Virus record (IMG/VR): IMGVR_UViG_3300048837_001683
Coordinates: 1-40,903 of that record
Reading direction: 5' to 3' (one strand)
Length of the DNA stretch: 40,903 nt
DNA from: a virus
Shown: one piece after another, positions 1 through 40,903 of the stretch
Position numbering within the stretch: position 1 is the stretch's first letter
How the letters are laid out: each line of letters opens with the position of its first letter
The notes under the pieces: model-generated
Told to the model about the DNA's origin: nothing
Databases searched by the model: none
What the model saw: the letters and a program-made list of their open reading frames with translations, nothing else
Position numbers and translations under genes: made by a program

Positions 1-79
1 CCTCTTCGGTCGCGTCGAGGACCATGTCGACGACGGCATCCCAGACCTCGCGCTCGTCGAGCGCGTCGAGGCCGCTCAC
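1..79 (-). CDS. Hypothetical protein, N-terminal part, runs off the window
   Basis: The GTG at 79 overlaps the stop of the upstream gene (GTGA, 76-79), the standard coupling in this operon. The 26 visible codons give an acidic peptide starting MSGLDALDER, with G or C in most third positions, so it looks coded. No family is recognised. If the right window end is joined directly, the frame closes after about ten more codons, so the true continuation is unknown. Confidence 0.55.
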   Translation of the reverse strand, partial: MSGLDALDEREVWDAVVDMVLDATEE

Positions 80-345
80 GCTGCACCTCGCGGCTTCGGT
101 GGCGCGAGGCGATCGAGCACACGCTCTGCGGCCGCGACGACCACCGGCGCCGACAGCTCCGGGACGTCGGTGCTCGAGTAGGTGAGGGCGAGCGAGTCGA
201 GGCTCTTCTGGATGCGGGGCGCGGTGATCAGGATGATCGTCCGGCCGGGGAAGCGTCGCTCGAGCTCCTTCATCGCATCGACGAGCCCAGCCGACTCGCG
301 CTGCATGGCGCGCTCCCGCGCCTCGTTCGCTTCGTCTTCGGTCAC
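76..345 (-). CDS. Small hypothetical protein of the leftward operon (89 aa)
   Basis: The GTG start at 345 overlaps the previous stop by four bases (GTGA), which is why it is preferred to longer in-frame starts. The first 35 residues are highly charged and probably helical (EDEANEARERAMQRES), followed by a hydrophobic beta-like stretch (RTIILITAP). No membrane segment or signal peptide is visible. No family is recognised. Its place downstream of the leftward early promoter suggests an early phage function, which is inference only. Confidence 0.6.
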   Translation of the reverse strand: MTEDEANEARERAMQRESAGLVDAMKELERRFPGRTIILITAPRIQKSLDSLALTYSSTDVPELSAPVVVAAAERVLDRLAPPKPRGAA

Positions 346-1130
346 GCGGCCTCCAGCACGACGTGTTGAGAGTCGTCGCCCGCTCGGTAGTTCATCACCC
401 ACGCGCACCCCCGACTCGTCTCGAACCGCGCGGGCCGCGGAAGTAAGCCGTCGCCGAAGATCGGGTCGAACGAGACATTGATGCGTTCGAGCGGATCGCC
501 GGTCACGATGCCGAAGAGCGCGCTGCGGACGAGGGCTGCGTTGACCGTGATGCTTGGTGCGCCGAGCGCGGCCGAGATCGCAAGCCGAACGATCGGTGGT
601 TCGCGGTCGTCTTCGACTGCGTCTGAGAACGTCGACCAAGTGGCTCGACCTGCGTGCGGCCGCGCGGGCTTGTCGATACCTTCGAGTACGCCGAAGATTC
701 GCTCGGGGTCGTGGTGGTAGCCGTACCGCTCGAGACGCCCGTACGTCGGCACACCTCGTGGGCAGACCGCGTAGGACCAGTACATGGCGACGAAGCTCCC
801 GGGCCACCGGTCGCCGCCTGCGATGGCTCCGTTGACCGGCTTCTCAACGAACGCTTCGAGAGCGTCGAGCCACCCGTCCGGGTCGACGAGCTTGGGCCCG
901 TCGATCGTCGAGATCCATGCTGCCTCGCGGAGCTTCGCCGCACGGAGCGTTTGCTGGATGGCCTGCAGCGGCTGCAACGACTCGCTGAGGTGCCTCTCCG
1001 CGGCCTTCACGTCGTAGATGTCGCCGATGGCTTCTTCGGCCCAATCGGGCAACCGTTCGATCGCGCGCTTCAGGCCTTCGGCCTGCTTCAGGATCGAGAC
1101 CACTTGCTCGCTGGTGAGGGTCAGGGTCAC
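342..1130 (-). CDS. Hypothetical protein of the leftward operon (262 aa)
   Basis: The GTG start at 1130 overlaps the stop of the gene before it (GTGA). Residues 1-90 are predicted helical and rich in Leu, Glu and Lys (SEQVVSILKQAEGLKRAIER), including IGDIYDVKAAERHL. The second half is mixed, with aromatic residues (SFVAMYWSYAVCP, YGYHHDPERIFG). I see no catalytic motif, no signal peptide and no membrane span. It is the largest gene of this part of the operon, and the tight coupling on both sides argues that it is real. Function unknown. Confidence 0.65.
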   Translation of the reverse strand: MTLTLTSEQVVSILKQAEGLKRAIERLPDWAEEAIGDIYDVKAAERHLSESLQPLQAIQQTLRAAKLREAAWISTIDGPKLVDPDGWLDALEAFVEKPVNGAIAGGDRWPGSFVAMYWSYAVCPRGVPTYGRLERYGYHHDPERIFGVLEGIDKPARPHAGRATWSTFSDAVEDDREPPIVRLAISAALGAPSITVNAALVRSALFGIVTGDPLERINVSFDPIFGDGLLPRPARFETSRGCAWVMNYRAGDDSQHVVLEAA

Positions 1131-1495
1131 GCGGCCCGTCCCTTCTGCAGCTCGCCGGCGAGCTCGAGCGCGGAATCGATGAGCTCGGAGGGCACGCCCG
1201 CGTCGCCGAGGAGCTCCTCGTCGTCGCGCTGCTCGACCGAGCTGTCGACGGCGTGCCCGAGGTAGAGGGCGACGAGGGCTGCGAGCGTTGGGCGCTCCAC
1301 GCTCGCGTCGACGTTCTGGCAGACGAGTCGGAACACGTCGCGCACGGAGCCGTCGGCGAGGCCTTCGACGAGCACGATCGCGGTGGCTTCCGCTTCGGGC
1401 CCGGAGAGCATCGGCACTAGCGCGCGCGCGAGCTCGTTGCGCAGCTTCGCGGTGCGCGTTCGAGAGAGAGGTTTCCAGATCGGTCGTTCGGGCAT
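1127..1495 (-). CDS. Hypothetical protein of the leftward operon (122 aa)
   Basis: The ATG at 1495 is preceded on the minus strand by AGCAGGAGACCC, a good Shine-Dalgarno sequence. This is one of few genes in the operon with its own ribosome site, because a 130-base gap with a long hairpin precedes it. The protein starts MPERPIWKPLSRTRTAKLRN and is otherwise helical and acidic. No family is recognised. The independent ribosome site suggests that translation restarts here after the hairpin at 1534-1622. Confidence 0.65.
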   Translation of the reverse strand: MPERPIWKPLSRTRTAKLRNELARALVPMLSGPEAEATAIVLVEGLADGSVRDVFRLVCQNVDASVERPTLAALVALYLGHAVDSSVEQRDDEELLGDAGVPSELIDSALELAGELQKGRAA

Positions 1496-1533
1496 GGGTC
1501 TCCTGCTGGGTGGCGAGGCGTGTAAGGGGAGCG

Positions 1534-1622
1534 CTCGAAGCGACGACGCGCGGGGAGGGGAGGTGTTGTCCCGCGCGCACAGAGGGGGGGCGGCACGCGT
1601 GGGTGCGCGTCGCCGCTTCGAG
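1534..1622 (-). ncRNA. Long hairpin in the leftward transcript, possible RNase III site or structured leader
   Basis: The bases at 1534-1550 and 1606-1622 form a 17-bp inverted repeat with one non-Watson-Crick position and a 55-base loop. In leftward RNA that position is a G-U wobble, so all 17 pairs hold; in rightward RNA it would be a C-A mismatch. This favours a structure that acts in the leftward mRNA. The loop contains C-rich tracts. It fills the only sizeable gap of the operon (1496-1625). No T tract follows, so it is not a classical terminator. Role inferred. Confidence 0.45.
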
Positions 1623-1625
1623 AGC

Positions 1626-1931
1626 TCACTCGCGATCGAGCTCGCGTGCGTCGACGAGCTCGTCGGTCGGTGGTCGCGGCGCATCCGCGGGCCACGACAT
1701 CGTCAGGCGGTAGGGGATGGCGCGGATGTGATCGGCGCCGGCCTGCGTCCACGCTTCGGTCAGCTCGACTGCGGCCGCGGTCGCGAATCGCGCGTCGTCG
1801 TTCTCGTAGGCGTAGACGAGGTGGACCTCGTCGCCGGTCAGGTCGACGCCGGCGAGGTCCGGGCTCGCGACGAGCGTGCGAGCACCGGACTCGTCACGCT
1901 CGATGCGACCGAAGACGAGCCGGAACGTCAC
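1626..1931 (-). CDS. Small hypothetical protein of the leftward operon (101 aa)
   Basis: The GTG start at 1931 overlaps the preceding stop (GTGA). The protein begins VTFRLVFGRIERDESGART and alternates beta-like and helical segments, with two LV(Y/F)-type hydrophobic stretches. No known family, signal peptide or membrane span is visible. The gene ends just before the hairpin region 1534-1622, so it is the last gene of the first translationally coupled block from the leftward promoter. Confidence 0.6.
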   Translation of the reverse strand: MTFRLVFGRIERDESGARTLVASPDLAGVDLTGDEVHLVYAYENDDARFATAAAVELTEAWTQAGADHIRAIPYRLTMSWPADAPRPPTDELVDARELDRE

Positions 1932-2344
1932 GCCGCGACGTCTCCTCGCGCCGCGCGCCGCTCGAGCTCGAGTGCGCGGAGGACGTCCTCGGGGATGCCC
2001 ACGACCTGCGTGAGCACGGACCACCGGTGGAGCTGCGACGGCCACGCGGGGCAGACCGCGTCGACGTAGTCCACGGCGACCTCGGCCGCGGCGAGCGCGT
2101 GCTGGCGCGGATCGGTGGACGAGAGCACGCGCGCCCGGGTCGGGCTGCGGAGCACGTCGAGCACGAGCTGGTAGACCTTCGCGCACTCGCCGTCGACGAG
2201 GGGCTGGACGACGTTGCGCGCGGCCTCCTCGAGGCCTGCGAAGAGCATCACACGCGCGAGCGCGTGCGAGACGAGCTTGATGAAGCGCGGGTGCTCCGCG
2301 CGTTGGAGGGGGCGGAACGTGCTGGGGGCGGTGGTGGCGGTCAC
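1928..2344 (-). CDS. Hypothetical helical protein of the leftward operon (138 aa)
   Basis: GTG at 2344, overlapping the stop of the first operon gene (GTGA). The sequence is mostly helical (HPRFIKLVSHALARVMLFAGLEEAARNVVQ would be one region) with a conserved-looking segment WPSQLHRWSVLTQVVGIPED near the C-terminus. It has two cysteines and no obvious metal-binding motif. It is not recognised as a member of any family. Position two genes from the leftward promoter implies early expression. Confidence 0.6.
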   Translation of the reverse strand: MTATTAPSTFRPLQRAEHPRFIKLVSHALARVMLFAGLEEAARNVVQPLVDGECAKVYQLVLDVLRSPTRARVLSSTDPRQHALAAAEVAVDYVDAVCPAWPSQLHRWSVLTQVVGIPEDVLRALELERRAARGDVAA

Positions 2345-2628
2345 GAGTCGGTCTCCTCGCCGCGCACCGGCGCGGCCGTGGTTGCAAGGGCGCGGGCTTC
2401 CGCGGGGACTCCGGGGGCGCGGGGGACGCGCGCGTCGTGCTCGTCGACGCGCTCGATGAGGCGGCGGAGCGCGGTGAGCAGGTGCAGGCCGCCCGCGTAC
2501 TCGACGAGGCGTCCGTCCCGCATCGCGATCACCACCCAACCGTTCGGCTCGCAGCGCGACTCGACGGCGACGTCGCGCGACCGGAGCTCGGCGCGGGCCT
2601 GTCGTTCGGTGAGCTCGTTGAGCACCAT
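2341..2628 (-). CDS. First gene of the leftward operon, hypothetical (95 aa)
   Basis: The ATG at 2628 lies six bases downstream of a -10-like hexamer, so the mRNA probably starts at or next to the start codon; no Shine-Dalgarno sequence is present. Residues 3-60 have the look of a small beta/alpha domain (TERQARAELRSRD, WVVIAMRDGRLVEYAGG). The C-terminal third is a basic and Ala/Pro-rich tail. In lambda the comparable position holds N, but this protein does not have the short Arg-rich form of N. Function unknown. Confidence 0.65.
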   Translation of the reverse strand: MVLNELTERQARAELRSRDVAVESRCEPNGWVVIAMRDGRLVEYAGGLHLLTALRRLIERVDEHDARVPRAPGVPAEARALATTAAPVRGEETDS

Positions 2629-2634
2629 GTCCGA

Positions 2635-2663
2635 GGTGTATCGGCTAGGCGATATCGCGTCAA
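2635..2663 (-). promoter_or_regulatory. Leftward early promoter with repressor operator in the spacer (PL-like)
   Basis: On the minus strand there is TTGACG (2663-2658), a 17-base spacer (2657-2641) and TACACC (2640-2635), then six bases and the ATG at 2628. TATCGGCTAGGCGATATCG at 2639-2657 is an exact 19-bp copy of the sequence in the rightward promoter at 5021-5039, so one repressor probably covers both. Predicted transcription starts at the A of the ATG. Promoter strength and protein binding are inferred from sequence. Confidence 0.7.
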
Positions 2664-2728
2664 CGATACGGAGGGCGTTTTGTCGGAGAGCGTCCTACCT
2701 TTCGAGTAGCGCCTACCCCGTCCAGGGG

Positions 2729-2757
2729 ATGACGCCCGCGCGCCAACGGGCGAGGAT
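2729..2757 (+). promoter_or_regulatory. Possible promoter of the lipoprotein gene, with a dyad in the spacer
   Basis: ATGACG at 2729-2734, a 17-base spacer and GAGGAT at 2752-2757 precede the ATG at 2764 with the same six-base gap seen at the repressor-region promoters. The spacer holds an inverted repeat, CGCCCG at 2733-2738 and CGGGCG at 2747-2752. The -10 match is weak, and GAGG at 2753-2756 could instead be a Shine-Dalgarno sequence. Confidence 0.3.
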
Positions 2758-2763
2758 TCCCCG

Positions 2764-3264
2764 ATGCGGTGGCTCCTCGCGTTGGTCTTCGTGGCGTCGT
2801 GTGGCGACGCGTCGGGCGTGATCGGAGATGCGATGGTCGCGATCGGCGACGCGATCTCGGACTCGGGGCGCGCCGAGGCGCAGACGATGCTGCTCTGCGA
2901 CTCGGAGGCGACCTACCGTGTCGAGAACGAGGAGACGGGGCTTCTGAGCGAGCAGACGCTCTGGTTCGCGCGCATGGATCTCGAGGACGCCGCCTCGGTT
3001 CGAGGCGTCGACGTGGTGCTCTGCGGCCGCACCGTCTTCGGCGAGGACGTCGTCACGCCTCCATGCCCTCCCGGCGCGACGTGCAGCGGCGTCCTGCCGA
3101 CCTCGCTGGTTCGAGCCGACTGCACCACCGGTGGCGCGACGTTTCAGGAGGGCGAGCTCTTCGTGGCGTGCGGGAGCCGCAACGTCTCGCGCTCGTCGTC
3201 GTCCTCGCTCACGACGACCTCGGGCGAGCGGCGCGCATACGCGCACGTGACCATCCGCCGGTGA
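2764..3264 (+). CDS. Putative secreted lipoprotein, likely lysogenic-conversion cargo (166 aa)
   Basis: A short Arg-started hydrophobic signal (MRWLLALVFVASC) ends in a lipobox-like VAS-C with the modified cysteine at residue 13. The mature part contains six further cysteines (including the close pair in PPCPPGATC), suggesting a disulphide-bonded domain, and a Ser-rich stretch near the end. It has no recognised family. It lies outside the coupled early operons, between the leftward promoter and the immunity genes, the typical place for genes expressed from a prophage. A role at the host surface, for example superinfection exclusion, is inference. Confidence 0.6.
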   Translation: MRWLLALVFVASCGDASGVIGDAMVAIGDAISDSGRAEAQTMLLCDSEATYRVENEETGLLSEQTLWFARMDLEDAASVRGVDVVLCGRTVFGEDVVTPPCPPGATCSGVLPTSLVRADCTTGGATFQEGELFVACGSRNVSRSSSSSLTTTSGERRAYAHVTIRR

Positions 3265-3458
3265 GCAACCGCGCGGCAGCCGCGACCGATGCGCGCGCCA
3301 TGCTCACCCGTTCGCTCTCCGCGCGCCCCGACGTCCCCGTGATCCTTCACGACGCCGGTCGGTGGCGCCTCGTGTACTTCCGCGAGCTCGGCGACGCTTG
3401 GTGGTGCGTGCCGGGAAGTCGGCGCCTTGGCTGTCGCGCGCCCGTCGGGCGGGCGTAG
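3261..3458 (+). CDS. Small hypothetical protein coupled to the lipoprotein gene (65 aa)
   Basis: The GTG at 3261 overlaps the lipoprotein stop by four bases (GTGA). The peptide has a central tract LVYFRELGDAWWCVPG rich in aromatic residues and Arg-rich ends. No signal peptide or family is recognised. Coupling to the lipoprotein gene is the main reason for accepting it. Confidence 0.45.
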   Translation: MSNRAAAATDARAMLTRSLSARPDVPVILHDAGRWRLVYFRELGDAWWCVPGSRRLGCRAPVGRA

Positions 3459-3476
3459 CTCTCACCCGTTTGGGGG

Positions 3477-3944
3477 ATGACGCACGTTCAGGATTGCATG
3501 CGATCTGGATGCAAAGGCCAGATCGTTGAAATGTCGGACATACCGCTCTTTGCCCGCGCGACAGCAAAGCATCTTCTGCTGAAGCTCCATGACGACACGT
3601 TCGCGAAGAACAAGCATCGCGGCGCTGTGATGATCGACCTCCTGGAGGAGCTTCACGAGCTCATCAAGTCGTTTCCGCCCGATCGCTGGCACTCGAGCTG
3701 GGAGCGCGCGCGCGGTGTTCTCGAGGTCTCGCCTGTCGGCGCGACACGCGGAAACATCAAGCTGACGGCGCTCCTGAACGGCGTTCGTCTCGAGCGCGGA
3801 TCTCGCGTTGAGGTGGTCGTCTTGCACGCCGACTTTGCGAACGGACGAGCGATTCACGAGGAGTGGGTCGGCTTCTCGCCGAAGGTCTACACCGACGGCA
3901 TCCAGAAGGTCGTCGAGGCGATCGTCGCCTTCAAGCCGTTCTGA
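3477..3944 (+). CDS. Hypothetical protein with atypical base composition (155 aa)
   Basis: The ATG at 3477 is used here; an in-frame ATG at 3531 is an alternative start and would remove the Cys-containing leader (CMRSGCKG). The protein has a helical stretch with several His and Lys (AKHLLLKLHDDTFAKNKHRG) and an apparent alpha/beta domain ending in IVAFKPF. Third positions use A and T much more often than the neighbours, suggesting more recent acquisition. No family is recognised. It sits in the plus-strand accessory block that ends with the ImmA-like protease, so it could be cargo or immunity-related. Confidence 0.6.
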   Translation: MTHVQDCMRSGCKGQIVEMSDIPLFARATAKHLLLKLHDDTFAKNKHRGAVMIDLLEELHELIKSFPPDRWHSSWERARGVLEVSPVGATRGNIKLTALLNGVRLERGSRVEVVVLHADFANGRAIHEEWVGFSPKVYTDGIQKVVEAIVAFKPF

Positions 3945-3999
3945 TCGTCACACCCGCGTGGATCTGATCGCCACCTTCCCGTGGGCGCGCGGAGGGGAT

Positions 4000-4587
4000 G
4001 TGGTCGGCTGGCAGGAGTACGAGGGGATCGCGAGGCAGGCGCTCGAGCGCGCCTCGCAGGACGACGTCGTCGACCTTCGAGAGGTCGCGCGCGCGCACGA
4101 CGTGCAGATCGTCGAGACGCACGGACCTCCGGGGGCCACCCTCTCGCTCGTGTTCGTGCGCCACGGCGAGGAGCCGCGACGGAGGAAGTGGACGCTCGCC
4201 CACGAGCTCGGCCACATCCTTGCGCGACGGGCGGGGCTCGACGGCGCGTGCGAGCGCACGGCGAACGGGATCGCGAACTGCCTCGTGATCCCAGACCGCG
4301 CCGCGAAGCGCGACCTCGCGCGGTTCGGCTGGCGTGTGGCCCCGATCCGCGAGCGTCACGAGCTGTCGTGGGAGGTGACGATCCGTCGCCTCGTGACCGT
4401 GCAGAGCGCCGTGGGCGCGCTCTGGCGCGGCCGTCGCGTCTGGGCTGGTCGTTCGCCGTGGCTTCGAGGGCGCCTCGACCTCGAGGTCGTCGAGCTGCTG
4501 CCGCGGGAGGACGCCGGAGAGGTCGAGCTCGTGCTCGTGACCCCCGAGGTCGCCGAAGAGGTCGCGGCGGCGTCAGTGGCGGGTTGA
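4000..4587 (+). CDS. ImmA/IrrE-family metallopeptidase, likely anti-repressor
   Basis: Residues 66-77 hold the zinc-protease motif HELGH (His68, Glu69, His72), followed by Glu85 in the context ERTANGIANCLVIP, the arrangement of the ImmA/IrrE (peptidase M78) family. In ICEBs1 and many phages ImmA cleaves the partner repressor to trigger induction. The adjacent repressor at 4573-4971 has no self-cleaving domain, which fits. The genes converge and overlap by 15 bases. The GTG at 4000 is chosen for its GGAGG sequence at 3991-3995; GTG 3958 is an in-frame alternative. The C-terminal 100 residues contain a repeated RG(R/W) pattern and probably bind the substrate. Confidence 0.8.
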   Translation: MVGWQEYEGIARQALERASQDDVVDLREVARAHDVQIVETHGPPGATLSLVFVRHGEEPRRRKWTLAHELGHILARRAGLDGACERTANGIANCLVIPDRAAKRDLARFGWRVAPIRERHELSWEVTIRRLVTVQSAVGALWRGRRVWAGRSPWLRGRLDLEVVELLPREDAGEVELVLVTPEVAEEVAAASVAG

Positions 4588-4971
4588 GTCCTTCGCCTCG
4601 GCGATCTCCTTCGCGCGGCGCAGCCAGCCCTGCACATCCTTCGGCTTCGCCCCGTCGAGGCCGGCCCACGCGAGCAGCTCGTCGACCACAACCTGTGGGT
4701 AATGGACGAGCTCGAGCGCGGCGGCGAGGTCGGGGTAGCGACGGCGCGGGTCGTCGTCGTTCTCGTAGCGAGCCTCGCCGGCCAAGAGCCAGTCCACCGT
4801 CACCTTCAGCTCGCGCGCGACAGTGTGCAGCATCGCTGCGTCGGGTGAAGCGACGCGCCCGGTCTCCCAGTCGGAGATCGTCTGCTTTCGGATGCCCGTG
4901 CGAGTGCCGAGCTGCTCCTGAGTGAGCTTCGCCGCCTTGCGCGCCTGCTGCAGTCGCTGCCCGAGAGTCAT
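4573..4971 (-). CDS. Phage repressor, XRE-type helix-turn-helix (132 aa)
   Basis: Residues 4-64 form a typical XRE/Cro-C1 domain, with the helix-turn-helix TQEQLGTRTGIRKQTISDW and the following WLLAGEA. The C-terminal 65 residues are helical and lack the Ser-Lys peptidase of LexA/CI, so the protein should not self-cleave. Size and organisation resemble ImmR of ICEBs1, which is cut by ImmA. It is divergent from the Cro-like gene at 5047, and the 75-base gap holds both promoters and the 22-bp palindrome it most likely binds. The ATG at 4971 has no Shine-Dalgarno sequence, in agreement with a leaderless mRNA. Confidence 0.85.
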   Translation of the reverse strand: MTLGQRLQQARKAAKLTQEQLGTRTGIRKQTISDWETGRVASPDAAMLHTVARELKVTVDWLLAGEARYENDDDPRRRYPDLAAALELVHYPQVVVDELLAWAGLDGAKPKDVQGWLRRAKEIAEAKDSTRH

Positions 4972-4977
4972 GTCCGC

Positions 4978-5006
4978 AGCTAACGGGTAGCCGCTACATG
5001 TCGCAA
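4978..5006 (-). promoter_or_regulatory. Predicted repressor promoter (PRM-like) with small dyad in the spacer
   Basis: On the minus strand, TTGCGA (5006-5001), 17 bases and TTAGCT (4983-4978) precede the ATG at 4971 by six bases. The spacer contains GTAGC-G-GCTAC (an imperfectly related dyad), which may serve autoregulation. The hexamers are only moderate matches, and the call rests on the geometry shared with the promoters at 2635-2663 and 5012-5040. Confidence 0.5.
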
Positions 5007-5011
5007 TCTGC

Positions 5012-5040
5012 TTGAAGCGATATCGGCTAGGCGATATCGT
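5012..5040 (+). promoter_or_regulatory. Rightward early promoter and main operator (PR/OR-like)
   Basis: TTGAAG (5012-5017), a 17-base spacer and TATCGT (5035-5040) are followed by six bases and the GTG at 5047. A 22-bp near-palindrome at 5018-5039, two CGATATCG half-sites around GCTAGG, fills the spacer and enters the -10. Only one symmetric pair in it is mismatched. Nineteen bases are repeated exactly at the leftward promoter. Repressor binding here would block early transcription in both directions. Confidence 0.75.
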
Positions 5041-5046
5041 TGCGGC

Positions 5047-5319
5047 GTGCGTGCGATTTCCCCCGAGTTCAAATCGGTCGTGAGCGGCCAGATCCGGCTC
5101 GCCCGAAAGCGGTGTGGGCTCACGCAGCGCGCCGTGGCCGTCGCGCTCGACGTGGACACCATGCGTGTCAGCGACTGGGAGCGAGGAGCGTCGGTCCCGA
5201 ACACCGAGCAGGTGGCCCAGCTCGCCGAGCTGTTCGGAGTCTCGCTCGACTGGCTGCTGCGCGGCGACGGTCATGAGACCAGCGTCGATCCGGCCTCGAC
5301 CCCTGACGAGGCGGCATGA
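5047..5319 (+). CDS. Cro-like XRE-family regulator (90 aa)
   Basis: Residues 12-72 are an XRE helix-turn-helix domain (TQRAVAVALDVDTMRVSDWE, then SLDWLLRGDG). It is divergent from the repressor and first in the rightward early operon, the position of cro. The GTG at 5047 lies at the predicted transcription start, with no ribosome site. It overlaps the next gene by four bases (ATGA). It probably binds the same palindrome as the repressor and shuts down repressor synthesis, by analogy with lambda and 434. Confidence 0.8.
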   Translation: MRAISPEFKSVVSGQIRLARKRCGLTQRAVAVALDVDTMRVSDWERGASVPNTEQVAQLAELFGVSLDWLLRGDGHETSVDPASTPDEAA

Positions 5320-5756
5320 GGCTCGTCGCGACCCCTGAACGCGCGATCGGTCGATCGCCTCGCGCGGTGCTCCCGTCGCCGGGCTGCGAGCCGTGGCACC
5401 CGTCGGCGGAGCTGCTCGAGGCGCTCGACGAGTACGACGCGAGCGTGCTCCGCCGCGAGCTCGCGTTCGCCCGTGAGGACCTCGCGCGCGCGCTGATGCT
5501 CGCGCTCGTCGCGCTCTCGCTCTTCGTGGGCGGCGCCTTCGTGCTCTCCGGCGGCGCGGTGCTCCAGGGCATCGGCGGCTTCGGGATGCTCGTGCTCGGC
5601 GTGCTCACCGGGCTCCTCGCCGCGCACGTCTACCACGACGCGCTCACGAGCCAGGCGCGCGCGTACCGCATCGCCTCTCACGAGCTCGACAAGAAGCTCC
5701 GGCGCGACCCGATGCCGTCGCAGATTCGCGCGCTCGTCGAGGAGGACCGTCGATGA
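5316..5756 (+). CDS. Small membrane protein with two transmembrane segments (146 aa)
   Basis: Residues about 58-105 form two hydrophobic helices (ALMLALVALSLFVGGAFVL and GGFGMLVLGVLTGLLAA) linked by a Gly-rich turn; both termini are charged and probably cytoplasmic. It is coupled to the Cro-like gene and to the next gene by four-base overlaps. Early expression and membrane location fit superinfection exclusion or envelope modification, but no family is recognised. Confidence 0.6.
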   Translation: MRLVATPERAIGRSPRAVLPSPGCEPWHPSAELLEALDEYDASVLRRELAFAREDLARALMLALVALSLFVGGAFVLSGGAVLQGIGGFGMLVLGVLTGLLAAHVYHDALTSQARAYRIASHELDKKLRRDPMPSQIRALVEEDRR

Positions 5757-5959
5757 CGCTGAGCGAAGAGCTGGCGAGCTTGAGCGACGACGAGCTCGAA
5801 GCCGCAGCGTCCCACGCTGTCTGGTCGGCGACTCCGAAGATGCTGTCGGGCCGACAGCCGTACGCCTTCGTTCAGCTGGCGCGGACACGCCTGGACTCCT
5901 GGGCGTGGGCACTCGTGTACGTGCTCGAGCAGTGGCGCCGCGCGCGAGGTGCAGCGTGA
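5753..5959 (+). CDS. Small hypothetical early protein (68 aa)
   Basis: It starts MTLSEELASLSDDELEAAAS with an acidic helix and ends in a basic, aromatic helix (WALVYVLEQWRR). It overlaps both neighbours by four bases. No family is recognised. Confidence 0.55.
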   Translation: MTLSEELASLSDDELEAAASHAVWSATPKMLSGRQPYAFVQLARTRLDSWAWALVYVLEQWRRARGAA

Positions 5960-6132
5960 ACGCGGCGCGCCGAGCTCGGCGCCGACGGGCGGCGCACCGC
6001 CGCGCGTGTGTCCGCTGGCGCTCGCGGATCCGGGCCCTCGCGGCCCTGCTGCTGCGAGTCGCGATGTTCGCGTCGGTCTGGTGCGCGGGGCGCCGGCTGT
6101 CGCTCGCCGAGGTCATCGGGAGGTGCGCATGA
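5956..6132 (+). CDS. Very small basic protein with one possible membrane helix (58 aa)
   Basis: GTG start at 5956 in a GTGA overlap. The N-terminal third is almost all Arg and Ala, followed by a hydrophobic stretch (ALAALLLRVAMFASVWCAG). It could be a one-pass membrane peptide or a nucleic-acid-binding peptide. Support comes from the coupling at both ends; the composition alone would not justify it. Confidence 0.4.
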   Translation: MNAARRARRRRAAHRRACVRWRSRIRALAALLLRVAMFASVWCAGRRLSLAEVIGRCA

Positions 6133-6641
6133 TGAGGGACGAGGAGCGCGCAGCGCTGCGCGCGGAGAGTGAACGCGAGGCGTCGAAGCTGCTGCGGCTG
6201 GCGATGGACGCCGCCGGGCTGTCGTGCGAGTCGCTGGCGTTCTTCGTGGGCAGCTCGAAGTCGCGCATCGAGCGCGCTCAGAGCCTCACGCACCCCGACA
6301 CGCTGCCGCTGCGCGACCTGATGAGCGCGCCGCGCGCGCTCCAGCTCGTCGTGCTGCAGCACCTCGCGTCGAAGCTGGGACTCGCGCTCGTCGAGCTGCC
6401 AGCGGCGACGGACCTCTCGTCGTCCCTGGAGCTCGCGGCAAAGGCGCAGCAGGAGTCGGGAGAGGCCGTCGCGTCACTTCTCCGAGGCCTCGCCGACGGC
6501 CACCTCACCCGCGACGAGGGCGCGGAGCTCGCGCGCGAGGCTCGCGAGGCGGTGAGCGCCAACCTCGCGCTCGAGCAGGTGGGACTCGCGGCGATGCGCG
6601 AGGGCGTGATCGGCCTCCGGGTCGTCGGAGGCACGCGATGA
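6129..6641 (+). CDS. CII/CP76-like phage regulatory protein (170 aa)
   Basis: The N-terminal half has the pattern of the phage CII family typified by Pfam Phage_CP76: an amphipathic helix, a helix-turn-helix candidate (LSCESLAFFVGSSKSRIERA), the HPDTLPLRDL segment, then a hydrophobic LVVLQHLASKLGLALVELP stretch. The second half (ASLLRGLADGHLTRDEGAE...) is helical and resembles the tail of the same family. Such proteins act as early transcription regulators. The position after the Cro-like gene fits. ATG at 6129 overlaps the previous stop. Confidence 0.5.
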   Translation: MMRDEERAALRAESEREASKLLRLAMDAAGLSCESLAFFVGSSKSRIERAQSLTHPDTLPLRDLMSAPRALQLVVLQHLASKLGLALVELPAATDLSSSLELAAKAQQESGEAVASLLRGLADGHLTRDEGAELAREAREAVSANLALEQVGLAAMREGVIGLRVVGGTR

Positions 6642-7159
6642 CCGAGCTGCGCTGCACCTGCGACCGTGTCCTCGGCGCGGACCCGAAGTGCACCGTCCAC
6701 GGTGCGAGGTCCATCTACATCGCCGCGTCGAGCCAGGAGGTCGACCGCGTGCGGAAGGCGCTCGAGCTCGTCACCGAGCTCGGCGGGCGCGTCGCTCACG
6801 ACTGGCTCGCGCTCGAGGACATCGGGCCGATCCGCTTGAAGGATCACGAGCGCACGACCCGCATGGTCGATCGGCTTCGCGCCGCGGGCGCGTGCGACGC
6901 GCTCGTGCTGCTCGTGCCCGACGAGGACGAGGGCGCCATCGCGCGCCGCGCGTGGGTGGAGGCGGGCGCGGCCTACGTGCACGGTCGTCCGGTCTTCGCC
7001 TCGTGCGTGAGCGCCACGCTCCCGGACGCGGTGGTGTGGGCGAACCACGTGCGGACGGACCGCGACGCGATCACCGCCGCGATCCGAGGCGGCGTGGTCC
7101 GCAACGCGTTCCTTCCGAGCCGGCACGCACCGCGGCCTTACCAGCGGAGGCCGCGGTGA
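6638..7159 (+). CDS. Nucleoside 2-deoxyribosyltransferase-like protein (173 aa)
   Basis: Residues 25-150 fit the Rossmann-like fold of nucleoside 2-deoxyribosyltransferases: a first strand SIYIAASSQ, a helix VDRVRKALELVTELG, a strand VAHDW, a helix with the partner strand ACDALVLLVPDEDEG, and a Gly/Ala-rich helix with an acid (RRAWVEAGAAYVHGRPV). The N-terminus adds a possible zinc site (CTC, C18, H21). Members exchange bases between nucleosides or hydrolyse them; some relatives bind nucleotides. Here the substrate is unknown. It may serve nucleotide metabolism or DNA modification in the early phase. Confidence 0.5.
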   Translation: MTELRCTCDRVLGADPKCTVHGARSIYIAASSQEVDRVRKALELVTELGGRVAHDWLALEDIGPIRLKDHERTTRMVDRLRAAGACDALVLLVPDEDEGAIARRAWVEAGAAYVHGRPVFASCVSATLPDAVVWANHVRTDRDAITAAIRGGVVRNAFLPSRHAPRPYQRRPR

Positions 7160-7758
7160 TCGCGCTCCGAAACGCGTACGTCGCGCGCATCGCGACGCTC
7201 CCGCACGTGCGCACCGCGGTCGCGCACGACGAGGACGTGAACGAGGCCGAGCTCAAGCGCATCGGCAGCAAGGCCACGCCGGTCGTGTACGTGGTCTGCC
7301 TCGGGACCGACGACGCGGAGTTCTCCGGCGAGACGGAGGCACCGCACCGCTTCGCGGCCGTCGTCGCGACGGATCGCAGCGCGGCCGCGCGCGAGGAGGA
7401 CATCGCGTCGAAGGGCGACCTCGCGGGCGCGATCGCCCTCCGGGTCGCCTACGACCTGATCACCGGCGCCGCTCCGACGGCGAGCGGGGGTGGCGACCTC
7501 ACCAGCGGGCCCGCGACCAACGTCCGCACACGAAACGAGAGCTCCAGCGAGCTCGCTCGCGCGGGCTACTCGGTGTGGGTCGTGACGTGGCGCGTGCTCG
7601 CGCCGATCACGCCGGACGACGTCGAGCTCGTCACGCGGCCGCTGCACGCGATCCACACGAGCTACACGACCCCGGGCTCCGGCGTCGGCGCCGATGGCAC
7701 GGTCGAGAGCGCGACGCTCACCTCGTTCGTCGAGGACGAAGAGGAGGAGGAGCCGTGA
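7156..7758 (+). CDS. Possible Mu gp37-like (DUF1834) protein in the early region (200 aa)
   Basis: The start VIALRNAYVARIATLP, the central AAVVATDRSAA strand and the late SELARAGYSVWVVTWRVL strand recall Mu gp37/DUF1834 tail-terminator proteins, and no other gp37 candidate lies in the tail cluster at its usual place between gp36 and gp38. The C-terminus is an acidic tail (EDEEEEEP). Placement among early genes is unexpected for a virion protein, so the call is tentative. Overlaps both neighbours by four bases (GTGA). Confidence 0.4.
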   Translation: MIALRNAYVARIATLPHVRTAVAHDEDVNEAELKRIGSKATPVVYVVCLGTDDAEFSGETEAPHRFAAVVATDRSAAAREEDIASKGDLAGAIALRVAYDLITGAAPTASGGGDLTSGPATNVRTRNESSSELARAGYSVWVVTWRVLAPITPDDVELVTRPLHAIHTSYTTPGSGVGADGTVESATLTSFVEDEEEEEP

Positions 7759-8249
7759 GAGAGGCCCTCGCCTCGCCCACGCACGGGCGCATGCTCGCGT
7801 GTCAGCGCACCGCGGCCGCGACGGCGCGACGGCTGAAGCCGCCGCCGGCTCCCGACGCGGTCAACGACTTCTGGGCTTCGTCGCCCGAGGTCTGGACGCT
7901 CGATGCGCGCGCGGCGCTGGGGCGGTGGCGGGCGGCCGTGTGGGAGACCGAGGAGCGCAACGCGGCCGCGCTCCGATCGCTGCTGACCGCGTGCCGCGCT
8001 CTCGGCGATGCGGGTGAGCACGACGCAGCCTTCGAGGCCTGGACGAAGACGGTGGAGCTCTGGCCGACCCTCGCCGAGCGTCGGCTCCTCGAGGGTGTGC
8101 CCGAGCCAGGCCCGGCGCTCGAGCGGCTCTGCGGCGTGCTCACGCGCGAGCTCGACGTGCTCCCGGCCCGCCTTCGCGTGATCGAGTTCTCGCCGGCGGA
8201 GCAGAAGCCGAAGCCGCGTCGACGCGCTCCCGGAGGTCGGCGCCGATGA
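7755..8249 (+). CDS. Hypothetical early protein (164 aa)
   Basis: GTG at 7755 in a GTGA overlap. The protein is helical with many Arg and Ala, contains NDFWASSPEVWTLDARAALGRW, and ends in a very basic tail (KPKPRRRAPGGRRR) likely to contact nucleic acid. The central ACRALGDAGEHDAAFEAW looks like one tetratricopeptide-type helix pair. No family assigned. Confidence 0.5.
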   Translation: MREALASPTHGRMLACQRTAAATARRLKPPPAPDAVNDFWASSPEVWTLDARAALGRWRAAVWETEERNAAALRSLLTACRALGDAGEHDAAFEAWTKTVELWPTLAERRLLEGVPEPGPALERLCGVLTRELDVLPARLRVIEFSPAEQKPKPRRRAPGGRRR

Positions 8250-8653
8250 TCCAGTGCGGCCTCGACTTCGAGCGCGTCGAGCGTGCGGAGCGCGCCGACA
8301 CGCAGGCGCAGCACCTCGCTCGCGTCTCCGACGCGCTCGCCCCGCGCATCGTCGCGTGGGCGCTCGAGCGCATCGGGCAGGAGTTCCACGCGGACGAGCT
8401 CCGCGAGGCCGTGGGCGGCGCGCCGGCGAGCGCGGACCGGGTGCTCCGCGACCTCCGGCGACGAGGCGTCGTCGGCTACGCGTGCAAGAGCCGTCGGGCG
8501 TCGCTCTACGTGATCCGCTTCGTGCGCCCCGAGCTGCTCGACGCACCGCTCCCCGAGCAGCCCGATCGGATGCGTGAGCGACGCGCGCGCCTGCTCGAGC
8601 AGATCGCGCAGATCGACGCCGCGCTCCGCGCGGCAGAAGGCGAGGCCGCGTGA
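8246..8653 (+). CDS. Winged-helix-like DNA-binding protein (135 aa)
   Basis: Residues 28-85 read as a winged helix: IVAWALERIGQEFHADEL, then GGAPASADRVLRDLRRRG as recognition region and VVGYACKSRRASLYVIRF as wing. The C-terminal 35 residues form a coiled coil (RMRERRARLLEQIAQIDAAL). It is directly upstream of the replication gene and overlaps it by four bases, so it may regulate or help replication. The fold is inferred from pattern only. Confidence 0.5.
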   Translation: MIQCGLDFERVERAERADTQAQHLARVSDALAPRIVAWALERIGQEFHADELREAVGGAPASADRVLRDLRRRGVVGYACKSRRASLYVIRFVRPELLDAPLPEQPDRMRERRARLLEQIAQIDAALRAAEGEAA

Positions 8654-9699
8654 CCTGGGCGAAGATCGACGACCGGGCGCCGCAGCACCCGAAGCTGCTG
8701 CAGGCTGGACCCGAGGCGTGCTGGATGTGGGTCGCTGGGCTCTGCTACGCGAACGCCCACACCACCGACGGCCTCGTGCCGAGCTACGCGCTGCTCGCTC
8801 TCTCGCCCGGATCGTGGCCGGAGAAGCGCGCGCGAGCTCTCGCCGACCGCCTCGTGGAAGTCGGACTCTGGCACCGCGAAGGCGACGCGGGCTGGCGAAT
8901 CCACGACTACGAGGACCACCAAGAGCCCGCGATGAAGAGCGAAGTGGAGCGCCGTAAGGCGCTCACTCGCGAACGGAAGCGACGCCAGCGACGTCGAGAA
9001 CGCGGGGAACCGGAGGATGGTCACGCACCCGTCACGCGTGACAGTCACGCACCCGTCACGCGTGACAACGAGCGTGACGGGCCGCGTGACACCCAGCGTG
9101 ACGTGCCACGTGACGCAGCGGGTGACGTGCGCGGTGACGCGTCCGTCGATGTCACGCCCCCCCGGCCCGTCCCGACCCGGCCCGTCCCGATCTCTCCTTC
9201 GGAGAGTGATCGCGCACCCGCGCAAGACCCCGAGGAGATGAACCCGGCCCGTGTGTGGCGCGCCCTCGACGAGGCCTGGTTCGAGGCCTTCGCCGAGCGC
9301 CTGCCGGGCTGCTGGAGCCCGCTCTTCCGAGCCGACGCCGAGGCTGTGCTCGAGCGCTGCGGAGGGACCGCCGCGGGCGTGCAGGCCGAGGTGCAGGGCT
9401 ACGTGCGTTGGGCTCGCACGCGCGACGTCCGGCCGGCGGAGCCCTGGCGGAAGTTCTTCGGATCGATCGGGAGCTGGGCGTCTCGCCTCGAGGGCGACAA
9501 GGCACGCGCGAAGGCGGGCGCGCGGCAACGCGAGCGCATCGCCGCCGAGCGCCACTTGAAGCCCGCGAGCAACGGCACACCGGACGCGGCGGAGACCGAT
9601 CGGAAGCTCGCGAAGGTAGCGCCTCCGGCCTCCGAGATCGTGCCCCTCGGCGAAGCCGCTGCGGGCGTCCTCGCGACCCTTCGTGGAGGTGGTGCGTGA
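8650..9699 (+). CDS. Phage replication initiator, lambda O-like organisation (349 aa)
   Basis: The N-terminal domain (TWAKIDDRAPQHPKLLQAG...WMWVAGLCYAN...TDGLVP) is the winged-helix type found in phage replication proteins. Residues 123-163 are a low-complexity linker of 4-residue units (RD/GD-x-x) encoded by the iteron array. The C-terminal domain from residue 197 (MNPARVWRALDEAWFEAF) is helical and may contact host helicase or loader. No helicase or primase gene is visible, so host enzymes are probably recruited. GTG start at 8650 in a GTGA overlap. Confidence 0.7.
   Translation: MTWAKIDDRAPQHPKLLQAGPEACWMWVAGLCYANAHTTDGLVPSYALLALSPGSWPEKRARALADRLVEVGLWHREGDAGWRIHDYEDHQEPAMKSEVERRKALTRERKRRQRRRERGEPEDGHAPVTRDSHAPVTRDNERDGPRDTQRDVPRDAAGDVRGDASVDVTPPRPVPTRPVPISPSESDRAPAQDPEEMNPARVWRALDEAWFEAFAERLPGCWSPLFRADAEAVLERCGGTAAGVQAEVQGYVRWARTRDVRPAEPWRKFFGSIGSWASRLEGDKARAKAGARQRERIAAERHLKPASNGTPDAAETDRKLAKVAPPASEIVPLGEAAAGVLATLRGGGA
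9020..9138 (+). repeat. 12-bp iteron array, candidate replication origin inside the initiator gene
   Basis: GTGAC occurs at 9038, 9062, 9074, 9086, 9098, 9110, 9122 and 9134: an exact 12-base phase with one missing position at 9050. The left part is two tandem 24-base units (9020-9043, 9044-9067), which also carry the inverted motif GTCAC. The array lies in the middle of the initiator gene, as the lambda origin lies in O. A second tandem, CCCGGCCCGTCCCGA twice at 9161-9190, follows. No clear AT-rich unwinding region is seen. Confidence 0.65.
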
Positions 9700-10310
9700 T
9701 CGTCTGCGACGAATGCGAGGCGCGGACCCGTCAGCCGATCCCGGCGGACTGGCTCGTCGTGTGGCTCCCGGAGATCCGGTCGTGGGGTCACCTCTGCCCC
9801 GAGCACCGGACCGACAGCGGGCTCATGCGCCCCGTGCTGCCTCCCGTCCCGGAGGCCTCCGTGCTGGCTCCACGCGCCGCGCGCGTCAACGAGCCGCTCT
9901 TCGCCCCTGCCCCCGTGCAACCGCGCGGGTCGGACGCGCCGGCGTCCGCTGTCGACGCGCACGTTGGGCGTGACCGTCGGGACGCCGGCGCGATCCGGCC
10001 ACCTGTCGACTTGGCGCAGAGCCTCGAGCAGACCCTCGAGGAAGCGTTCCGTGACGAGCTCGGGCTCCCGAAGCTCGAGAGCGACCGGGAATATTCTTCG
10101 ACCGATTCCGACAGGCCCATCCTCTGCGACACCGAGGATCTCTCGTGTCCTGAGGCCGATCCGGCCAAGTCCAGCCCGGGAATAGTTTGCCCGCCGCGTC
10201 TCATCGAGCCCGCGCCGTTCGTCGACGTCTACGACCGACCGCCACTGCCGCGCGCGCTGCGTGAGCAGACCGAGATGGGCTGGCGTGTCTCCGGGTGGGG
10301 TGCGGCATGA
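9696..10310 (+). CDS. Hypothetical protein with N-terminal Cys/His motif (204 aa)
   Basis: The start has CDEC (residues 4-7) and, about 26 residues on, CPEH, a possible zinc knuckle. The rest is Pro-rich and probably largely disordered (VPPVPEASVLAPRAARV region), with a helix near LAQSLEQTLEEAFRDELG. GTG at 9696 overlaps the replication gene stop, and its own stop overlaps the RuvC-like start. A role next to replication is suggested by position only. The stretch near 10090-10190 has more A and T than its surroundings. Confidence 0.5.
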   Translation: MIVCDECEARTRQPIPADWLVVWLPEIRSWGHLCPEHRTDSGLMRPVLPPVPEASVLAPRAARVNEPLFAPAPVQPRGSDAPASAVDAHVGRDRRDAGAIRPPVDLAQSLEQTLEEAFRDELGLPKLESDREYSSTDSDRPILCDTEDLSCPEADPAKSSPGIVCPPRLIEPAPFVDVYDRPPLPRALREQTEMGWRVSGWGAA

Positions 10311-10984
10311 AGCGCCCTCGGCTCCCCGCGACCTCGAGGCCGTGGCCGGTGGTAATCCTTGCGATCGACCCGGGCGCGACCTCGGGCTGGTGCGTGCTGG
10401 TGCCGGAGGCGCAGCACCGCGCGCTCCGCGTCGAAGCTGGCGTCGCGAAGACCACGCCGCAACGCGAGGCGTGCGTGCAGCTTGCGGTGACGACCGCGGC
10501 CGAGCGTGAGCGCGTCCTCGTCGTCGTTGCGGAGACCTGGCGTGTGCCCGCGCCCAAGCCGGGCGAGGCGCGGCCGGGGGAGAAGCGTCGCCCCTTCGGT
10601 GCGCAGACCGCGGCGGGGCTCGGTGCGAACTGGGGGCGCTGGCTCGCGGAGCTCGAGCGCGCAGCCATCCGCGCGAGCTCGGTCATTCGAGTCGACACCG
10701 GCACGTGGCGCGCGCGGGTCCTCGGCTACCCGAAGCGACGCCCCACGGAGGCGTGGAAGCGGGCTGCGCTGGCGCGCGCGGCGACCGTGACGAGCGCCGA
10801 GCTCGCGCACGATGCGGCCGAGGCCGTGTGCATCGCGCTCTGGGCACAGATCGCAGGCGAGGTCGGCCTCGCGCTGCCGGCGGCGACCCTCCGCGCGGCG
10901 CTCGCGCGCCCCGAGGACGCGGACCTCCTCGCCGAGCTCGAGCGCCGTCGAGGCCTCGCACCCACGACCACGCGGCCGCGCTGA
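10307..10984 (+). CDS. RuvC-like Holliday-junction resolvase (225 aa)
   Basis: The RNase H-fold motifs are in order: AIDPGATSGWCV (Asp21), VVVAETWRV (Glu76) and HDAAEAVCIALWA (Asp169, Glu172), matching the acidic active site of RuvC. Phage enzymes of this type resolve branched DNA in replication, recombination or before packaging. The protein is longer than RuvC (about 170 residues), with an extra basic segment after Glu76 (KPGEARPGEKRRP). The ATG at 10307 overlaps the previous stop (ATGA); in-frame GTG 10295 is less likely. Confidence 0.7.
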   Translation: MKRPRLPATSRPWPVVILAIDPGATSGWCVLVPEAQHRALRVEAGVAKTTPQREACVQLAVTTAAERERVLVVVAETWRVPAPKPGEARPGEKRRPFGAQTAAGLGANWGRWLAELERAAIRASSVIRVDTGTWRARVLGYPKRRPTEAWKRAALARAATVTSAELAHDAAEAVCIALWAQIAGEVGLALPAATLRAALARPEDADLLAELERRRGLAPTTTRPR

Positions 10985-11012
10985 GGACGCACGGCCGCAG
11001 GAGGAGCCACCG

Positions 11013-12893
11013 ATGGAGACCACGACCGAACCCAAGAAGCCGAAGAAGCCACGCAAGAGCGCGGCCGAGGTAGCCGCCGAAACGGGGACCCTGAGACCCG
11101 ACCTCCCCGCGAAGGGCGCCCCGAAAGCGGCGAACGGCTTCAAGGCGAAGCCGAAGACCGAGACGCTCGAGGACGAGCTCGCCGACATGGCCCGCGAGCT
11201 CGGCAACCCACCGCCTCGGCCGAAGGGGCGGTCCGAGGTCATCCGGCTCGACGCACTCGACGTCTACCCGCGCAACCCTCGCGGACCGATCCGCGAAGAG
11301 GACGTGGTCGAGCTCATGAGCGACATCGGGACGCACGGGCAGCTCCACGAGCTCACCGTGCGGCCCAAGCGGGGCGAGCGAGGTGAGGAGCGCTGGGAGG
11401 TGCTCGCCGGAGCCCGCCGGCGCCTCGCGATGATCTTGGGCGGGCACACCACGGCGCGCTGCTGGGTGCTCGACGGCTGCGACGACGACACGGCCCGCGA
11501 GATCGTGCTCACCGAGAACGCGCAGCGCGAAGACATCCACCCGCTCGACGAGGCGGACTCGATCCGCGAGCTCATGGAGCTGAAGGGGAGCGCGGAGGCC
11601 GTCGCAGCCCGGCTCGGCAAGACGGTCGCCCACGTCCACGGGCGGCTGCGGCTGGCGGGCCTCGGAGCCGAGGGCCGCGAGGCCTTCCGCGCGGGCGAGC
11701 TCACCTTCGGTGTCGCGGCCGCGCTCGCGCGCTTCGACGAGCCCACGCAAGCGAGGGCGCTCCGGGAAGGGCGCGCGGCGTGGCCTCCGAGGCCTCCTGG
11801 AGAGCCGATCCCGTCGGCGAGCATCACGAGCGCGCTCGTGCGCGCCGCGCTGCTGCTGAGCGGCGCGAAGTTCCCGCTCGACGTCGTGCCGGACGCGAAG
11901 GGGACGCGCGGAGCCTGCACGACGTGCATGCACCGGACGGGCGCTCAAACCGAGCTCTTCGCCGACGCCCTCGCCGCCACCAAAGACGACCGATGCGTCG
12001 ACCACGCGTGCTGGGACGCGAAGAACGCGTGGTGGTTCGCGGAGCTCGCGGCGAAGGCGAAGGAGCAGGGCGCCACGGTCAAGAAGAAGCTCGACGCGAA
12101 GGCCTACGCGGGCACGCCGCTCTGGAACGGCTCCGACCTCCGCACCGCGGACTACGTCCCCGCCGACGCGCCCGCGAACCACGGGCACACCTGGGATCGC
12201 ATCAAGAGCGGCAACCGCGAGCTGACGTGGTCGCAGGCGCACAAGAAGGCGTTCGGCGAGCCGATCCCGGCGACCGAGATCACGGTGACGCTGGACGGCA
12301 CGGGCGCGCCTCGTGAAGTCATCAAGGAGAGCCTCGCGAAGCGCATCCGATCCGCGTTCAAGAAGGGGGAGACCGGCGGCGACACGCAGCCCGACTCGTA
12401 CGCTCAGCAGGAGAAGAAGCGTCGCGAGAAGGAGAAGATCCAGCGCGCGGTGCTTCGGGCTGTACAGGATGCGGCGATCCAGAAGGCGCGCAGCGTCGAT
12501 CTGACCGAGGCGGAGGTGTTCGGCCCCGGCGGACTGCTGCGACCGCTCGCGCTGCTCGCCCTCGACCGCTTGGACAGCCCGACACTCGTGGACCTCGGGA
12601 TCCGCGAGTGCCAGAGCTACCTGGAGAGGCACAAGGCGCTCGTCGAGCACGTCGCATCCGTGAAGAGCGACGAAGAGCTCGTGCGACTGCTGCTCGTCGG
12701 GCTTCTCGTCCGAACGTTCAGCCGCGACCGCACCGAGGAGGGCGAATCGGCGCGTGCGGCCGCGCTCGAGCTGCTTGGGGTTGACGCTGACGCGATCAAG
12801 CGCGACGTCGAGGCCGCGGCGAAGAAGCCGAAGAAGGCCTCGTCGAAGACCATCGCAGCGACCACCGCGAAGCGAGGCAAGCGCAAGGCATGA
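11013..12893 (+). CDS. ParB/Spo0J-like nuclease-domain protein (626 aa)
   Basis: After a basic disordered N-terminus (KKPKKPRK), residues from about 75 form a ParB N-terminal domain: SEVIRLDALDVYPRNPRG, ELMSDIGTHGQLHELTV, then GARRRLAMIL and the diagnostic TENAQREDIHPLDEA. A helix-turn-helix region (AVAARLGKTVAHVHGRL) follows. A Cys-rich segment (ACTTCMHRTG ... DRCVDHACW) is likely to bind zinc. The end is Lys/Ala-rich. No ParA partner is present, so plasmid-style partition is unlikely; CTP-dependent DNA clamping, replication control or transcription regulation are options. The ATG at 11013 has a strong GCAGGAGGAGCC ribosome site. Confidence 0.75.
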   Translation: METTTEPKKPKKPRKSAAEVAAETGTLRPDLPAKGAPKAANGFKAKPKTETLEDELADMARELGNPPPRPKGRSEVIRLDALDVYPRNPRGPIREEDVVELMSDIGTHGQLHELTVRPKRGERGEERWEVLAGARRRLAMILGGHTTARCWVLDGCDDDTAREIVLTENAQREDIHPLDEADSIRELMELKGSAEAVAARLGKTVAHVHGRLRLAGLGAEGREAFRAGELTFGVAAALARFDEPTQARALREGRAAWPPRPPGEPIPSASITSALVRAALLLSGAKFPLDVVPDAKGTRGACTTCMHRTGAQTELFADALAATKDDRCVDHACWDAKNAWWFAELAAKAKEQGATVKKKLDAKAYAGTPLWNGSDLRTADYVPADAPANHGHTWDRIKSGNRELTWSQAHKKAFGEPIPATEITVTLDGTGAPREVIKESLAKRIRSAFKKGETGGDTQPDSYAQQEKKRREKEKIQRAVLRAVQDAAIQKARSVDLTEAEVFGPGGLLRPLALLALDRLDSPTLVDLGIRECQSYLERHKALVEHVASVKSDEELVRLLLVGLLVRTFSRDRTEEGESARAAALELLGVDADAIKRDVEAAAKKPKKASSKTIAATTAKRGKRKA

Positions 12894-13687
12894 CGCGGCG
12901 CTTGCGAGTGGAGCGCGGCGTAGGCTGGGAGCTCCGGTGCGGCGACTGGCGCGACGTCCTCGACGACGTCGCGCTCGTCGACGTGCTCCTCGGCGACCCG
13001 CCGTTCTCGCGACGCACGCACCAAGGACAGCGCACGGGCGGCAAGGATCCGCGCTACTCGAAGGACCGAGGCGCGGCCGCGCTCGCGTCCGCTGGTCTCG
13101 AGTACTGCGCGTGGAGCGACGACGACGTGCGCGAATACGTCGCCTCGTGGAGCCCTCGGGTGTCCGGGTGGCTCGCGGCGCTCACGTCACACGACCTCGT
13201 GCCGGCGTGGGAGCGCGCGACCCTCGACGGCGATCGCTACCCCTTCGCCCCCATCGCCTGCACGCAGCACGCGCGCAACGTCCGCCTCACCGGCGACGGG
13301 CCGAGCTCGTGGAGTGACTACCTCGTGCCGGCGCGGCCGCGCTCGGTCGAGTGGCTCCGCGAGCGGCGCCGGCGACGTCGACTCGCGGGCCTCCCATGTG
13401 CGCTGCCGGGCGCCTACTACGGGCCGAGCTTCGACACCGGTGAGAACGCGCTCGACCGAAGCGCTCGAGCGGTGCGAGGAGCGAAGCCGCTGTGGCTCAT
13501 GCGCGCGCTCGTCGTGGACTACAGCGAGCCCGGCGACCTGCTCGTCGACCCCACCGCCGGCGGTGGAACGACGCTCGTTGCTGCGGTGCTCGAGGGGCGC
13601 CGGGCCATCGGCGCCGAGCGTGACGAGTCGACGTGGACGAAGGCGGTCGCGCGGCTGCGCGCCGTGGACGAACGGAGGGCTGCTTGA
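12890..13687 (+). CDS. DNA methyltransferase, N4-cytosine/N6-adenine class (265 aa)
   Basis: The catalytic motif DPPF (residues 36-39) comes first and the SAM-binding motif DPTAGGGTT (from 220) last, the order of beta-type amino-methyltransferases. The final segment AVLEGRRAIGAERDE matches the motif II region. Between them lies an Arg-rich target-recognition area. No restriction enzyme gene is adjacent, so it is an orphan methylase, probably protecting phage DNA from host restriction or marking sites for regulation. The specificity cannot be read from sequence. ATGA overlap with the ParB-like gene. Confidence 0.75.
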   Translation: MTRRLRVERGVGWELRCGDWRDVLDDVALVDVLLGDPPFSRRTHQGQRTGGKDPRYSKDRGAAALASAGLEYCAWSDDDVREYVASWSPRVSGWLAALTSHDLVPAWERATLDGDRYPFAPIACTQHARNVRLTGDGPSSWSDYLVPARPRSVEWLRERRRRRRLAGLPCALPGAYYGPSFDTGENALDRSARAVRGAKPLWLMRALVVDYSEPGDLLVDPTAGGGTTLVAAVLEGRRAIGAERDESTWTKAVARLRAVDERRAA

Positions 13688-14262
13688 GCGACGCGAAGTC
13701 TGGTGATCGGTTCGGGCGCTGGACGCTGGTGAGGTTTGGGCCGCACGGCTCCCGACGTGGCGGAGTGCGGTCGAGGTGGACGTGTCGGTGCATCTGCGGC
13801 CACACGCAGCCCGTGTTCCTCGAGGACCTGCAGATGGGGCGCAGCTCTGGCTGCTCACGACCGTCCTGTAGGTCCGTTCACCACGGTCTGACCGCGTTGG
13901 CCGGGGTGATCCCGGAGGCAGCGAGGATGCGGCTCGACAGCCAGTGCATCGTGCTGCGACGCGGTGAGCGGGTGCGCGTCGGTCAGGTGTTCGGTCGATG
14001 GTTGGTGAAGCGCCAGCTCCACCCACAGACCGAAGGTCTGCGTCCACGCCCGCGCGCGCTCGCTGAGTGTGTGTGCGGCAGGAAGCGAATCGTCGTCGAG
14101 CGGGCGCTCAAGATGGGTCGGAGCTGCGGGTGTGGAGACCCCAGCTGCGCGGCATCCTGGGAGGCGTGGTCGAGGATGTGGGCGGTGCTCCGCGACCCCC
14201 CCCCGTCGATTTTTGGAGGACCGACCGGGGAGGAGCGGAGACCCCATGTGAGCGAGCCCTAG
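13684..14262 (+). CDS. Protein with two zinc-finger-like repeats, phage DNA-binding type (192 aa)
   Basis: Two copies of one module are seen. Copy 1 has GDRFGRWTLV (7-16), CRCICG (34-39) and GRSSGC (52-57). Copy 2 has GQVFGRWLV (100-108), ECVCG (128-132) and MGRSCGC (144-150). The pattern is common in small phage proteins, often beside AP2 or HNH domains, neither of which is present here. The cysteines suggest zinc binding and DNA contact. The TTG at 13684 is chosen because it overlaps the methylase stop and keeps the first module intact. A run of nine C at 14196-14204 lies near the end. Confidence 0.6.
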   Translation: MSDAKSGDRFGRWTLVRFGPHGSRRGGVRSRWTCRCICGHTQPVFLEDLQMGRSSGCSRPSCRSVHHGLTALAGVIPEAARMRLDSQCIVLRRGERVRVGQVFGRWLVKRQLHPQTEGLRPRPRALAECVCGRKRIVVERALKMGRSCGCGDPSCAASWEAWSRMWAVLRDPPPSIFGGPTGEERRPHVSEP

Positions 14263-14343
14263 AAAATTCACCCCTATACGCGCGCATGCGCGCGAGGCGC
14301 GCCGAGGAAAACCACAGTCCGAAGGGGAATCGGACGGAAGAAA
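14263..14343 (+). other. Intergenic region before the terminase genes, with two dyads; candidate packaging or promoter region
   Basis: This 81-base gap is AT-richer than its surroundings at its start. It contains CGCGCGCATGCGCGCG (14280-14295), a perfect 16-bp palindrome, and a hairpin with arms GTCCGA (14317-14322) and TCGGAC (14330-14335). GGAAG at 14336-14340 is the likely ribosome site for the GTG at 14344. Packaging sites often lie at or in the small terminase gene, so a pac or cos function is possible. Confidence 0.35.
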
Positions 14344-14928
14344 GTGCCGAAAACAGCTTCGAAGAAGGCAAAATCCACAAAAAAGCCGGTAAAGACGCCA
14401 AAGAACGGCGGGAACAACCGGCTCGGGCGTCCGACGAAGCTACTTCCGTCGACAGCGGCTTCGGTGCTTGCCGCCATCGAGCGCGGATCGACGTTTGAGG
14501 GCGCGGCCGCGAGCGCAAATCTCAGCGTGCGGACGCTGCACGGCTGGCTGGCGCAGGGGCGCAGTCCAGGAGCCTCTCGTGAGCTCGCCGACTTCGCGTC
14601 GTCCGTCGACTTGGCCCGCGCGAAGGCGGAGTCGATAGCGCTCGAAGAGCTCCGGCAGGGTGTGAACGTCGCCGGCATGCCGGACTGGCGAGCCCGCGAG
14701 GTCTGGCTGAGGCTCAGTTTCCCCGCTCGCTACGGGGCAAAGGCGGTGAACGACCGCAAGGTGCGTGCGGCGGTCGAGGAGATTCTGTCGGGTGTGCTCG
14801 CACGGATCTCGACGGCTGCAGCAGGAGAGGTGCTCGCCGCGATCGAGGCTGAATTTCGGTCGCGCGGACTGTTGGAGGAGCACGAGCTCGAGGCGGAGAC
14901 CCCTGCGCTTCCGGCGGCGACGTCGTGA
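14344..14928 (+). CDS. Terminase small subunit (194 aa)
   Basis: A Lys-rich N-terminal tail is followed by a helix-turn-helix (FEGAAASANLSVRTLHGWLAQG, residues about 50-72), the usual DNA-recognition domain of small terminases. Next come a helical oligomerisation region and a C-terminal helix. It lies immediately upstream of the large subunit, six bases apart. The role is recognition of the packaging start on concatemeric phage DNA. GTG start at 14344 with GGAAG upstream. The family assignment rests on the helix-turn-helix plus position. Confidence 0.75.
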   Translation: MPKTASKKAKSTKKPVKTPKNGGNNRLGRPTKLLPSTAASVLAAIERGSTFEGAAASANLSVRTLHGWLAQGRSPGASRELADFASSVDLARAKAESIALEELRQGVNVAGMPDWRAREVWLRLSFPARYGAKAVNDRKVRAAVEEILSGVLARISTAAAGEVLAAIEAEFRSRGLLEEHELEAETPALPAATS

Positions 14929-14934
14929 GGCCTG

Positions 14935-16470
14935 ATGCTCGATCCCAAGTGGCTCGCGGGCGAACGAGCGAAGCACAACGCCAAGACACGGATCGGGAAG
15001 TACGAGAGGTACCGCAACGACCCGGTGGGGTTCTTCGAGGACGTCCTCGGCCTCACCGTATGGGACGTCGAGCCCGAGGTAGCCGCGCGCGGCCGCGGAG
15101 GGCAACGTGGGCTCATCGAGAAGGTGCAGCTGTACCCGCGCGTGCTGTGTCGTGCGGGTCAAAAGGTGTCGAAGACGACCTCCGCGGTGGGTCTCGCTGG
15201 ATGGTGGGTCGCTACGAGACCGGGCAAGAAGACGAAAGCTGTGCTCACGGCGCCGTCGCTTCACCAGGTGAAAAACATCCTGTGGGCGGAGCTCGATACT
15301 CTTTGGGAGCGCATCGGACCCGACCTCGGCGTGCCGTCGCTGCCGCTCGATCCGAAGACGGGGATCCGCACTGCAAGCGGCGCACGCCTCTTCGGGATCG
15401 CGACGAAGCGCCCGGAGCTCTTTCAGGGACTCTCCGGCGAAGAGGTGTTCATCGTCATCGACGAAGCCAGCGGCTTCGATGATCGGCTGTACGCGGCCGC
15501 CCGCGGCAACACGGCCGGCGGCGAGAAGGGCGTAGACGGCGGCGCGAAGATCTTGGCGATGTCGAACCCGACGAAGACCACCGGTTGGTTCGCCGACGGG
15601 TTCCGCGGTAAAACCACGTGGGTGACTCACCACATCTCGAGCGAGGACAGCCCGAACGTCCGCGCCGGTGAGCGCGTGATCCCGGGCCTTGCGACGCTCG
15701 ACTACGTCGAGGAGCAGCGCATCGACTGCGGTGGTGATCCTGCGTACCTGACGCACCCGGACTACCTCGTCCGCGTGTTGGGCGAGTTCGCGGAGACGGA
15801 CTCGCACCAGCTGATCACCATGGCGCTCGTCGAGGCGGCGGAGGAACGCTGGCAATCGAACGCTACCGCCGACGGTCGTCTGGTGATCGGCGTCGACCCT
15901 TCCTGGCACGGTGGCGACGATGCTGTCGCGCTGCCCGTGCGAGGCCTGCGCGCGTACGAGCCCAAGGTGCTCAAGGGGGCCGTGACGGGCCCGATGCTTG
16001 CGGCCGCGACGCTCGAACTGGTGTACGAGCACCGTCGGCTCCCGATCGATCGGCAGGTCATGATCGTCGTCGACGGTGTGAGCGCGGGGCAGTCGTGCGT
16101 CGACGCGCTGCGCGAGAGCGAAGCTGCCAAGCGCGGCGACATCATCGTGGTCGTGCACATCGGGTCGACGCCGGCGAAGAACGACAAGCGGTATGCGAAC
16201 CGGCGCACGGAGGTCTGGTTCAACACTCGCGACTGGCTCGCTCGCGGAGGTGCCCTCCCGCGCGTCCCGGGCCTCCGTCAGGAGCTCATGAGTCCGAGCT
16301 ACGGCTACGAGCCCGACACGCGCTACGTGCTCGAGGAGAAGAAGAAGCTCGTGAAGCGGCTGAAGCGATCGCCGAATCTCGCGGACGCGCTGACCCTGGC
16401 GACGTCGATCACTCCGCCCAACGTCGCGGCGGAGGCTCGGAGCGCACTGGAGCTCGACGACGATTACTGA
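14935..16470 (+). CDS. Terminase large subunit, packaging ATPase/nuclease (511 aa)
   Basis: The ATPase half has a deviant Walker A (AGQKVSKTT, residues 74-82), Walker B VFIVIDEA (171-178) and the coupling motif SNPT (210-213). The nuclease half has the RNase H-like acids in LVIGVDPSW (Asp321), VMIVVDG (Asp380) and NLADAL (Asp484). The length is normal for the family. It pumps DNA into the prohead through the portal encoded next and cuts the concatemer. The Walker A replaces the usual GKT/S by SKTT, a variation seen in some terminases. The Mu type packages by headful, which is likely here. Confidence 0.9.
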   Translation: MLDPKWLAGERAKHNAKTRIGKYERYRNDPVGFFEDVLGLTVWDVEPEVAARGRGGQRGLIEKVQLYPRVLCRAGQKVSKTTSAVGLAGWWVATRPGKKTKAVLTAPSLHQVKNILWAELDTLWERIGPDLGVPSLPLDPKTGIRTASGARLFGIATKRPELFQGLSGEEVFIVIDEASGFDDRLYAAARGNTAGGEKGVDGGAKILAMSNPTKTTGWFADGFRGKTTWVTHHISSEDSPNVRAGERVIPGLATLDYVEEQRIDCGGDPAYLTHPDYLVRVLGEFAETDSHQLITMALVEAAEERWQSNATADGRLVIGVDPSWHGGDDAVALPVRGLRAYEPKVLKGAVTGPMLAAATLELVYEHRRLPIDRQVMIVVDGVSAGQSCVDALRESEAAKRGDIIVVVHIGSTPAKNDKRYANRRTEVWFNTRDWLARGGALPRVPGLRQELMSPSYGYEPDTRYVLEEKKKLVKRLKRSPNLADALTLATSITPPNVAAEARSALELDDDY

Positions 16471-16473
16471 TTT

Positions 16474-16494
16474 GGGCGCAGCGGCGCTGCGCCC
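16474..16494 (+). promoter_or_regulatory. Late-unit inverted repeat, family 1 (copy a), before the portal gene
   Basis: GGGCGCAGC-GGC-GCTGCGCCC is a perfect 9-bp dyad (10 bp with the flanking T/A), starting three bases after the terminase stop and ending 22 bases before the GTG at 16517. GATAGT at 16505-16510 sits at -10 distance if transcription starts at the GTG. It may be an activator site at about -43 to -23, or a terminator/processing hairpin. No T tract follows. Confidence 0.5.
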
Positions 16495-16516
16495 ACACGC
16501 ACGGGATAGTCGGTCC

Positions 16517-17851
16517 GTGGCGGTGACGATCTACGACGCGCAAGGTCGTCCGATCGACTTGCGCGCGCTCCGCCGCGTCCACGTCGACGAGGACAAGCAG
16601 GTCGCTCACGGGCGACCAGCCGGATGGAGCGCATCCACGGAAAGCGTGAGCTCGGTGCTCACGCCCGAGCGTCTCGCGCGACTGTTGAAGAACGCGGACG
16701 GCGGCCACCTGCGCGACTACCTCACGCTCGCAGAGGAGATCGAGGAGCGCGACCTGCACTACCGCAGCGTGCTCGGCACGCGGCGTATGCGGATGACGGG
16801 GATCGTGCCCGCCGTGGAGCCCGCAGACGACTCCTCGAAGGAAGAGGGGATCGCCCAAGAGGTGCGGGATCTCGTATGGAGCCCGCGCTTCGCGCGCCTT
16901 GTGCACGGCATGATGGATGCGGTCTCGAAGGGGCTCTCGTTCGTCGAGATTCTCTGGGACGTGAGCGAAGGGCAGGCCATCCCCGTCGACTTCGTGTGGC
17001 GCGACCCGCGTTGGTATCGCGTCGACCCGCAACGCCTGCGGACTCTCCTCTTCGATGACGGTACGCCCGAAGGGCAGCCGCTCCCGGCCGGCAAGTACAT
17101 CATCCACGATCCGCAGCTGAAGTGCGGTCTTCCGATTCGTGCAGGCCTCGCGCGCCCGGTCTCGATCGCCTACGTGTTCAAGAGCTTCGACCTGCGTGGG
17201 CTCGCGCGGTTCCTGGAGGTCTACGGCATCCCCGCGAGGATCGGGCGATACCCGGTCGGGGCCTCCGACGACGACCAACGCCGGCTGCTGCGCGCGGTGA
17301 AGATCATGGGCAGCGATGCCGCGTGCATCGTCCCCGAAGACATGAACGTCGAGCTCGTGCAGCTGACGGGGCGCGTCGGCAGCGAGACGTTCCTCAGCGT
17401 CGCGACGTACTGGGATCGTCAGATCTCGAAGGCCGTTCTCGGGCAGACGTCGAGCTCCGAAGGGAGCGCGGGCGACTACAAGGCCAGCGCTGAGCACTCC
17501 GGCGTGCGCCTCGACATCGCGCAGCACGACGCACAGACGCTTCAGGCGACGATCATCGAGCAGTTGATCAAGCTCTACGTCGACGTGAACCACGGCGTTC
17601 GCAAGCGATACACCTCCGTCACGCTGAACGTGCCGAAGTCCGAAGATCTCTCGCGCTTCGCATCCGCGATTGTGCAACTCGTCGACCGCGGCCTCGAGGT
17701 CGATCAAGAGCAGGTGCGCGAGCGCATCGGCCTCGCTGCGCCCGAAGACGGCAAGGCTCTCCTGCGCCCCGCTGCGCAGCGCAAGAGCGACGACTCTGAT
17801 CGAGGGTCCGAGTCGCCGCCGCCGAGCGATTCGGGCGACGACGCGCGCTGA
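16517..17851 (+). CDS. Portal protein, Mu gp29 / DUF935 family (444 aa)
   Basis: The central part matches the Mu gp29 type: YLTLAEEIEERDLHYRSVLGTRR, DAVSKGLSFVEILWDV, WRDPRWYRVDP, GLARPVSIAYVFKSFDLRGLARFLEVYG, and SVATYWDRQISKAVLGQT. The portal forms the dodecameric ring at one capsid vertex through which DNA is packaged and released. The C-terminus is Ser/Asp-rich. The GTG at 16517 has no Shine-Dalgarno sequence and follows the inverted repeat at 16474. In Mu the next gene is the minor head protein F (gp30), but here none follows; the next gene is the protease. Confidence 0.9.
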   Translation: MAVTIYDAQGRPIDLRALRRVHVDEDKQVAHGRPAGWSASTESVSSVLTPERLARLLKNADGGHLRDYLTLAEEIEERDLHYRSVLGTRRMRMTGIVPAVEPADDSSKEEGIAQEVRDLVWSPRFARLVHGMMDAVSKGLSFVEILWDVSEGQAIPVDFVWRDPRWYRVDPQRLRTLLFDDGTPEGQPLPAGKYIIHDPQLKCGLPIRAGLARPVSIAYVFKSFDLRGLARFLEVYGIPARIGRYPVGASDDDQRRLLRAVKIMGSDAACIVPEDMNVELVQLTGRVGSETFLSVATYWDRQISKAVLGQTSSSEGSAGDYKASAEHSGVRLDIAQHDAQTLQATIIEQLIKLYVDVNHGVRKRYTSVTLNVPKSEDLSRFASAIVQLVDRGLEVDQEQVRERIGLAAPEDGKALLRPAAQRKSDDSDRGSESPPPSDSGDDAR

Positions 17852-17857
17852 CGAATT

Positions 17858-17878
17858 GGGCGCAGCCTCGCTGCGCCC
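17858..17878 (+). promoter_or_regulatory. Late-unit inverted repeat, family 1 (copy b), before the protease gene
   Basis: GGGCGCAGC-CTC-GCTGCGCCC has arms identical to those at 16474-16494 and differs only in the three loop bases. It starts six bases after the portal stop and ends 23 bases before the GTG at 17902. Identical arms with a changed loop point to a selected dyad or hairpin. Confidence 0.5.
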
Positions 17879-17901
17879 ATCCGTGGTGCAGCTTCCACTT
17901 C

Positions 17902-19059
17902 GTGCTCGGGTTGTTCTCCACGTCCCAAGCGTCCTCGGGCGCCTCCCCCGCCCACGCGTCACCCCTTCCGCGTGAGCGGGCGGAGCGCGCTCTTCCCGCG
18001 GACGCAGCGGAACTGCTGCATCTCGAGCTCTTCGCCTCGAAGCGCGAGGGCTCCGATCGGCTCACCGCACCGTCGTGGGTTCAGATCCTCCCGATGGGCG
18101 AAGAGGGGCATCCCCACGCGCTGCCGGGCGAGCGCGTCGTGCGAGCCCGAGACGGTCGCCAGCTCGCGATCAGCGACTTCGCGACCATCATCGCGAACAC
18201 GCAGGGCTCGCTCCCGCTCCCGTTCGACTGGGACCACAAGTCGCTGCTCGGCGCGTGGTCCGAGGACGGCACTCGCGCCGCGGGGTGGATCGATCGCCTC
18301 GAAGCGGTCGAAGAGCCCGACGAAGACCGTCCGAGACCGGGTCTGTGGGGCCACGTCGAGACGTGGACCCCGAAGGGTCGCGACGACGTCGAGCTCCGCT
18401 ACTACCGAGGCCTGTCGCCCGCGGTGCGCTTCGAGCGCCGATATCCGCGGAAGGACGGCGACCCCCCGCCCCCGCCTCTCGTGCTGGGGCTGATCAACGT
18501 CGCGCTGACGAACCTGCCGGCGCTCGAGATGCACCTCCTGCATTCGCAGGAGCCAGCGGCGCAGCCGCCAAAGGAGATTGAGATGTCCGCTCACCTGCGC
18601 GCGCTCGCTCGGAAGCTCGGGCTCCCGGACGACGCCGACGAGGCCGCAGTCGAGGCCGCCCTCGACGCACAGAACCGAGAACGCGAGGCGCTCGCGCAGC
18701 AGCTCGTGCAGCAGCGAGCGCAGACCTTCGCGGAGAAGGTGCAACGCACGCTCAACGATGCGATCGCATCGAAGAAGCTGCTCCCCGCAGAGCGCGAGCT
18801 CTTCGCGTCGACGCTCGTCGACGACGCGGCGGTCGAGCGCTTCAACGCCTTCATGGCGACGCGCCCCGAGCCGGGCATCTTCAGCACGCCGCCCGCGCCG
18901 CCCGCGCCGCCGGCGAACGCCCCGAAGGGCTCCGCCGAGGTTCCCGCCGGTGACCCGGTGATCTTCCGCCAGATGGGTGTGACCGCCGAGCAGCTCTCGG
19001 AGGTCGCAGCCGAACGCGCCCGCATCCGGGCTTCCAACGCCGGCGGATGGGAGGACTGA
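17902..19059 (+). CDS. Prohead protease/scaffold fusion, Mu gpI-like (385 aa)
   Basis: Residues 55-210 match the Mu I protease family: PLPFDWDHKS (His112), AAGWIDRLE, GLWGHVETWTPKGRDDVE, YYRGLSPAVRFE and ALTNLPALEMH. The C-terminal third (from 228) is a helical, Glu/Ala-rich scaffold ending in a Pro/Ala linker and a short capsid-binding-like tail. The protease cuts scaffold and capsid proteins during head maturation. As in Mu, the scaffold appears also to be made separately from an internal start at 18583. The GTG at 17902 is preferred for its fixed distance from the inverted repeat; the first 30 residues are otherwise unremarkable, so the start is uncertain. Confidence 0.8.
   Translation: MLGLFSTSQASSGASPAHASPLPRERAERALPADAAELLHLELFASKREGSDRLTAPSWVQILPMGEEGHPHALPGERVVRARDGRQLAISDFATIIANTQGSLPLPFDWDHKSLLGAWSEDGTRAAGWIDRLEAVEEPDEDRPRPGLWGHVETWTPKGRDDVELRYYRGLSPAVRFERRYPRKDGDPPPPPLVLGLINVALTNLPALEMHLLHSQEPAAQPPKEIEMSAHLRALARKLGLPDDADEAAVEAALDAQNREREALAQQLVQQRAQTFAEKVQRTLNDAIASKKLLPAERELFASTLVDDAAVERFNAFMATRPEPGIFSTPPAPPAPPANAPKGSAEVPAGDPVIFRQMGVTAEQLSEVAAERARIRASNAGGWED
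18583..19059 (+). CDS. Nested in-frame scaffold protein, Mu gpZ-like (158 aa)
   Basis: Inside the protease gene, AAGGAG at 18571-18576 is followed after six bases by an in-frame ATG at 18583. The product MSAHLRALARKLGLPDD... covers the coiled-coil scaffold domain alone. Mu makes its scaffold Z from such an internal start of I. This Shine-Dalgarno sequence is one of the best in the late region, while the outer gene has none, so the free scaffold should be made in excess over the protease, as assembly requires. Confidence 0.65.
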   Translation: MSAHLRALARKLGLPDDADEAAVEAALDAQNREREALAQQLVQQRAQTFAEKVQRTLNDAIASKKLLPAERELFASTLVDDAAVERFNAFMATRPEPGIFSTPPAPPAPPANAPKGSAEVPAGDPVIFRQMGVTAEQLSEVAAERARIRASNAGGWED

Positions 19060-19060
19060 G

Positions 19061-19918
19061 ATGGCCGCCCTCACTCAAGATCGTGCCACCGTCTCGCGTG
19101 CTGCTGAGCGGCGCCGCTTCCCGCTCGCCGAAGGCGTCATGGCCTTCGCCGGCGGCGGCGCGGTGCTCAACGGCGACGGTTACGTCGAGCCCGCGTCGGA
19201 AGCCGAAGGGCTCACCACGCTCGGCGTCTTCGCCGAGCAGGTCGACAACACCGACGGTGCGGACGGCGACAAGTGGGTCGACGTCGTCGCCGGCAAGCAC
19301 GGCTACAACTTCGATCAGACGGGGACCACGATCACGCAGGCGGACATCGGATCGCTGGCGTACTGGGTCGACGACCAGACCGTGTCGAAGACCTCGGCTG
19401 GTCGCAGTGCGGCCGGTCAGATCTTCGACGTCGGGCCGGAGGGGGTGACCCTCGTGTTCGCTCCGCTGCCGACCACCATCGCCACGATGGGCGCGCAGAT
19501 CGCGCTGCTCACGGAGGTGCTGGCGCGCTCCACCCTCGCGCATTTCGACGTCGACCTCGACGGCCTCGTGGCCGAGACCGCGGTCGACGGGGAAGCCGCC
19601 GTCGTCACTCGAGCGAACGCGATCAAGGCGGCCTACATCGCCCACATCGCGGACACCGACGCGCACTCCGCGGCGGACGCCACGAACACGGTCAGCGCGT
19701 CGGACGCGACGAACCTCGCCACGAGCTACACGCTCCTCAACGAGGTCAAGGCCGATCTGAACGCGCACCTCGCGCGCGCCGACATCCACCGTCGTGCGTC
19801 CGCCGCGCCTTTCCTCGTCAGCGCGACGAACGCGAGCGACGAGGCGACCGCGGAGGCCCTCGCTCTCGACATCTCGCGGATCCTCAACCTCCACGTCTCC
19901 TCGGGCCTCGCGCTCTGA
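19061..19918 (+). CDS. Head decoration-like protein (285 aa)
   Basis: The N-terminal 120 residues have the layout of phage head-decoration/DUF2190-type proteins found before major capsid genes (FPLAEGVMAFAGGGAVLNGDGYVEPAS..., TLGVFAEQVDNT, WVDVVAGKHGY). The C-terminal part (from about 185) is a His/Asp-rich helical repeat, AYIAHIADTDAHSAADATN and DLNAHLARADIHRR, seen in various phage proteins. It may coat the capsid surface. The ATG at 19061 has GGAGG upstream. It is located between scaffold and capsid genes. Confidence 0.6.
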   Translation: MAALTQDRATVSRAAERRRFPLAEGVMAFAGGGAVLNGDGYVEPASEAEGLTTLGVFAEQVDNTDGADGDKWVDVVAGKHGYNFDQTGTTITQADIGSLAYWVDDQTVSKTSAGRSAAGQIFDVGPEGVTLVFAPLPTTIATMGAQIALLTEVLARSTLAHFDVDLDGLVAETAVDGEAAVVTRANAIKAAYIAHIADTDAHSAADATNTVSASDATNLATSYTLLNEVKADLNAHLARADIHRRASAAPFLVSATNASDEATAEALALDISRILNLHVSSGLAL

Positions 19919-19940
19919 GGCCTCACCGACGGAGATCATC

Positions 19941-20825
19941 GTGCTGATCAACAAGACCAACCTGACGCTCTTCGGTCTCGCGGCGGAGAACCACTTCCGC
20001 ACCGCGCTTCGCATGGCCGAACCCGCGTCGCTCCACATGAAGATCTCGACCGAGATCAAGTCCAGTGGCTCCGAGAACATCTACCCGATGATCTCGAGCT
20101 TCCCCTCCATCCGCGAGTGGCTCGGCGACCGTCAGGTCAAGCACCTGAAGGCGTCGCAGTACCGGATCCCGAACAAGCTCTACGAGAGCACGCTCGAGGT
20201 CCGCCGCACGGACCTCGAAGACGACAACCTCGGCCTCTACCCGGCGTCGTTCGCGACGGCCGGCGACGCGGTCGCGGCTCACCCGACGCAGCTCCTCGCG
20301 GCGCTGCTCAGCGCCGCGTTCGTCGACGCGAAGGGCTACGACGAAGCGGTCTTCTTCGGTGACCACGAAGAGGGCGGGCAGATCGTGTCCAACGTCGAGT
20401 CGGGCACCGACAGCATCGCCACGCCGTGGTACCTCCTCGACCTCTCGCGGCCGCTGAAGCCCTTCATCTTCCAGCCCCGCACGGTCGCGGAGCTGCAGGA
20501 GCCGCCCGACGAGACGGCGTTCAAGAACGACGTCTACCTCTACGGCATCCGCCGTCGGTGCGGCGTCGGGTTCGGGCTCTGGCAGCTCGCGTGGGGCTCG
20601 AAGAACGAGCTCGACTCCGAGGCCTTCGACTCCGCCATGGCCGCGATGATGTCGCGCTCCAACGACCAGGGTCAGAAGCTCGGGATCCGTCCGACGCATC
20701 TCCTCTGCGGTCCCTCCCGCCGCGCCGAAGGTCAGGCGCTCCTGGAGACGCAGTACCTCTCGGGTGGCGGCAGCAACCCGAACTACAAGGCCGTCGAGCT
20801 GATGGTGTCGCCATGGCTTCCGTGA
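19941..20825 (+). CDS. Major capsid protein, Mu gpT-like (294 aa)
   Basis: The sequence matches the Mu T family along its length: LFGLAAENHFRTALRMAE, IYPMISSFPSIREWLGDRQVKHL, YRIPNKLYESTLEVRRTDLEDDNLG, FFGDHE, AFKNDVYLYGIRRRCGVGFGLWQLA and LGIRPTHLLCGPSRRAE. It builds the icosahedral shell with the HK97 fold. The GTG at 19941 has GGAG at 19931-19934. The gene end overlaps the next by 13 bases. Confidence 0.9.
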   Translation: MLINKTNLTLFGLAAENHFRTALRMAEPASLHMKISTEIKSSGSENIYPMISSFPSIREWLGDRQVKHLKASQYRIPNKLYESTLEVRRTDLEDDNLGLYPASFATAGDAVAAHPTQLLAALLSAAFVDAKGYDEAVFFGDHEEGGQIVSNVESGTDSIATPWYLLDLSRPLKPFIFQPRTVAELQEPPDETAFKNDVYLYGIRRRCGVGFGLWQLAWGSKNELDSEAFDSAMAAMMSRSNDQGQKLGIRPTHLLCGPSRRAEGQALLETQYLSGGGSNPNYKAVELMVSPWLP

Positions 20826-21226
20826 AGCGGGGAGCGGAGGAGGCCGAGGCGAAGTCGGAAGCGACTTCGGCCGAAGCCGAGTCGGCCTCTACGCAGTTCG
20901 CGTCGTCCACGGCCGTCGCCGAGCAGTTCGCGCAGCTCATGCAGCGCATCGACCAGCTCGAGCAGCGCGTCACCGGACGTCTCGACGAGAATACGCGAGG
21001 CCTTCGGGGTCTCGACGCGCGACTCGCAGGGGTGGCGCGCGCGCCGAGTTCTCCTCCGGCGACGCTGCGCAAGGTCGAGGTGCGTCTCGCGGAGAGCACC
21101 CGCCGGAGCTCGATGGTCGTCGCCGGAATCACCGTCTACGCACGCCCACGCGTCGTGTCGGTGACCGAGCGGAAGCTCGAGCAGCTCCGTGCGGAGCAAC
21201 GTGTCGTCGTGACTCCCGCCGAGTGA
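20813..21226 (+). CDS. Mu gp35-like protein (137 aa)
   Basis: The C-terminal 35 residues (AGITVYARPRVVSVTERKLEQLR...VVVTP) match the end motif of Mu gp35-like proteins, encoded just after the capsid gene in Mu-like phages. The N-terminal 80 residues are an Ala/Glu-rich linker with a coiled coil (FAQLMQRIDQLEQRV). Its function in the Mu head is not defined. ATG at 20813 lies inside the capsid gene end. Confidence 0.55.
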   Translation: MASVKRGAEEAEAKSEATSAEAESASTQFASSTAVAEQFAQLMQRIDQLEQRVTGRLDENTRGLRGLDARLAGVARAPSSPPATLRKVEVRLAESTRRSSMVVAGITVYARPRVVSVTERKLEQLRAEQRVVVTPAE

Positions 21227-21645
21227 TCATGCCCACCTTCGCCTCGCCCATCGACCTGCAGAATCACCTCGGAGAGACGCGCTACGCGGATCTCACCGAT
21301 CGTGACGCTGATGGCATGGTGGACGAGACGGGGGTCGAGCAGGCGCTCGAGGACGCGTCGTCGAAGGCAGCGAGCTACTGCGCGCGATGGTTGCCGATCT
21401 CGGTCGTGCCCCCATCGCTGCGCGGCGCCGTGTGCGACCTCGCCACCTACGACCTCGCCGGCGACAAGGCGACCGACGAGGAACGGCGAAAGGCGGAGCT
21501 TGCCCTCGCGTGGCTCCGCGACGTCGCGAAGGGGCTCGCGACGCTCGGGCTCGACCCGCAGCCGTCGAAGCCGAGCGTGACGGGTCCGCGCATCGAAGCG
21601 GATCCCGCGCTCTTCACCCGCCGTCAGACCCGAGGTCTCCTGTGA
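21223..21645 (+). CDS. Head-tail connector protein, Mu gp36 / DUF1320 (140 aa)
   Basis: The pattern FASPIDLQNHLGETRYADLTDRD...VEQALEDASSKAASYCARWLP and the Pro-then-Leu-Arg segment PPSLRGAVCDLATYDLAGD, with a run of basic residues before ALAWLRDVAKG, matches DUF1320 (Mu gp36). These proteins form the adaptor ring under the portal. GTG at 21223 (GTGA overlap) or ATG at 21229 is the start. Confidence 0.75.
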   Translation: MIMPTFASPIDLQNHLGETRYADLTDRDADGMVDETGVEQALEDASSKAASYCARWLPISVVPPSLRGAVCDLATYDLAGDKATDEERRKAELALAWLRDVAKGLATLGLDPQPSKPSVTGPRIEADPALFTRRQTRGLL

Positions 21646-22028
21646 GCCTCACGATCACCACCGACGTCGAGTCGGTCGTCGCGCGCGTCCGTCGCCTCGC
21701 CGAGCTCCCGCTCCTCGACGCCTACGTCGAGCTCGCGCTCGAGCAGACCGAGGAGGCCTTCGCGCGCGGTGGCTCGCCGCACGACGGCGGGTGGCGACCG
21801 CTCGCGCCCTCGACGGTCGCGCGGAAGCGCGGCCGCGGCGTGCTCGAGGAGACCGGCGCGCTCCGCGCCAGCATCACCGCCGAGCGCAGCGGCGACGTCG
21901 CGACGATCGGCAGCCCTCTCCGCTATGCGGGTCCGAACAACCGCGTCCGCCCGTTCCTCGACGCGCGCGTCGACGAGACCGAGTGGGCGCGCACCGCGAC
22001 GCGCCTCGTCCTCCAGGAGCTCACGTGA
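21642..22028 (+). CDS. Tail completion / virion morphogenesis protein, Mu gpG family (128 aa)
   Basis: The signature order is clear: FARGGSPHDGGWRPLAPSTV, then LEETGALRASIT, IGSPLRYAG and VRPFLDARVDE, as in the phage virion morphogenesis family that includes Mu G and P2 S. It finishes the tail or connects it to the head. In Mu, G lies with F before I; here it sits between gp36 and gp38, where Mu has gp37. GTG start at 21642 in a GTGA overlap. Confidence 0.8.
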   Translation: MSLTITTDVESVVARVRRLAELPLLDAYVELALEQTEEAFARGGSPHDGGWRPLAPSTVARKRGRGVLEETGALRASITAERSGDVATIGSPLRYAGPNNRVRPFLDARVDETEWARTATRLVLQELT

Positions 22029-22219
22029 CCCAAGAACGTCTCAAGCCGCGCGAAGGCCTGCTCGTGCCGAACCCGGCGACCGGCAAGCACCTCGCCGCCG
22101 CCGGCGAGCGCGTCGAGCTCTCGCCCTACTGGCGCCGTCGCCTCGCCGCCGGCGAGGTCGAGCGCGTCGCCCCGCCTCCCTCCAAGCCCGCGAAGGCGAA
22201 GCCGCGCGAGGAGACCTGA
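22025..22219 (+). CDS. DUF2635 protein, Mu gp38-like (64 aa)
   Basis: The compact motif KPREGLLVPNPATGKHLAAAGERV...YWRRRLAAGEVE is that of DUF2635, the small gene before the sheath gene in Mu-like phages. The tail end is Lys/Pro-rich. GTG at 22025 in a GTGA overlap. Its role is not established. Confidence 0.8.
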   Translation: MTQERLKPREGLLVPNPATGKHLAAAGERVELSPYWRRRLAAGEVERVAPPPSKPAKAKPREET

Positions 22220-22222
22220 TCC

Positions 22223-23686
22223 ATGAGCTACGGCTTCCAGCAGATCCCCGTCCAGAACTTCAGCCCCGGCTTCCACGCCGAGCTCGCGTTCCGCCGCGCC
22301 GGCCTCGGGGCCGCGCCGCGCGACGCGCTCATCGTCGGCTACCTGCGCGACGGCGACACCGATCACGACCTCGAACCGATCGTCGTGCTCGGCGAGAGCG
22401 ACGCGCGGATCCCGCGCAAGAGCCAGCTCGCGGAGATGATCCGGTCGTTCCGCCGCGTGAACCTCACGTCGCGCATCACCGCGATCGGGCTCACGCCTCC
22501 GAGCGCCGGCACGGCGGCTGCCGGCACGCTCACGGTGACGGGGACGGCCACGGCGTCGGGCACCATCGTCGTCTACGTCGCCGGCAAGCGCATCGAGGTC
22601 GGCGTCACCTCCGGCGACACCAACGACGACGTCGCCGCGGCGATCGAGGCCGCGATCGACGCCGATCCCGACATCCCGATGACGTCGGCGGTGGGCGCCG
22701 ATCCGAACGAGCACGTCGTGACCGTCACGGCGAACTTCAAGGGCGTGGAGGGCAACCGGCTCCGTCTCGCGGTCGACCCGCTCGACACGGATCTCGGGGT
22801 CGCTGGGATCTCCATCGCCGTCGTGCAGCCCACCGGCGGCGCGGGGACGCCGGATCTCGACGACGCGATCGCGCTCGTCACGAGCGAGCGCTTCTACTCC
22901 GTGATCGTCGGCTTCTCCGACGCGACCTCGATCGGCGCGCTCGTCGACGAGATGGTTCGTCGCGAGGACGCGATGGTCGCGCTCGACGGCAAGGGCTTCC
23001 TCGGCATCCGCGGGACCTTCGCCGAGCAGATCACCGAGGCGGACGCCTACAACTCGCCCCTGATCTGCATCCTCGGCGCGGGCCCGAGCGTGACGCCCCC
23101 GTGGGTGCTCGCCTGCCTCGCCGCGGGGTGGGACTCGCGCAAGCCGCACCCGGTGCAGGGGTATCTCAACCTCCCGCTGCCCGGCTTCCTCGCGCCGTTC
23201 TCGCTCGCCGACCGGCCCGACAAGCCGGAACGTGACCTCTCGCTCGCCGCCGGCGTCTCGACCTGGCGCGTGAACGGATCGCAGGTCGTTCTCGACCAGC
23301 TCGTCACGACGCGGACCGAGGACGACTCGGCGAACCCCGACACGTCGCGGCTCCTGCTGACGTTGGGCCGCACCGCGGAAGCGCTCCGCTTCTCGTGGGT
23401 TGCGTCGCTGCAGAAGTTCGCGAACTTCGTGCTCGCCGACGCACCGGACCTCGCGACGCCGCCTCCGGGCGCGCCGATCCTCACGCCGAGCTCGCTGCGG
23501 TCGCACGCGATCGACTGGTTCATCCAGGTTCGCGACGGCCTCGGCCTCGTGCAGGACCTCGAGGCCTTCAAGGCCGAGCTCGACGCGCGCGTCAACGAGC
23601 TCGACCCGAACCGGCTCGACGCGTTCCTCCCGCCTCGCGTCACGCGTCAGCTCGTGACGATCGCCTCTCTCATCCAGATCCGGTGA
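22223..23686 (+). CDS. Tail sheath protein, Mu gpL-like (487 aa)
   Basis: The start VPVQNFSPGFHAE-like (IPVQNFSPGFHAE) and the body (ALIVGYLRDGD, RITAIGLTP, FYSVIVGFSDATSIGALVDEM, FAEQITEADAYNSPLICILG, PPWVLACLAAGW) and the C-terminus (AELDARVNELDPNRLDAFLPP...LVTIASLIQIR) are typical for contractile sheath proteins. Residues 95-215 contain an inserted beta domain. It forms the outer, contracting tail layer around the tube encoded next. ATG at 22223 follows GAGGAGACC. Confidence 0.9.
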   Translation: MSYGFQQIPVQNFSPGFHAELAFRRAGLGAAPRDALIVGYLRDGDTDHDLEPIVVLGESDARIPRKSQLAEMIRSFRRVNLTSRITAIGLTPPSAGTAAAGTLTVTGTATASGTIVVYVAGKRIEVGVTSGDTNDDVAAAIEAAIDADPDIPMTSAVGADPNEHVVTVTANFKGVEGNRLRLAVDPLDTDLGVAGISIAVVQPTGGAGTPDLDDAIALVTSERFYSVIVGFSDATSIGALVDEMVRREDAMVALDGKGFLGIRGTFAEQITEADAYNSPLICILGAGPSVTPPWVLACLAAGWDSRKPHPVQGYLNLPLPGFLAPFSLADRPDKPERDLSLAAGVSTWRVNGSQVVLDQLVTTRTEDDSANPDTSRLLLTLGRTAEALRFSWVASLQKFANFVLADAPDLATPPPGAPILTPSSLRSHAIDWFIQVRDGLGLVQDLEAFKAELDARVNELDPNRLDAFLPPRVTRQLVTIASLIQIR

Positions 23687-23693
23687 GGTACCC

Positions 23694-24047
23694 ATGAGCG
23701 TCCGCAAGACCGGTCGAGTCGTCGTGAAGGTCAACGGCTCGACCTACAAGAGCCTCCCGGGCGCCGCGATGCAGCCGGGCGGGGTGCGCCGCACGCACGA
23801 GATGACCTCGGACGGGAAGTCCGTCTACACCGAGAGCGACTTCCCCGGCGAAGTCCGCGCGACGTTCCCGCACGTCTCCGGCCTCGGCCTGATCGACCTG
23901 CAGAACGTCGCCGAGGGCACGGTCGAGTACGTCTGCGACACGGGCGAGGTCTACGTGCTCCCGTCGGCGTCGTACGCCGAGTCGGGCGACCTCGAGAACG
24001 GCAACGTGCAGATCACGTGGCGCGGTGATCCGATGGTGCTCTCGTGA
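23694..24047 (+). CDS. Tail tube protein, Mu gpM-like (117 aa)
   Basis: A small beta-rich protein directly after the sheath gene with the Mu tube pattern: KTGRVVVKVNGSTYKSLPGAA, GGVRRTHEMTSDGKSVYTES, PGEVRATFPHVSGL and NVQITWRGDP. Stacked hexamers of it form the inner tube through which DNA passes. The gene overlaps the next by four bases (GTGA). Confidence 0.85.
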   Translation: MSVRKTGRVVVKVNGSTYKSLPGAAMQPGGVRRTHEMTSDGKSVYTESDFPGEVRATFPHVSGLGLIDLQNVAEGTVEYVCDTGEVYVLPSASYAESGDLENGNVQITWRGDPMVLS

Positions 24048-24394
24048 GCGAGTCGGTGGAGACCGACGCCGAAGAGCAAGCGCGTCAAGAGGCGGTCGCG
24101 AAGCTGCGCGCCGAGCTCGACGCGCGGATCTCCGAGCTGCCGAACGGAGACCTCGTCGTCGAGCTCCTCGAGCCGGTGAAGAGCGCGGACGGCGGCACGC
24201 GCGGCCGCATCCTCGTCCGGCGGGCGACGCTCGCCTCGTGGCGGATCTACGACCGCACCGGCGACTTCGACGCCTTCCTCGACGCGCTCTGCGAGTCGCG
24301 GGACCACCTCGCGATCACGAACGAGCGCGACGCGTGGGCGCTCGAGCGCGCGGGAGCGCGACAGCGGGAAAAATTCCGGCGGAGTGGCGCGTAG
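24044..24394 (+). CDS. Tail assembly chaperone, Mu gp41 position (116 aa)
   Basis: The place between tube and tape measure and the content ISELPNGDLVVELLEPVKSADGG...ILVRRATLASWRIYD identify the tail assembly chaperone. Such proteins coat the tape measure while the tube polymerises. Its last codons contain GGGAAAAA at 24366-24373, and a second frame stays open to 24504, as in phages that make a longer form by ribosomal frameshift. Confidence 0.7.
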   Translation: MSESVETDAEEQARQEAVAKLRAELDARISELPNGDLVVELLEPVKSADGGTRGRILVRRATLASWRIYDRTGDFDAFLDALCESRDHLAITNERDAWALERAGARQREKFRRSGA

Positions 24395-24504
24395 CGGTCG
24401 GCGCTCTCCTCCGTGTCTGGTCACCGGCCGTGCTTGACGCGATCCCGCTCGACGAGCTCGGGTGGTGGATTTCCCTGCTGAACGAGGGTCGCCCGCATGG
24501 CTGA
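24367..24504 (+). CDS. -1 frame extension of the tail assembly chaperone (frameshift product C-terminus)
   Basis: After a -1 shift at the A5 run (24369-24373) translation continues IPAEWRVAVGALL... and ends LGWWISLLNEGRPHG at 24504, overlapping the tape measure start by eight bases. The segment is well coded and has no start codon of its own near its beginning. Programmed frameshifts at this gene are conserved in tailed phages. The codons at the slip are GAA AAA, so this is not the textbook X XXY YYZ site; the A-site slip is perfect but the P-site is not. Confidence 0.5.
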   Translation, partial: GKIPAEWRVAVGALLRVWSPAVLDAIPLDELGWWISLLNEGRPHG

Positions 24505-26224
24505 GCTCGAGGCGAAGATCACAGCGCGCCTCGTCGACGAGGCGACCGGCAAGGCGACCAAGATCGCCGCGTCGCTCTCCGCGATCGAGAAGGCCTCGGG
24601 CGGTGCGACCGTCGCGGCCGCGCGCCTCACCGAGCTCGCCGCAGCGGAGGCCGAGGCCGAAGCGGCCGCGCAGCGTGCCGCGGCCGCGCAGCGCGCCCTC
24701 GCGAAGGAAGCAGGCGTCAGCGTCGCGGACGTGCGCGGACTCTCCGCGGCCGCGCGTGAGGCCGCCGCGTCGGAGCAGGAGCTCGCCGAGGCGGCCGAGC
24801 GAGCTGCTCGAGCGCGCGCGGCGACGGGAGCTGCTGACGCACAGGCCGCGCAGCAGAGCGCCGCCGCTGCGGCCGCGGTCGACGCCGGCGCCGAGCAGAC
24901 GCGACGGGGGTTCGGGAAGGTCAGCGACGCCTCGAAGGCGCAGGGCCGCGCCATGGCCGAGCAGGTCAACTTCCTCACGGAGGTCGGCCTCGGTTTCGGC
25001 ATGCTCTCGCCGGCGACGCAGCAGGCATCGATCGCGTTCGCGAGCGCCGGAAACAACGCGTTTGCCTTGGCCAACGCCCTCGGTCCGATCGGCCCCATGA
25101 TCGCGCTCGCGATCGGCGCCGCGACGGCGGCTGCGGGGGCGTGGGCGAAGTGGGGCAACGCGACTCGGGACGCGGCGAAGGCCGCGCGCGAGGCCCGGCA
25201 GGCGTTCCTCGATCAAGTCGACGCCGCGCAGGGCGTGCTCGCGGCGGAGCAGCGGATGCGTGAGCTCCGGCGTGGCGAGCGGAGCGTCGAAGAGCAGACC
25301 GCGAACCTCGAGGTGAAAGAGCGCGAGGCTCGCGAAGCGCGCGACACCGCTCGCTCAGTGGGTGGCGAGGAGAGCGCTGGCGCCCGGCTCGCTCGGTGGG
25401 TTGGTGGTCGGGCTGTAGGCGCTGCTGTCGGGCAACGACTGCAACAGGATCCTGAGCTCGAGCGCAGCATTTTCGACACGGTCGTTGGCGCGACTCGCAT
25501 CTTCGGAGGCGGGCGGATCGCTGATGCGGCGACCGAGAAGCGCAACGCGATCGACAACCGCGTCGGAACCACGGCGACGGAGGAGCAGGTCGCGCGCGAC
25601 GCGCTCACCACGGCGCAGACCCGCGAGTCGAGAGAGCGCCAGCGAGAGTCGCTGCAGGGGCAGGTAGAGGGCGCCGACGCGTTGCGGCAGTCGTTCGAGG
25701 AGGATGTGCGGCGACGCTTCGGCACGAGCGAGCGCGGCAGGCGGCAGGCGGATCAGCTGCTCTCGTCGCTCGACGTCGCGCAGCTCGACGGCAGCGACCG
25801 CGTCGTACTCGACGCGCAAGGCTCGCGCGCCGCCCGTGGGCTGAGCGAGGGAGACCGCTCTGCAGTACTCGGCCGCGCCGAGGAGCTCCTGCAGGCGCAG
25901 CGCCGCGCGGCCGCCGCCAGAGAGGAGCTGCGACAGGAGGCGATCGGGCGCACGCGCGCGACGAACATGACGGAGCAGTCGTCGGACCCCACGGCTCGCC
26001 CGGACGTGGCTCTCTCCCAACAGGTGGGCGAGCTCGCGGCCAACGTCACTCGCTACCTTGAGGCTGGTCGCGAAGCGCCCACGGCGTTCTCTGACGACGA
26101 CCGCCGCGTCATGCGCGACTTCATCGACACGCTGCGCGACGGAATCCGCGTGACGCAGTCCTCGCCGGCCGCGTCCGCGCCCGGTCGCACGTCCTTCGCC
26201 GGCGTCGGCACCACGGGGCGGTGA
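24497..26224 (+). CDS. Tail tape measure protein (575 aa)
   Basis: Long Ala/Glu/Arg helices (residues 1-160) flank a hydrophobic segment at about 170-225 (GLGFGMLSPATQQASIAF..., LGPIGPMIALAIGAATAAAGAW), then another long coiled coil. This is the tape measure pattern, and the place between chaperone and baseplate genes confirms it. Length at about 0.15 nm per residue predicts a tail of roughly 85 nm, shorter than that of Mu. The protein is ejected on infection and its hydrophobic part may insert into the host membrane. Confidence 0.8.
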   Translation: MAELEAKITARLVDEATGKATKIAASLSAIEKASGGATVAAARLTELAAAEAEAEAAAQRAAAAQRALAKEAGVSVADVRGLSAAAREAAASEQELAEAAERAARARAATGAADAQAAQQSAAAAAAVDAGAEQTRRGFGKVSDASKAQGRAMAEQVNFLTEVGLGFGMLSPATQQASIAFASAGNNAFALANALGPIGPMIALAIGAATAAAGAWAKWGNATRDAAKAAREARQAFLDQVDAAQGVLAAEQRMRELRRGERSVEEQTANLEVKEREAREARDTARSVGGEESAGARLARWVGGRAVGAAVGQRLQQDPELERSIFDTVVGATRIFGGGRIADAATEKRNAIDNRVGTTATEEQVARDALTTAQTRESRERQRESLQGQVEGADALRQSFEEDVRRRFGTSERGRRQADQLLSSLDVAQLDGSDRVVLDAQGSRAARGLSEGDRSAVLGRAEELLQAQRRAAAAREELRQEAIGRTRATNMTEQSSDPTARPDVALSQQVGELAANVTRYLEAGREAPTAFSDDDRRVMRDFIDTLRDGIRVTQSSPAASAPGRTSFAGVGTTGR

Positions 26225-26227
26225 CGC

Positions 26228-26249
26228 GGCGCCGCGTCGCGCGCGCGGC
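26228..26249 (+). promoter_or_regulatory. Late-unit inverted repeat, family 2 (copy a), before gpN-like gene
   Basis: The 22 bases are identical to 33713-33734 and nearly identical to 30740-30761. Arms GCCGCG and CGCGGC pair around a seven-base loop. The repeat begins three bases after the tape measure stop and ends 23 bases before the GTG at 26273. The gap contains no ribosome site. Confidence 0.5.
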
Positions 26250-26272
26250 ACGAAGCGACGAACGCTCGACCG

Positions 26273-27544
26273 GTGGCCTGGCGAGACGAGCTCCGACCTG
26301 CGTCGTTCCGCGGCGTCGCGTTCTTCGTGCGCGAGGCGCGGACGACGCACCCGAAGCTCGCCGACGAGCACCTCTTTCCGGGCCGCGCGTCGCACGAGGA
26401 GTCGGTGCGCGTCGCCGAGCTCGGCCGCGGGCCGCGCCGCTTCGCCGTCGAGGCGTACGTCGTCGGCGCCGACTACCTCGAGCGGCGCGACGCGCTCGAG
26501 CGCGCGCTCTCGGAGCCCGGGCCCGGGCGGCTCGTCCACCCGTATCGCGGCGAGCGCACGGTGTCGGTCGTTGGCTCGATCGAGACCGTCGAGAGCCGCG
26601 ACGAGGGCGGCCGCGCGCGGATCAGCTTCACGTGCGTCGACGTCACCGACGGAGGTCTCACCCGCGAGGTCGACACCGAAGCGCTCGCCGAGCGGGACCT
26701 CGACGCGTTCCTCGCGGACGCGGCGCGCGACTTCGAGAGCGCCTACGAGACCGACGGCGTCCCCGCGATCTACGAGGAGGACTCCCGGAGTTTCTTCGAC
26801 GAGGCGCAGTCCGCGCTACGCACTGCGCACGACCGCATCGCGCAGGGCGCGGGGGTGATCTCCTCGTTCGACTCGCGCGTGAGCTCGTTCGCCTCCGACC
26901 TCACGCGACTCGCGAGCGCCCCGGGCGCGGCCGCGGCCGCGTTCATCGGCGCCGCGCAGAGCGTGCTCGCGATCCCGGGCGAGACCGCGGCCGCGCTCCG
27001 ACAGTCGTTCGCGACGCTGAAGACGGCGGCCGACGTCGTGATCGACGCGACGCGCGATCTCTTCCGCTTCGGCGCCGACGCGCCTCCGATCCCGACGTCG
27101 ACCACGAACCGCCGCGCCGAGCTCGCGCTTCGGCTCGCGGTGATCGGGCTCGTGCGCGCGACCGCGGTCGCGGCCACCGCGCGCGCAGTACTCGACCTGC
27201 CGTTCGCCTCGAGGAGTCACGCCGCTGCGATCGCCGACGAGCTCGCGGAGGCCTTCGACGAGCTCGTCGAGGAGGGCTCCGCCGGCGGCACCACGGTCTC
27301 GGGCGCGATCCTCTACCAGCGCCTCGTCGCCGCGCGCACGTCGACGTCGCGACACCTCGCCCGCGTCGCGGCCGCGCTGCCCGACGTCCGCACCGTTCGC
27401 CTCGACGAGGAGGTGTCCGCGCTGGTGCTCGCCCACGAGCTCTACGCGGACGCGCGTCGCGAGGTCGAGATCGTCGGTCGCAACGCGCCCGCGCGTCCGC
27501 ACCGCCTCGCCGTCGGCGTGCCGCTCGAGGTGCTCCGTGTCTGA
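26273..27544 (+). CDS. DNA circularisation / tail protein, Mu gpN-like (423 aa)
   Basis: The first 130 residues (WRDELRPASFRGVAFFVREA, PGRASHEESVRVAELGRGPRRFAVEAYVVG, PGRLVHPYRGERTVSVVGS) are the DNA circulation protein N-terminal family, which includes Mu N. In the virion it is a baseplate hub/distal tail component. The rest is mostly helical and Ala-rich. GTG at 26273 has no Shine-Dalgarno sequence and follows the repeat at 26228. It overlaps the next gene by eight bases. Confidence 0.85.
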   Translation: MAWRDELRPASFRGVAFFVREARTTHPKLADEHLFPGRASHEESVRVAELGRGPRRFAVEAYVVGADYLERRDALERALSEPGPGRLVHPYRGERTVSVVGSIETVESRDEGGRARISFTCVDVTDGGLTREVDTEALAERDLDAFLADAARDFESAYETDGVPAIYEEDSRSFFDEAQSALRTAHDRIAQGAGVISSFDSRVSSFASDLTRLASAPGAAAAAFIGAAQSVLAIPGETAAALRQSFATLKTAADVVIDATRDLFRFGADAPPIPTSTTNRRAELALRLAVIGLVRATAVAATARAVLDLPFASRSHAAAIADELAEAFDELVEEGSAGGTTVSGAILYQRLVAARTSTSRHLARVAAALPDVRTVRLDEEVSALVLAHELYADARREVEIVGRNAPARPHRLAVGVPLEVLRV

Positions 27545-28598
27545 GCTCGCGCCGCAGCTCGAGGTCCGCGTCGCTGGCGAGCGCGTGCGCGGCTTCCGCT
27601 CTGCGAGCGTGACGCAGAGCCTCGACCAGCTCGCGAGCCAGTGGCGCGTCGAGTACGACGCGAGCTACGCGGGCGACCCGTGGGTGATCGAGGCGGGTGA
27701 CCCTGTCGAGCTCCGCGTCGTCGGCGCCGGCGGCGTCGACGAGCTCGTTCTCGAGGGCTTCGTCGACGACGACGAGTCGGCGCTGGACGGACGACTGCTC
27801 TCACGGTCGATCGCGGGTCGCTCGCGCCTCGGCGACGTCGTCGACTGCGACGCGAGCGTGCGCGAGATGAAGCTCCGCAACGTCGGCGTGATCGACGTCG
27901 CGAACGCGCTGCTCGACGGCTACGAGGTCACGGCTCTCGACGAGAGCGGTGAGGCCGCGCGATGGCCCGTCTTCAAGGTCGACGTCGGCGAGACGATCGG
28001 GAGCGCGCTGCAGCGCGCCGCGAAGGATCGCGGGATGATCGTGCGGGACGACGCCGGCGCCGTCGTCTTCTCGCGCGCGGGTCAGGCCGCGACGTCGACG
28101 CGCCTCGTCGAGGGTGGAGACCGCGTGCTCTCGTGGCGCTACGCGCGCTCGTGGAGGGAACGCTTCAGCGAGTACCGCTTCCTCGGCACCGGGCGCGGCG
28201 AGACGGCCGACGACGCGGTGGGGCGCACCGAGTACATCCTCCGCGACGAGGCCGTGACCCGGACGCGGCGTCACACGGTGCACGTCTGGGGCGCGAAGGG
28301 GGAGGACCGCGCGAAGCGCGCGACGCTCGAGCGCAACACGCGCGCGGGCCGGAGCGAGCGCGTCACTCTGCAGGTGGCGGGCTGGCTCACCGACGAGGGC
28401 GGGATCTGGAGACCGAACACGCGCGTCTCGGTGCAGAGCGAGACCCTCGGGATCAACGCCACGCTCCTGATCGTCTCCGCGACCCTCGAGTCGGGGCCGG
28501 AGCTCCACCGCACCACCCTCGAGCTCACGCGCCCGGAGGCTCTGGATGCCGTGGTGAACTACCCGACGCGTGCGCGAGGTGCCGAATGGAGGAGCTGA
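27537..28598 (+). CDS. Baseplate hub protein, Mu gpP-like (353 aa)
   Basis: The protein has the T4 gp27-like hub architecture of Mu P: VRVAGERVRGFRSASVTQSLDQLASQW at the start, DPVELRVVGAGG, the GRSRLGDVVDCDASV turn, GETIGSALQRAAKDRGMIVRDDAGAVVFSR and a late NTRVSVQSETLGINATLLIVSATL. It links the tube to the spike. GTG at 27537 overlaps the previous gene. Confidence 0.85.
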   Translation: MSELAPQLEVRVAGERVRGFRSASVTQSLDQLASQWRVEYDASYAGDPWVIEAGDPVELRVVGAGGVDELVLEGFVDDDESALDGRLLSRSIAGRSRLGDVVDCDASVREMKLRNVGVIDVANALLDGYEVTALDESGEAARWPVFKVDVGETIGSALQRAAKDRGMIVRDDAGAVVFSRAGQAATSTRLVEGGDRVLSWRYARSWRERFSEYRFLGTGRGETADDAVGRTEYILRDEAVTRTRRHTVHVWGAKGEDRAKRATLERNTRAGRSERVTLQVAGWLTDEGGIWRPNTRVSVQSETLGINATLLIVSATLESGPELHRTTLELTRPEALDAVVNYPTRARGAEWRS

Positions 28599-29164
28599 AG
28601 CGCGAGATCCTGGCGTACGTGCGTCGCGCGATCCGCGACGCGACTGCGCGGATCAACCTCGCCGTCGACGCCGGCATCGCGAAGCTCGTGAAGGACGACG
28701 CGGGCGTCGTCGTCCTCCAGGTCGAGCAGCTCGCGGGCGAGCTCGACGATCAGGTGGAGTACTGGCAGCCGTCGGGCCTGTCGTTCGTGCCGCCCGTCGG
28801 GAGCGAGGTCCTCTTCGCGAGTGTCGGAGGCGACCGCGGGCATGCCGTCGCCGTCGCCGTGCAGAAGCGCGATCAGCGACCGAAGAACTGCAAGCCGGGC
28901 GAGGGCGGGCTGCACTACCTCGGCGAATGGAAGGTCTTCGTCGACGAGGACGGCAACACGTGCCTCGGGGCGAAGTCGCCCTCCGACTTCGCTGCGCTGC
29001 AGTCGTTGGTGGAGGCGGAGCTCGACAAGATCCGCGACGCGATCATCAACGGCGTACCCGGCTCGATGGACGGCGGCGCCGCGCTTCTCGCGAGCATCAT
29101 CGCCAACCTGAGCGCGGCACCCCGCGAGTCGGTGGGGTCGACGAAAGTGAAGATCGAACCGTGA
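28586..29164 (+). CDS. Baseplate spike protein, Mu gp45-like (192 aa)
   Basis: After a helical N-terminus (EELKREILAYVRRAIRDATAR) follows the OB-fold-like domain (VLQVEQLAGELDDQVEYWQPSGLSFVPPVGSEVLF, VGGDRGHAVAVAVQ) of Mu gp45/gpV spikes. The trimeric spike pierces the outer membrane. A C-terminal histidine-metal apex motif is not obvious; the end is helical instead (SLVEAELDKIRDAII). Genes on both sides overlap it. Confidence 0.8.
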   Translation: MEELKREILAYVRRAIRDATARINLAVDAGIAKLVKDDAGVVVLQVEQLAGELDDQVEYWQPSGLSFVPPVGSEVLFASVGGDRGHAVAVAVQKRDQRPKNCKPGEGGLHYLGEWKVFVDEDGNTCLGAKSPSDFAALQSLVEAELDKIRDAIINGVPGSMDGGAALLASIIANLSAAPRESVGSTKVKIEP

Positions 29165-29595
29165 TCCGCCTCGCCTTCGACCCCTCGACTGGTGCGTGCG
29201 ACCTCGTCGTCGACGACGACGGGTTGCTCGCTGCCGGCGACCCGCTCGAGACGGCCGTGCTGATCTCGCTCTTCACCGATCGGCTCGTCACGCCGGCGGA
29301 GGTCCCGGAGGGCACCTCGCGCGGCGGTTGGTGGGGCGCCGCGTTCCCGTACGTCGCCGGCGACGTCGAGGGCTCGCGCCTCTGGTCGCTGCTCGCCCGC
29401 GGTCGCGAGGACCGCGTCGCTCTGCTCGCAGCGGCCGATCATGCGCGTGAGGCGCTCGCGTGGCTGCTCGAGGACAGCCTCGCCGACGTCGTCGGCGCCG
29501 TCGCAGAGCGACTCGACAACGGGCGAATCGCCCTCGAAGTGACGATCACCCTGGACGGCGACAGCCGCACGCTCCGCTACGAGTACGAGGTCTGA
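29161..29595 (+). CDS. Baseplate wedge protein, Mu gp46-like (144 aa)
   Basis: The order ETAVLISLFTDRLVTPAEVPEG, RGGWWGAAFP, GSRLWSLLARGRE and ALAWLLEDSLADVVGAV is that of Mu gp46 (T4 gp25-like) proteins, which initiate sheath assembly on the baseplate. The GTG at 29161 makes a GTGA overlap with the spike gene. Confidence 0.85.
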   Translation: MIRLAFDPSTGACDLVVDDDGLLAAGDPLETAVLISLFTDRLVTPAEVPEGTSRGGWWGAAFPYVAGDVEGSRLWSLLARGREDRVALLAAADHAREALAWLLEDSLADVVGAVAERLDNGRIALEVTITLDGDSRTLRYEYEV

Positions 29596-29598
29596 CCC

Positions 29599-30672
29599 AT
29601 GGCATTCGCTCGCCCCTCCCTCGTCGAGCTCCTCAACCGTGCGCGCGCGGACATCACCGACGCGATGGAGCTCGCGATCACGATCCCGCGCCGGAGCGTC
29701 GAGGACATGCTCGCGCGCGCGCTCGCGGGCCTCGCGCACGGGCTGCACGGACACCTCGCGTGGGTCGCCGAGCAGATTCTCCCCGACCGCGCGACCGCTC
29801 CCTTCGTGCTCCGGTGGGGGGCGCTCCTCGGGCTCTCGCTGCGAGCTCCGACGAAGGCCGTCGGCGTGGTGCACTTCAACAGCCCGACGGACCTCGAGCT
29901 GCCACTCGGGACGCTCATGCGGAGCGATGCCGGCATCGAGTACGAGGTGGTCGGCACGTTCGCGCCCGGCGGCGAGCTCTCGATCGCGGTGGTGCAGGCC
30001 GTCGAGCCGGGGACGGCCGGCAACCTCGAGTCCGGCGAGCTCACCCTCGTCTCGCCGGTTGCCGGCATCAGCTCCGAGGGCGCGGTCCAGTTCCCGGGTC
30101 TCACCGGCGGCGCGGACCAGGAGACGATCGAGCAGCTCCGCAGCCGCGTCGTCGCTCGCCTCGCGCAGGGCAACGGATGCGGAGCTCCCGGCGACTACGT
30201 CGCGTGGGCGCTCGAGACACCGACGACGCGCGTGCTGAGGGCGTGGGAGTTCCCGGAGCGCAGCGGCGCCGGCACCGTCGATGTCTTCGTCACCGTGCAG
30301 GCGACCGGCGAGCCCGACTTCGTGAACCCCTCGACGGAGCAGCTCGAGGAGATCCAGGCCTACCTGGACTCGGTCGCTCCTGTCACTGTCGAGGTCACCG
30401 CGATCGCCCCCACGCAGCAGGGCGTCGCGGTCACGTTCACCTCGCTCACGCCGGACACCGAGGATGTGCGCGAGGCGATCGAGGCGGAGCTCCGCAGCAT
30501 GTTCTTCCGAGACAGCGCGCCCGGCGAGACCATCCTTCTGTCGCACGTGCGCGAGGCGATCAGCGCCGCGGAGGGGGAGGTCGACTTCACTATCAGTGCG
30601 CCCGCGGGCAACACTGTCGCGAGCTCGACCGCGCACCTGCCGGTGCTGGGAACGATCACGTGGCCGACGTGA
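29599..30672 (+). CDS. Baseplate J-like protein, Mu gp47 (357 aa)
   Basis: The family features are present: an N-terminal helical domain (PSLVELLNRARADI, PRRSVEDMLARALAGLAHGLHGHLAWVAEQI), the J core (GTLMRSDAGIEYEVV, AGNLESGELTLVSPVAGI, GGADQETIEQLRSRVVARLA) and the PGDYVAWALETPTTRVLRAWEFP stretch. It forms the baseplate wedge. ATG at 29599 three bases after the previous stop. A 113-base gap follows. Confidence 0.9.
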   Translation: MAFARPSLVELLNRARADITDAMELAITIPRRSVEDMLARALAGLAHGLHGHLAWVAEQILPDRATAPFVLRWGALLGLSLRAPTKAVGVVHFNSPTDLELPLGTLMRSDAGIEYEVVGTFAPGGELSIAVVQAVEPGTAGNLESGELTLVSPVAGISSEGAVQFPGLTGGADQETIEQLRSRVVARLAQGNGCGAPGDYVAWALETPTTRVLRAWEFPERSGAGTVDVFVTVQATGEPDFVNPSTEQLEEIQAYLDSVAPVTVEVTAIAPTQQGVAVTFTSLTPDTEDVREAIEAELRSMFFRDSAPGETILLSHVREAISAAEGEVDFTISAPAGNTVASSTAHLPVLGTITWPT

Positions 30673-30739
30673 TGTAGGTGTCCCGTCGCCAACCCTCATT
30701 TTCGCGCCCCGGAAATTGACTCAGCTCCCAAGCCGTCGC

Positions 30740-30761
30740 GGCGCCGCGTCGCGCACGTGGC
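30740..30761 (+). promoter_or_regulatory. Late-unit inverted repeat, family 2 (copy b), before gp48-adhesin gene
   Basis: The bases follow the family-2 sequence with two changes. Both arms are 8 bp (GCGCCGCG and CGTGGCGC); one change makes a G-U pair in rightward RNA, so the RNA hairpin is kept while the DNA dyad is imperfect. It ends 24 bases before the GTG at 30786. The remaining gap 30673-30739 holds an A/T-richer stretch and nothing else recognised. Confidence 0.5.
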
Positions 30762-30785
30762 GCGCGACGCGACACCGTCTCCGAC

Positions 30786-32870
30786 GTGGGTGCCCTCCGC
30801 GACCTGATCGGACTGCTGCCGCGCGGAGCTGCGTGGAACACGAGCCCGGACTCATACCTCGGCCGGCTGCTCACTGGCCTCGCGGCCGAGTTCGACCGCG
30901 TCGAAGCGCGCGCGGCCGACCTGCAGCGCGAGGCCTTCCCGCTCACCGCCGACGAGCTCCTGCGCGAGTGGGATGCGGCGGTTGCACTCGACTACCCAGG
31001 TGCGCTCACCGGTGGCTTCGACAAAGATCTCGCGCGCGCCATGATCGCGTGGCTGCTGGAGACGTCGACGCTCTCGCGCGCGTCCATAGAGCGGTTCTGT
31101 GCTCTGTCCGAGATTCCCTTCGCGGCGGATGGGGACGGCGTCACTCGGCCGCTCTACCGACTCCTCGGAGTCACCCACACCGACACGCACGAGGCGACGA
31201 TCCGTCTGCTCGCAGAGGGAGGCTCCGCGTTCGTCGAGGACCTCCTTCGGCGCCGCGCGCACGCGACGGGGACGCTCGTGTTCGACTGGGTCGTCCCGGC
31301 GATCGCGATCACGTCGCCGGCGGATGAGTCGATCGCGTGCGACGAGCTCGTCACCGTCACCGGCACGAGCACCGGAGTCGGGACCGTCCAGGTCGTCGTC
31401 ACCGAGTCAGGTGGCCTCGTCACCACGTACACGACCACCGCGGACTCGGGCACGGGTGAGTGGTCCGTGCAGATCCTGCTCGCGACCTACCTCGACGGCG
31501 AGGACACCACGATCGTCGCGCGTGGCTACACGGGGATCGTCACCGCCGCCGCGGGGTGGGTCGAGTCGACGCCGATCGTCGTGACGAGCGAGTTCGGCGT
31601 GAGCGTGTACTTCGCGGGGCCGTTCACGACGACCGAGGGCTTCCCGACGTTCACCGGCAGCGCGACGCCGGGCTCGACCATCGTGATCGAGCTGCGGGGC
31701 GATCAGGAGCTGCCGGTCGTCGCCGACGTGAACGGCGACTGGTCCGTCGAGATGGCGAACCAGAATCTCGAAACCGGCACGAACGAGCTCACGATCTTCG
31801 TGACCGGGCCGGGCCCGTGCGAGCACGAGGACTCGATCGTAGTCGAGGTCGAGCTCGAGGCGGGCGTTCCCGTGATCACGGCTCCGCCCGCGCTCGCGTG
31901 GACGGTCGCGCACGGCACGTCGCCAGCGATCACGCCGCCGACCTACACGGGCGACGCAGGCACGATCACCTACGATCTGATCCGCCTCCCCTCCACGACC
32001 GTGCTCTCCGGTGTGTCGGAGGCGACGGTCGAAGCGTATGTCTCCGACCGCGCGACCGACGTGGGTCCGAGCTGGAAGGTCACGGCGACCGTCACGAACG
32101 GGAGCGGGAGCGACTCCGAGGACTCGAACACCGTCGCATGGGATCCGATCGCGACTCTTGCCCCCGTGCGCTGGCTGGAGGCCGACTCCGCGGACATCAC
32201 GGTCAATGGCTCGGACGACGTCACGCTTTGGGAAGACCGGAGTTCGGCGGGCGTCGACATGAAAGGCCCCTCGGGCCCGATTCCGACCTACATCCCGACT
32301 GACGCGGCACTCAACAATCGCGGATCCGTCGACTTCGCCGCCGCGTCGAGCGAGACGCTGCGTGAGGACTCGATCGCTGCAGATCTGCGGTGTTTGCACG
32401 ACGCAACCGGCGGCACCTTCGTTGCGGTGGTGGACACGGATGGCGCGGGCACGACGCAGACGCTCTTCACCACGAGCGGTGTCTTCACCGCCGCGAATAT
32501 CGGATTGTTTATCCGCTACACCGCGAGCGGGTTTCGTGTCGGAGTGTGCAACGGGTCGGGCACCTTCGTCGCAGATGTTACGGGCGCCATCACAGGCGGA
32601 GCCAAGGGCGCGCTAATCGTGCGCCTCGACTCCTCCGCGAGCCCCCCGCTTTCCGTCCGGTGGCGTGGGTCGCAGATCGCAAGCGCAGGCTCGCTCACCG
32701 GCACACCATCGACATCGAGCAGCACGTCGGCCGCACGCCTTGGTGTCACGAGCACGCTGATCCAGCCGTGGGACGGGCGGGTCGCGCAGGTAGGCGTCGT
32801 CCCCGACTACGTGAGCGGAGACGCGCTGCTCGATCTCGAGCGCTACTGCGAGTGGAAGTGGGGGCTTTGA
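30786..32870 (+). CDS. Mu gp48-like baseplate protein fused to Ig-like and lectin-like domains, putative tail fibre/adhesin (694 aa)
   Basis: Residues 1-165 match the Mu gp48/DUF2313 (YmfQ) type: LRDLIGLLPRGAAWNTS, RLLTGLAAEFDRVEARAADLQREAFP, TADELLREWDAAVAL and FVEDLLRR. Then come three Ig-like beta domains (about 172-267, 275-357, 362-452) with SPADESIACDELVTVTGTS and EWSVQI-type strands, and a lectin/LamG-like domain (460-694) that starts VRWLEADSADITVNGSDDV and ends LERYCEWKWGL. gp48 is usually about 200 residues; here it carries its own receptor-binding part. No separate fibre or fibre chaperone is present. Base composition is less GC-rich around 32390-32600, hinting at domain acquisition. 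Confidence 0.75.
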   Translation: MGALRDLIGLLPRGAAWNTSPDSYLGRLLTGLAAEFDRVEARAADLQREAFPLTADELLREWDAAVALDYPGALTGGFDKDLARAMIAWLLETSTLSRASIERFCALSEIPFAADGDGVTRPLYRLLGVTHTDTHEATIRLLAEGGSAFVEDLLRRRAHATGTLVFDWVVPAIAITSPADESIACDELVTVTGTSTGVGTVQVVVTESGGLVTTYTTTADSGTGEWSVQILLATYLDGEDTTIVARGYTGIVTAAAGWVESTPIVVTSEFGVSVYFAGPFTTTEGFPTFTGSATPGSTIVIELRGDQELPVVADVNGDWSVEMANQNLETGTNELTIFVTGPGPCEHEDSIVVEVELEAGVPVITAPPALAWTVAHGTSPAITPPTYTGDAGTITYDLIRLPSTTVLSGVSEATVEAYVSDRATDVGPSWKVTATVTNGSGSDSEDSNTVAWDPIATLAPVRWLEADSADITVNGSDDVTLWEDRSSAGVDMKGPSGPIPTYIPTDAALNNRGSVDFAAASSETLREDSIAADLRCLHDATGGTFVAVVDTDGAGTTQTLFTTSGVFTAANIGLFIRYTASGFRVGVCNGSGTFVADVTGAITGGAKGALIVRLDSSASPPLSVRWRGSQIASAGSLTGTPSTSSSTSAARLGVTSTLIQPWDGRVAQVGVVPDYVSGDALLDLERYCEWKWGL

Positions 32871-33220
32871 TGTCCGCTGACGACCCCACACTCCCGGGCC
32901 GAATCGGCGCACGCCGGCCTCGCCCGACGAGCGCGCGCGCGATGCGCGCCGTCGCGTCGACGAGGAAGTCGATCGACGAGGCGATCAAGCTCGATGGCGC
33001 GCTCCGCGAGCACGCGATCGAGCAGGCGATCGAAGCCGCCATCGATGCCGGCGGCGAGGTCTCGAAGATCCAGCTCGACGCGCTGCGGCAGCAGGTGACC
33101 GACCAGCAGGGTCGCATCGCCGACCTCGAGCAGACGATCGAGTTCAAGAACGAGAAGATCGCGCGGCTCGAGAGGGCGCTCGAGCAGATGACGAAGCGCG
33201 TGGGGCGAACGGAGCGGTGA
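32870..33220 (+). CDS. Coiled-coil hypothetical protein (116 aa)
   Basis: ATG at 32870 overlaps the adhesin stop (TGATG). A basic N-terminus (RPTSARAMRAVASTRKS) is followed by a coiled coil with heptad spacing (QVTDQQGRIADLEQTIEF, KIARLERALEQMTKRV). No membrane span or family. Position at the border of tail and lysis genes; role unknown. Confidence 0.55.
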   Translation: MSADDPTLPGRIGARRPRPTSARAMRAVASTRKSIDEAIKLDGALREHAIEQAIEAAIDAGGEVSKIQLDALRQQVTDQQGRIADLEQTIEFKNEKIARLERALEQMTKRVGRTER

Positions 33221-33711
33221 TGGACGAGCTCGACCCGGCGAAGGCGGTGGGGATCGGCGGGGGAGGTCTGCTCGCGGGCGTCCTGGGTCGCTACGGGTAC
33301 CGATGGCTCCGCGGGCTCCTCGCCGAGTGGCGGCGGGTCCGCGCGGAGCGGAGCGCCGAGAGAGCCGGACACATCGCCGAGCTGCAGCGTCAGGTCGCCT
33401 CGCTCGAAGGTCAGATGTCGGGGCTGAGGAAGCACTACGAGGGCCGTCTCGACGAGTTCGCGGCGAAGCTCGACGCGGAGGTTCGCGCGCGCTTGCAGCT
33501 CCAGGTGGAGCTCGAAGCGGAGCGGGGCGCGCACGCCCGCACGCGCGATCAGCGTGACGAGGTGAGCGCGCGCGAGGCTGCTCTCGAGGCCCGCCTTATG
33601 GGTCGCATCGCGGAGCTCGAGGCAGAGAACCGCGGCCGGGACCGCGCCCACGCGGAGATGCTTCAGCGGGCGATCGAGACGGTGCTCGCGCGTCGCGAGG
33701 GCCACGGCTGA
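33220..33711 (+). CDS. Membrane-anchored coiled-coil protein, possible inner-membrane spanin (163 aa)
   Basis: A Gly-rich hydrophobic segment (GIGGGGLLAGVLGRYGYRWL, residues 11-31) precedes more than 100 residues of charged coiled coil with heptads (AELQRQVASLEGQMSGL). This is the layout of i-spanins, and a lipoprotein gene (34372) lies two genes on. The segment is short for a membrane span, so the call is weak. ATG at 33220 is preferred to GTG 33217. Confidence 0.45.
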   Translation: MDELDPAKAVGIGGGGLLAGVLGRYGYRWLRGLLAEWRRVRAERSAERAGHIAELQRQVASLEGQMSGLRKHYEGRLDEFAAKLDAEVRARLQLQVELEAERGAHARTRDQRDEVSAREAALEARLMGRIAELEAENRGRDRAHAEMLQRAIETVLARREGHG

Positions 33712-33712
33712 C

Positions 33713-33734
33713 GGCGCCGCGTCGCGCGCGCGGC
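33713..33734 (+). promoter_or_regulatory. Late-unit inverted repeat, family 2 (copy c), before the holin-like gene
   Basis: Identical over 22 bases to 26228-26249. With the following GC it makes an 8-bp stem (GCGCCGCG, CGCGGCGC) and seven-base loop. It begins one base after the upstream stop and ends 23 bases before the ATG at 33758, which has GTGGGGGC but no consensus ribosome site before it. Confidence 0.5.
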
Positions 33735-33757
33735 GCGCGCTCGCGCAGCGTGGGGGC

Positions 33758-34375
33758 ATGCTGAAACGCTGTCTCGCGCTCTGGTTCGCGCTCACGTGTC
33801 TCTTCGCCGGTCTCGCAGCCGCGCAGCCCGACACCGATGTCGACTCCCCGCCTTCGTTGCTCGACGTCGAGAAGACCCCGCCCGATGCGCCGATCGTGCT
33901 CGTCGCGGCCGAGGCGCCGGCCCCCGAGGAAATGTCAGAAGCGGTGATCTACGCGAAGGTGGCGACGGAGACTCTGCTGCCGATCGTGCTCTCGATCGTC
34001 GGCGGGTTACTGCTCGTGCTCGGACGGTTCGCGCACCGATGGCTCGCGCGGAAGCTGCAGGTCGAAGAGCTGATCGCGGAGGAGAAACGCGACCAACTCA
34101 CGAAGGACGTCGTCGATGGCGGAATCACCTTCGCTGAGCAGAAGGGGATGGGCTGGGCGCGCGAGCGCGGCGAGCTGCCACCGAGCGCGGAGAAGCTCAA
34201 GTGGGCGCTCGACTGGATCACCGCGGAGATGCGCCGGCGAGGCCTTCCCGAGCTCGCGCGCGAGAAGCTCGAGCAGCTCATCGACTCGCGACTCGGCAAC
34301 CCGAAGGCCCCAGGCCACGCGGACCGCGCCGAGGTCGTCACGTCCCGCCTTCGTGGCGCGCAGGTGGACGCGTGA
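33758..34375 (+). CDS. Holin candidate of the LL-H type with signal peptide (205 aa)
   Basis: A signal peptide-like start (MLKRCLALWFALTCLFAGLAAAQ; possible cleavage after AAA) is followed by a Pro/Asp-rich linker and one membrane helix at about 71-92 (LLPIVLSIVGGLLLVLGRF). The C-terminal region (AEQKGMGWARERGELPPSAEKLKWALDWITAEMRRRG) is characteristic of the LL-H holin family. A signal sequence plus an internal span would orient the domain differently from a simple holin and may delay activity, as in signal-arrest systems. The gene lies just upstream of lysis genes. Confidence 0.55.
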   Translation: MLKRCLALWFALTCLFAGLAAAQPDTDVDSPPSLLDVEKTPPDAPIVLVAAEAPAPEEMSEAVIYAKVATETLLPIVLSIVGGLLLVLGRFAHRWLARKLQVEELIAEEKRDQLTKDVVDGGITFAEQKGMGWARERGELPPSAEKLKWALDWITAEMRRRGLPELAREKLEQLIDSRLGNPKAPGHADRAEVVTSRLRGAQVDA

Positions 34376-34854
34376 GCGCGCTCTTCACCCCGAGGGCGTT
34401 CGTGCTCGGCGCGCTCGCGAAGCTCGCCCTCGCGCTCTTCGTGCTGCTCTCCGGCTGCAGCACGGCGCAGCTCCGAACGCACGCGTCGACGGCGCGCCTC
34501 ACGCGCCCCGCGATCGACGGCGTCGCGGCGGGCCTCGAGGAGGCGTGCTCGGTGGAGCGCGCCGAGGAGCTCGGCCGCGCCGGCGACGTGGACGGCTTCG
34601 CGGTCTTCCGCGAGCGCTGCGCGCGCGGCGCTGCGACCCACGAGACGCTGCGGCAGGCGTGGATCACGTACCTCGACTCCGTCCTCGCCGCGGCGTCGGG
34701 CGGAGACGTGGACATCGGCGACGTGCTCTCGTGGGGCGTGCGTCTCGCCGCGACGTACCGCGCACTCGCCGAGCTCCTAAGAGAGCTCGGAGTCGAGCGT
34801 CCGCCGCCTCCGCTCCCCGCGCAGCTCGATCGACTCGTGCGAGGTGCCCGATGA
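34372..34854 (+). CDS. Lipoprotein of the lysis region, possible outer-membrane spanin (160 aa)
   Basis: GTG at 34372 in a GTGA overlap. A hydrophobic N-terminus (FVLGALAKLALALFVLLSGC) ends in lipobox LSG-C with the cysteine at 29. The mature protein is helical with two more Cys (EEACSVERA, RERCARG). It is longer than typical Rz1-type o-spanins and not Pro-rich, so its role in outer-membrane disruption is inferred from location only. Confidence 0.5.
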   Translation: MSALFTPRAFVLGALAKLALALFVLLSGCSTAQLRTHASTARLTRPAIDGVAAGLEEACSVERAEELGRAGDVDGFAVFRERCARGAATHETLRQAWITYLDSVLAAASGGDVDIGDVLSWGVRLAATYRALAELLRELGVERPPPPLPAQLDRLVRGAR

Positions 34855-35339
34855 GCGCCGACGTCGCCGGCATCATCCGCGCGGTCCTCGAGGGCGCCGT
34901 CACTGCGGCCTCTGCCGCGACTGGGCTTTCGAAGGCGCAGAGCCGCGAAGCACTCCTCGCCGAGCTCGGTGAGCTCCGCGAGACCCCGCCGCGTCCCGTC
35001 GACGTCGACGTCGACGAGCTCGACGAGGCCTTCGAGCGAGCGCGCAGGTCGCGCGATGCGGTCGACGTGCTGGTGCCTCGCGTGCATCCCGTCCTGCTCG
35101 AGCGCGTGCGCCCCGTCTTCGAGCGCGCGGGGATCCACGTCGACAACCTCGAGCCGCACCTCGCGCCGCGGCCCCTGGCGATCGTGCGAGCGCTCGAGCA
35201 CTCCGCGGCCGCGATCGCGGTCGAGCTCCCGGATGACGCGCTTCGCGCGAAGGCGCTCGACCTGATCAAGTCGTCGATGGTGCTAGTCGCCAGCGAGCAC
35301 CCCGACTCGCGCGTCACCGAGGAGCCGTCGGAGTCGTGA
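34851..35339 (+). CDS. Hypothetical helical protein of the lysis region (162 aa)
   Basis: ATG at 34851 in an ATGA overlap. Starts MSADVAGIIRAVLEGAVTAA, an amphipathic helix rather than a signal; the body is acidic and helical (DVDVDELDEAFERARRSR). It is coupled to both neighbours. No family is recognised. Confidence 0.5.
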   Translation: MSADVAGIIRAVLEGAVTAASAATGLSKAQSREALLAELGELRETPPRPVDVDVDELDEAFERARRSRDAVDVLVPRVHPVLLERVRPVFERAGIHVDNLEPHLAPRPLAIVRALEHSAAAIAVELPDDALRAKALDLIKSSMVLVASEHPDSRVTEEPSES

Positions 35340-35554
35340 CGCCCGCCGAGCGTGCCTCCGAGCTCCGTGAGACCGCGCGGTTGCTCGAGCAGTCCGCAGA
35401 GCTCGCCGGCACGCTCGACGAGCTTCGGCTGCGCCTCACCGAGGCGCTCGAGCACGGCGACGTCGACGCGCTGCGGCGACTGCTCGCCGGGCCGCTCCTC
35501 GTCGCCGCGCGCGGCACGCTCGACCGGCTCGCGTCGCCGACGGAGGGCACGTGA
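35336..35554 (+). CDS. Small helical hypothetical protein of the lysis region (72 aa)
   Basis: GTG at 35336 in a GTGA overlap, stop overlapping the endolysin start. Leu/Arg/Glu-rich helices (ASELRETARLLEQSAELAG) suggest a coiled coil. It could be a regulator or chaperone of the endolysin; no family. Confidence 0.45.
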   Translation: MTPAERASELRETARLLEQSAELAGTLDELRLRLTEALEHGDVDALRRLLAGPLLVAARGTLDRLASPTEGT

Positions 35555-36156
35555 CCGCGCTCCACGACGGCGTGCGCGTCGAAGAGGACCTCGCCGAGGG
35601 CGTGGTGCTCTGGGACGTGTCCGGGCTCCTGCCGCACGCGCACCGCCGCGCGACGAAGCGCCCGCGGGGCGTGCAGATCCTCCGGCTCTACCTCCACAAC
35701 AGCGGCGCGCTCGGGCTCCCCGGCGTCGCCGGCGCCGTCGCGAGCGCGCGCTTCGTGATGCGCGAGCGCGACTTCCCGTGGTGGCCCTACCACTTCTGGC
35801 TGACGCGCGATCCGCTCCGAGACGCCGACGGCCGACTCGTCGTGCTGCGTCTCGCCCCCGACTCCGAGCGCACGTGGTCGCAGGGCGCGCGCGCGAACGA
35901 CCACGGCGTGTCTGCGGTGCTGCAGGGCAACACGTCGAGGCTCCCCGTCTCGCCGGCGCAGGTCGAGGCGCTCGAAGCGTGGGTGCCGTGGGCGGAGGAG
36001 CGCTACGGCTTCTCTCGTCCGTCGATCGCCGACTGGCTTGCGACGCACTCGCGCGCGGGCCGCTTCGGCGGTCGCTCGAAGAGCACGTGCCCGGGCACGA
36101 ACGCGGAGCTCTGGCGTGACCGCTACGTCGCGCGCGCCACGGCGGCCGCGGCCTGA
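35551..36156 (+). CDS. Endolysin, N-acetylmuramoyl-L-alanine amidase type (201 aa)
   Basis: The ordered motifs LRLYLHNSG (His49), WPYHFWL (Tyr80, His81), THSRAGRFGGRSKSTCPG (His166, Lys177, Cys180) correspond to the zinc ligands and catalytic residues of amidase_2/PGRP enzymes. It would cut the bond between muramic acid and the peptide stem. No signal peptide, so release needs a holin. GTG at 35551 in a GTGA overlap. The 3' end overlaps the convergent gene 36123-36587 by 34 bases. Confidence 0.7.
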   Translation: MTALHDGVRVEEDLAEGVVLWDVSGLLPHAHRRATKRPRGVQILRLYLHNSGALGLPGVAGAVASARFVMRERDFPWWPYHFWLTRDPLRDADGRLVVLRLAPDSERTWSQGARANDHGVSAVLQGNTSRLPVSPAQVEALEAWVPWAEERYGFSRPSIADWLATHSRAGRFGGRSKSTCPGTNAELWRDRYVARATAAAA

Positions 36157-36587
36157 GCGGGGCGCAGCGCCGCGAGGGCGCGTTCGCACTCGATGAGGTG
36201 ACCCACCGCGTCATCAACGGCGTCCTCCGCCGCGAGCATCCGCTCAGCGGCGGCTTTCCACCCACCTACCGCTACCCACTCCTCGGATGCGGCGTGCTGT
36301 GCTCTTGCGGCGGCGATAACAGCCTCTTTCGCCTCTGCGACCCGAGCTTCGGCGTCTCGGATCTGCGTGCAGGGCGTGACGACCTCGACCGCGAACACGT
36401 ACACGAGCCCTCCGCCTGGTGCGCCCGGCTCCAGCGCCACTCGGTGCGGTCGCGGCACACCGGGTCGGTCGTCGTAGCGTTCGTACTCGCCGCAGCGCCC
36501 CGAGAGGTCGCGAAACGGTTCCTCGGGCTTCTCGGGATCGTCGTCGTGAACGATCCGAACCCAGTCGCCCCAACCAGGGTTGCTCAC
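36123..36587 (-). CDS. Hypothetical protein downstream of integrase (154 aa)
   Basis: GTG at 36587 overlaps the integrase stop (GTGA); ATG at 36596 with GGAGGGAGG before it is an alternative. The first half has charged and aromatic residues (SNPGWGDWVRIVHDDD) and a two-Cys pattern; the second half is a long helical segment (ARVAEAKEAVIAAARAQ, MLAAEDAVDDAVGHL). It lies between attP and the lysis genes, so in a lysogen it would be at the opposite prophage end from int. No family. Confidence 0.55.
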   Translation of the reverse strand: MSNPGWGDWVRIVHDDDPEKPEEPFRDLSGRCGEYERYDDRPGVPRPHRVALEPGAPGGGLVYVFAVEVVTPCTQIRDAEARVAEAKEAVIAAARAQHAASEEWVAVGGWKAAAERMLAAEDAVDDAVGHLIECERALAALRPAQAAAAVARAT

Positions 36588-38170
36588 TTGGCCCATCCTC
36601 CCTCCAGCTTCCTCGCCAGCTCCTCGCTGCTGATCCCGAGCCTCCGGGCGACGCCACGGAGCACACGTAGAGCCACCACCTCGTCACCTCCGCCGGCGAG
36701 CTCACGGGCGAGCGCCACGAGGGGCGAACGGTCAACATCCGCACTACGTCCGCGAATCGGTCGTGAATCGCGGGAGTCACCCGTGGGGGGGCGTGGGCCC
36801 GTAAGTGCCCGGGACGGCTCGGAAGTGCCGACGACCGTAAGGGTTCGAGTCCCGTCCGCTCCGCCGAAACCCCCGTCACCGACGGGGGTTTTTGCGTTGG
36901 GCCCTTCCAGGTCAACGATCGGGTCAAGATCCGACGGACCTGCGACGACGGCGGCACGAGGCAGCGCGACGACCTTCGCGTGCCGCTCAAGGCGCACGTC
37001 GAGGCGCAGGACCGCCTCGCACTGAGCGAGCCAGCGGCTCCCGCGGTAGGTGTTGAACGCGCCGGCGACGGGCTTCACCGAGTGCGTGATCGTCGCGACG
37101 ATCTGCTCGAGCTCGGGGGCGTCCGTGCTCGCGAGCGTCGCGAACGTGTTGCGGAGCTCGTGGGTCATCCGAGCCGGGATGCGGAGCTCGCGGCAGTCGC
37201 GCTCGAGCTGCTTCAGCGTCGAGCGCACCGGCCGGAACCGGCGGACGTCGAGCGTGGACGGCACGACGTAGTCGTCCGGGCGCGGGTGCCTTCCGTGCAG
37301 CGCGGCGAAGCCGCCCGTGCGCCACGCCTCGAGGATGGTCGCGAGGGTGCGGTGGACCGGGATCTCGCGCCGCTTGCCGTGGCCGCGTCGGTCTTCCTTC
37401 AGCGGGCGCCCGCCGGCCTGCTCGACGAGGGTGATGCGCGCGAGGGGCTCCGCGCGGAAGTCGATGTCACGCCACCGAAGGCCCGCCGCCTCGTCGTGGC
37501 GCATGCCGGTGAGGCCGAGCAGCGCCCAGAAGGTTCGGTGGTCGACCTGCAGGCGAGGGTCCGAGATCAGCAGCTCGAGCTCGGCGCGTTGGAACGAACC
37601 GCGCGGCCGCGAGACGCGCTCAGGCGCCTCGCCGTCGTCGAGGAGGTCGACGGGCGGCACCCACGCAACCCCCCGACGTCCGATCTCCTTCGCTGCGTCC
37701 CGGAGGCACTTCGCGAACGTCCCCCACACGTTGTGGATCGTGTTCGGCGAGAGCGGCTTCCCCGTCGTCGAGGAGCTCTTCGACCGGAGCTTCGAGAGCA
37801 GCTCGCGCACGTGGTCGACCGAGATCTCGACGAGCGGGAGACGACCGAGCAACGGGCGCACGTGCTCACGCAGGCGCGCCTCGTCGTCGTCGATAGTGCG
37901 CGGTGGGTTCGGCCGGTCGCGCCGCTTCTGGATCCACGTGTCGGCCCACGCGTCGAACCGAAGCCGATCGGTGCGGCGGTGGACGGTCGGCGTCCACGTC
38001 CCGGCCTTCACCGCGGCGATGCGCCCCTCGCGGTAGCGAACGGCCGCCCGCAGGTCGTCGCCGGCGATCTCCTGCACGCGCGTCCCGAGCGGGCCGACGT
38101 AGTGGATCTCGTACTGTCGGCCCGCGCGTCGGCGGATGCCGGGCGGCAGCTTCGCGGGTCTACGCGGCAT
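36584..38170 (-). CDS. int: Tyrosine recombinase integrase containing attP in its coding sequence (528 aa)
   Basis: The catalytic residues are in order: TGMRHDEAAGLRW (Arg224), KRREIPVHR (Lys267 region), MTHELRNTF (His337, Arg340), ITHSV (His363) and FNTY (Tyr375). Residues 70-170 form the core-binding SAM-like domain. The sequence continues 150 residues past the nucleophile, and residues 436-444 (GGADGTRTL) are the antisense translation of a tRNA 3' end. Integration at that site would exchange the last 84 codons. Phage Mx8 of Myxococcus has the same layout. ATG at 38170 lies inside the end of the excisionase-like gene. Confidence 0.9.
   Translation of the reverse strand: MPRRPAKLPPGIRRRAGRQYEIHYVGPLGTRVQEIAGDDLRAAVRYREGRIAAVKAGTWTPTVHRRTDRLRFDAWADTWIQKRRDRPNPPRTIDDDEARLREHVRPLLGRLPLVEISVDHVRELLSKLRSKSSSTTGKPLSPNTIHNVWGTFAKCLRDAAKEIGRRGVAWVPPVDLLDDGEAPERVSRPRGSFQRAELELLISDPRLQVDHRTFWALLGLTGMRHDEAAGLRWRDIDFRAEPLARITLVEQAGGRPLKEDRRGHGKRREIPVHRTLATILEAWRTGGFAALHGRHPRPDDYVVPSTLDVRRFRPVRSTLKQLERDCRELRIPARMTHELRNTFATLASTDAPELEQIVATITHSVKPVAGAFNTYRGSRWLAQCEAVLRLDVRLERHAKVVALPRAAVVAGPSDLDPIVDLEGPNAKTPVGDGGFGGADGTRTLTVVGTSEPSRALTGPRPPTGDSRDSRPIRGRSADVDRSPLVALARELAGGGDEVVALRVLRGVARRLGISSEELARKLEGGWAK
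36841..36865 (+). other. attP: attP core: 3' end of a tRNA-Asp gene
   Basis: The 25 bases start GGGTTCGAGTCCCGTCC and correspond to tRNA positions 51-75, with the T loop TTCGAGT, acceptor strand and discriminator G. They differ from the E. coli tRNA-Asp 3' end at one position as I recall it. The 5' half of a tRNA is absent. Integration would rebuild the host tRNA-Asp. The exact core limits and the host site cannot be seen here. Confidence 0.7.
36867..36893 (+). terminator. Rho-independent terminator behind the tRNA fragment
   Basis: ACCCCCGTC (36869-36877), loop ACC and GACGGGGGT (36881-36889) form a 9-bp stem, continued by TTTTT to 36893. It is directly downstream of the tRNA fragment in the same direction, so it would terminate the rebuilt tRNA in a lysogen. 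On the opposite strand it is read through as part of the integrase gene. Confidence 0.8.
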
Positions 38171-38438
38171 GGTTCGTCGTCCCGCCCGCCAGGAAGGCCT
38201 CGAGGTCATCGCGTCGCACGCGCCACGCGCGCCCAATCTGCGACGCACGCAGCGACCCGCGTTCGACGTGCTTGCGGATCGTCCTCGGGTGCAGCTTCGC
38301 GAGCGCGGCCGCCTCGGCGATCGAGAGCATCGCGGCCGGCTCTGCATCGCGCGTGTTCTCCAGCTCGGTGCGCACGGCCTCGCGGACGAGCTCGCGGAGC
38401 TCCTCGGCGGTGAGGGTGACCAGAAGCCTCTCAGACAT
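38160..38438 (-). CDS. Excisionase-like helix-turn-helix protein (92 aa)
   Basis: Residues 38-85 are a MerR/Xis-type domain: MLSIAEAAALAKLHPRTIRKHVERGSLRASQIGRAWRVRRDDLEAFLAGG. Small proteins with this domain next to int act as excisionases/recombination directionality factors. An acidic helix (TAEELRELVREAVRTELEN) precedes it. It overlaps int by 11 bases, so both are made together, as xis-int of lambda. Confidence 0.7.
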   Translation of the reverse strand: MSERLLVTLTAEELRELVREAVRTELENTRDAEPAAMLSIAEAAALAKLHPRTIRKHVERGSLRASQIGRAWRVRRDDLEAFLAGGTTNHAA

Positions 38439-39006
38439 GGCCGACGCAGTCTCCGCAGAGCCAGCGACCGCCCACCTCGACAAGCTCGACGAGCGCGCCG
38501 TCCGTGCCGCACTCGTCGCATGGGCCGTCCTCGTCGCCGGGGTCGAACCCTTCGAGCATCCGCCCCTCGGTCCATCCTGCCGCGCGCGCTTCGTCCGCGC
38601 ATCGGCCACCGATGTACGTGATGGTGCCGTGGTGGAGCGTGACCTCGAGCGCGAACCGTCCGAGCGTCTCGTGCCAAGGTCCGCAGACTCGCTCGATATC
38701 AGCGGCGAACGCCCGCGCGAGCGCCTCGGTTCTCTCTTTGAGAGTCTTGAGATCGTCGATGTAGGCCGTTTCAAGGTCGCCACCGGCCATCCGACTGATG
38801 GCATCTTCGGCGAGGTCGGGAGCGATCGATGCGAGGTCGACGCGATACGCGGCGTGCACCTCGAACGTCCCGGTCCCGCCCCACTCGTCGACGGCCTCGG
38901 TGATCGCTGCACGCATCGCGGCGTCCAGCGTCGGAGCATGGACGTAGTTCTCTTCGTCGCTCGTCCAGAGCCAACCGTCTTGCTTCGGCTTCATCATGTT
39001 CTCCAT
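38431..39006 (-). CDS. Hypothetical protein with C-terminal zinc-finger-like motif (191 aa)
   Basis: ATG at 39006 overlaps the previous stop by one base (TGATG). The C-terminal part has CDECGTDGALVELVEVGGRWLCGDC, a CxxC...CxxC zinc ribbon. The N-terminal 130 residues are acidic and helical (DAAMRAAITEAVDEWGG) and contain a calcium-free mixed domain with GTITYIGG. No family assigned. Member of the leftward operon that ends with int. Confidence 0.6.
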   Translation of the reverse strand: MENMMKPKQDGWLWTSDEENYVHAPTLDAAMRAAITEAVDEWGGTGTFEVHAAYRVDLASIAPDLAEDAISRMAGGDLETAYIDDLKTLKERTEALARAFAADIERVCGPWHETLGRFALEVTLHHGTITYIGGRCADEARAAGWTEGRMLEGFDPGDEDGPCDECGTDGALVELVEVGGRWLCGDCVGHV

Positions 39007-39323
39007 CAGAGCGCCCCCTTCCGTCGTCGCGAGACGCCGCGGTCGATCTCGACGCGGCCGTCCGGCCGTCGGTACGCGGCCGCCTTCGGGCACGTGGCGA
39101 AGTGGCTCGTCCAGAGCCGCTCGGAACGGAGCGCGGTCGGAACGATCTCCGCCTCGACCTGCGAAGCGTCGTCCTGCCGGCGGCGAAGGCGCACGTTCCC
39201 GTCCTGTCGTCCCGCGCGCACGACGTCGATCGGGTTCGCCTTCCCGGAGGGCATGCGCGCCCAGTAGATCCGAGCTCCGCACGACTTGCAGACGTGCGTG
39301 AGCAGCTTCGGGAGGTCACCCAC
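39006..39323 (-). CDS. Small zinc-ribbon protein (105 aa)
   Basis: N-terminal CKSCGARIYWARMPSGKANPIDV is a common motif of small phage zinc-ribbon proteins (C-x2-C followed by a G-K-x-x-P-I-D segment), with a later CPKA and His that may complete the site. Function unknown. Its ATG at 39323 overlaps the preceding stop. Confidence 0.6.
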   Translation of the reverse strand: MGDLPKLLTHVCKSCGARIYWARMPSGKANPIDVVRAGRQDGNVRLRRRQDDASQVEAEIVPTALRSERLWTSHFATCPKAAAYRRPDGRVEIDRGVSRRRKGAL

Positions 39324-40584
39324 GGGAGGCGCCCTCGACGACGATCACCGGGCCGCGCGGCGAGTCGACCGTGACCACCTGGTAGCCCACCGCGCGCAGC
39401 ACCGCGGCCGCGCCGACGCCGGGCGGAGGGGTGAACGCTTCGGCGAAAGCCTCGACGAGGGTGGGCTTCGCTTCGCTGGATCCCGACTCCCGCTCCGCGA
39501 TCTCGCGCTGCAGGACCTTGATGCGCTCTCCACGCTCGGCGAGCGACGTGCGCAGGTCGTCGCGCTCGCGCTTGAGCTCGCGCAGTTCGCGCATCGCCTC
39601 GCTCGCACGGAAGGCCTTGTGCCCCGCTTGGTCCGTGATGTCGCGGCACTTCATTTCGACGGCCTGATCGAGCGGCCGGTCCTTCGTCCACGCGTCGCCG
39701 ACGACGCGCTTCGTCCGCTCGATCACATCGCGAAGGCGCGAGAGCTGGCGGGAACGGTGGCCGAGGAGCCAACGGGTGCTCACCCAGCCGCACCCCTTCT
39801 CGTCGACGACGAGCTCGTCGTTCGCCTCCGCGGCCGCGCGCTCGTGCTCGTCGAGCTCGTCTCTCGATGCCCACCGATCCGCGTCTACCATGGCGGTGGC
39901 TCCGACGTAGATCGCGGGTGTGGGGCTCGGGGTCGGCTCGGGGCTCGGCTCCTCGCGCTCAGTCGTCGCGGCCTCGACAGCCCGATCGAGCGCGGTCGAA
40001 ACGTCCTCGAGCGCCTTCCTCCGCTCGCGCATCGCCCGCATCCGTTCCTTCGCCGCTTGGTTCTGCGCGGGCGACGTGCGGTGCTCCTCGCAGTAGAGGC
40101 CGCGCGGGCCCGTGGGGGTGAACCACGCGTCGCAGCCGGCGCGTGCACACTTCTTCGCTGCGCGCTTCGGCGCGGGGGTCTCGGTCGCGGGCATCGGGTC
40201 CTCCGTCGTAGTTGGGTGCTCGTCTCTCCGAGCCGTCACGCCGTCGTCAGATCCGGCGTTCGATCCCAGCGCATTGCCCGTTTGCGGGGTCGGCATTCCG
40301 CTGGCCATGTCACTCCCCCGCGAGCTCGCGACGGGCCTCGTCACGGGCTCGCGGGGAGGTGCGAGCGCGCCGACCTCGACGAGCGAGTACTCGACGCCGG
40401 GCGCGTCCTCGCCGCGCGCGTGAGCAGCGCCGACGGGGCACTCGTGGCAGTGGACGCGATCGACGCGCGCGCCCGAGCCGACGCTGCGTCGGCTGGCGAC
40501 GGGTCGTGGGTAGCGCTGCGCGCACGCCGAGGGCGTGATGCGCGCGCCGTAGGGCTGGCAGACGAAGAGTCGGAGCGACGTCAT
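39316..40584 (-). CDS. Two-zinc-motif coiled-coil protein with possible internal start (422 aa)
   Basis: The N-terminal 60 residues have LFVCQPYGARITPSACAQRY and CHECPVGAAHARGE, a Cys-rich unit typical of small phage proteins. After a Pro/Thr linker, a second unit (CARAGCDAWFTPTGPRGLYCEEH) begins with MPATETP at 40194, preceded by GGAGG six bases upstream. The remainder is a coiled coil (ELRELKRERDDLRTSLAER). So the gene may produce the full fusion and a 292-residue shorter form, or two genes may have fused. Function unknown. ATG at 40584 in an ATGA overlap. Confidence 0.6.
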   Translation of the reverse strand: MTSLRLFVCQPYGARITPSACAQRYPRPVASRRSVGSGARVDRVHCHECPVGAAHARGEDAPGVEYSLVEVGALAPPREPVTRPVASSRGSDMASGMPTPQTGNALGSNAGSDDGVTARRDEHPTTTEDPMPATETPAPKRAAKKCARAGCDAWFTPTGPRGLYCEEHRTSPAQNQAAKERMRAMRERRKALEDVSTALDRAVEAATTEREEPSPEPTPSPTPAIYVGATAMVDADRWASRDELDEHERAAAEANDELVVDEKGCGWVSTRWLLGHRSRQLSRLRDVIERTKRVVGDAWTKDRPLDQAVEMKCRDITDQAGHKAFRASEAMRELRELKRERDDLRTSLAERGERIKVLQREIAERESGSSEAKPTLVEAFAEAFTPPPGVGAAAVLRAVGYQVVTVDSPRGPVIVVEGASRG

Positions 40585-40793
40585 CTCGAGGCCTCGTGGT
40601 CGGCCTGCACGCGGAGCGCGCTGGCGCAGTCCTCGAGCAGGACCGCGACTCGGTGCATCGCGGCGGGCGTCTCCGCGACTGGGTTGCCGAAGACATCGCG
40701 AGCTCGGAACGTGACGCGCGCGTCTCCGGTGCGGTCGCGATGGAAGAAGAGCACGACCTCGAGGCCGAGGTCCTCGCGCGGCTCGCGCATCAT
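40581..40793 (-). CDS. Small hypothetical protein (70 aa)
   Basis: Starts MMREPREDLGLEVVLFFHRD at 40793 (or the adjacent ATG at 40790) and overlaps the stop of the partial gene before it. Beta-like first half and a helix at the end (HRVAVLLEDCASALRVQ). No family recognised. Confidence 0.5.
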   Translation of the reverse strand: MMREPREDLGLEVVLFFHRDRTGDARVTFRARDVFGNPVAETPAAMHRVAVLLEDCASALRVQADHEASR

Positions 40794-40903
40794 CGCGACC
40801 TCACGATCGCGAAGCCGAGCGCCCGGAGGCGCTTGGACAGCTCTGCGAAGCGAGCGCGCGGGTCGGGGACGTCACGGTCGATCCCACCGACGCCGTGAAG
40901 CTC
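40790..40903 (-). CDS. C-terminal part of a hypothetical protein, runs off the window
   Basis: The 37 visible codons (ending RLRALGFAIVRSR) have strong G/C third positions and no internal start, so the gene begins beyond the right end. It could be the continuation of the gene starting at 79 if one or two bases or more are missing between the window ends. Confidence 0.5.
   Translation of the reverse strand, partial: ELHGVGGIDRDVPDPRARFAELSKRLRALGFAIVRSR

Follow-up and report, generated by a model that had tools for sequence, protein, structure and literature searches.

A lambda-like immunity region with putatively leaderless lytic operons in a phage of a probable myxobacterium-like host

Organization of the immunity region

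In this study, we analysed a viral DNA window of 40,903 nt (IMG/VR record IMGVR_UViG_3300048837_001683, positions 1-40,903), the phage of which probably has a myxobacterium-like host. It is fairly likely, judging from sequence, that this phage has a lambda-like immunity system, with a repressor, a divergent Cro-like gene and PL and PR promoters with a common operator, and that the mRNAs of both lytic operons are leaderless. Comparison with syntenic phages supports predicted leaderless starts of both lytic operons as the conserved rule. The relevant features are as follows:

2341-2628, minus strand: first gene of the leftward operon (ORF, 95 aa), predicted leaderless ATG at 2628
2629-2663, minus strand: PL, -35 TTGACG (2658-2663), N17, -10 TACACC (2635-2640), N6, ATG; 8/12
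2639-2654: operator OL, 16-bp near-palindrome TATCGGCTAGGCGATA, identical in sequence to OR
2653-2668: second site in the sequence, TATCG-N6-CGATA, overlapping OL
2764-3264, plus strand: small lipoprotein-like gene, Shine-Dalgarno-led, 34% identical to a syntenic gene of the G184 prophage
4000-4587, plus strand: M78 (IrrE/ImmA-type) peptidase with HELGH (PF06114, E=2.8e-11)
4573-4971, minus strand: repressor, XRE/HTH_3 protein of 132 aa (PF01381, E=1.3e-14)
4972-5006, minus strand: weak PRM candidate, -35 TTGCGA (5001-5006), N17, -10 TTAGCT (4978-4983), N6, ATG; 6/12
4981-4996: third, divergent operator copy in the sequence, two mismatches to a degenerate consensus, overlapping the PRM -10
5012-5046, plus strand: PR, -35 TTGAAG (5012-5017), N17, -10 TATCGT (5035-5040), N6, GTG; 8/12
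5021-5036: operator OR, identical in sequence to OL
5047-5319, plus strand: Cro-like HTH_3 protein (PF01381, E=3.2e-14), predicted leaderless GTG start
36584-38677, minus strand: ORF with tyrosine integrase (PF00589), 54.5% identity over 455 aa to the G184 prophage

Promoters were scored as matches out of 12 to the -35 and -10 hexamers TTGACA/TATAAT; this is an E. coli-type consensus, from which the hexamers here are distant (7-9/12), and the sigma preference of the host was deduced from spacing alone. A circular or permuted genome could place the integrase ORF in the PL operon; no exact terminal repeat was found in the window.

Early promoters and their start codons

The three promoter strings reported in a preliminary description were confirmed letter by letter in front of the starts at 2628 (minus), 4971 (minus) and 5047 (plus). 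Counting both strands, only two of 2,308 start codons, those of cro and of the leftward operon, reached at least 8/12 at exactly N17 and N6; among positions of any kind, approximately 4 of 81,686 did so (fraction 4.9e-5). When spacers of 16-18 and gaps of 5-7 were allowed, 8/12 was reached at approximately 4 of the 2,308 start codons (fraction 0.0017). Shine-Dalgarno matches of at least four bases preceded 17 of 21 other starts in a list made by hand, whereas none was found at the first leftward-operon start and the sole Shine-Dalgarno-like match at the cro start was AGG, 15 bases away.

The same description had listed a fourth, weaker promoter of this kind in front of the lipoprotein gene (ATGACG-N17-GAGGAT, 7/12). 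This candidate was rejected, as GAGGAT resembles a Shine-Dalgarno site, with AGGA ending 7 bases before the ATG.

An alternative in-frame GTG lies at 5080 within cro and would give a 33-base leader. Initiation there would leave 12 residues ahead of the GLTQ helix, a common length in XRE proteins. However, no Shine-Dalgarno match was seen by eye upstream of 5080, the promoter score is maximal at 5047, and the Cro-like proteins of two relatives (L382 and G184) start 17 residues ahead of the same GLTQ motif, all of which make the internal start quite unlikely.

We compared this phage with three syntenic relatives, the IMG/VR contigs L382 and L446 and the G184 prophage (n=4 in total), whose operators differ from those of this phage. 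The first leftward protein, which matched no Pfam family, has homologues in L382 (45%) and L446 (43%). The comparison with related phages proposed earlier bore out the geometry for PL (4/4 phages) and PR (3/4), but not for the repressor, where it is absent in L382, L446 and G184. When the top promoter was sought with spacers of 16-18 and gaps of 0-35, ties counted, it fell at gap 6-7 for 7/8 PL and PR starts of the four phages vs. 41/260 coding-ORF starts of the same sequences, a null set that still includes the tested starts and many imprecise ones. The corresponding binomial probability, which ignores shared descent, is 1.7e-5. Since the geometry persists in relatives with unrelated operators, the prediction of leaderless messages from PL and PR is supported.

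Could the true messages instead carry short leaders of approximately 3-12 bases without a Shine-Dalgarno site, transcribed from other registers? The cro gene of L382 would then be the rule: it lacks the geometry, and its best promoter scores 6/12 at gap 12 (-10 TATGCT). Gap 12 also ties at PL in both L446 (together with gap 14) and G184; the ties at G184 PR fall within the gap 6-7 window. Against this reading, which we consider unlikely, gap 6 is the sole best register for both PL and PR in the window, and the -10-like signal of host-group DNA described below is maximal at gaps 6-7.

OL and OR are located in the spacers of PL and PR, between -35 and -10, and the two promoters are 2,382 bp apart. 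From -35 to start codon, the PL and PR 38-mers are identical at 27/38 positions, the next best among 1,956 ATG/GTG 38-mers being 22. Because both enclose the identical 16-bp operator, the PL and PR geometries are not independent and are nearer to one event than two. One explanation is that a block of operator, promoter and start codon was duplicated and the spacing simply came along with it, with no selection on leader length; this resemblance and the common operator speak for it. Such an origin appears very improbable, considering that the spacing is kept in relatives whose operators are unrelated and that the leftward N terminus varied while the spacing stayed constant: it is 10-11 residues longer in L382 and L446, and the distance from -35 to ATG is still 34-36 bases. 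Based on coordinates, the distance between operator centre and start codon is 18.5 bases at PL and PR alike in this phage and 28.5 bases at both in G184, which has other operators.

Repressor promoter and adjoining peptidase

The preliminary description had proposed that all key regulators, PRM-driven repressor included, are made from leaderless mRNAs. The part concerning PL and PR is upheld by the relatives, whereas for the repressor the geometry is present in 1/4 phages, this one, and there with ties. The PRM hexamers do occur at N17 and N6, no Shine-Dalgarno match precedes the repressor ATG, and leaderless repressors exist elsewhere, such as PY54 cI and PaaR2 (PMC4488713, PMC8630535), as well as lambda cI. 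On the other hand, PRM scores just 6/12, a value reached by approximately 0.9% of start codons at the fixed geometry; the second base of its -10 is not A, and the score is tied among four registers. Its 38-mer matches PL at 16/38 and PR at 12/38, compared with a mean of approximately 12 for start-codon 38-mers. Leaderless transcription from all three promoters is therefore possible but doubtful.

No Pfam match was found in the repressor outside the HTH domain, and no cleavage domain was matched. The XRE repressor adjoins the M78 peptidase, the two genes being convergent, and this arrangement is syntenic in the G184 prophage. The peptidase start was picked by eye (GTG after GGAGG), and the protein is 33% identical to that of G184 and 67% to that in L382. 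This adjoining peptidase suggests a simpler induction route than the coupling to ribosome state put forward previously, which is unsupported.

Distribution in the presumed host group and distant relatives

In DNA of the presumed host group, the pattern TANNNT at 6-7 bases before ATG/GTG was observed more often than expected (61 vs. 15.5 in G184, 11 vs. 1.8 in G165 and 10 vs. 2.6 in G174), with its peak at gaps 6-7, compared with a mild excess in gamma/beta controls (17 vs. 9.3) and 8 vs. 6.1 in alpha controls. When the -10 profile was rerun under a filter for in-frame stops, the peak again fell at gap 6, with smaller numbers. Thus, leaderless-type starts look common in this group. In the openly accessible literature, leaderless genes of myxobacteria were the subject of none of the papers found, and a further search yielded no title on phage switches.

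Searches with the repressor alone, the portal alone (two collections) or the integrase (one 26% match) revealed no near kin. An HTH profile was run against 32 stretches, made up of this window, the G184 prophage and regions surrounding related integrases or portals. It detected 17 HTH ORFs, with divergent HTH pairs confined to this window and G184; TANNNT precedes one of these ORFs at gap 8, in G108. The best phrog_8 matches of the class (225/240 genomes matched) were represented by 30 loci, four of which have a candidate start preceded by TANNNT at gap 6 (L344, L345, L348 and L352, the start of the last being doubtful). Three distant contigs (L383-L385) have a peptidase of 40% identity; no promoter of at least 7/12 was found at gap 6-7 of their HTH-gene starts, and one 8/12 match, at gaps 8-9, precedes a second HTH match within the same ORF. 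These contigs were excluded from the eight-start count, as neither the leftward gene nor cro had an identified counterpart there. Also excluded was a remnant in G165 (C79) with only the repressor and peptidase of the immunity region, whose repressor start, read by eye, lacks the leaderless geometry.

Proposed mechanism and implications

In a lysogen, the repressor would shut off PL and PR by binding the operators in their spacers, OL and OR, and would restrain its own synthesis through the weaker site over the PRM -10. Upon induction, the M78 peptidase would probably inactivate the repressor, after which mRNAs of the leftward operon and of cro would be transcribed from PL and PR. Their promoters appear fused to the start codons, and therefore these mRNAs are expected to begin at AUG/GUG, or 1-2 bases from it, and would be translated as leaderless messages.

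A broader proposal is that a phage lineage, probably of Myxococcota, pins the starts of both lytic operons to +1 while operators drift and the repressor message is in most cases leadered, so that the decision between lysis and lysogeny could be biased by the state of the ribosome. We regard it as a long shot; if true, the lytic pathway would be entered via 70S/leaderless initiation and lysogeny via ordinary initiation, the reverse of lambda. Predicted leaderless lytic operons with a repressor that is usually not leaderless would represent a design that is conserved and can be tested, in a phage group that has received little study and whose presumed hosts seem rich in leaderless genes, and would permit asking if leaderless translation matters to that decision. 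If the spacing merely mirrors a host habit, the finding is routine.

Comparison with known systems

In lambda, the repressor is made from a leaderless PRM message, and the PL and PR messages are leadered. The region described here resembles lambda in its PL/PR/PRM layout and its OL and OR operators in common a few kb apart, and the predicted divergent HTH repressor and Cro genes, with the same operators at both early promoters, are found here. It differs in that no cleavage domain was matched in the repressor, which adjoins an M78 peptidase, and the lambda pattern of a leaderless repressor with leadered lytic operons is not seen; the reverse is conserved.

ImmR/ImmA and DdrO/IrrE are regulator-peptidase pairs, in which, as here, an XRE regulator adjoins an M78/IrrE-like peptidase (PF06114). 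In the present phage the genes converge, and any cleavage is putative.

Leaderless messages in phage switches are known already. PaaR2 is a leaderless repressor (PMC8630535). In the immB region of PY54, an N15-like telomere phage, cI and cro mRNAs begin at AUG by RACE (PMC4488713). This case and the host-group excess of leaderless-type starts weaken the earlier view that such a switch would be unusual. PY54 is a lambda-related Yersinia phage with leaderless cI and cro, whereas the conserved pair here is PL and PR and not the repressor. In a survey of leaderless genes (Zheng et al., 2011; PMC3160421), delta-proteobacteria contained such genes in 8/33 genomes listed, with a mean of 15.8%. In these genes a promoter element precedes the start by a short, constant distance and there is no Shine-Dalgarno site, similar to the starts described here, although that survey covers host genes and the present ones belong to a phage switch.

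Promoter geometry at the immunity-region starts

The preliminary description had assigned one promoter geometry, a 17-base spacer and six bases from the -10 box to the start codon, and thus leaderless messages, to three starts:

2628, minus strand, first gene of the leftward operon (predicted promoter PL)
4971, minus strand, repressor (PRM)
5047, plus strand, cro (PR)

The three promoter strings were all present at these positions. When scored as matches out of 12 to the E. coli-type consensus TTGACA/TATAAT, only two of the 2,308 start codons in the window, those of the leftward gene and cro, reached at least 8/12 at this fixed geometry. The shared geometry thus stood for PL and PR (8/12) and was weak for the repressor, whose promoter had tied registers and a score of 6/12, found at ~0.9% of start codons. 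A fourth, weaker case at the lipoprotein gene was rejected because its supposed -10 is a Shine-Dalgarno site. Shine-Dalgarno matches of at least three bases were absent from the leftward and repressor starts and limited at cro to AGG, 15 bases off; matches of at least four bases were present at 17 of 21 other starts (listed by hand). Short GTGACA/CGTGAC repeats with 24-base spacing (9050-9130) were a source of false promoter hits.

Conservation in related phages

Three relatives were compared: L382, a syntenic viral contig (peptidase 67%) found by a peptidase-alignment search of viral contigs; L446, a contig found through searches with two flanking genes; and a prophage in genome G184 with the same gene order (cro, repressor, M78 peptidase, lipoprotein, leftward operon).

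Best promoters in a free scan (spacer 16-18, gap 0-35; gap, bases from -10 to start codon)
PL, window phage: 8/12, gap 6
PL, L382: TTGACG-N16-TAGTGT, 8/12, gap 6
PL, L446: TTGCGT-N17-CATCAT, 7/12, gap 6, tied with gaps 12 and 14
PL, G184: TTGACG-N17-TGACGT, 7/12, gap 7, tied with gap 12
PR, window phage: 8/12, gap 6
PR, L446: TTGACC-N17-CATAAG, 9/12, gap 7
PR, G184: TTGACG-N17-TAAGCG, 7/12, gap 7
PR, L382: geometry absent, best 6/12 at gap 12
PRM, window phage: 6/12, ties at gaps 5-7
PRM, L382, L446 and G184: geometry absent

Loss in relatives had been named beforehand as evidence against the idea. The gap 6-7 geometry was present at seven of eight lytic-direction starts, as against one of four repressor starts, that of the window phage. 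Among coding-ORF starts of the same four sequences (tested starts included), 41 of 260 had their top score at gap 6-7, which gives a binomial value of 1.7e-5 for 7/8, a statistic that ignores shared descent. The best evidence for a start codon anchored to its promoter comes from the N terminus of the first leftward protein: it extends 10-11 residues farther upstream in L382 and L446 than in the window phage, and the -35-to-ATG distance is still 34-36 bases in all four. The original observation is partly confirmed. On sequence grounds, leaderless expression is partly supported for PL and PR and is less likely than not for the repressor.

In three phages, the interval from PL to a rightward gene beyond it holds an element resembling CACCC-loop-GGGG and then GTTCAGG(A/G)TTGC:

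Window phage, 3464-3496, partly 2706-2735
L382, ~3275-3312
L446, ~4365-4400

It looks like the 5' hairpin of a leadered message; the predicted start 3477 falls within it and may therefore be wrong.

Operators and a proposed switch

Both lytic promoters hold the 16-bp near-palindrome TATCGGCTAGGCGATA between their -35 and -10 boxes, and operator-like sites also lie at PRM and over OL:

2639-2654, predicted operator OL, in PL
5021-5036, predicted operator OR, in PR
4981-4996, third operator-like copy, 2 mismatches, overlapping the PRM -10
2653-2668, further operator-like site, overlapping OL

No sites with at most two mismatches were found elsewhere in the window or in 20 simulated windows. Operators differ among relatives (TTGACGCATGCGTCAA in G184, GACGCATACATGCGTC at PL of L382). 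Since PL and PR are identical at 27 of 38 positions, their shared geometry amounts to about one coincidence, not two. OL and OR are 2,382 bp apart, near the spacing in lambda, and DNA looping is conceivable.

In the proposed switch, repressor bound at OL and OR would shut off both lytic promoters and, through the weaker site that overlaps the PRM -10, would also hold down its own expression; on induction PL and PR would produce leaderless messages. The repressor had HTH matches only; an M78 peptidase gene with HELGH adjoins it, syntenic in G184. M78-type peptidases inactivate XRE regulators in known pairs, such as ImmR/ImmA and IrrE/DdrO. An XRE regulator, an M78 peptidase and a RelE-like toxin ORF (toxin read by eye) also occur together at L362 1436-3627 (G165:C79), possibly a prophage remnant; no other matches to the window were found within a 20 kb stretch of L362.

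The phage and its presumed host

The virus record (40,903 bases, 71% GC) encodes a Mu-type portal (phrog_113, E=1.6e-103), a head protease, a tail sheath and a tyrosine integrase. A ParB-like protein (ParB_N and HTH_ParB domains; 10812-12893) adjoins a DNA methylase-like gene in this integrase-bearing phage. Both ends of the window carry leftward genes (minus strand; 76-2628 and 36584-40793), which suggests that the genome is circular or permuted and that the integrase lies distal in the PL operon. That operon could in this case extend as far as the integrase. The window showed no exact terminal repeat; the G184 integrase is upstream of the immunity region.

The closest sampled kin are found in the genome group that includes G001. 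The portal was 49% identical to that of G379 and 46% to that of G184 (family search, 3 of 33 genomes matched), and portal matches occurred in 28 of 377 genomes of the phylum draw. We infer a Myxococcota host. TANNNT 6-7 bases before the ATG/GTG of coding ORFs, with expected counts derived from other gaps, was in excess in G184 (700 kb; 61 vs 15.5 expected), G165 (157 kb; 11 vs 1.8) and G174 (200 kb; 10 vs 2.6); gamma/beta loci gave 17 vs 9.3 and alpha loci 8 vs 6.1, both imperfect controls as prophage neighbourhoods. Zheng et al. (2011; PMC3160421) recorded leaderless genes for 8 of the 33 delta-proteobacterial genomes, at a mean of 15.8%. Given their apparent abundance in the presumed host group, leaderless genes in such a phage would be unsurprising.

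Comparison with known switches

Leaderless cI and cro were established by RACE for PY54 (PMC4488713), and PaaR2 of a cryptic prophage is described as leaderless, as lambda cI is (PMC8630535). Relative to these systems, the new element would be the conserved pairing of PL and PR, with a repressor at which the predicted leaderless geometry is not conserved.

Follow-up and report, generated by a model that had tools for sequence, protein, structure and literature searches.

The window analysed here, the whole 40,903-nt stretch of a virus record, carries a replication initiator gene with a repeat array between the codons for its DNA-binding domain and its C-terminal region (Table 1). The gene product matches PHROG 2447, 'replication initiation protein' (E 1.4e-29, residues 1-193), a profile match in which the name is an annotation, and gives a further profile match to PHROG 3926 (E 1.2e-21); searches of Pfam and NCBIfam matched no family. 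In an AlphaFold model based on an alignment of IMG/VR and genome loci, residues 1-121 have a mean pLDDT of 93.9 and comprise a winged-helix domain, predicted with confidence, and after it a long basic helix. Solved structures searched by sequence with the domain profile returned chance matches only, to carboxysome shell proteins. The C-terminal region would recruit replication proteins; a weak match to DnaT was found in 2 of 32 relatives (E 0.013 at best).

Table 1 Features of the candidate origin module and the gene that contains it (window positions)
Feature	Position	Strand	Description
Virus record IMGVR_UViG_3300048837_001683	1-40,903		71% GC
Replication initiator gene, holding the candidate origin module	8650..9699	+	GTG start, 349 aa; PHROG 2447, PHROG 3926
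Winged-helix domain, codons 1-86	8650..8907	+	AlphaFold model; generic winged-helix matches, Z up to 8.8
Basic helix, codons 94-117	8929..9000	+	AlphaFold helix; putative recognition helix
Linker, codons 121-200, encoded by the candidate origin module	9010..9249	+	mostly low-confidence, pLDDT about 40-68
Iteron array, 8 GTGAC and 5 GTCAC	9020..9155		word positions and synonymous-codon null
24-bp direct repeat copy 1, GTCACGCACCCGTCACGCGTGACA	9020..9043	+	
24-bp direct repeat copy 2	9044..9067	+	identical to copy 1
Palindrome GTCACGCGTGAC copy 1	9031..9042		perfect; one per 24-bp unit
Palindrome GTCACGCGTGAC copy 2	9055..9066		perfect
C-tract repeat (+ strand), G3N2-type repeat with G-quadruplex motif (- strand)	9157..9188	-	
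Stem-loop CTCTCC-TTC-GGAGAG	9192..9206		
Helical C-terminal region, codons 224-303	9319..9558	+	predicted helices 224-236, 241-257 and 264-303

Elsewhere in the window, 16472-17851 encodes a portal protein of the Mu type (Pfam E 3.2e-86) and 22223-23686 a contractile tail sheath (PHROG 165); the virus is thus probably a myovirus. The gene at 10812-12893, 1.1 kb downstream of the initiator gene, encodes a ParB-like protein with an HTH_ParB domain, and directly downstream of it lies a gene (12890-13687) with a partial match to DNA methyltransferases.

The preliminary description had reported eight GTGAC motifs on an exact 12-base phase with one gap, and the word positions confirm this: the motifs start at 9038, 9062, 9074, 9086, 9098, 9110, 9122 and 9134, all in one 12-bp phase whose single empty slot falls at 9050. 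The two 24-base direct repeats that it placed at the left of the array are likewise present and identical. It overlooked five copies of the reverse complement GTCAC, starting at 9020, 9031, 9044, 9055 and 9151, and the two palindromes. Within the palindrome GTCAC is followed by GTGAC at an offset of 7, a spacing common among relatives in both coding and noncoding DNA. The range originally given for the array, 9020-9190, holds as far as 9155; positions 9157-9190 belong to a separate C-tract repeat. An Rfam search gave sub-threshold microRNA families only, most of them over the palindromic repeats.

As had also been noted, the array is in frame within the gene and encodes a four-residue repeat, (R/G)Dxx, in the linker. 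It is not only a protein repeat, because the GTCAC copies are read in other frames: GGT CAC gives GH, GTC ACG gives VT and xGT GAC gives RD or GD. When the same 48 residues were recoded synonymously with the phage's own codon usage, 100,000 recodings held on average 3.7 words and at most 10, compared with the 13 seen, and the best count of any 5-bp word was at most 12 in 20,000 recodings. The Arg codon in every RD pair is CGT, which makes up only 13% of this phage's Arg codons. Since the words exceed the recoding null, a protein repeat alone does not explain the DNA repeat; the DNA of the array is constrained beyond the protein.

Relatives of the gene occur in many phages of actinobacteria. 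A tblastn search identified 97 phage records, all from actinobacterial phages, and profile scans contributed the best 80 of 217 IMG/VR matches together with 39 loci from bacterial genomes. The set used for comparison comprises 123 loci of non-identical sequence, including 11 annotated phages and the window, most of them in phages of actinobacteria; grouped at 70% identity of the DNA-binding domain, they form 78 clusters. Gudmit, BritBrat, Cerasum, G4, Warren and others encode members of the same PHROG 2447 family, annotated as 'replication initiation protein' or 'RepA-like replication initiator', and no annotation of an origin module was found in the stretches examined. A search of plasmids yielded two distant relatives of the initiator domain only, in the plasmid records NZ_CP108596.1 (H61) from Streptomyces and NZ_CP031143.1 (H62) from Saccharopolyspora.

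Many of the 123 relatives, like the window, have a word cluster immediately 3' of the part that encodes the DNA-binding domain. At least three GTCAC/GTGAC words occur in 20 of the 78 cluster representatives versus 10 of 2404 flank windows (Fisher P 2e-24), and at least three GTTAC/GTAAC words in 12 of 78 versus 0 of 2404 (Fisher P 4e-19). The repeat word is clade-specific, with CGAAC, GGGAC, TGCCA and TTGCT among those of other clades, and some relatives have no obvious word. These pooled tests against flanks were used because a per-locus test of any enriched 5-mer is weak (P<0.01 at 20 of 120 loci, P<0.05 at 46 of 120). Among coding relatives GTCAC is found in all three frames and GTGAC in two, the third giving a TGA stop, and the same words encode different peptides from one relative to another.

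Several relatives have a truncated gene, which stops immediately past the DNA-binding domain. Two of them, Propionibacterium phage G4 (L010) and L079, have the word cluster beyond the stop codon, in L025 the cluster straddles the stop, and the C-tract repeat is noncoding, after the stop codon, in L010, L025, L067 and L079. These truncated relatives keep the module in noncoding DNA, and translation of the element is therefore not needed. Same-orientation words in coding relatives are spaced at 12 bp in 28 cases and at 11 bp in 5, compared with 2 and 4 in noncoding relatives (Fisher P 0.018, from few cases), a pattern suggestive of a 12-bp step that is partly set by codons and rounds about one helical turn. 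In the short initiators of Liefie, Sarge and Sonali (L009, L012 and L013), ATGCG, CGTTCC and GCATTGC are repeated after the stop codon, and the gap that follows the stop is free of the C-tract repeat. An imperfect inverted pair, CAATCAATCGTC ... GACGACTGATTG, is present about 100-200 bp past the stop codon of the short initiator in L012, L079 and L087, downstream of the module in these noncoding relatives.

Immediately 3' of the words come CCC tracts: four or more of them, at steps of 5-7 nt, were found in 88 of 123 loci versus 15 of 1147 control windows, corresponding to 57 of the 78 clusters; 35 of the 123 loci are without four C-tracts. The tracts mostly read (CCCGA/T/G)n, with a 6-nt period in some relatives (CCCGTA, CCCGAA, CCCCGT) and CCCAA in Cerasum. 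Because relatives differ in the period and sequence of their tracts, the encoded peptide varies and the tract pattern is kept. The G version on the same strand occurs twice. Conversely, when IMG/VR was searched for (CCCGN)4CCC, 42 of 82 occurrences followed the initiator domain on the expected strand. Support for the tracts rests on the family, because the window copy taken by itself is only mildly unexpected given its peptide (P 0.014 by synonymous recoding).

The window tract contains at least four GGG runs with short loops, as in a G-quadruplex motif, and its predicted energy is -31.9 kcal/mol with a G-quadruplex versus -14.3 kcal/mol without one (ViennaRNA, RNA parameters). A hairpin with a stem of at least 6 bp follows within 60 bp 3' of the tracts in 28 of the 57 representatives with a C-tract, versus 5.4% of control windows, and in 18 of 42 held-out loci, versus 6.2%. 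Hairpin stems vary, and certain loops recur: C(TAAC)G, C(TAAA)G, C(TGAC)G and C(TAC)G. At the level of sequence, the family thus conserves a three-part layout of words, C-tract repeat and hairpin. The module has no AT-rich stretch, local GC being 0.62-0.78 from 8900 to 9530, and a G-quadruplex or i-motif could help the opening of such GC-rich DNA; a site of sequence-specific binding to single strands would explain the tracts equally well. No description of a G-tract/hairpin module was found in the literature searched, which covered few subscription journals.

We next consider which part of the protein follows the repeat word. For pairs of loci of similar overall identity, domain residues were compared according to whether they differ when the word class differs, with labels permuted among the 70% clusters (1000 permutations); the word count was restricted to DNA 3' of aligned codon 114. 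Five columns track the word, namely 108 (z 17.9), 107 (9.4), 104 (9.3), 111 (8.5) and 112 (8.4); the next-best column reaches z 3.8 and the maximum under the null is 6.0. All five face the same side of the basic helix, with spacing i, i+3, i+4, i+7, i+8. In a Val-anchored register, loci with GTCAC typically carry ARQAR or ARQSR at these positions, those with GTTAC carry NRQWR/NRQYR or TRVHR, and those with CGAAC carry ARMLR. The helix of the window reads TRKQR in that register, close to the NRKQR of one GTCAC member, and A104 R107 E108 R111 R112 in the automatic alignment, so that its register is ambiguous.

Most well-defined held-out loci, less than 70% identical to the first set, fit this code. 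Several agree, including CGAAC with ARMIR, ARMVR and SRMLR, GTCAC with ARQAR, ARQHR and QRQSR, and GTTAC with NRQFR and TRVWR; the exceptions are mostly loci with two or three words only. Shared ancestry can yield covariation of this kind, a concern lessened but not removed by the identity-binned pairs, the permutation among clusters and the held-out loci. One short helix appears to set which repeat word is recognised, and the covariation supports the view that the protein encoded by the gene binds the array. The base-contacting residues of the bZIP protein GCN4 (N235, A238, A239, S242 and R243) have the same i, i+3, i+4, i+7, i+8 spacing as the five tracking positions. We draw this comparison with bZIP proteins such as GCN4 and CREB as an analogy, with no claim of homology; any straight helix in the major groove gives such spacing. 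Unlike in bZIP proteins, the window helix is joined to a winged-helix domain and no zipper is predicted: the helix ends at 117 and is followed by a low-confidence linker without predicted helix to 198.

We consider it highly likely that 9020-9206 is a replication origin or its initiator-binding core, with words read by the helix, opening of adjacent DNA and recruitment by the C-terminal region. Very probably, the protein binds these repeats as its sites, and together they make up a phage replication origin that lies within the protein's own gene. As expected of an iteron-type origin, short repeats exceed chance and hold a conserved place beside the initiator's DNA-binding domain. The earlier proposal of iterons inside an initiator gene thus gains support from the PHROG 2447 match, from word clusters at the same place in relatives and from a single helix that tracks the word. 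Cumulative GC skew has no turning point near 9 kb.

Binding, the origin role, its direction and what the G-tract repeat and hairpin do are inferred from these patterns, as follows. The N-terminal winged-helix domain and the basic helix would bind the GTGAC/GTCAC words, about one helical turn apart, as an ordered array. The bound protein array may then open or remodel the adjacent DNA at the C-tract/G-tract repeat and hairpin, the putative site of strand opening or primosome entry, and the C-terminal region would recruit a helicase, a primase or other host replication proteins. The linker peptide would be largely a by-product of origin DNA. More tentatively, the module may exemplify a class of iteron origins in which a G-quadruplex/C-tract repeat and hairpin take the place of an AT-rich element in strand opening and a bZIP-like helix carries a five-residue code, all within the initiator gene and widespread in high-GC phages; such a class is possible but doubtful.

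Three other explanations of the array were weighed. It might be a feature of the protein, a charged, disordered RDxx linker expanded by slippage and devoid of DNA function, as its reading frame, the four-residue repeat in a low-confidence linker and the two identical 24-bp units would allow. However, the word count exceeds that of synonymous recoding, the word, read in other frames, gives GH, VT or GD, the peptides that these words encode differ among relatives and the word persists in the noncoding DNA of truncated relatives, which makes this account extremely improbable. A parS-like centromere for the nearby ParB-like protein is very unlikely. The proximity of that gene is in its favour, as are the direct-repeat parS sites of mycobacteriophages, one of which lies just downstream of repA (PMC7157519), but three phages with the same array (Gudmit, Cerasum and BritBrat) have no annotated ParB within about 2 kb, and it is a helix of the initiator that the word tracks.

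An operator or autoregulatory site, at which the bound protein represses transcription or blocks RNA polymerase with the origin located elsewhere, would also account for the covariation if the same protein bound it, and C-rich RNA followed by a hairpin could serve in transcription termination. Against this, the array sits in the middle of a gene and not at a promoter, a scan of 8500-9900 detected neither promoter-like nor intrinsic-terminator-like sites, and an initiator gene that contains many tandem sites fits the in-gene origins already described. We judge an operator in place of an origin to be unlikely; autoregulation is compatible with an origin role, and the array could serve both at once.

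The reading of the array as an in-gene origin has precedents. The initiators of lambda-type phages bind about 19-bp iterons accompanied by an AT-rich unwinding region. The comparison with lambda made in the preliminary description holds for in-gene placement, which lambda O shares with the window initiator, but the window words are 5 bp long and spaced at about 12 bp, no AT-rich stretch surrounds the module, and the window protein matches no Pfam O-protein domain. By analogy, the closest described organisation is that of pSK41 and the RepA_N replicons rather than lambda O. In the RepA_N plasmid pSK41, Rep boxes in the central part of rep are bound by the N-terminal winged-helix domain of the initiator, about 120 residues long; the central domain, which the origin encodes, serves as a linker that can be dispensed with, and the C-terminal domain makes contact with DnaG primase (PMC5703833). 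As in pSK41 and pTZ2162, where the repeats are central in rep and an origin-encoded linker precedes a separate C-terminal domain, the window array lies between the codons for the N- and C-terminal parts of the initiator.

Described RepA_N iterons converge on poly-A tracts (PMC7145576), whereas the window has 5-bp words followed by a C-tract/G-tract repeat, and an added basic helix that tracks the word. The window model aligns with the RepA_N structures 4pql, 4pt7, 5kbj and 4pta over 83-84 residues at Z 7.1-7.5, no higher than many unrelated winged helices, and PF06970 matches neither the window protein (E<=0.05) nor 32 family members (E<=0.1). The initiator would thus work like that of a RepA_N replicon, with membership of that family lacking sequence support. 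For the mycobacteriophages Miko and Rachaly, whose RepA has a predicted HTH, Wetzel and colleagues suspected that the origin lies within repA or a short way upstream, and, in contrast to the array in the window, found no repeats there (PMC7157519).

In-gene iteron origins are already known. If the origin reading is true, it would provide a compact origin module for many actinobacterial phages whose origins appear undescribed, along with a protein-to-DNA recognition code in which a single gene holds the codons of the five helix residues and the 5-bp word within a few dozen bases of each other. Such a code could account for incompatibility groups, and the truncated relatives would constitute a natural experiment that separates DNA from protein constraint. 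Furthermore, the module would offer a candidate G-quadruplex strand-opening element in prokaryotic viruses, at GC-rich origins without an obvious AT-rich unwinding region.

Tract repeats also occur in other phage genes. In L153, L155, L156, L158, L202, L207 and L212, which come from the IMG/VR scan for (CCCGN)4CCC, a distantly related N-terminal domain is followed by an HNH-type region, and a G-tract repeat lies on the coding strand near the 3' end of the gene, in the orientation opposite to that of the PHROG 2447-type initiator family. Two other initiator-like phage genes, L137 and L165, have C-tract/G-tract repeats in their linkers. Just upstream of its tract repeat, L165 carries repeated words of the type GATGCAAA, and the association may therefore extend beyond the PHROG 2447-type family.

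Follow-up and report, generated by a model that had tools for sequence, protein, structure and literature searches.

Repeats before five late genes of a temperate phage as candidate leaderless, activator-dependent promoters

Five genes in the late cluster of a temperate phage begin without a recognizable ribosome-binding sequence, and each is preceded at nearly the same distance by an inverted repeat. We asked what these repeats are: sites on the DNA at which transcription begins, or elements of the message that is read through them. The window analyzed here is the whole IMG/VR record IMGVR_UViG_3300048837_001683, 40,903 bases long with 70.9% G+C. The phage carries Mu-type head and tail genes (portal, protease, sheath, tube and baseplate), and the same record encodes Cro/CI-type regulators and a tyrosine integrase. 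Sequence resembling a tRNA 3' end, perhaps that of a serine tRNA, and a strong intrinsic terminator lie at 36830-36896, within the integrase ORF and toward its 3' end. This is a likely position for attP, inside int, an arrangement like that of myxophage Mx8. Elsewhere, a gene for a ParB-like protein is followed by a DNA methyltransferase gene (11013-13687), and a direct repeat, CACCCGTCACGCGTGAC, with 24 bp spacing is found at 9020-9073 within the ORF at 8650-9699.

Repeats and start codons in the late cluster

Non-coding sequence makes up 1.6% of the late cluster. Its gaps of more than 22 nt number five (46, 50, 48, 113 and 46 nt), and each of them holds one of the five repeats. Two apparent further gaps were dropped because they are coding. 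Near 32870, ATG 32870 overlaps the previous stop, and at 24394-24497 a -1 frameshift extends the tail chaperone ahead of the tape measure gene. The tail assembly chaperone ORF with this extension spans 24044-24503, up to the tape measure start, and contains a slippery-looking run, GGGAAAAA, near 24364.

The repeats fall into two families (Table 1). Family 1 consists of two perfect dyads whose arms are identical between copies, and the window contains no further copy at up to 3 mismatches, its own reverse strand aside. The three copies of family 2 form a 25-bp direct repeat, identical at 22 of the 25 bases, that contains an imperfect 23-bp dyad; its 15-base core has exact matches in the window at these three sites only. 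The family-2 dyads pair at 7, 8 and 8 of 11 positions, and those of family 1 at 11 and 10. Perfect dyads alone are little above chance, with 5 entries against a shuffle mean of 1.4 and a maximum of 6. By comparison, a 16-mer in three copies was reached in none of 20 shuffles. Thus, it is the repetition and the placement, rather than perfect dyads as such, that exceed chance. The first-pass annotation had described two repeat families in late gaps; they are real, and at that quality they are found nowhere else in the window. The distance from repeat to start codon, given there as 22-24 bases, is in fact 21, 22, 21, 22 and 21 nt across the five sites, among which copies within one family are not independent of each other. 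As had also been noticed, four of the five dyads start close to the preceding stop (2-5 nt past it), the exception being dyad 30741, which starts 68 nt past the stop.

Comparison with other genomes returned no counterpart of these elements. When the portal, gpN, terminase and capsid proteins served as queries, the scans gave no close relatives or only distant ones. Repeated dyad families are lacking in homologous phages of the same gene order (25-44% identity), and nothing in them reproduces the architecture convincingly. The family-1 arms are in no other viral contig compared, and the single family-2 match in another contig has unrelated surroundings and seems to be there by chance. Short-query BLAST against phages yielded matches at chance level only (E 5-6), and the repeats have no match in Rfam.

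We then examined the start codons themselves. The gpN start (gpN is the baseplate hub or circularization protein) agrees exactly with its homologues, homologues of the portal agree within one codon, and the protease GTG is the earliest possible start in its frame. The gene at ATG 33758 encodes a signal-peptide-like protein and is the first on the lysis side. Shine-Dalgarno pairing energies at the five starts are -4.3, -2.8, -1.2, +0.4 and -4.3, similar to random positions (median -2.9). Pairing is weaker than at the other late starts (p = 0.004), and the difference persists when the comparison is with the 8 other late starts that do not overlap a neighboring gene (p = 0.002). These data bear out the earlier observation that the five first genes lack Shine-Dalgarno sequences; the five repeats precede exactly those non-overlapping late starts at which such pairing is missing.

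A -10-type hexamer at a fixed distance from the dyads

If transcription starts at the start codons, a -10 box is expected to end 6 or 7 nt upstream of them. All five sites have a hexamer of the form NANNNT exactly 9 bp 3' of the 23-bp dyad and ending at this place (Table 1). The hexamer was recognized once the sites were known, its place following from the leaderless hypothesis of the first-pass annotation. The -10 A and T ending 6 or 7 nt upstream are present at all five starts and at 5 of 52 others, a Cro-like gene among them (Fisher test, 6e-5); 5.2% of all ATG/GTG have them at that place. When 1920 combinations of letter pair and position were tested, this A/T pair alone reached five of five. 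Of the 1910 further 23-bp dyads that the window contains, 1.1% show the hexamer at the corresponding place.

The distances also indicate which elements belong together. With the dyad end as reference point, the 21-22 nt spacers agree throughout in two columns only, those of the A and the T, and are otherwise unlike; under letter shuffling, the expected number of such cases is 1.7e-8 for this pair and 0.012 when any pair is allowed. With the start codon as reference point, there is no invariant column at all. In both families, the hexamer A is exactly 22 bp downstream of the dyad centre (44 of 55 pairs; next-best centre 32). Because the distance from dyad to hexamer is exact and no column is invariant relative to the start codon, the fixed unit is dyad, 9 bp, hexamer. 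With the start codon following 6 or 7 nt on, this is promoter logic and not ribosome-site logic. The hexamers are weak: four of the five agree with TATAAT at no positions other than the A and the T, and position 1 is never a T. None of the five sites has a -35 hexamer at the usual distance from the -10; the dyad centre, G+C only or nearly so, occupies that place. A promoter scan detected none of the five late sites.

Two early promoters of the same phage served as internal controls. Both are leaderless, and the 6-nt spacing from -10 to start is common to them and the late sites. However, the early promoters have real -35 boxes, whereas the late sites have the dyad in that place. An early operator, CGATATCGGCTAGGCGATATCG, occurs in two copies (2639-2657 and 5018-5039), each inside the 17-bp spacer of one of these promoters.

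Table 1 Coordinates of the late repeats, the -10-type hexamers, the early promoters and the integrase ORF
Feature	Positions	Strand	Description
Family-1 dyad	16473-16495	+	10-bp arms, loop GGC
-10-type hexamer GATAGT	16505-16510	+	6 nt before portal start GTG 16517
Family-1 dyad	17857-17879	+	10-bp arms, loop CTC
-10-type hexamer CAGCTT	17889-17894	+	7 nt before protease start GTG 17902
Family-2 repeat	26228-26252	+	dyad 26229-26251
-10-type hexamer AACGCT	26261-26266	+	6 nt before gpN start GTG 26273
Family-2 repeat	30740-30764	+	dyad 30741-30763
-10-type hexamer CACCGT	30773-30778	+	7 nt before baseplate-wedge gene start GTG 30786
Family-2 repeat	33713-33737	+	dyad 33714-33736
-10-type hexamer CAGCGT	33746-33751	+	6 nt before ATG 33758
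Early rightward promoter, leaderless	5012-5049	+	TTGAAG-17-TATCGT-6-GTG; operator in spacer
Early leftward promoter, leaderless	2626-2663	-	TTGACG-17-TACACC-6-ATG; operator copy in spacer
Integrase ORF	36584-38170	-	

Candidate late promoters and competing readings

A palindrome at an exact distance from a weak -10 box near a start codon makes a DNA-binding activator and leaderless messages probable. Judging from the sequence, we consider it likely, with a probability of about 0.7, that the five elements are the promoters of five late transcription units and that these promoters are leaderless and activator-dependent. The regulon of a late activator with transcripts beginning at the start codon, one of the possibilities raised by the first-pass annotation, thereby gains support, since every one of the five sites has the -10-type hexamer where this hypothesis predicts it, and the distance to the dyad is exactly the same each time. 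Where transcription starts, that there is an activator and what it is, and that expression is late are inferred. In this model, a dimeric activator, most likely phage-encoded, would bind the palindrome, which would be centred at about -33 (spanning about -44 to -22) in place of the missing -35 box; one protein could serve both families, or two proteins with different sites. Once bound, the activator would bring in host RNA polymerase at the weak -10 box when late expression begins. Transcription would start at the start codon, and the resulting mRNA, being leaderless, would have no need for a Shine-Dalgarno sequence. Family 1 would serve the portal and protease genes, and family 2 the genes for gpN and the baseplate wedge and the first gene on the lysis side.

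We more tentatively put forward, at somewhat less than even odds, a broader proposal: that two palindromes, one for head genes and one for tail and lysis genes, act from one -33 centre on promoters without a -35 box, and that a temperate phage would in this way have major structural genes translated from leaderless mRNAs under a new phage activator or activator pair. Two candidates for the activator are a CII-like protein (6123-6641) and a small protein (8246-8653) whose AlphaFold model, of low confidence (pLDDT 57.5), shows winged-helix-like elements and a long helix at the C terminus. Directly upstream of the terminase genes, the ORF at 13684-14262 encodes two CxC...SCGC zinc-like repeats, has a PHROG HNH-type match (1.6e-10) and is possibly a regulator. 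A palindrome, CGCGCGCATGCGCGCG, and a dyad, GTCCGA...TCGGAC, lie beside an AT-richer stretch at 14281-14335, upstream of the small terminase gene, and the first late promoter may be located within this segment.

The main rival keeps the same leaderless promoters and makes the dyads operators, at which a repressor or a host regulator silences the late genes in the lysogen. Placed over the -35 region, such operators would keep polymerase out, and the phage is temperate with Cro/CI-type genes. However, promoters with no -35 box and weak -10 boxes should be too weak to need repression, and the late sites are unlike the CI/Cro-type operators of this phage; we regard this use of the sites as unlikely. 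Less probable still is that the repeats act as RNA hairpins in a late polycistronic message, setting the translation start of the downstream gene or the processing or stability of the message. The perfect 10-bp stem of family 1 fits such a role, as does the position of the elements just beyond a ribosome footprint ahead of starts that lack Shine-Dalgarno sequences. The invariant distance, however, is the one to the -10 A/T rather than that to the start codon, and a leaderless message would not include the dyad. The first-pass annotation had favored an RNA hairpin on the basis of base changes between copies. For family 2, this preference is not sustained: each of the three copies has a minimum-energy fold of its own, and alongside a G-U change in one copy there is a C-A mismatch at 26228. 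The family-1 arms do not vary and are uninformative on compensating changes; in read-through RNA, this family would fold into a stable hairpin, possibly with relevance to upstream messages.

It is also conceivable that the dyads are transcription terminators behind late units and that their spacing to the next start is a by-product of compact packing, a reading that would account for the four dyads just past a stop. We consider it very improbable, since no T-tract follows any dyad and the repeat at 30740 keeps the exact hexamer distance even though it lies well past its stop. The repeats do not look like partition sites for the ParB-like protein, given their link to -10 boxes ahead of five starts. 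Ribosome hopping over the gaps was rejected, since the gap lengths share no frame. Inspection of the five sites by eye revealed no match to sigma-54 promoters.

Comparison with known phage promoters and repeats

Set beside named families by likeness only, the sites appear to work like promoters at which an activator replaces the -35 box. In T4, middle messages carry leaders, and the MotA box is not known to form a 23-bp dyad. The Pfam scans revealed no MotA or AsiA relative. In mechanism, the T4 middle promoters are the closest working parallel: in this case of sigma appropriation by MotA/AsiA, a dedicated activator site stands in place of the -35 box and the -10 box is retained (PMC7403470). 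The late promoters of Mu (Plys, PI, PP and Pmom, dependent on activator C) offer a likeness of another kind, in that several activator-dependent promoters would lie within a late cluster whose head and tail genes are homologous. However, C binds upstream of -35 in Mu (PMC4461284), whereas the dyads described here are centred at about -33 and precede starts without Shine-Dalgarno sequences. Pfam scans of the early proteins gave no Mor/C family match. A link to activator C, which the first-pass annotation had suggested, is thus not upheld as homology.

Among actinophages, the Microbacterium phages of cluster EG (Hyperion and OneinaGillian) carry 18-bp inverted repeats that recur within short gaps, 14-22 bp ahead of start codons (PMC7302621). 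We read the sites of Hyperion and OneinaGillian and found a purine-rich, Shine-Dalgarno-like leader after most repeats, compared with none of the five sites in the window. The EG units accordingly have leaders and differ from those described here. The 17-bp dyads of mycobacteriophage cluster O and the SAS/ESAS elements of cluster K are phage-specific, lie near many starts and have no known function, and predicted leaderless SigA promoters occur in cluster O as well (PMC4351075, PMC3203893). Unlike the sites in the window, the cluster O dyads are scattered, some of them inside genes, and the cluster K inverted repeats are joined to a Shine-Dalgarno-like 13-mer.

Start-linked inverted repeats have thus been reported in several actinophage clusters without known function, and the exact geometry found here suggests a testable role: an activator site that replaces the -35 box on a leaderless promoter. 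If this reading is true, leaderless messages serve the structural genes, and not only the regulators, of a phage whose head and tail genes are of Mu type.

Follow-up and report, generated by a model that had tools for sequence, protein, structure and literature searches.

A probable Mx8-type integration module, with a putative attP core inside the integrase gene, in a contractile-tailed phage

In Myxococcus phage Mx8, attP lies inside the integrase gene, and int acquires a new 3′ end on integration (PMC6070905). The exchange replaces 112 residues with 13 and leaves the lysogen with a less active enzyme (PMC4701971), and a switch of the integrase between integration and maintenance is established for this phage (PMC4701971, PMC6070905). 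According to a review, the integrase of Myxococcus phage Mx9 follows a similar integration principle (PMC6070905), a likeness that we take from the review's description. In the Islander work, the Mx8 and SSV integrases are both described as extending across attP (PMC4383910), and archaeal SSV-type integrases carry att inside the integrase gene (PMC8371274). Streptococcal ICEs in rumA also have att within the integrase gene, the C-terminus of which changes on integration (PMC4701971). Unlike the phage described here, however, these elements use a serine integrase and target a protein gene.

We analysed a stretch of 40,903 nt, positions 1 to 40,903 of IMG/VR virus record IMGVR_UViG_3300048837_001683, to which we refer as the window. 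Facts on Mx8 were drawn from GenBank D86464 and open reviews. The Mx8-type arrangement is already known, and the phage studied here adds a distant relative of it, set among genes that otherwise differ from those of Mx8: probably it uses an integration module of Mx8 type, with attP in int and the tail of the enzyme trimmed in the lysogen. The features of the locus are collected in Table 1.

Table 1. Features of the integration region in the window, with strand and the basis or relation of each.
Feature	Positions	Strand	Basis or relation
int, tyrosine integrase, 528 aa in the free phage	36584..38170	-	PF00589, Phage_int_M, phrog_1, Mx8 Int homology
Putative attP core, 3′ end of tRNA-Asp(GTC), T-stem to CC	36841..36865	+	Antisense to int codons 436-444
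Terminator-like hairpin directly 3′ of the tRNA end	36866..36893	+	Antisense to int codons 426-435; inverted repeat I3
int codons 389-480, predicted disordered linker containing attP	36731..37006	-	pLDDT 20-28, no secondary structure; GC3
int codons 481-528, predicted small three-helix C-terminal domain	36587..36730	-	pLDDT about 61-76; codon periodicity
int codons 444-528, part expected to separate on integration	36584..36841	-	Core position and predicted junction
Excisionase-like HTH_17 gene, Uoi-like, 92 aa	38160..38438	-	phrog_66, phrog_1840, HTH_17 E 2e-14
157-aa ORF overlapping the int stop	36123..36596	-	ORF list, GC by codon position

A tRNA-Asp end inside the integrase gene

The original prediction placed attP inside int, at the 3′ end of a tRNA-Asp that would serve as the target, and both the place and the target are supported. 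The core, GGGTTCGAGTCCCGTCCGCTCCGCC, is a 25-mer identical to tRNA-Asp positions 52–76 (0 mismatches) within an ORF of 528 codons. When the window was compared with 91 distinct tRNAs by BLAST, this was the sole match longer than 16 nt (E 2e-9), the next-best being 16 and 15 nt long; the window holds no complete tRNA and no terminal repeat. Among 65 viral contigs, all complete tRNAs holding the 24-mer were tRNA-Asp(GTC). The core had also been said to encode residues 436–444; it spans codons 436–443 entirely and reaches codon 444 by its first base alone. It starts 61 codons past Tyr375 and has 84–85 residues behind it.

The product of int matches PF00589 over residues 207–345 (E 1.7e-7) and phrog_1 (E 6e-32), as well as the Phage_int_M domain; a comparison by sequence with solved structures gave no match. 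The catalytic residues R224, H337, R340, H363 and Y375 are common to Mx8 Int, and all of them lie N-terminal of the attP core, before codon 436. This order bears on the possibility that int is a suicidal integrase of the SSV type, an enzyme wholly broken by integration. The position of att within int would agree with such a reading, as in the archaeal SSV-type integrases (PMC8371274), but in those enzymes the catalytic domain and the N-terminal part end up on different sides of the split (PMC8371274), whereas the catalytic domain of the present enzyme would stay whole and the separation that characterizes the SSV type is not found in int. The phage also retains an excisionase-like gene. We therefore regard an SSV-type integrase as highly improbable.

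An open frame across attP is in itself unremarkable at 71% GC (we estimate about 0.2 for 84 codons). What makes an attP inside int credible is the core match, together with a homologue in Mx8 that has its annotated attP at the same place. As the role of the core here rests on sequence, the 25-mer could be a relic or a chance match, with the true attP elsewhere. Against this, the match is strong and the only one of its kind in the window, it adjoins int and xis, and it agrees with the core annotated in Mx8 both in tRNA segment and in position, all of which makes a relic or chance match very doubtful. We infer that the core is a working attP and that tRNA-Asp is the target used in the real host.

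Two viral contigs that hold the 24-mer together with an integrase gene were considered as further cases of the same arrangement and rejected: in one (L054) int ends before the core and in the other (L065) it starts after the core. Repeats in the region are no denser than in the rest of the window, so we claim no arm-type sites. At 36865–36869 the base after the tRNA end is G (GCCG); Mx8 and other core-bearing contigs have GCCA here. A tRNA rebuilt by the phage would consequently be without an encoded final A and would need CCA addition.

Correspondence with Mx8

Int and Mx8 Int are homologous tyrosine integrases, with 27.75% identity over 400 aa (E 2e-27). The Mx8 recombination core is annotated at 2387–2415, corresponding to intP codons 412–421 (GenBank D86464), which places it 58 codons past Tyr354 with 112 residues behind. 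In both phages, then, the core lies in int about 60 codons past the catalytic tyrosine and consists of the same tRNA-Asp 3′ segment, although it is read in a different frame (ARSTGLEP in Mx8, GGADGTRT here). A Uoi-like gene overlaps the start of int in each, by 11 nt in the window and by 8 nt in Mx8, and the two proteins are 45% identical over 49 aa. Because the integrases are homologous, the geometry matches and the excisionase gene matches as well, the parallel with Mx8 drawn in the original prediction is stronger than first claimed.

The two phages also share a terminator-like hairpin that adjoins the core on the strand opposite int. In the window its arms are AAACCCCCGTC-ACC-GACGGGGGTTT, followed by TT, and it folds at −25.3 kcal/mol (z −5.4); the Mx8 counterpart, likewise directly 3′ of the tRNA end, has a z of −5.0. 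The Mx8 hairpin was listed by a terminator scan. That of the window was missed by a simple terminator scan, as part of its T run is base-paired. We read it, from its sequence and position, as a putative terminator for the rebuilt tRNA.

Outside this module the virion genes of the two phages are unlike. Terminase, a phrog_113 portal, tail sheath and baseplate indicate a contractile-tailed (sheathed-tail) phage, and besides int the sole window ORF to match Mx8 at E 1e-3 does so weakly, in the Mox methylase region. Since the virion genes are not Mx8-like, either the integration module or the virion genes seem to have moved between phages. A myxobacterial host is plausible, on the basis of the Mx8 homology only. 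Integrase-based scans of viral contigs returned only Mx8 itself; one of these scans started from an alignment with a family consensus, and our argument is independent of it. A tblastn search of plasmids and phages found distant integrases only. Exact-pattern scans of genome contigs, with the core and its adjoining bases or with an integrase motif, gave no match, a result that does not speak for the absence of such prophages.

Several neighbouring genes can be described further. The portal gene (16472–17851), in contrast to the Mx8-like integration module, is up to 45% identical to its counterparts in Ochrobactrum phage POA1180 and in relatives of that phage, which infect several hosts. The methylase-like ORF at 12791–13687 (N6_N4_Mtase), which shares 38% identity with the Mox region of Mx8 along 61 aa (E 1.5e-5), adjoins a ParB-like ORF at 10812–12893. 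An Amidase_2 endolysin gene (35551–36156) adjoins the attP end of the genome. The 157-aa ORF has no family match; its start lies within the int stop region and is preceded by a purine-rich stretch. Integration would detach it from int and set it beside host DNA.

The predicted linker and the C-terminal tail

Both integrases are predicted to have a disordered linker followed by a helical tail that integration would cut off. AlphaFold predicts tail helices at residues 483–492, 497–511 and 515–523 of Int and, in Mx8 Int, no structure over 368–463 and then helices, in models built on two sequences with a poor catalytic domain (mean pLDDT 44 and 41.5).

Codon usage was compared along both genes. 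In int, GC3 is 0.92 over codons 1–408, 0.64 over 409–500 and 0.82 beyond (0.64 vs 0.92, p 6e-11), dropping to about 0.6 across codons 433–480. In Mx8 int it is 0.85, then 0.63 over codons 381–480 and 0.85 beyond (0.63 vs 0.85, p 3e-6). Two other long ORFs in the window have GC3 troughs near 0.6, as low as that of int, so that such a trough is no proof when taken by itself. In int, codons 409–480 lack codon periodicity, which is back over 481–528 (p 0.005); in Mx8 int it is absent over codons 381–421 and present behind (p 0.001).

The tail had been proposed to contain a possible DNA-binding helix pair. Judged by the AlphaFold helices and the return of codon periodicity, the tail has the look of a genuine small helical domain, but no HTH family matched it above the cut-off, which leaves the helices without the DNA-binding assignment. 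An ANTAR-like identity was rejected as too weak, neither the Pfam match (E 0.09) nor the structure match (Rv1626, Z 4.9) being significant.

Could the anatomy be right and the tail nevertheless dispensable, its frame open by chance in GC-rich DNA and the short enzyme equally good? DNA of 71% GC contains few stops, codons 409–480 lack periodicity, the tail sequence is not common to Mx8, and the Mx8 core is in another frame. Yet periodicity returns where the helices are predicted, Mx8 likewise regains both periodicity and helices, and the short form of the Mx8 enzyme is reported to be less active (PMC4701971). We consider a dispensable tail somewhat unlikely. The last codons of int overlap the start of the next ORF and its likely ribosome-binding site, which may add a constraint of its own.

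Alternatively, the helical tail could be a separate small gene 3′ of attP that is in frame with int by chance. A trough of about 90 codons interrupts the coding signal, and in-frame GTG codons occur at 485, 498, 499 and 503. There is, however, no ATG, none of these GTG codons is preceded by an evident ribosome-binding site, and no stop lies between the tail and int, so that translation of Int would in any case include the tail. Mx8 Int, moreover, has the same build of linker plus helices. A separate gene thus appears improbable, and we treat the tail as the predicted C-terminal domain of Int.

The tails themselves are unrelated (112 residues in Mx8, 85 here), and their sequences gave no alignment (p 0.68). 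It follows that the tail may act differently in each phage, or may be of no importance. Given that the tails cannot be aligned and the core frames differ, what the two integrases have in common is geometry and not peptide.

Predicted outcome of integration and its meaning

When int was joined in silico to antisense tRNA-Asp, each of 10 distinct genes used as attB (10/10) gave GGADGTRT, 10 further residues and a stop, the 10 residues being mostly RDxxRDRxxF. The exact new residues are a prediction that depends on the tRNA-Asp of the host. The lysogen Int would have 453 aa instead of 528, keeping residues 1–443 and losing 444–528. The expected replacement of the codons behind the core by antisense tRNA is therefore reproduced in the predicted junction, with 85 residues lost where 84 had been given.

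A mechanism consistent with these features can be proposed. Int would recombine the core and the 3′ end of the host tRNA-Asp gene, the two being identical, whereby the phage would rebuild the tRNA 3′ end and supply the terminator-like hairpin behind it, both on the strand opposite int. The same event would cut int after codon 443, leaving all catalytic residues in place and residues 444–528, including the small helical domain, at the other prophage end. The gene would then read about 10 codons of antisense tRNA-Asp and stop. If the analogy with Mx8 holds, the enzyme of the lysogen should have lower activity. It is a fair inference from the same analogy that the integrase switches between integration and maintenance: in the free phage, full-length Int would promote integration, and in the lysogen, shortened Int would promote stability, while the Uoi-like protein may steer the direction of recombination.

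Tentatively, one may imagine a class wider than Mx8, in which the attP DNA doubles as the code for a disordered linker, an exchangeable helical domain behind it serves for integration only, and the product of recombination edits the enzyme. If this is true, the unrelated tails would be different accessory domains attached to the same linker–attP design. The comparison separates features that are kept (the place of attP, the tRNA end with its hairpin, and the linker followed by helices) from those that are not (the frame of the core and the sequence of the tail), and thereby makes the role of the tail testable. As the same geometry recurs at less than 30% identity in a phage whose virion is different, the integrase gene with a lysogeny switch built into it, as in Mx8, would not be confined to one phage.
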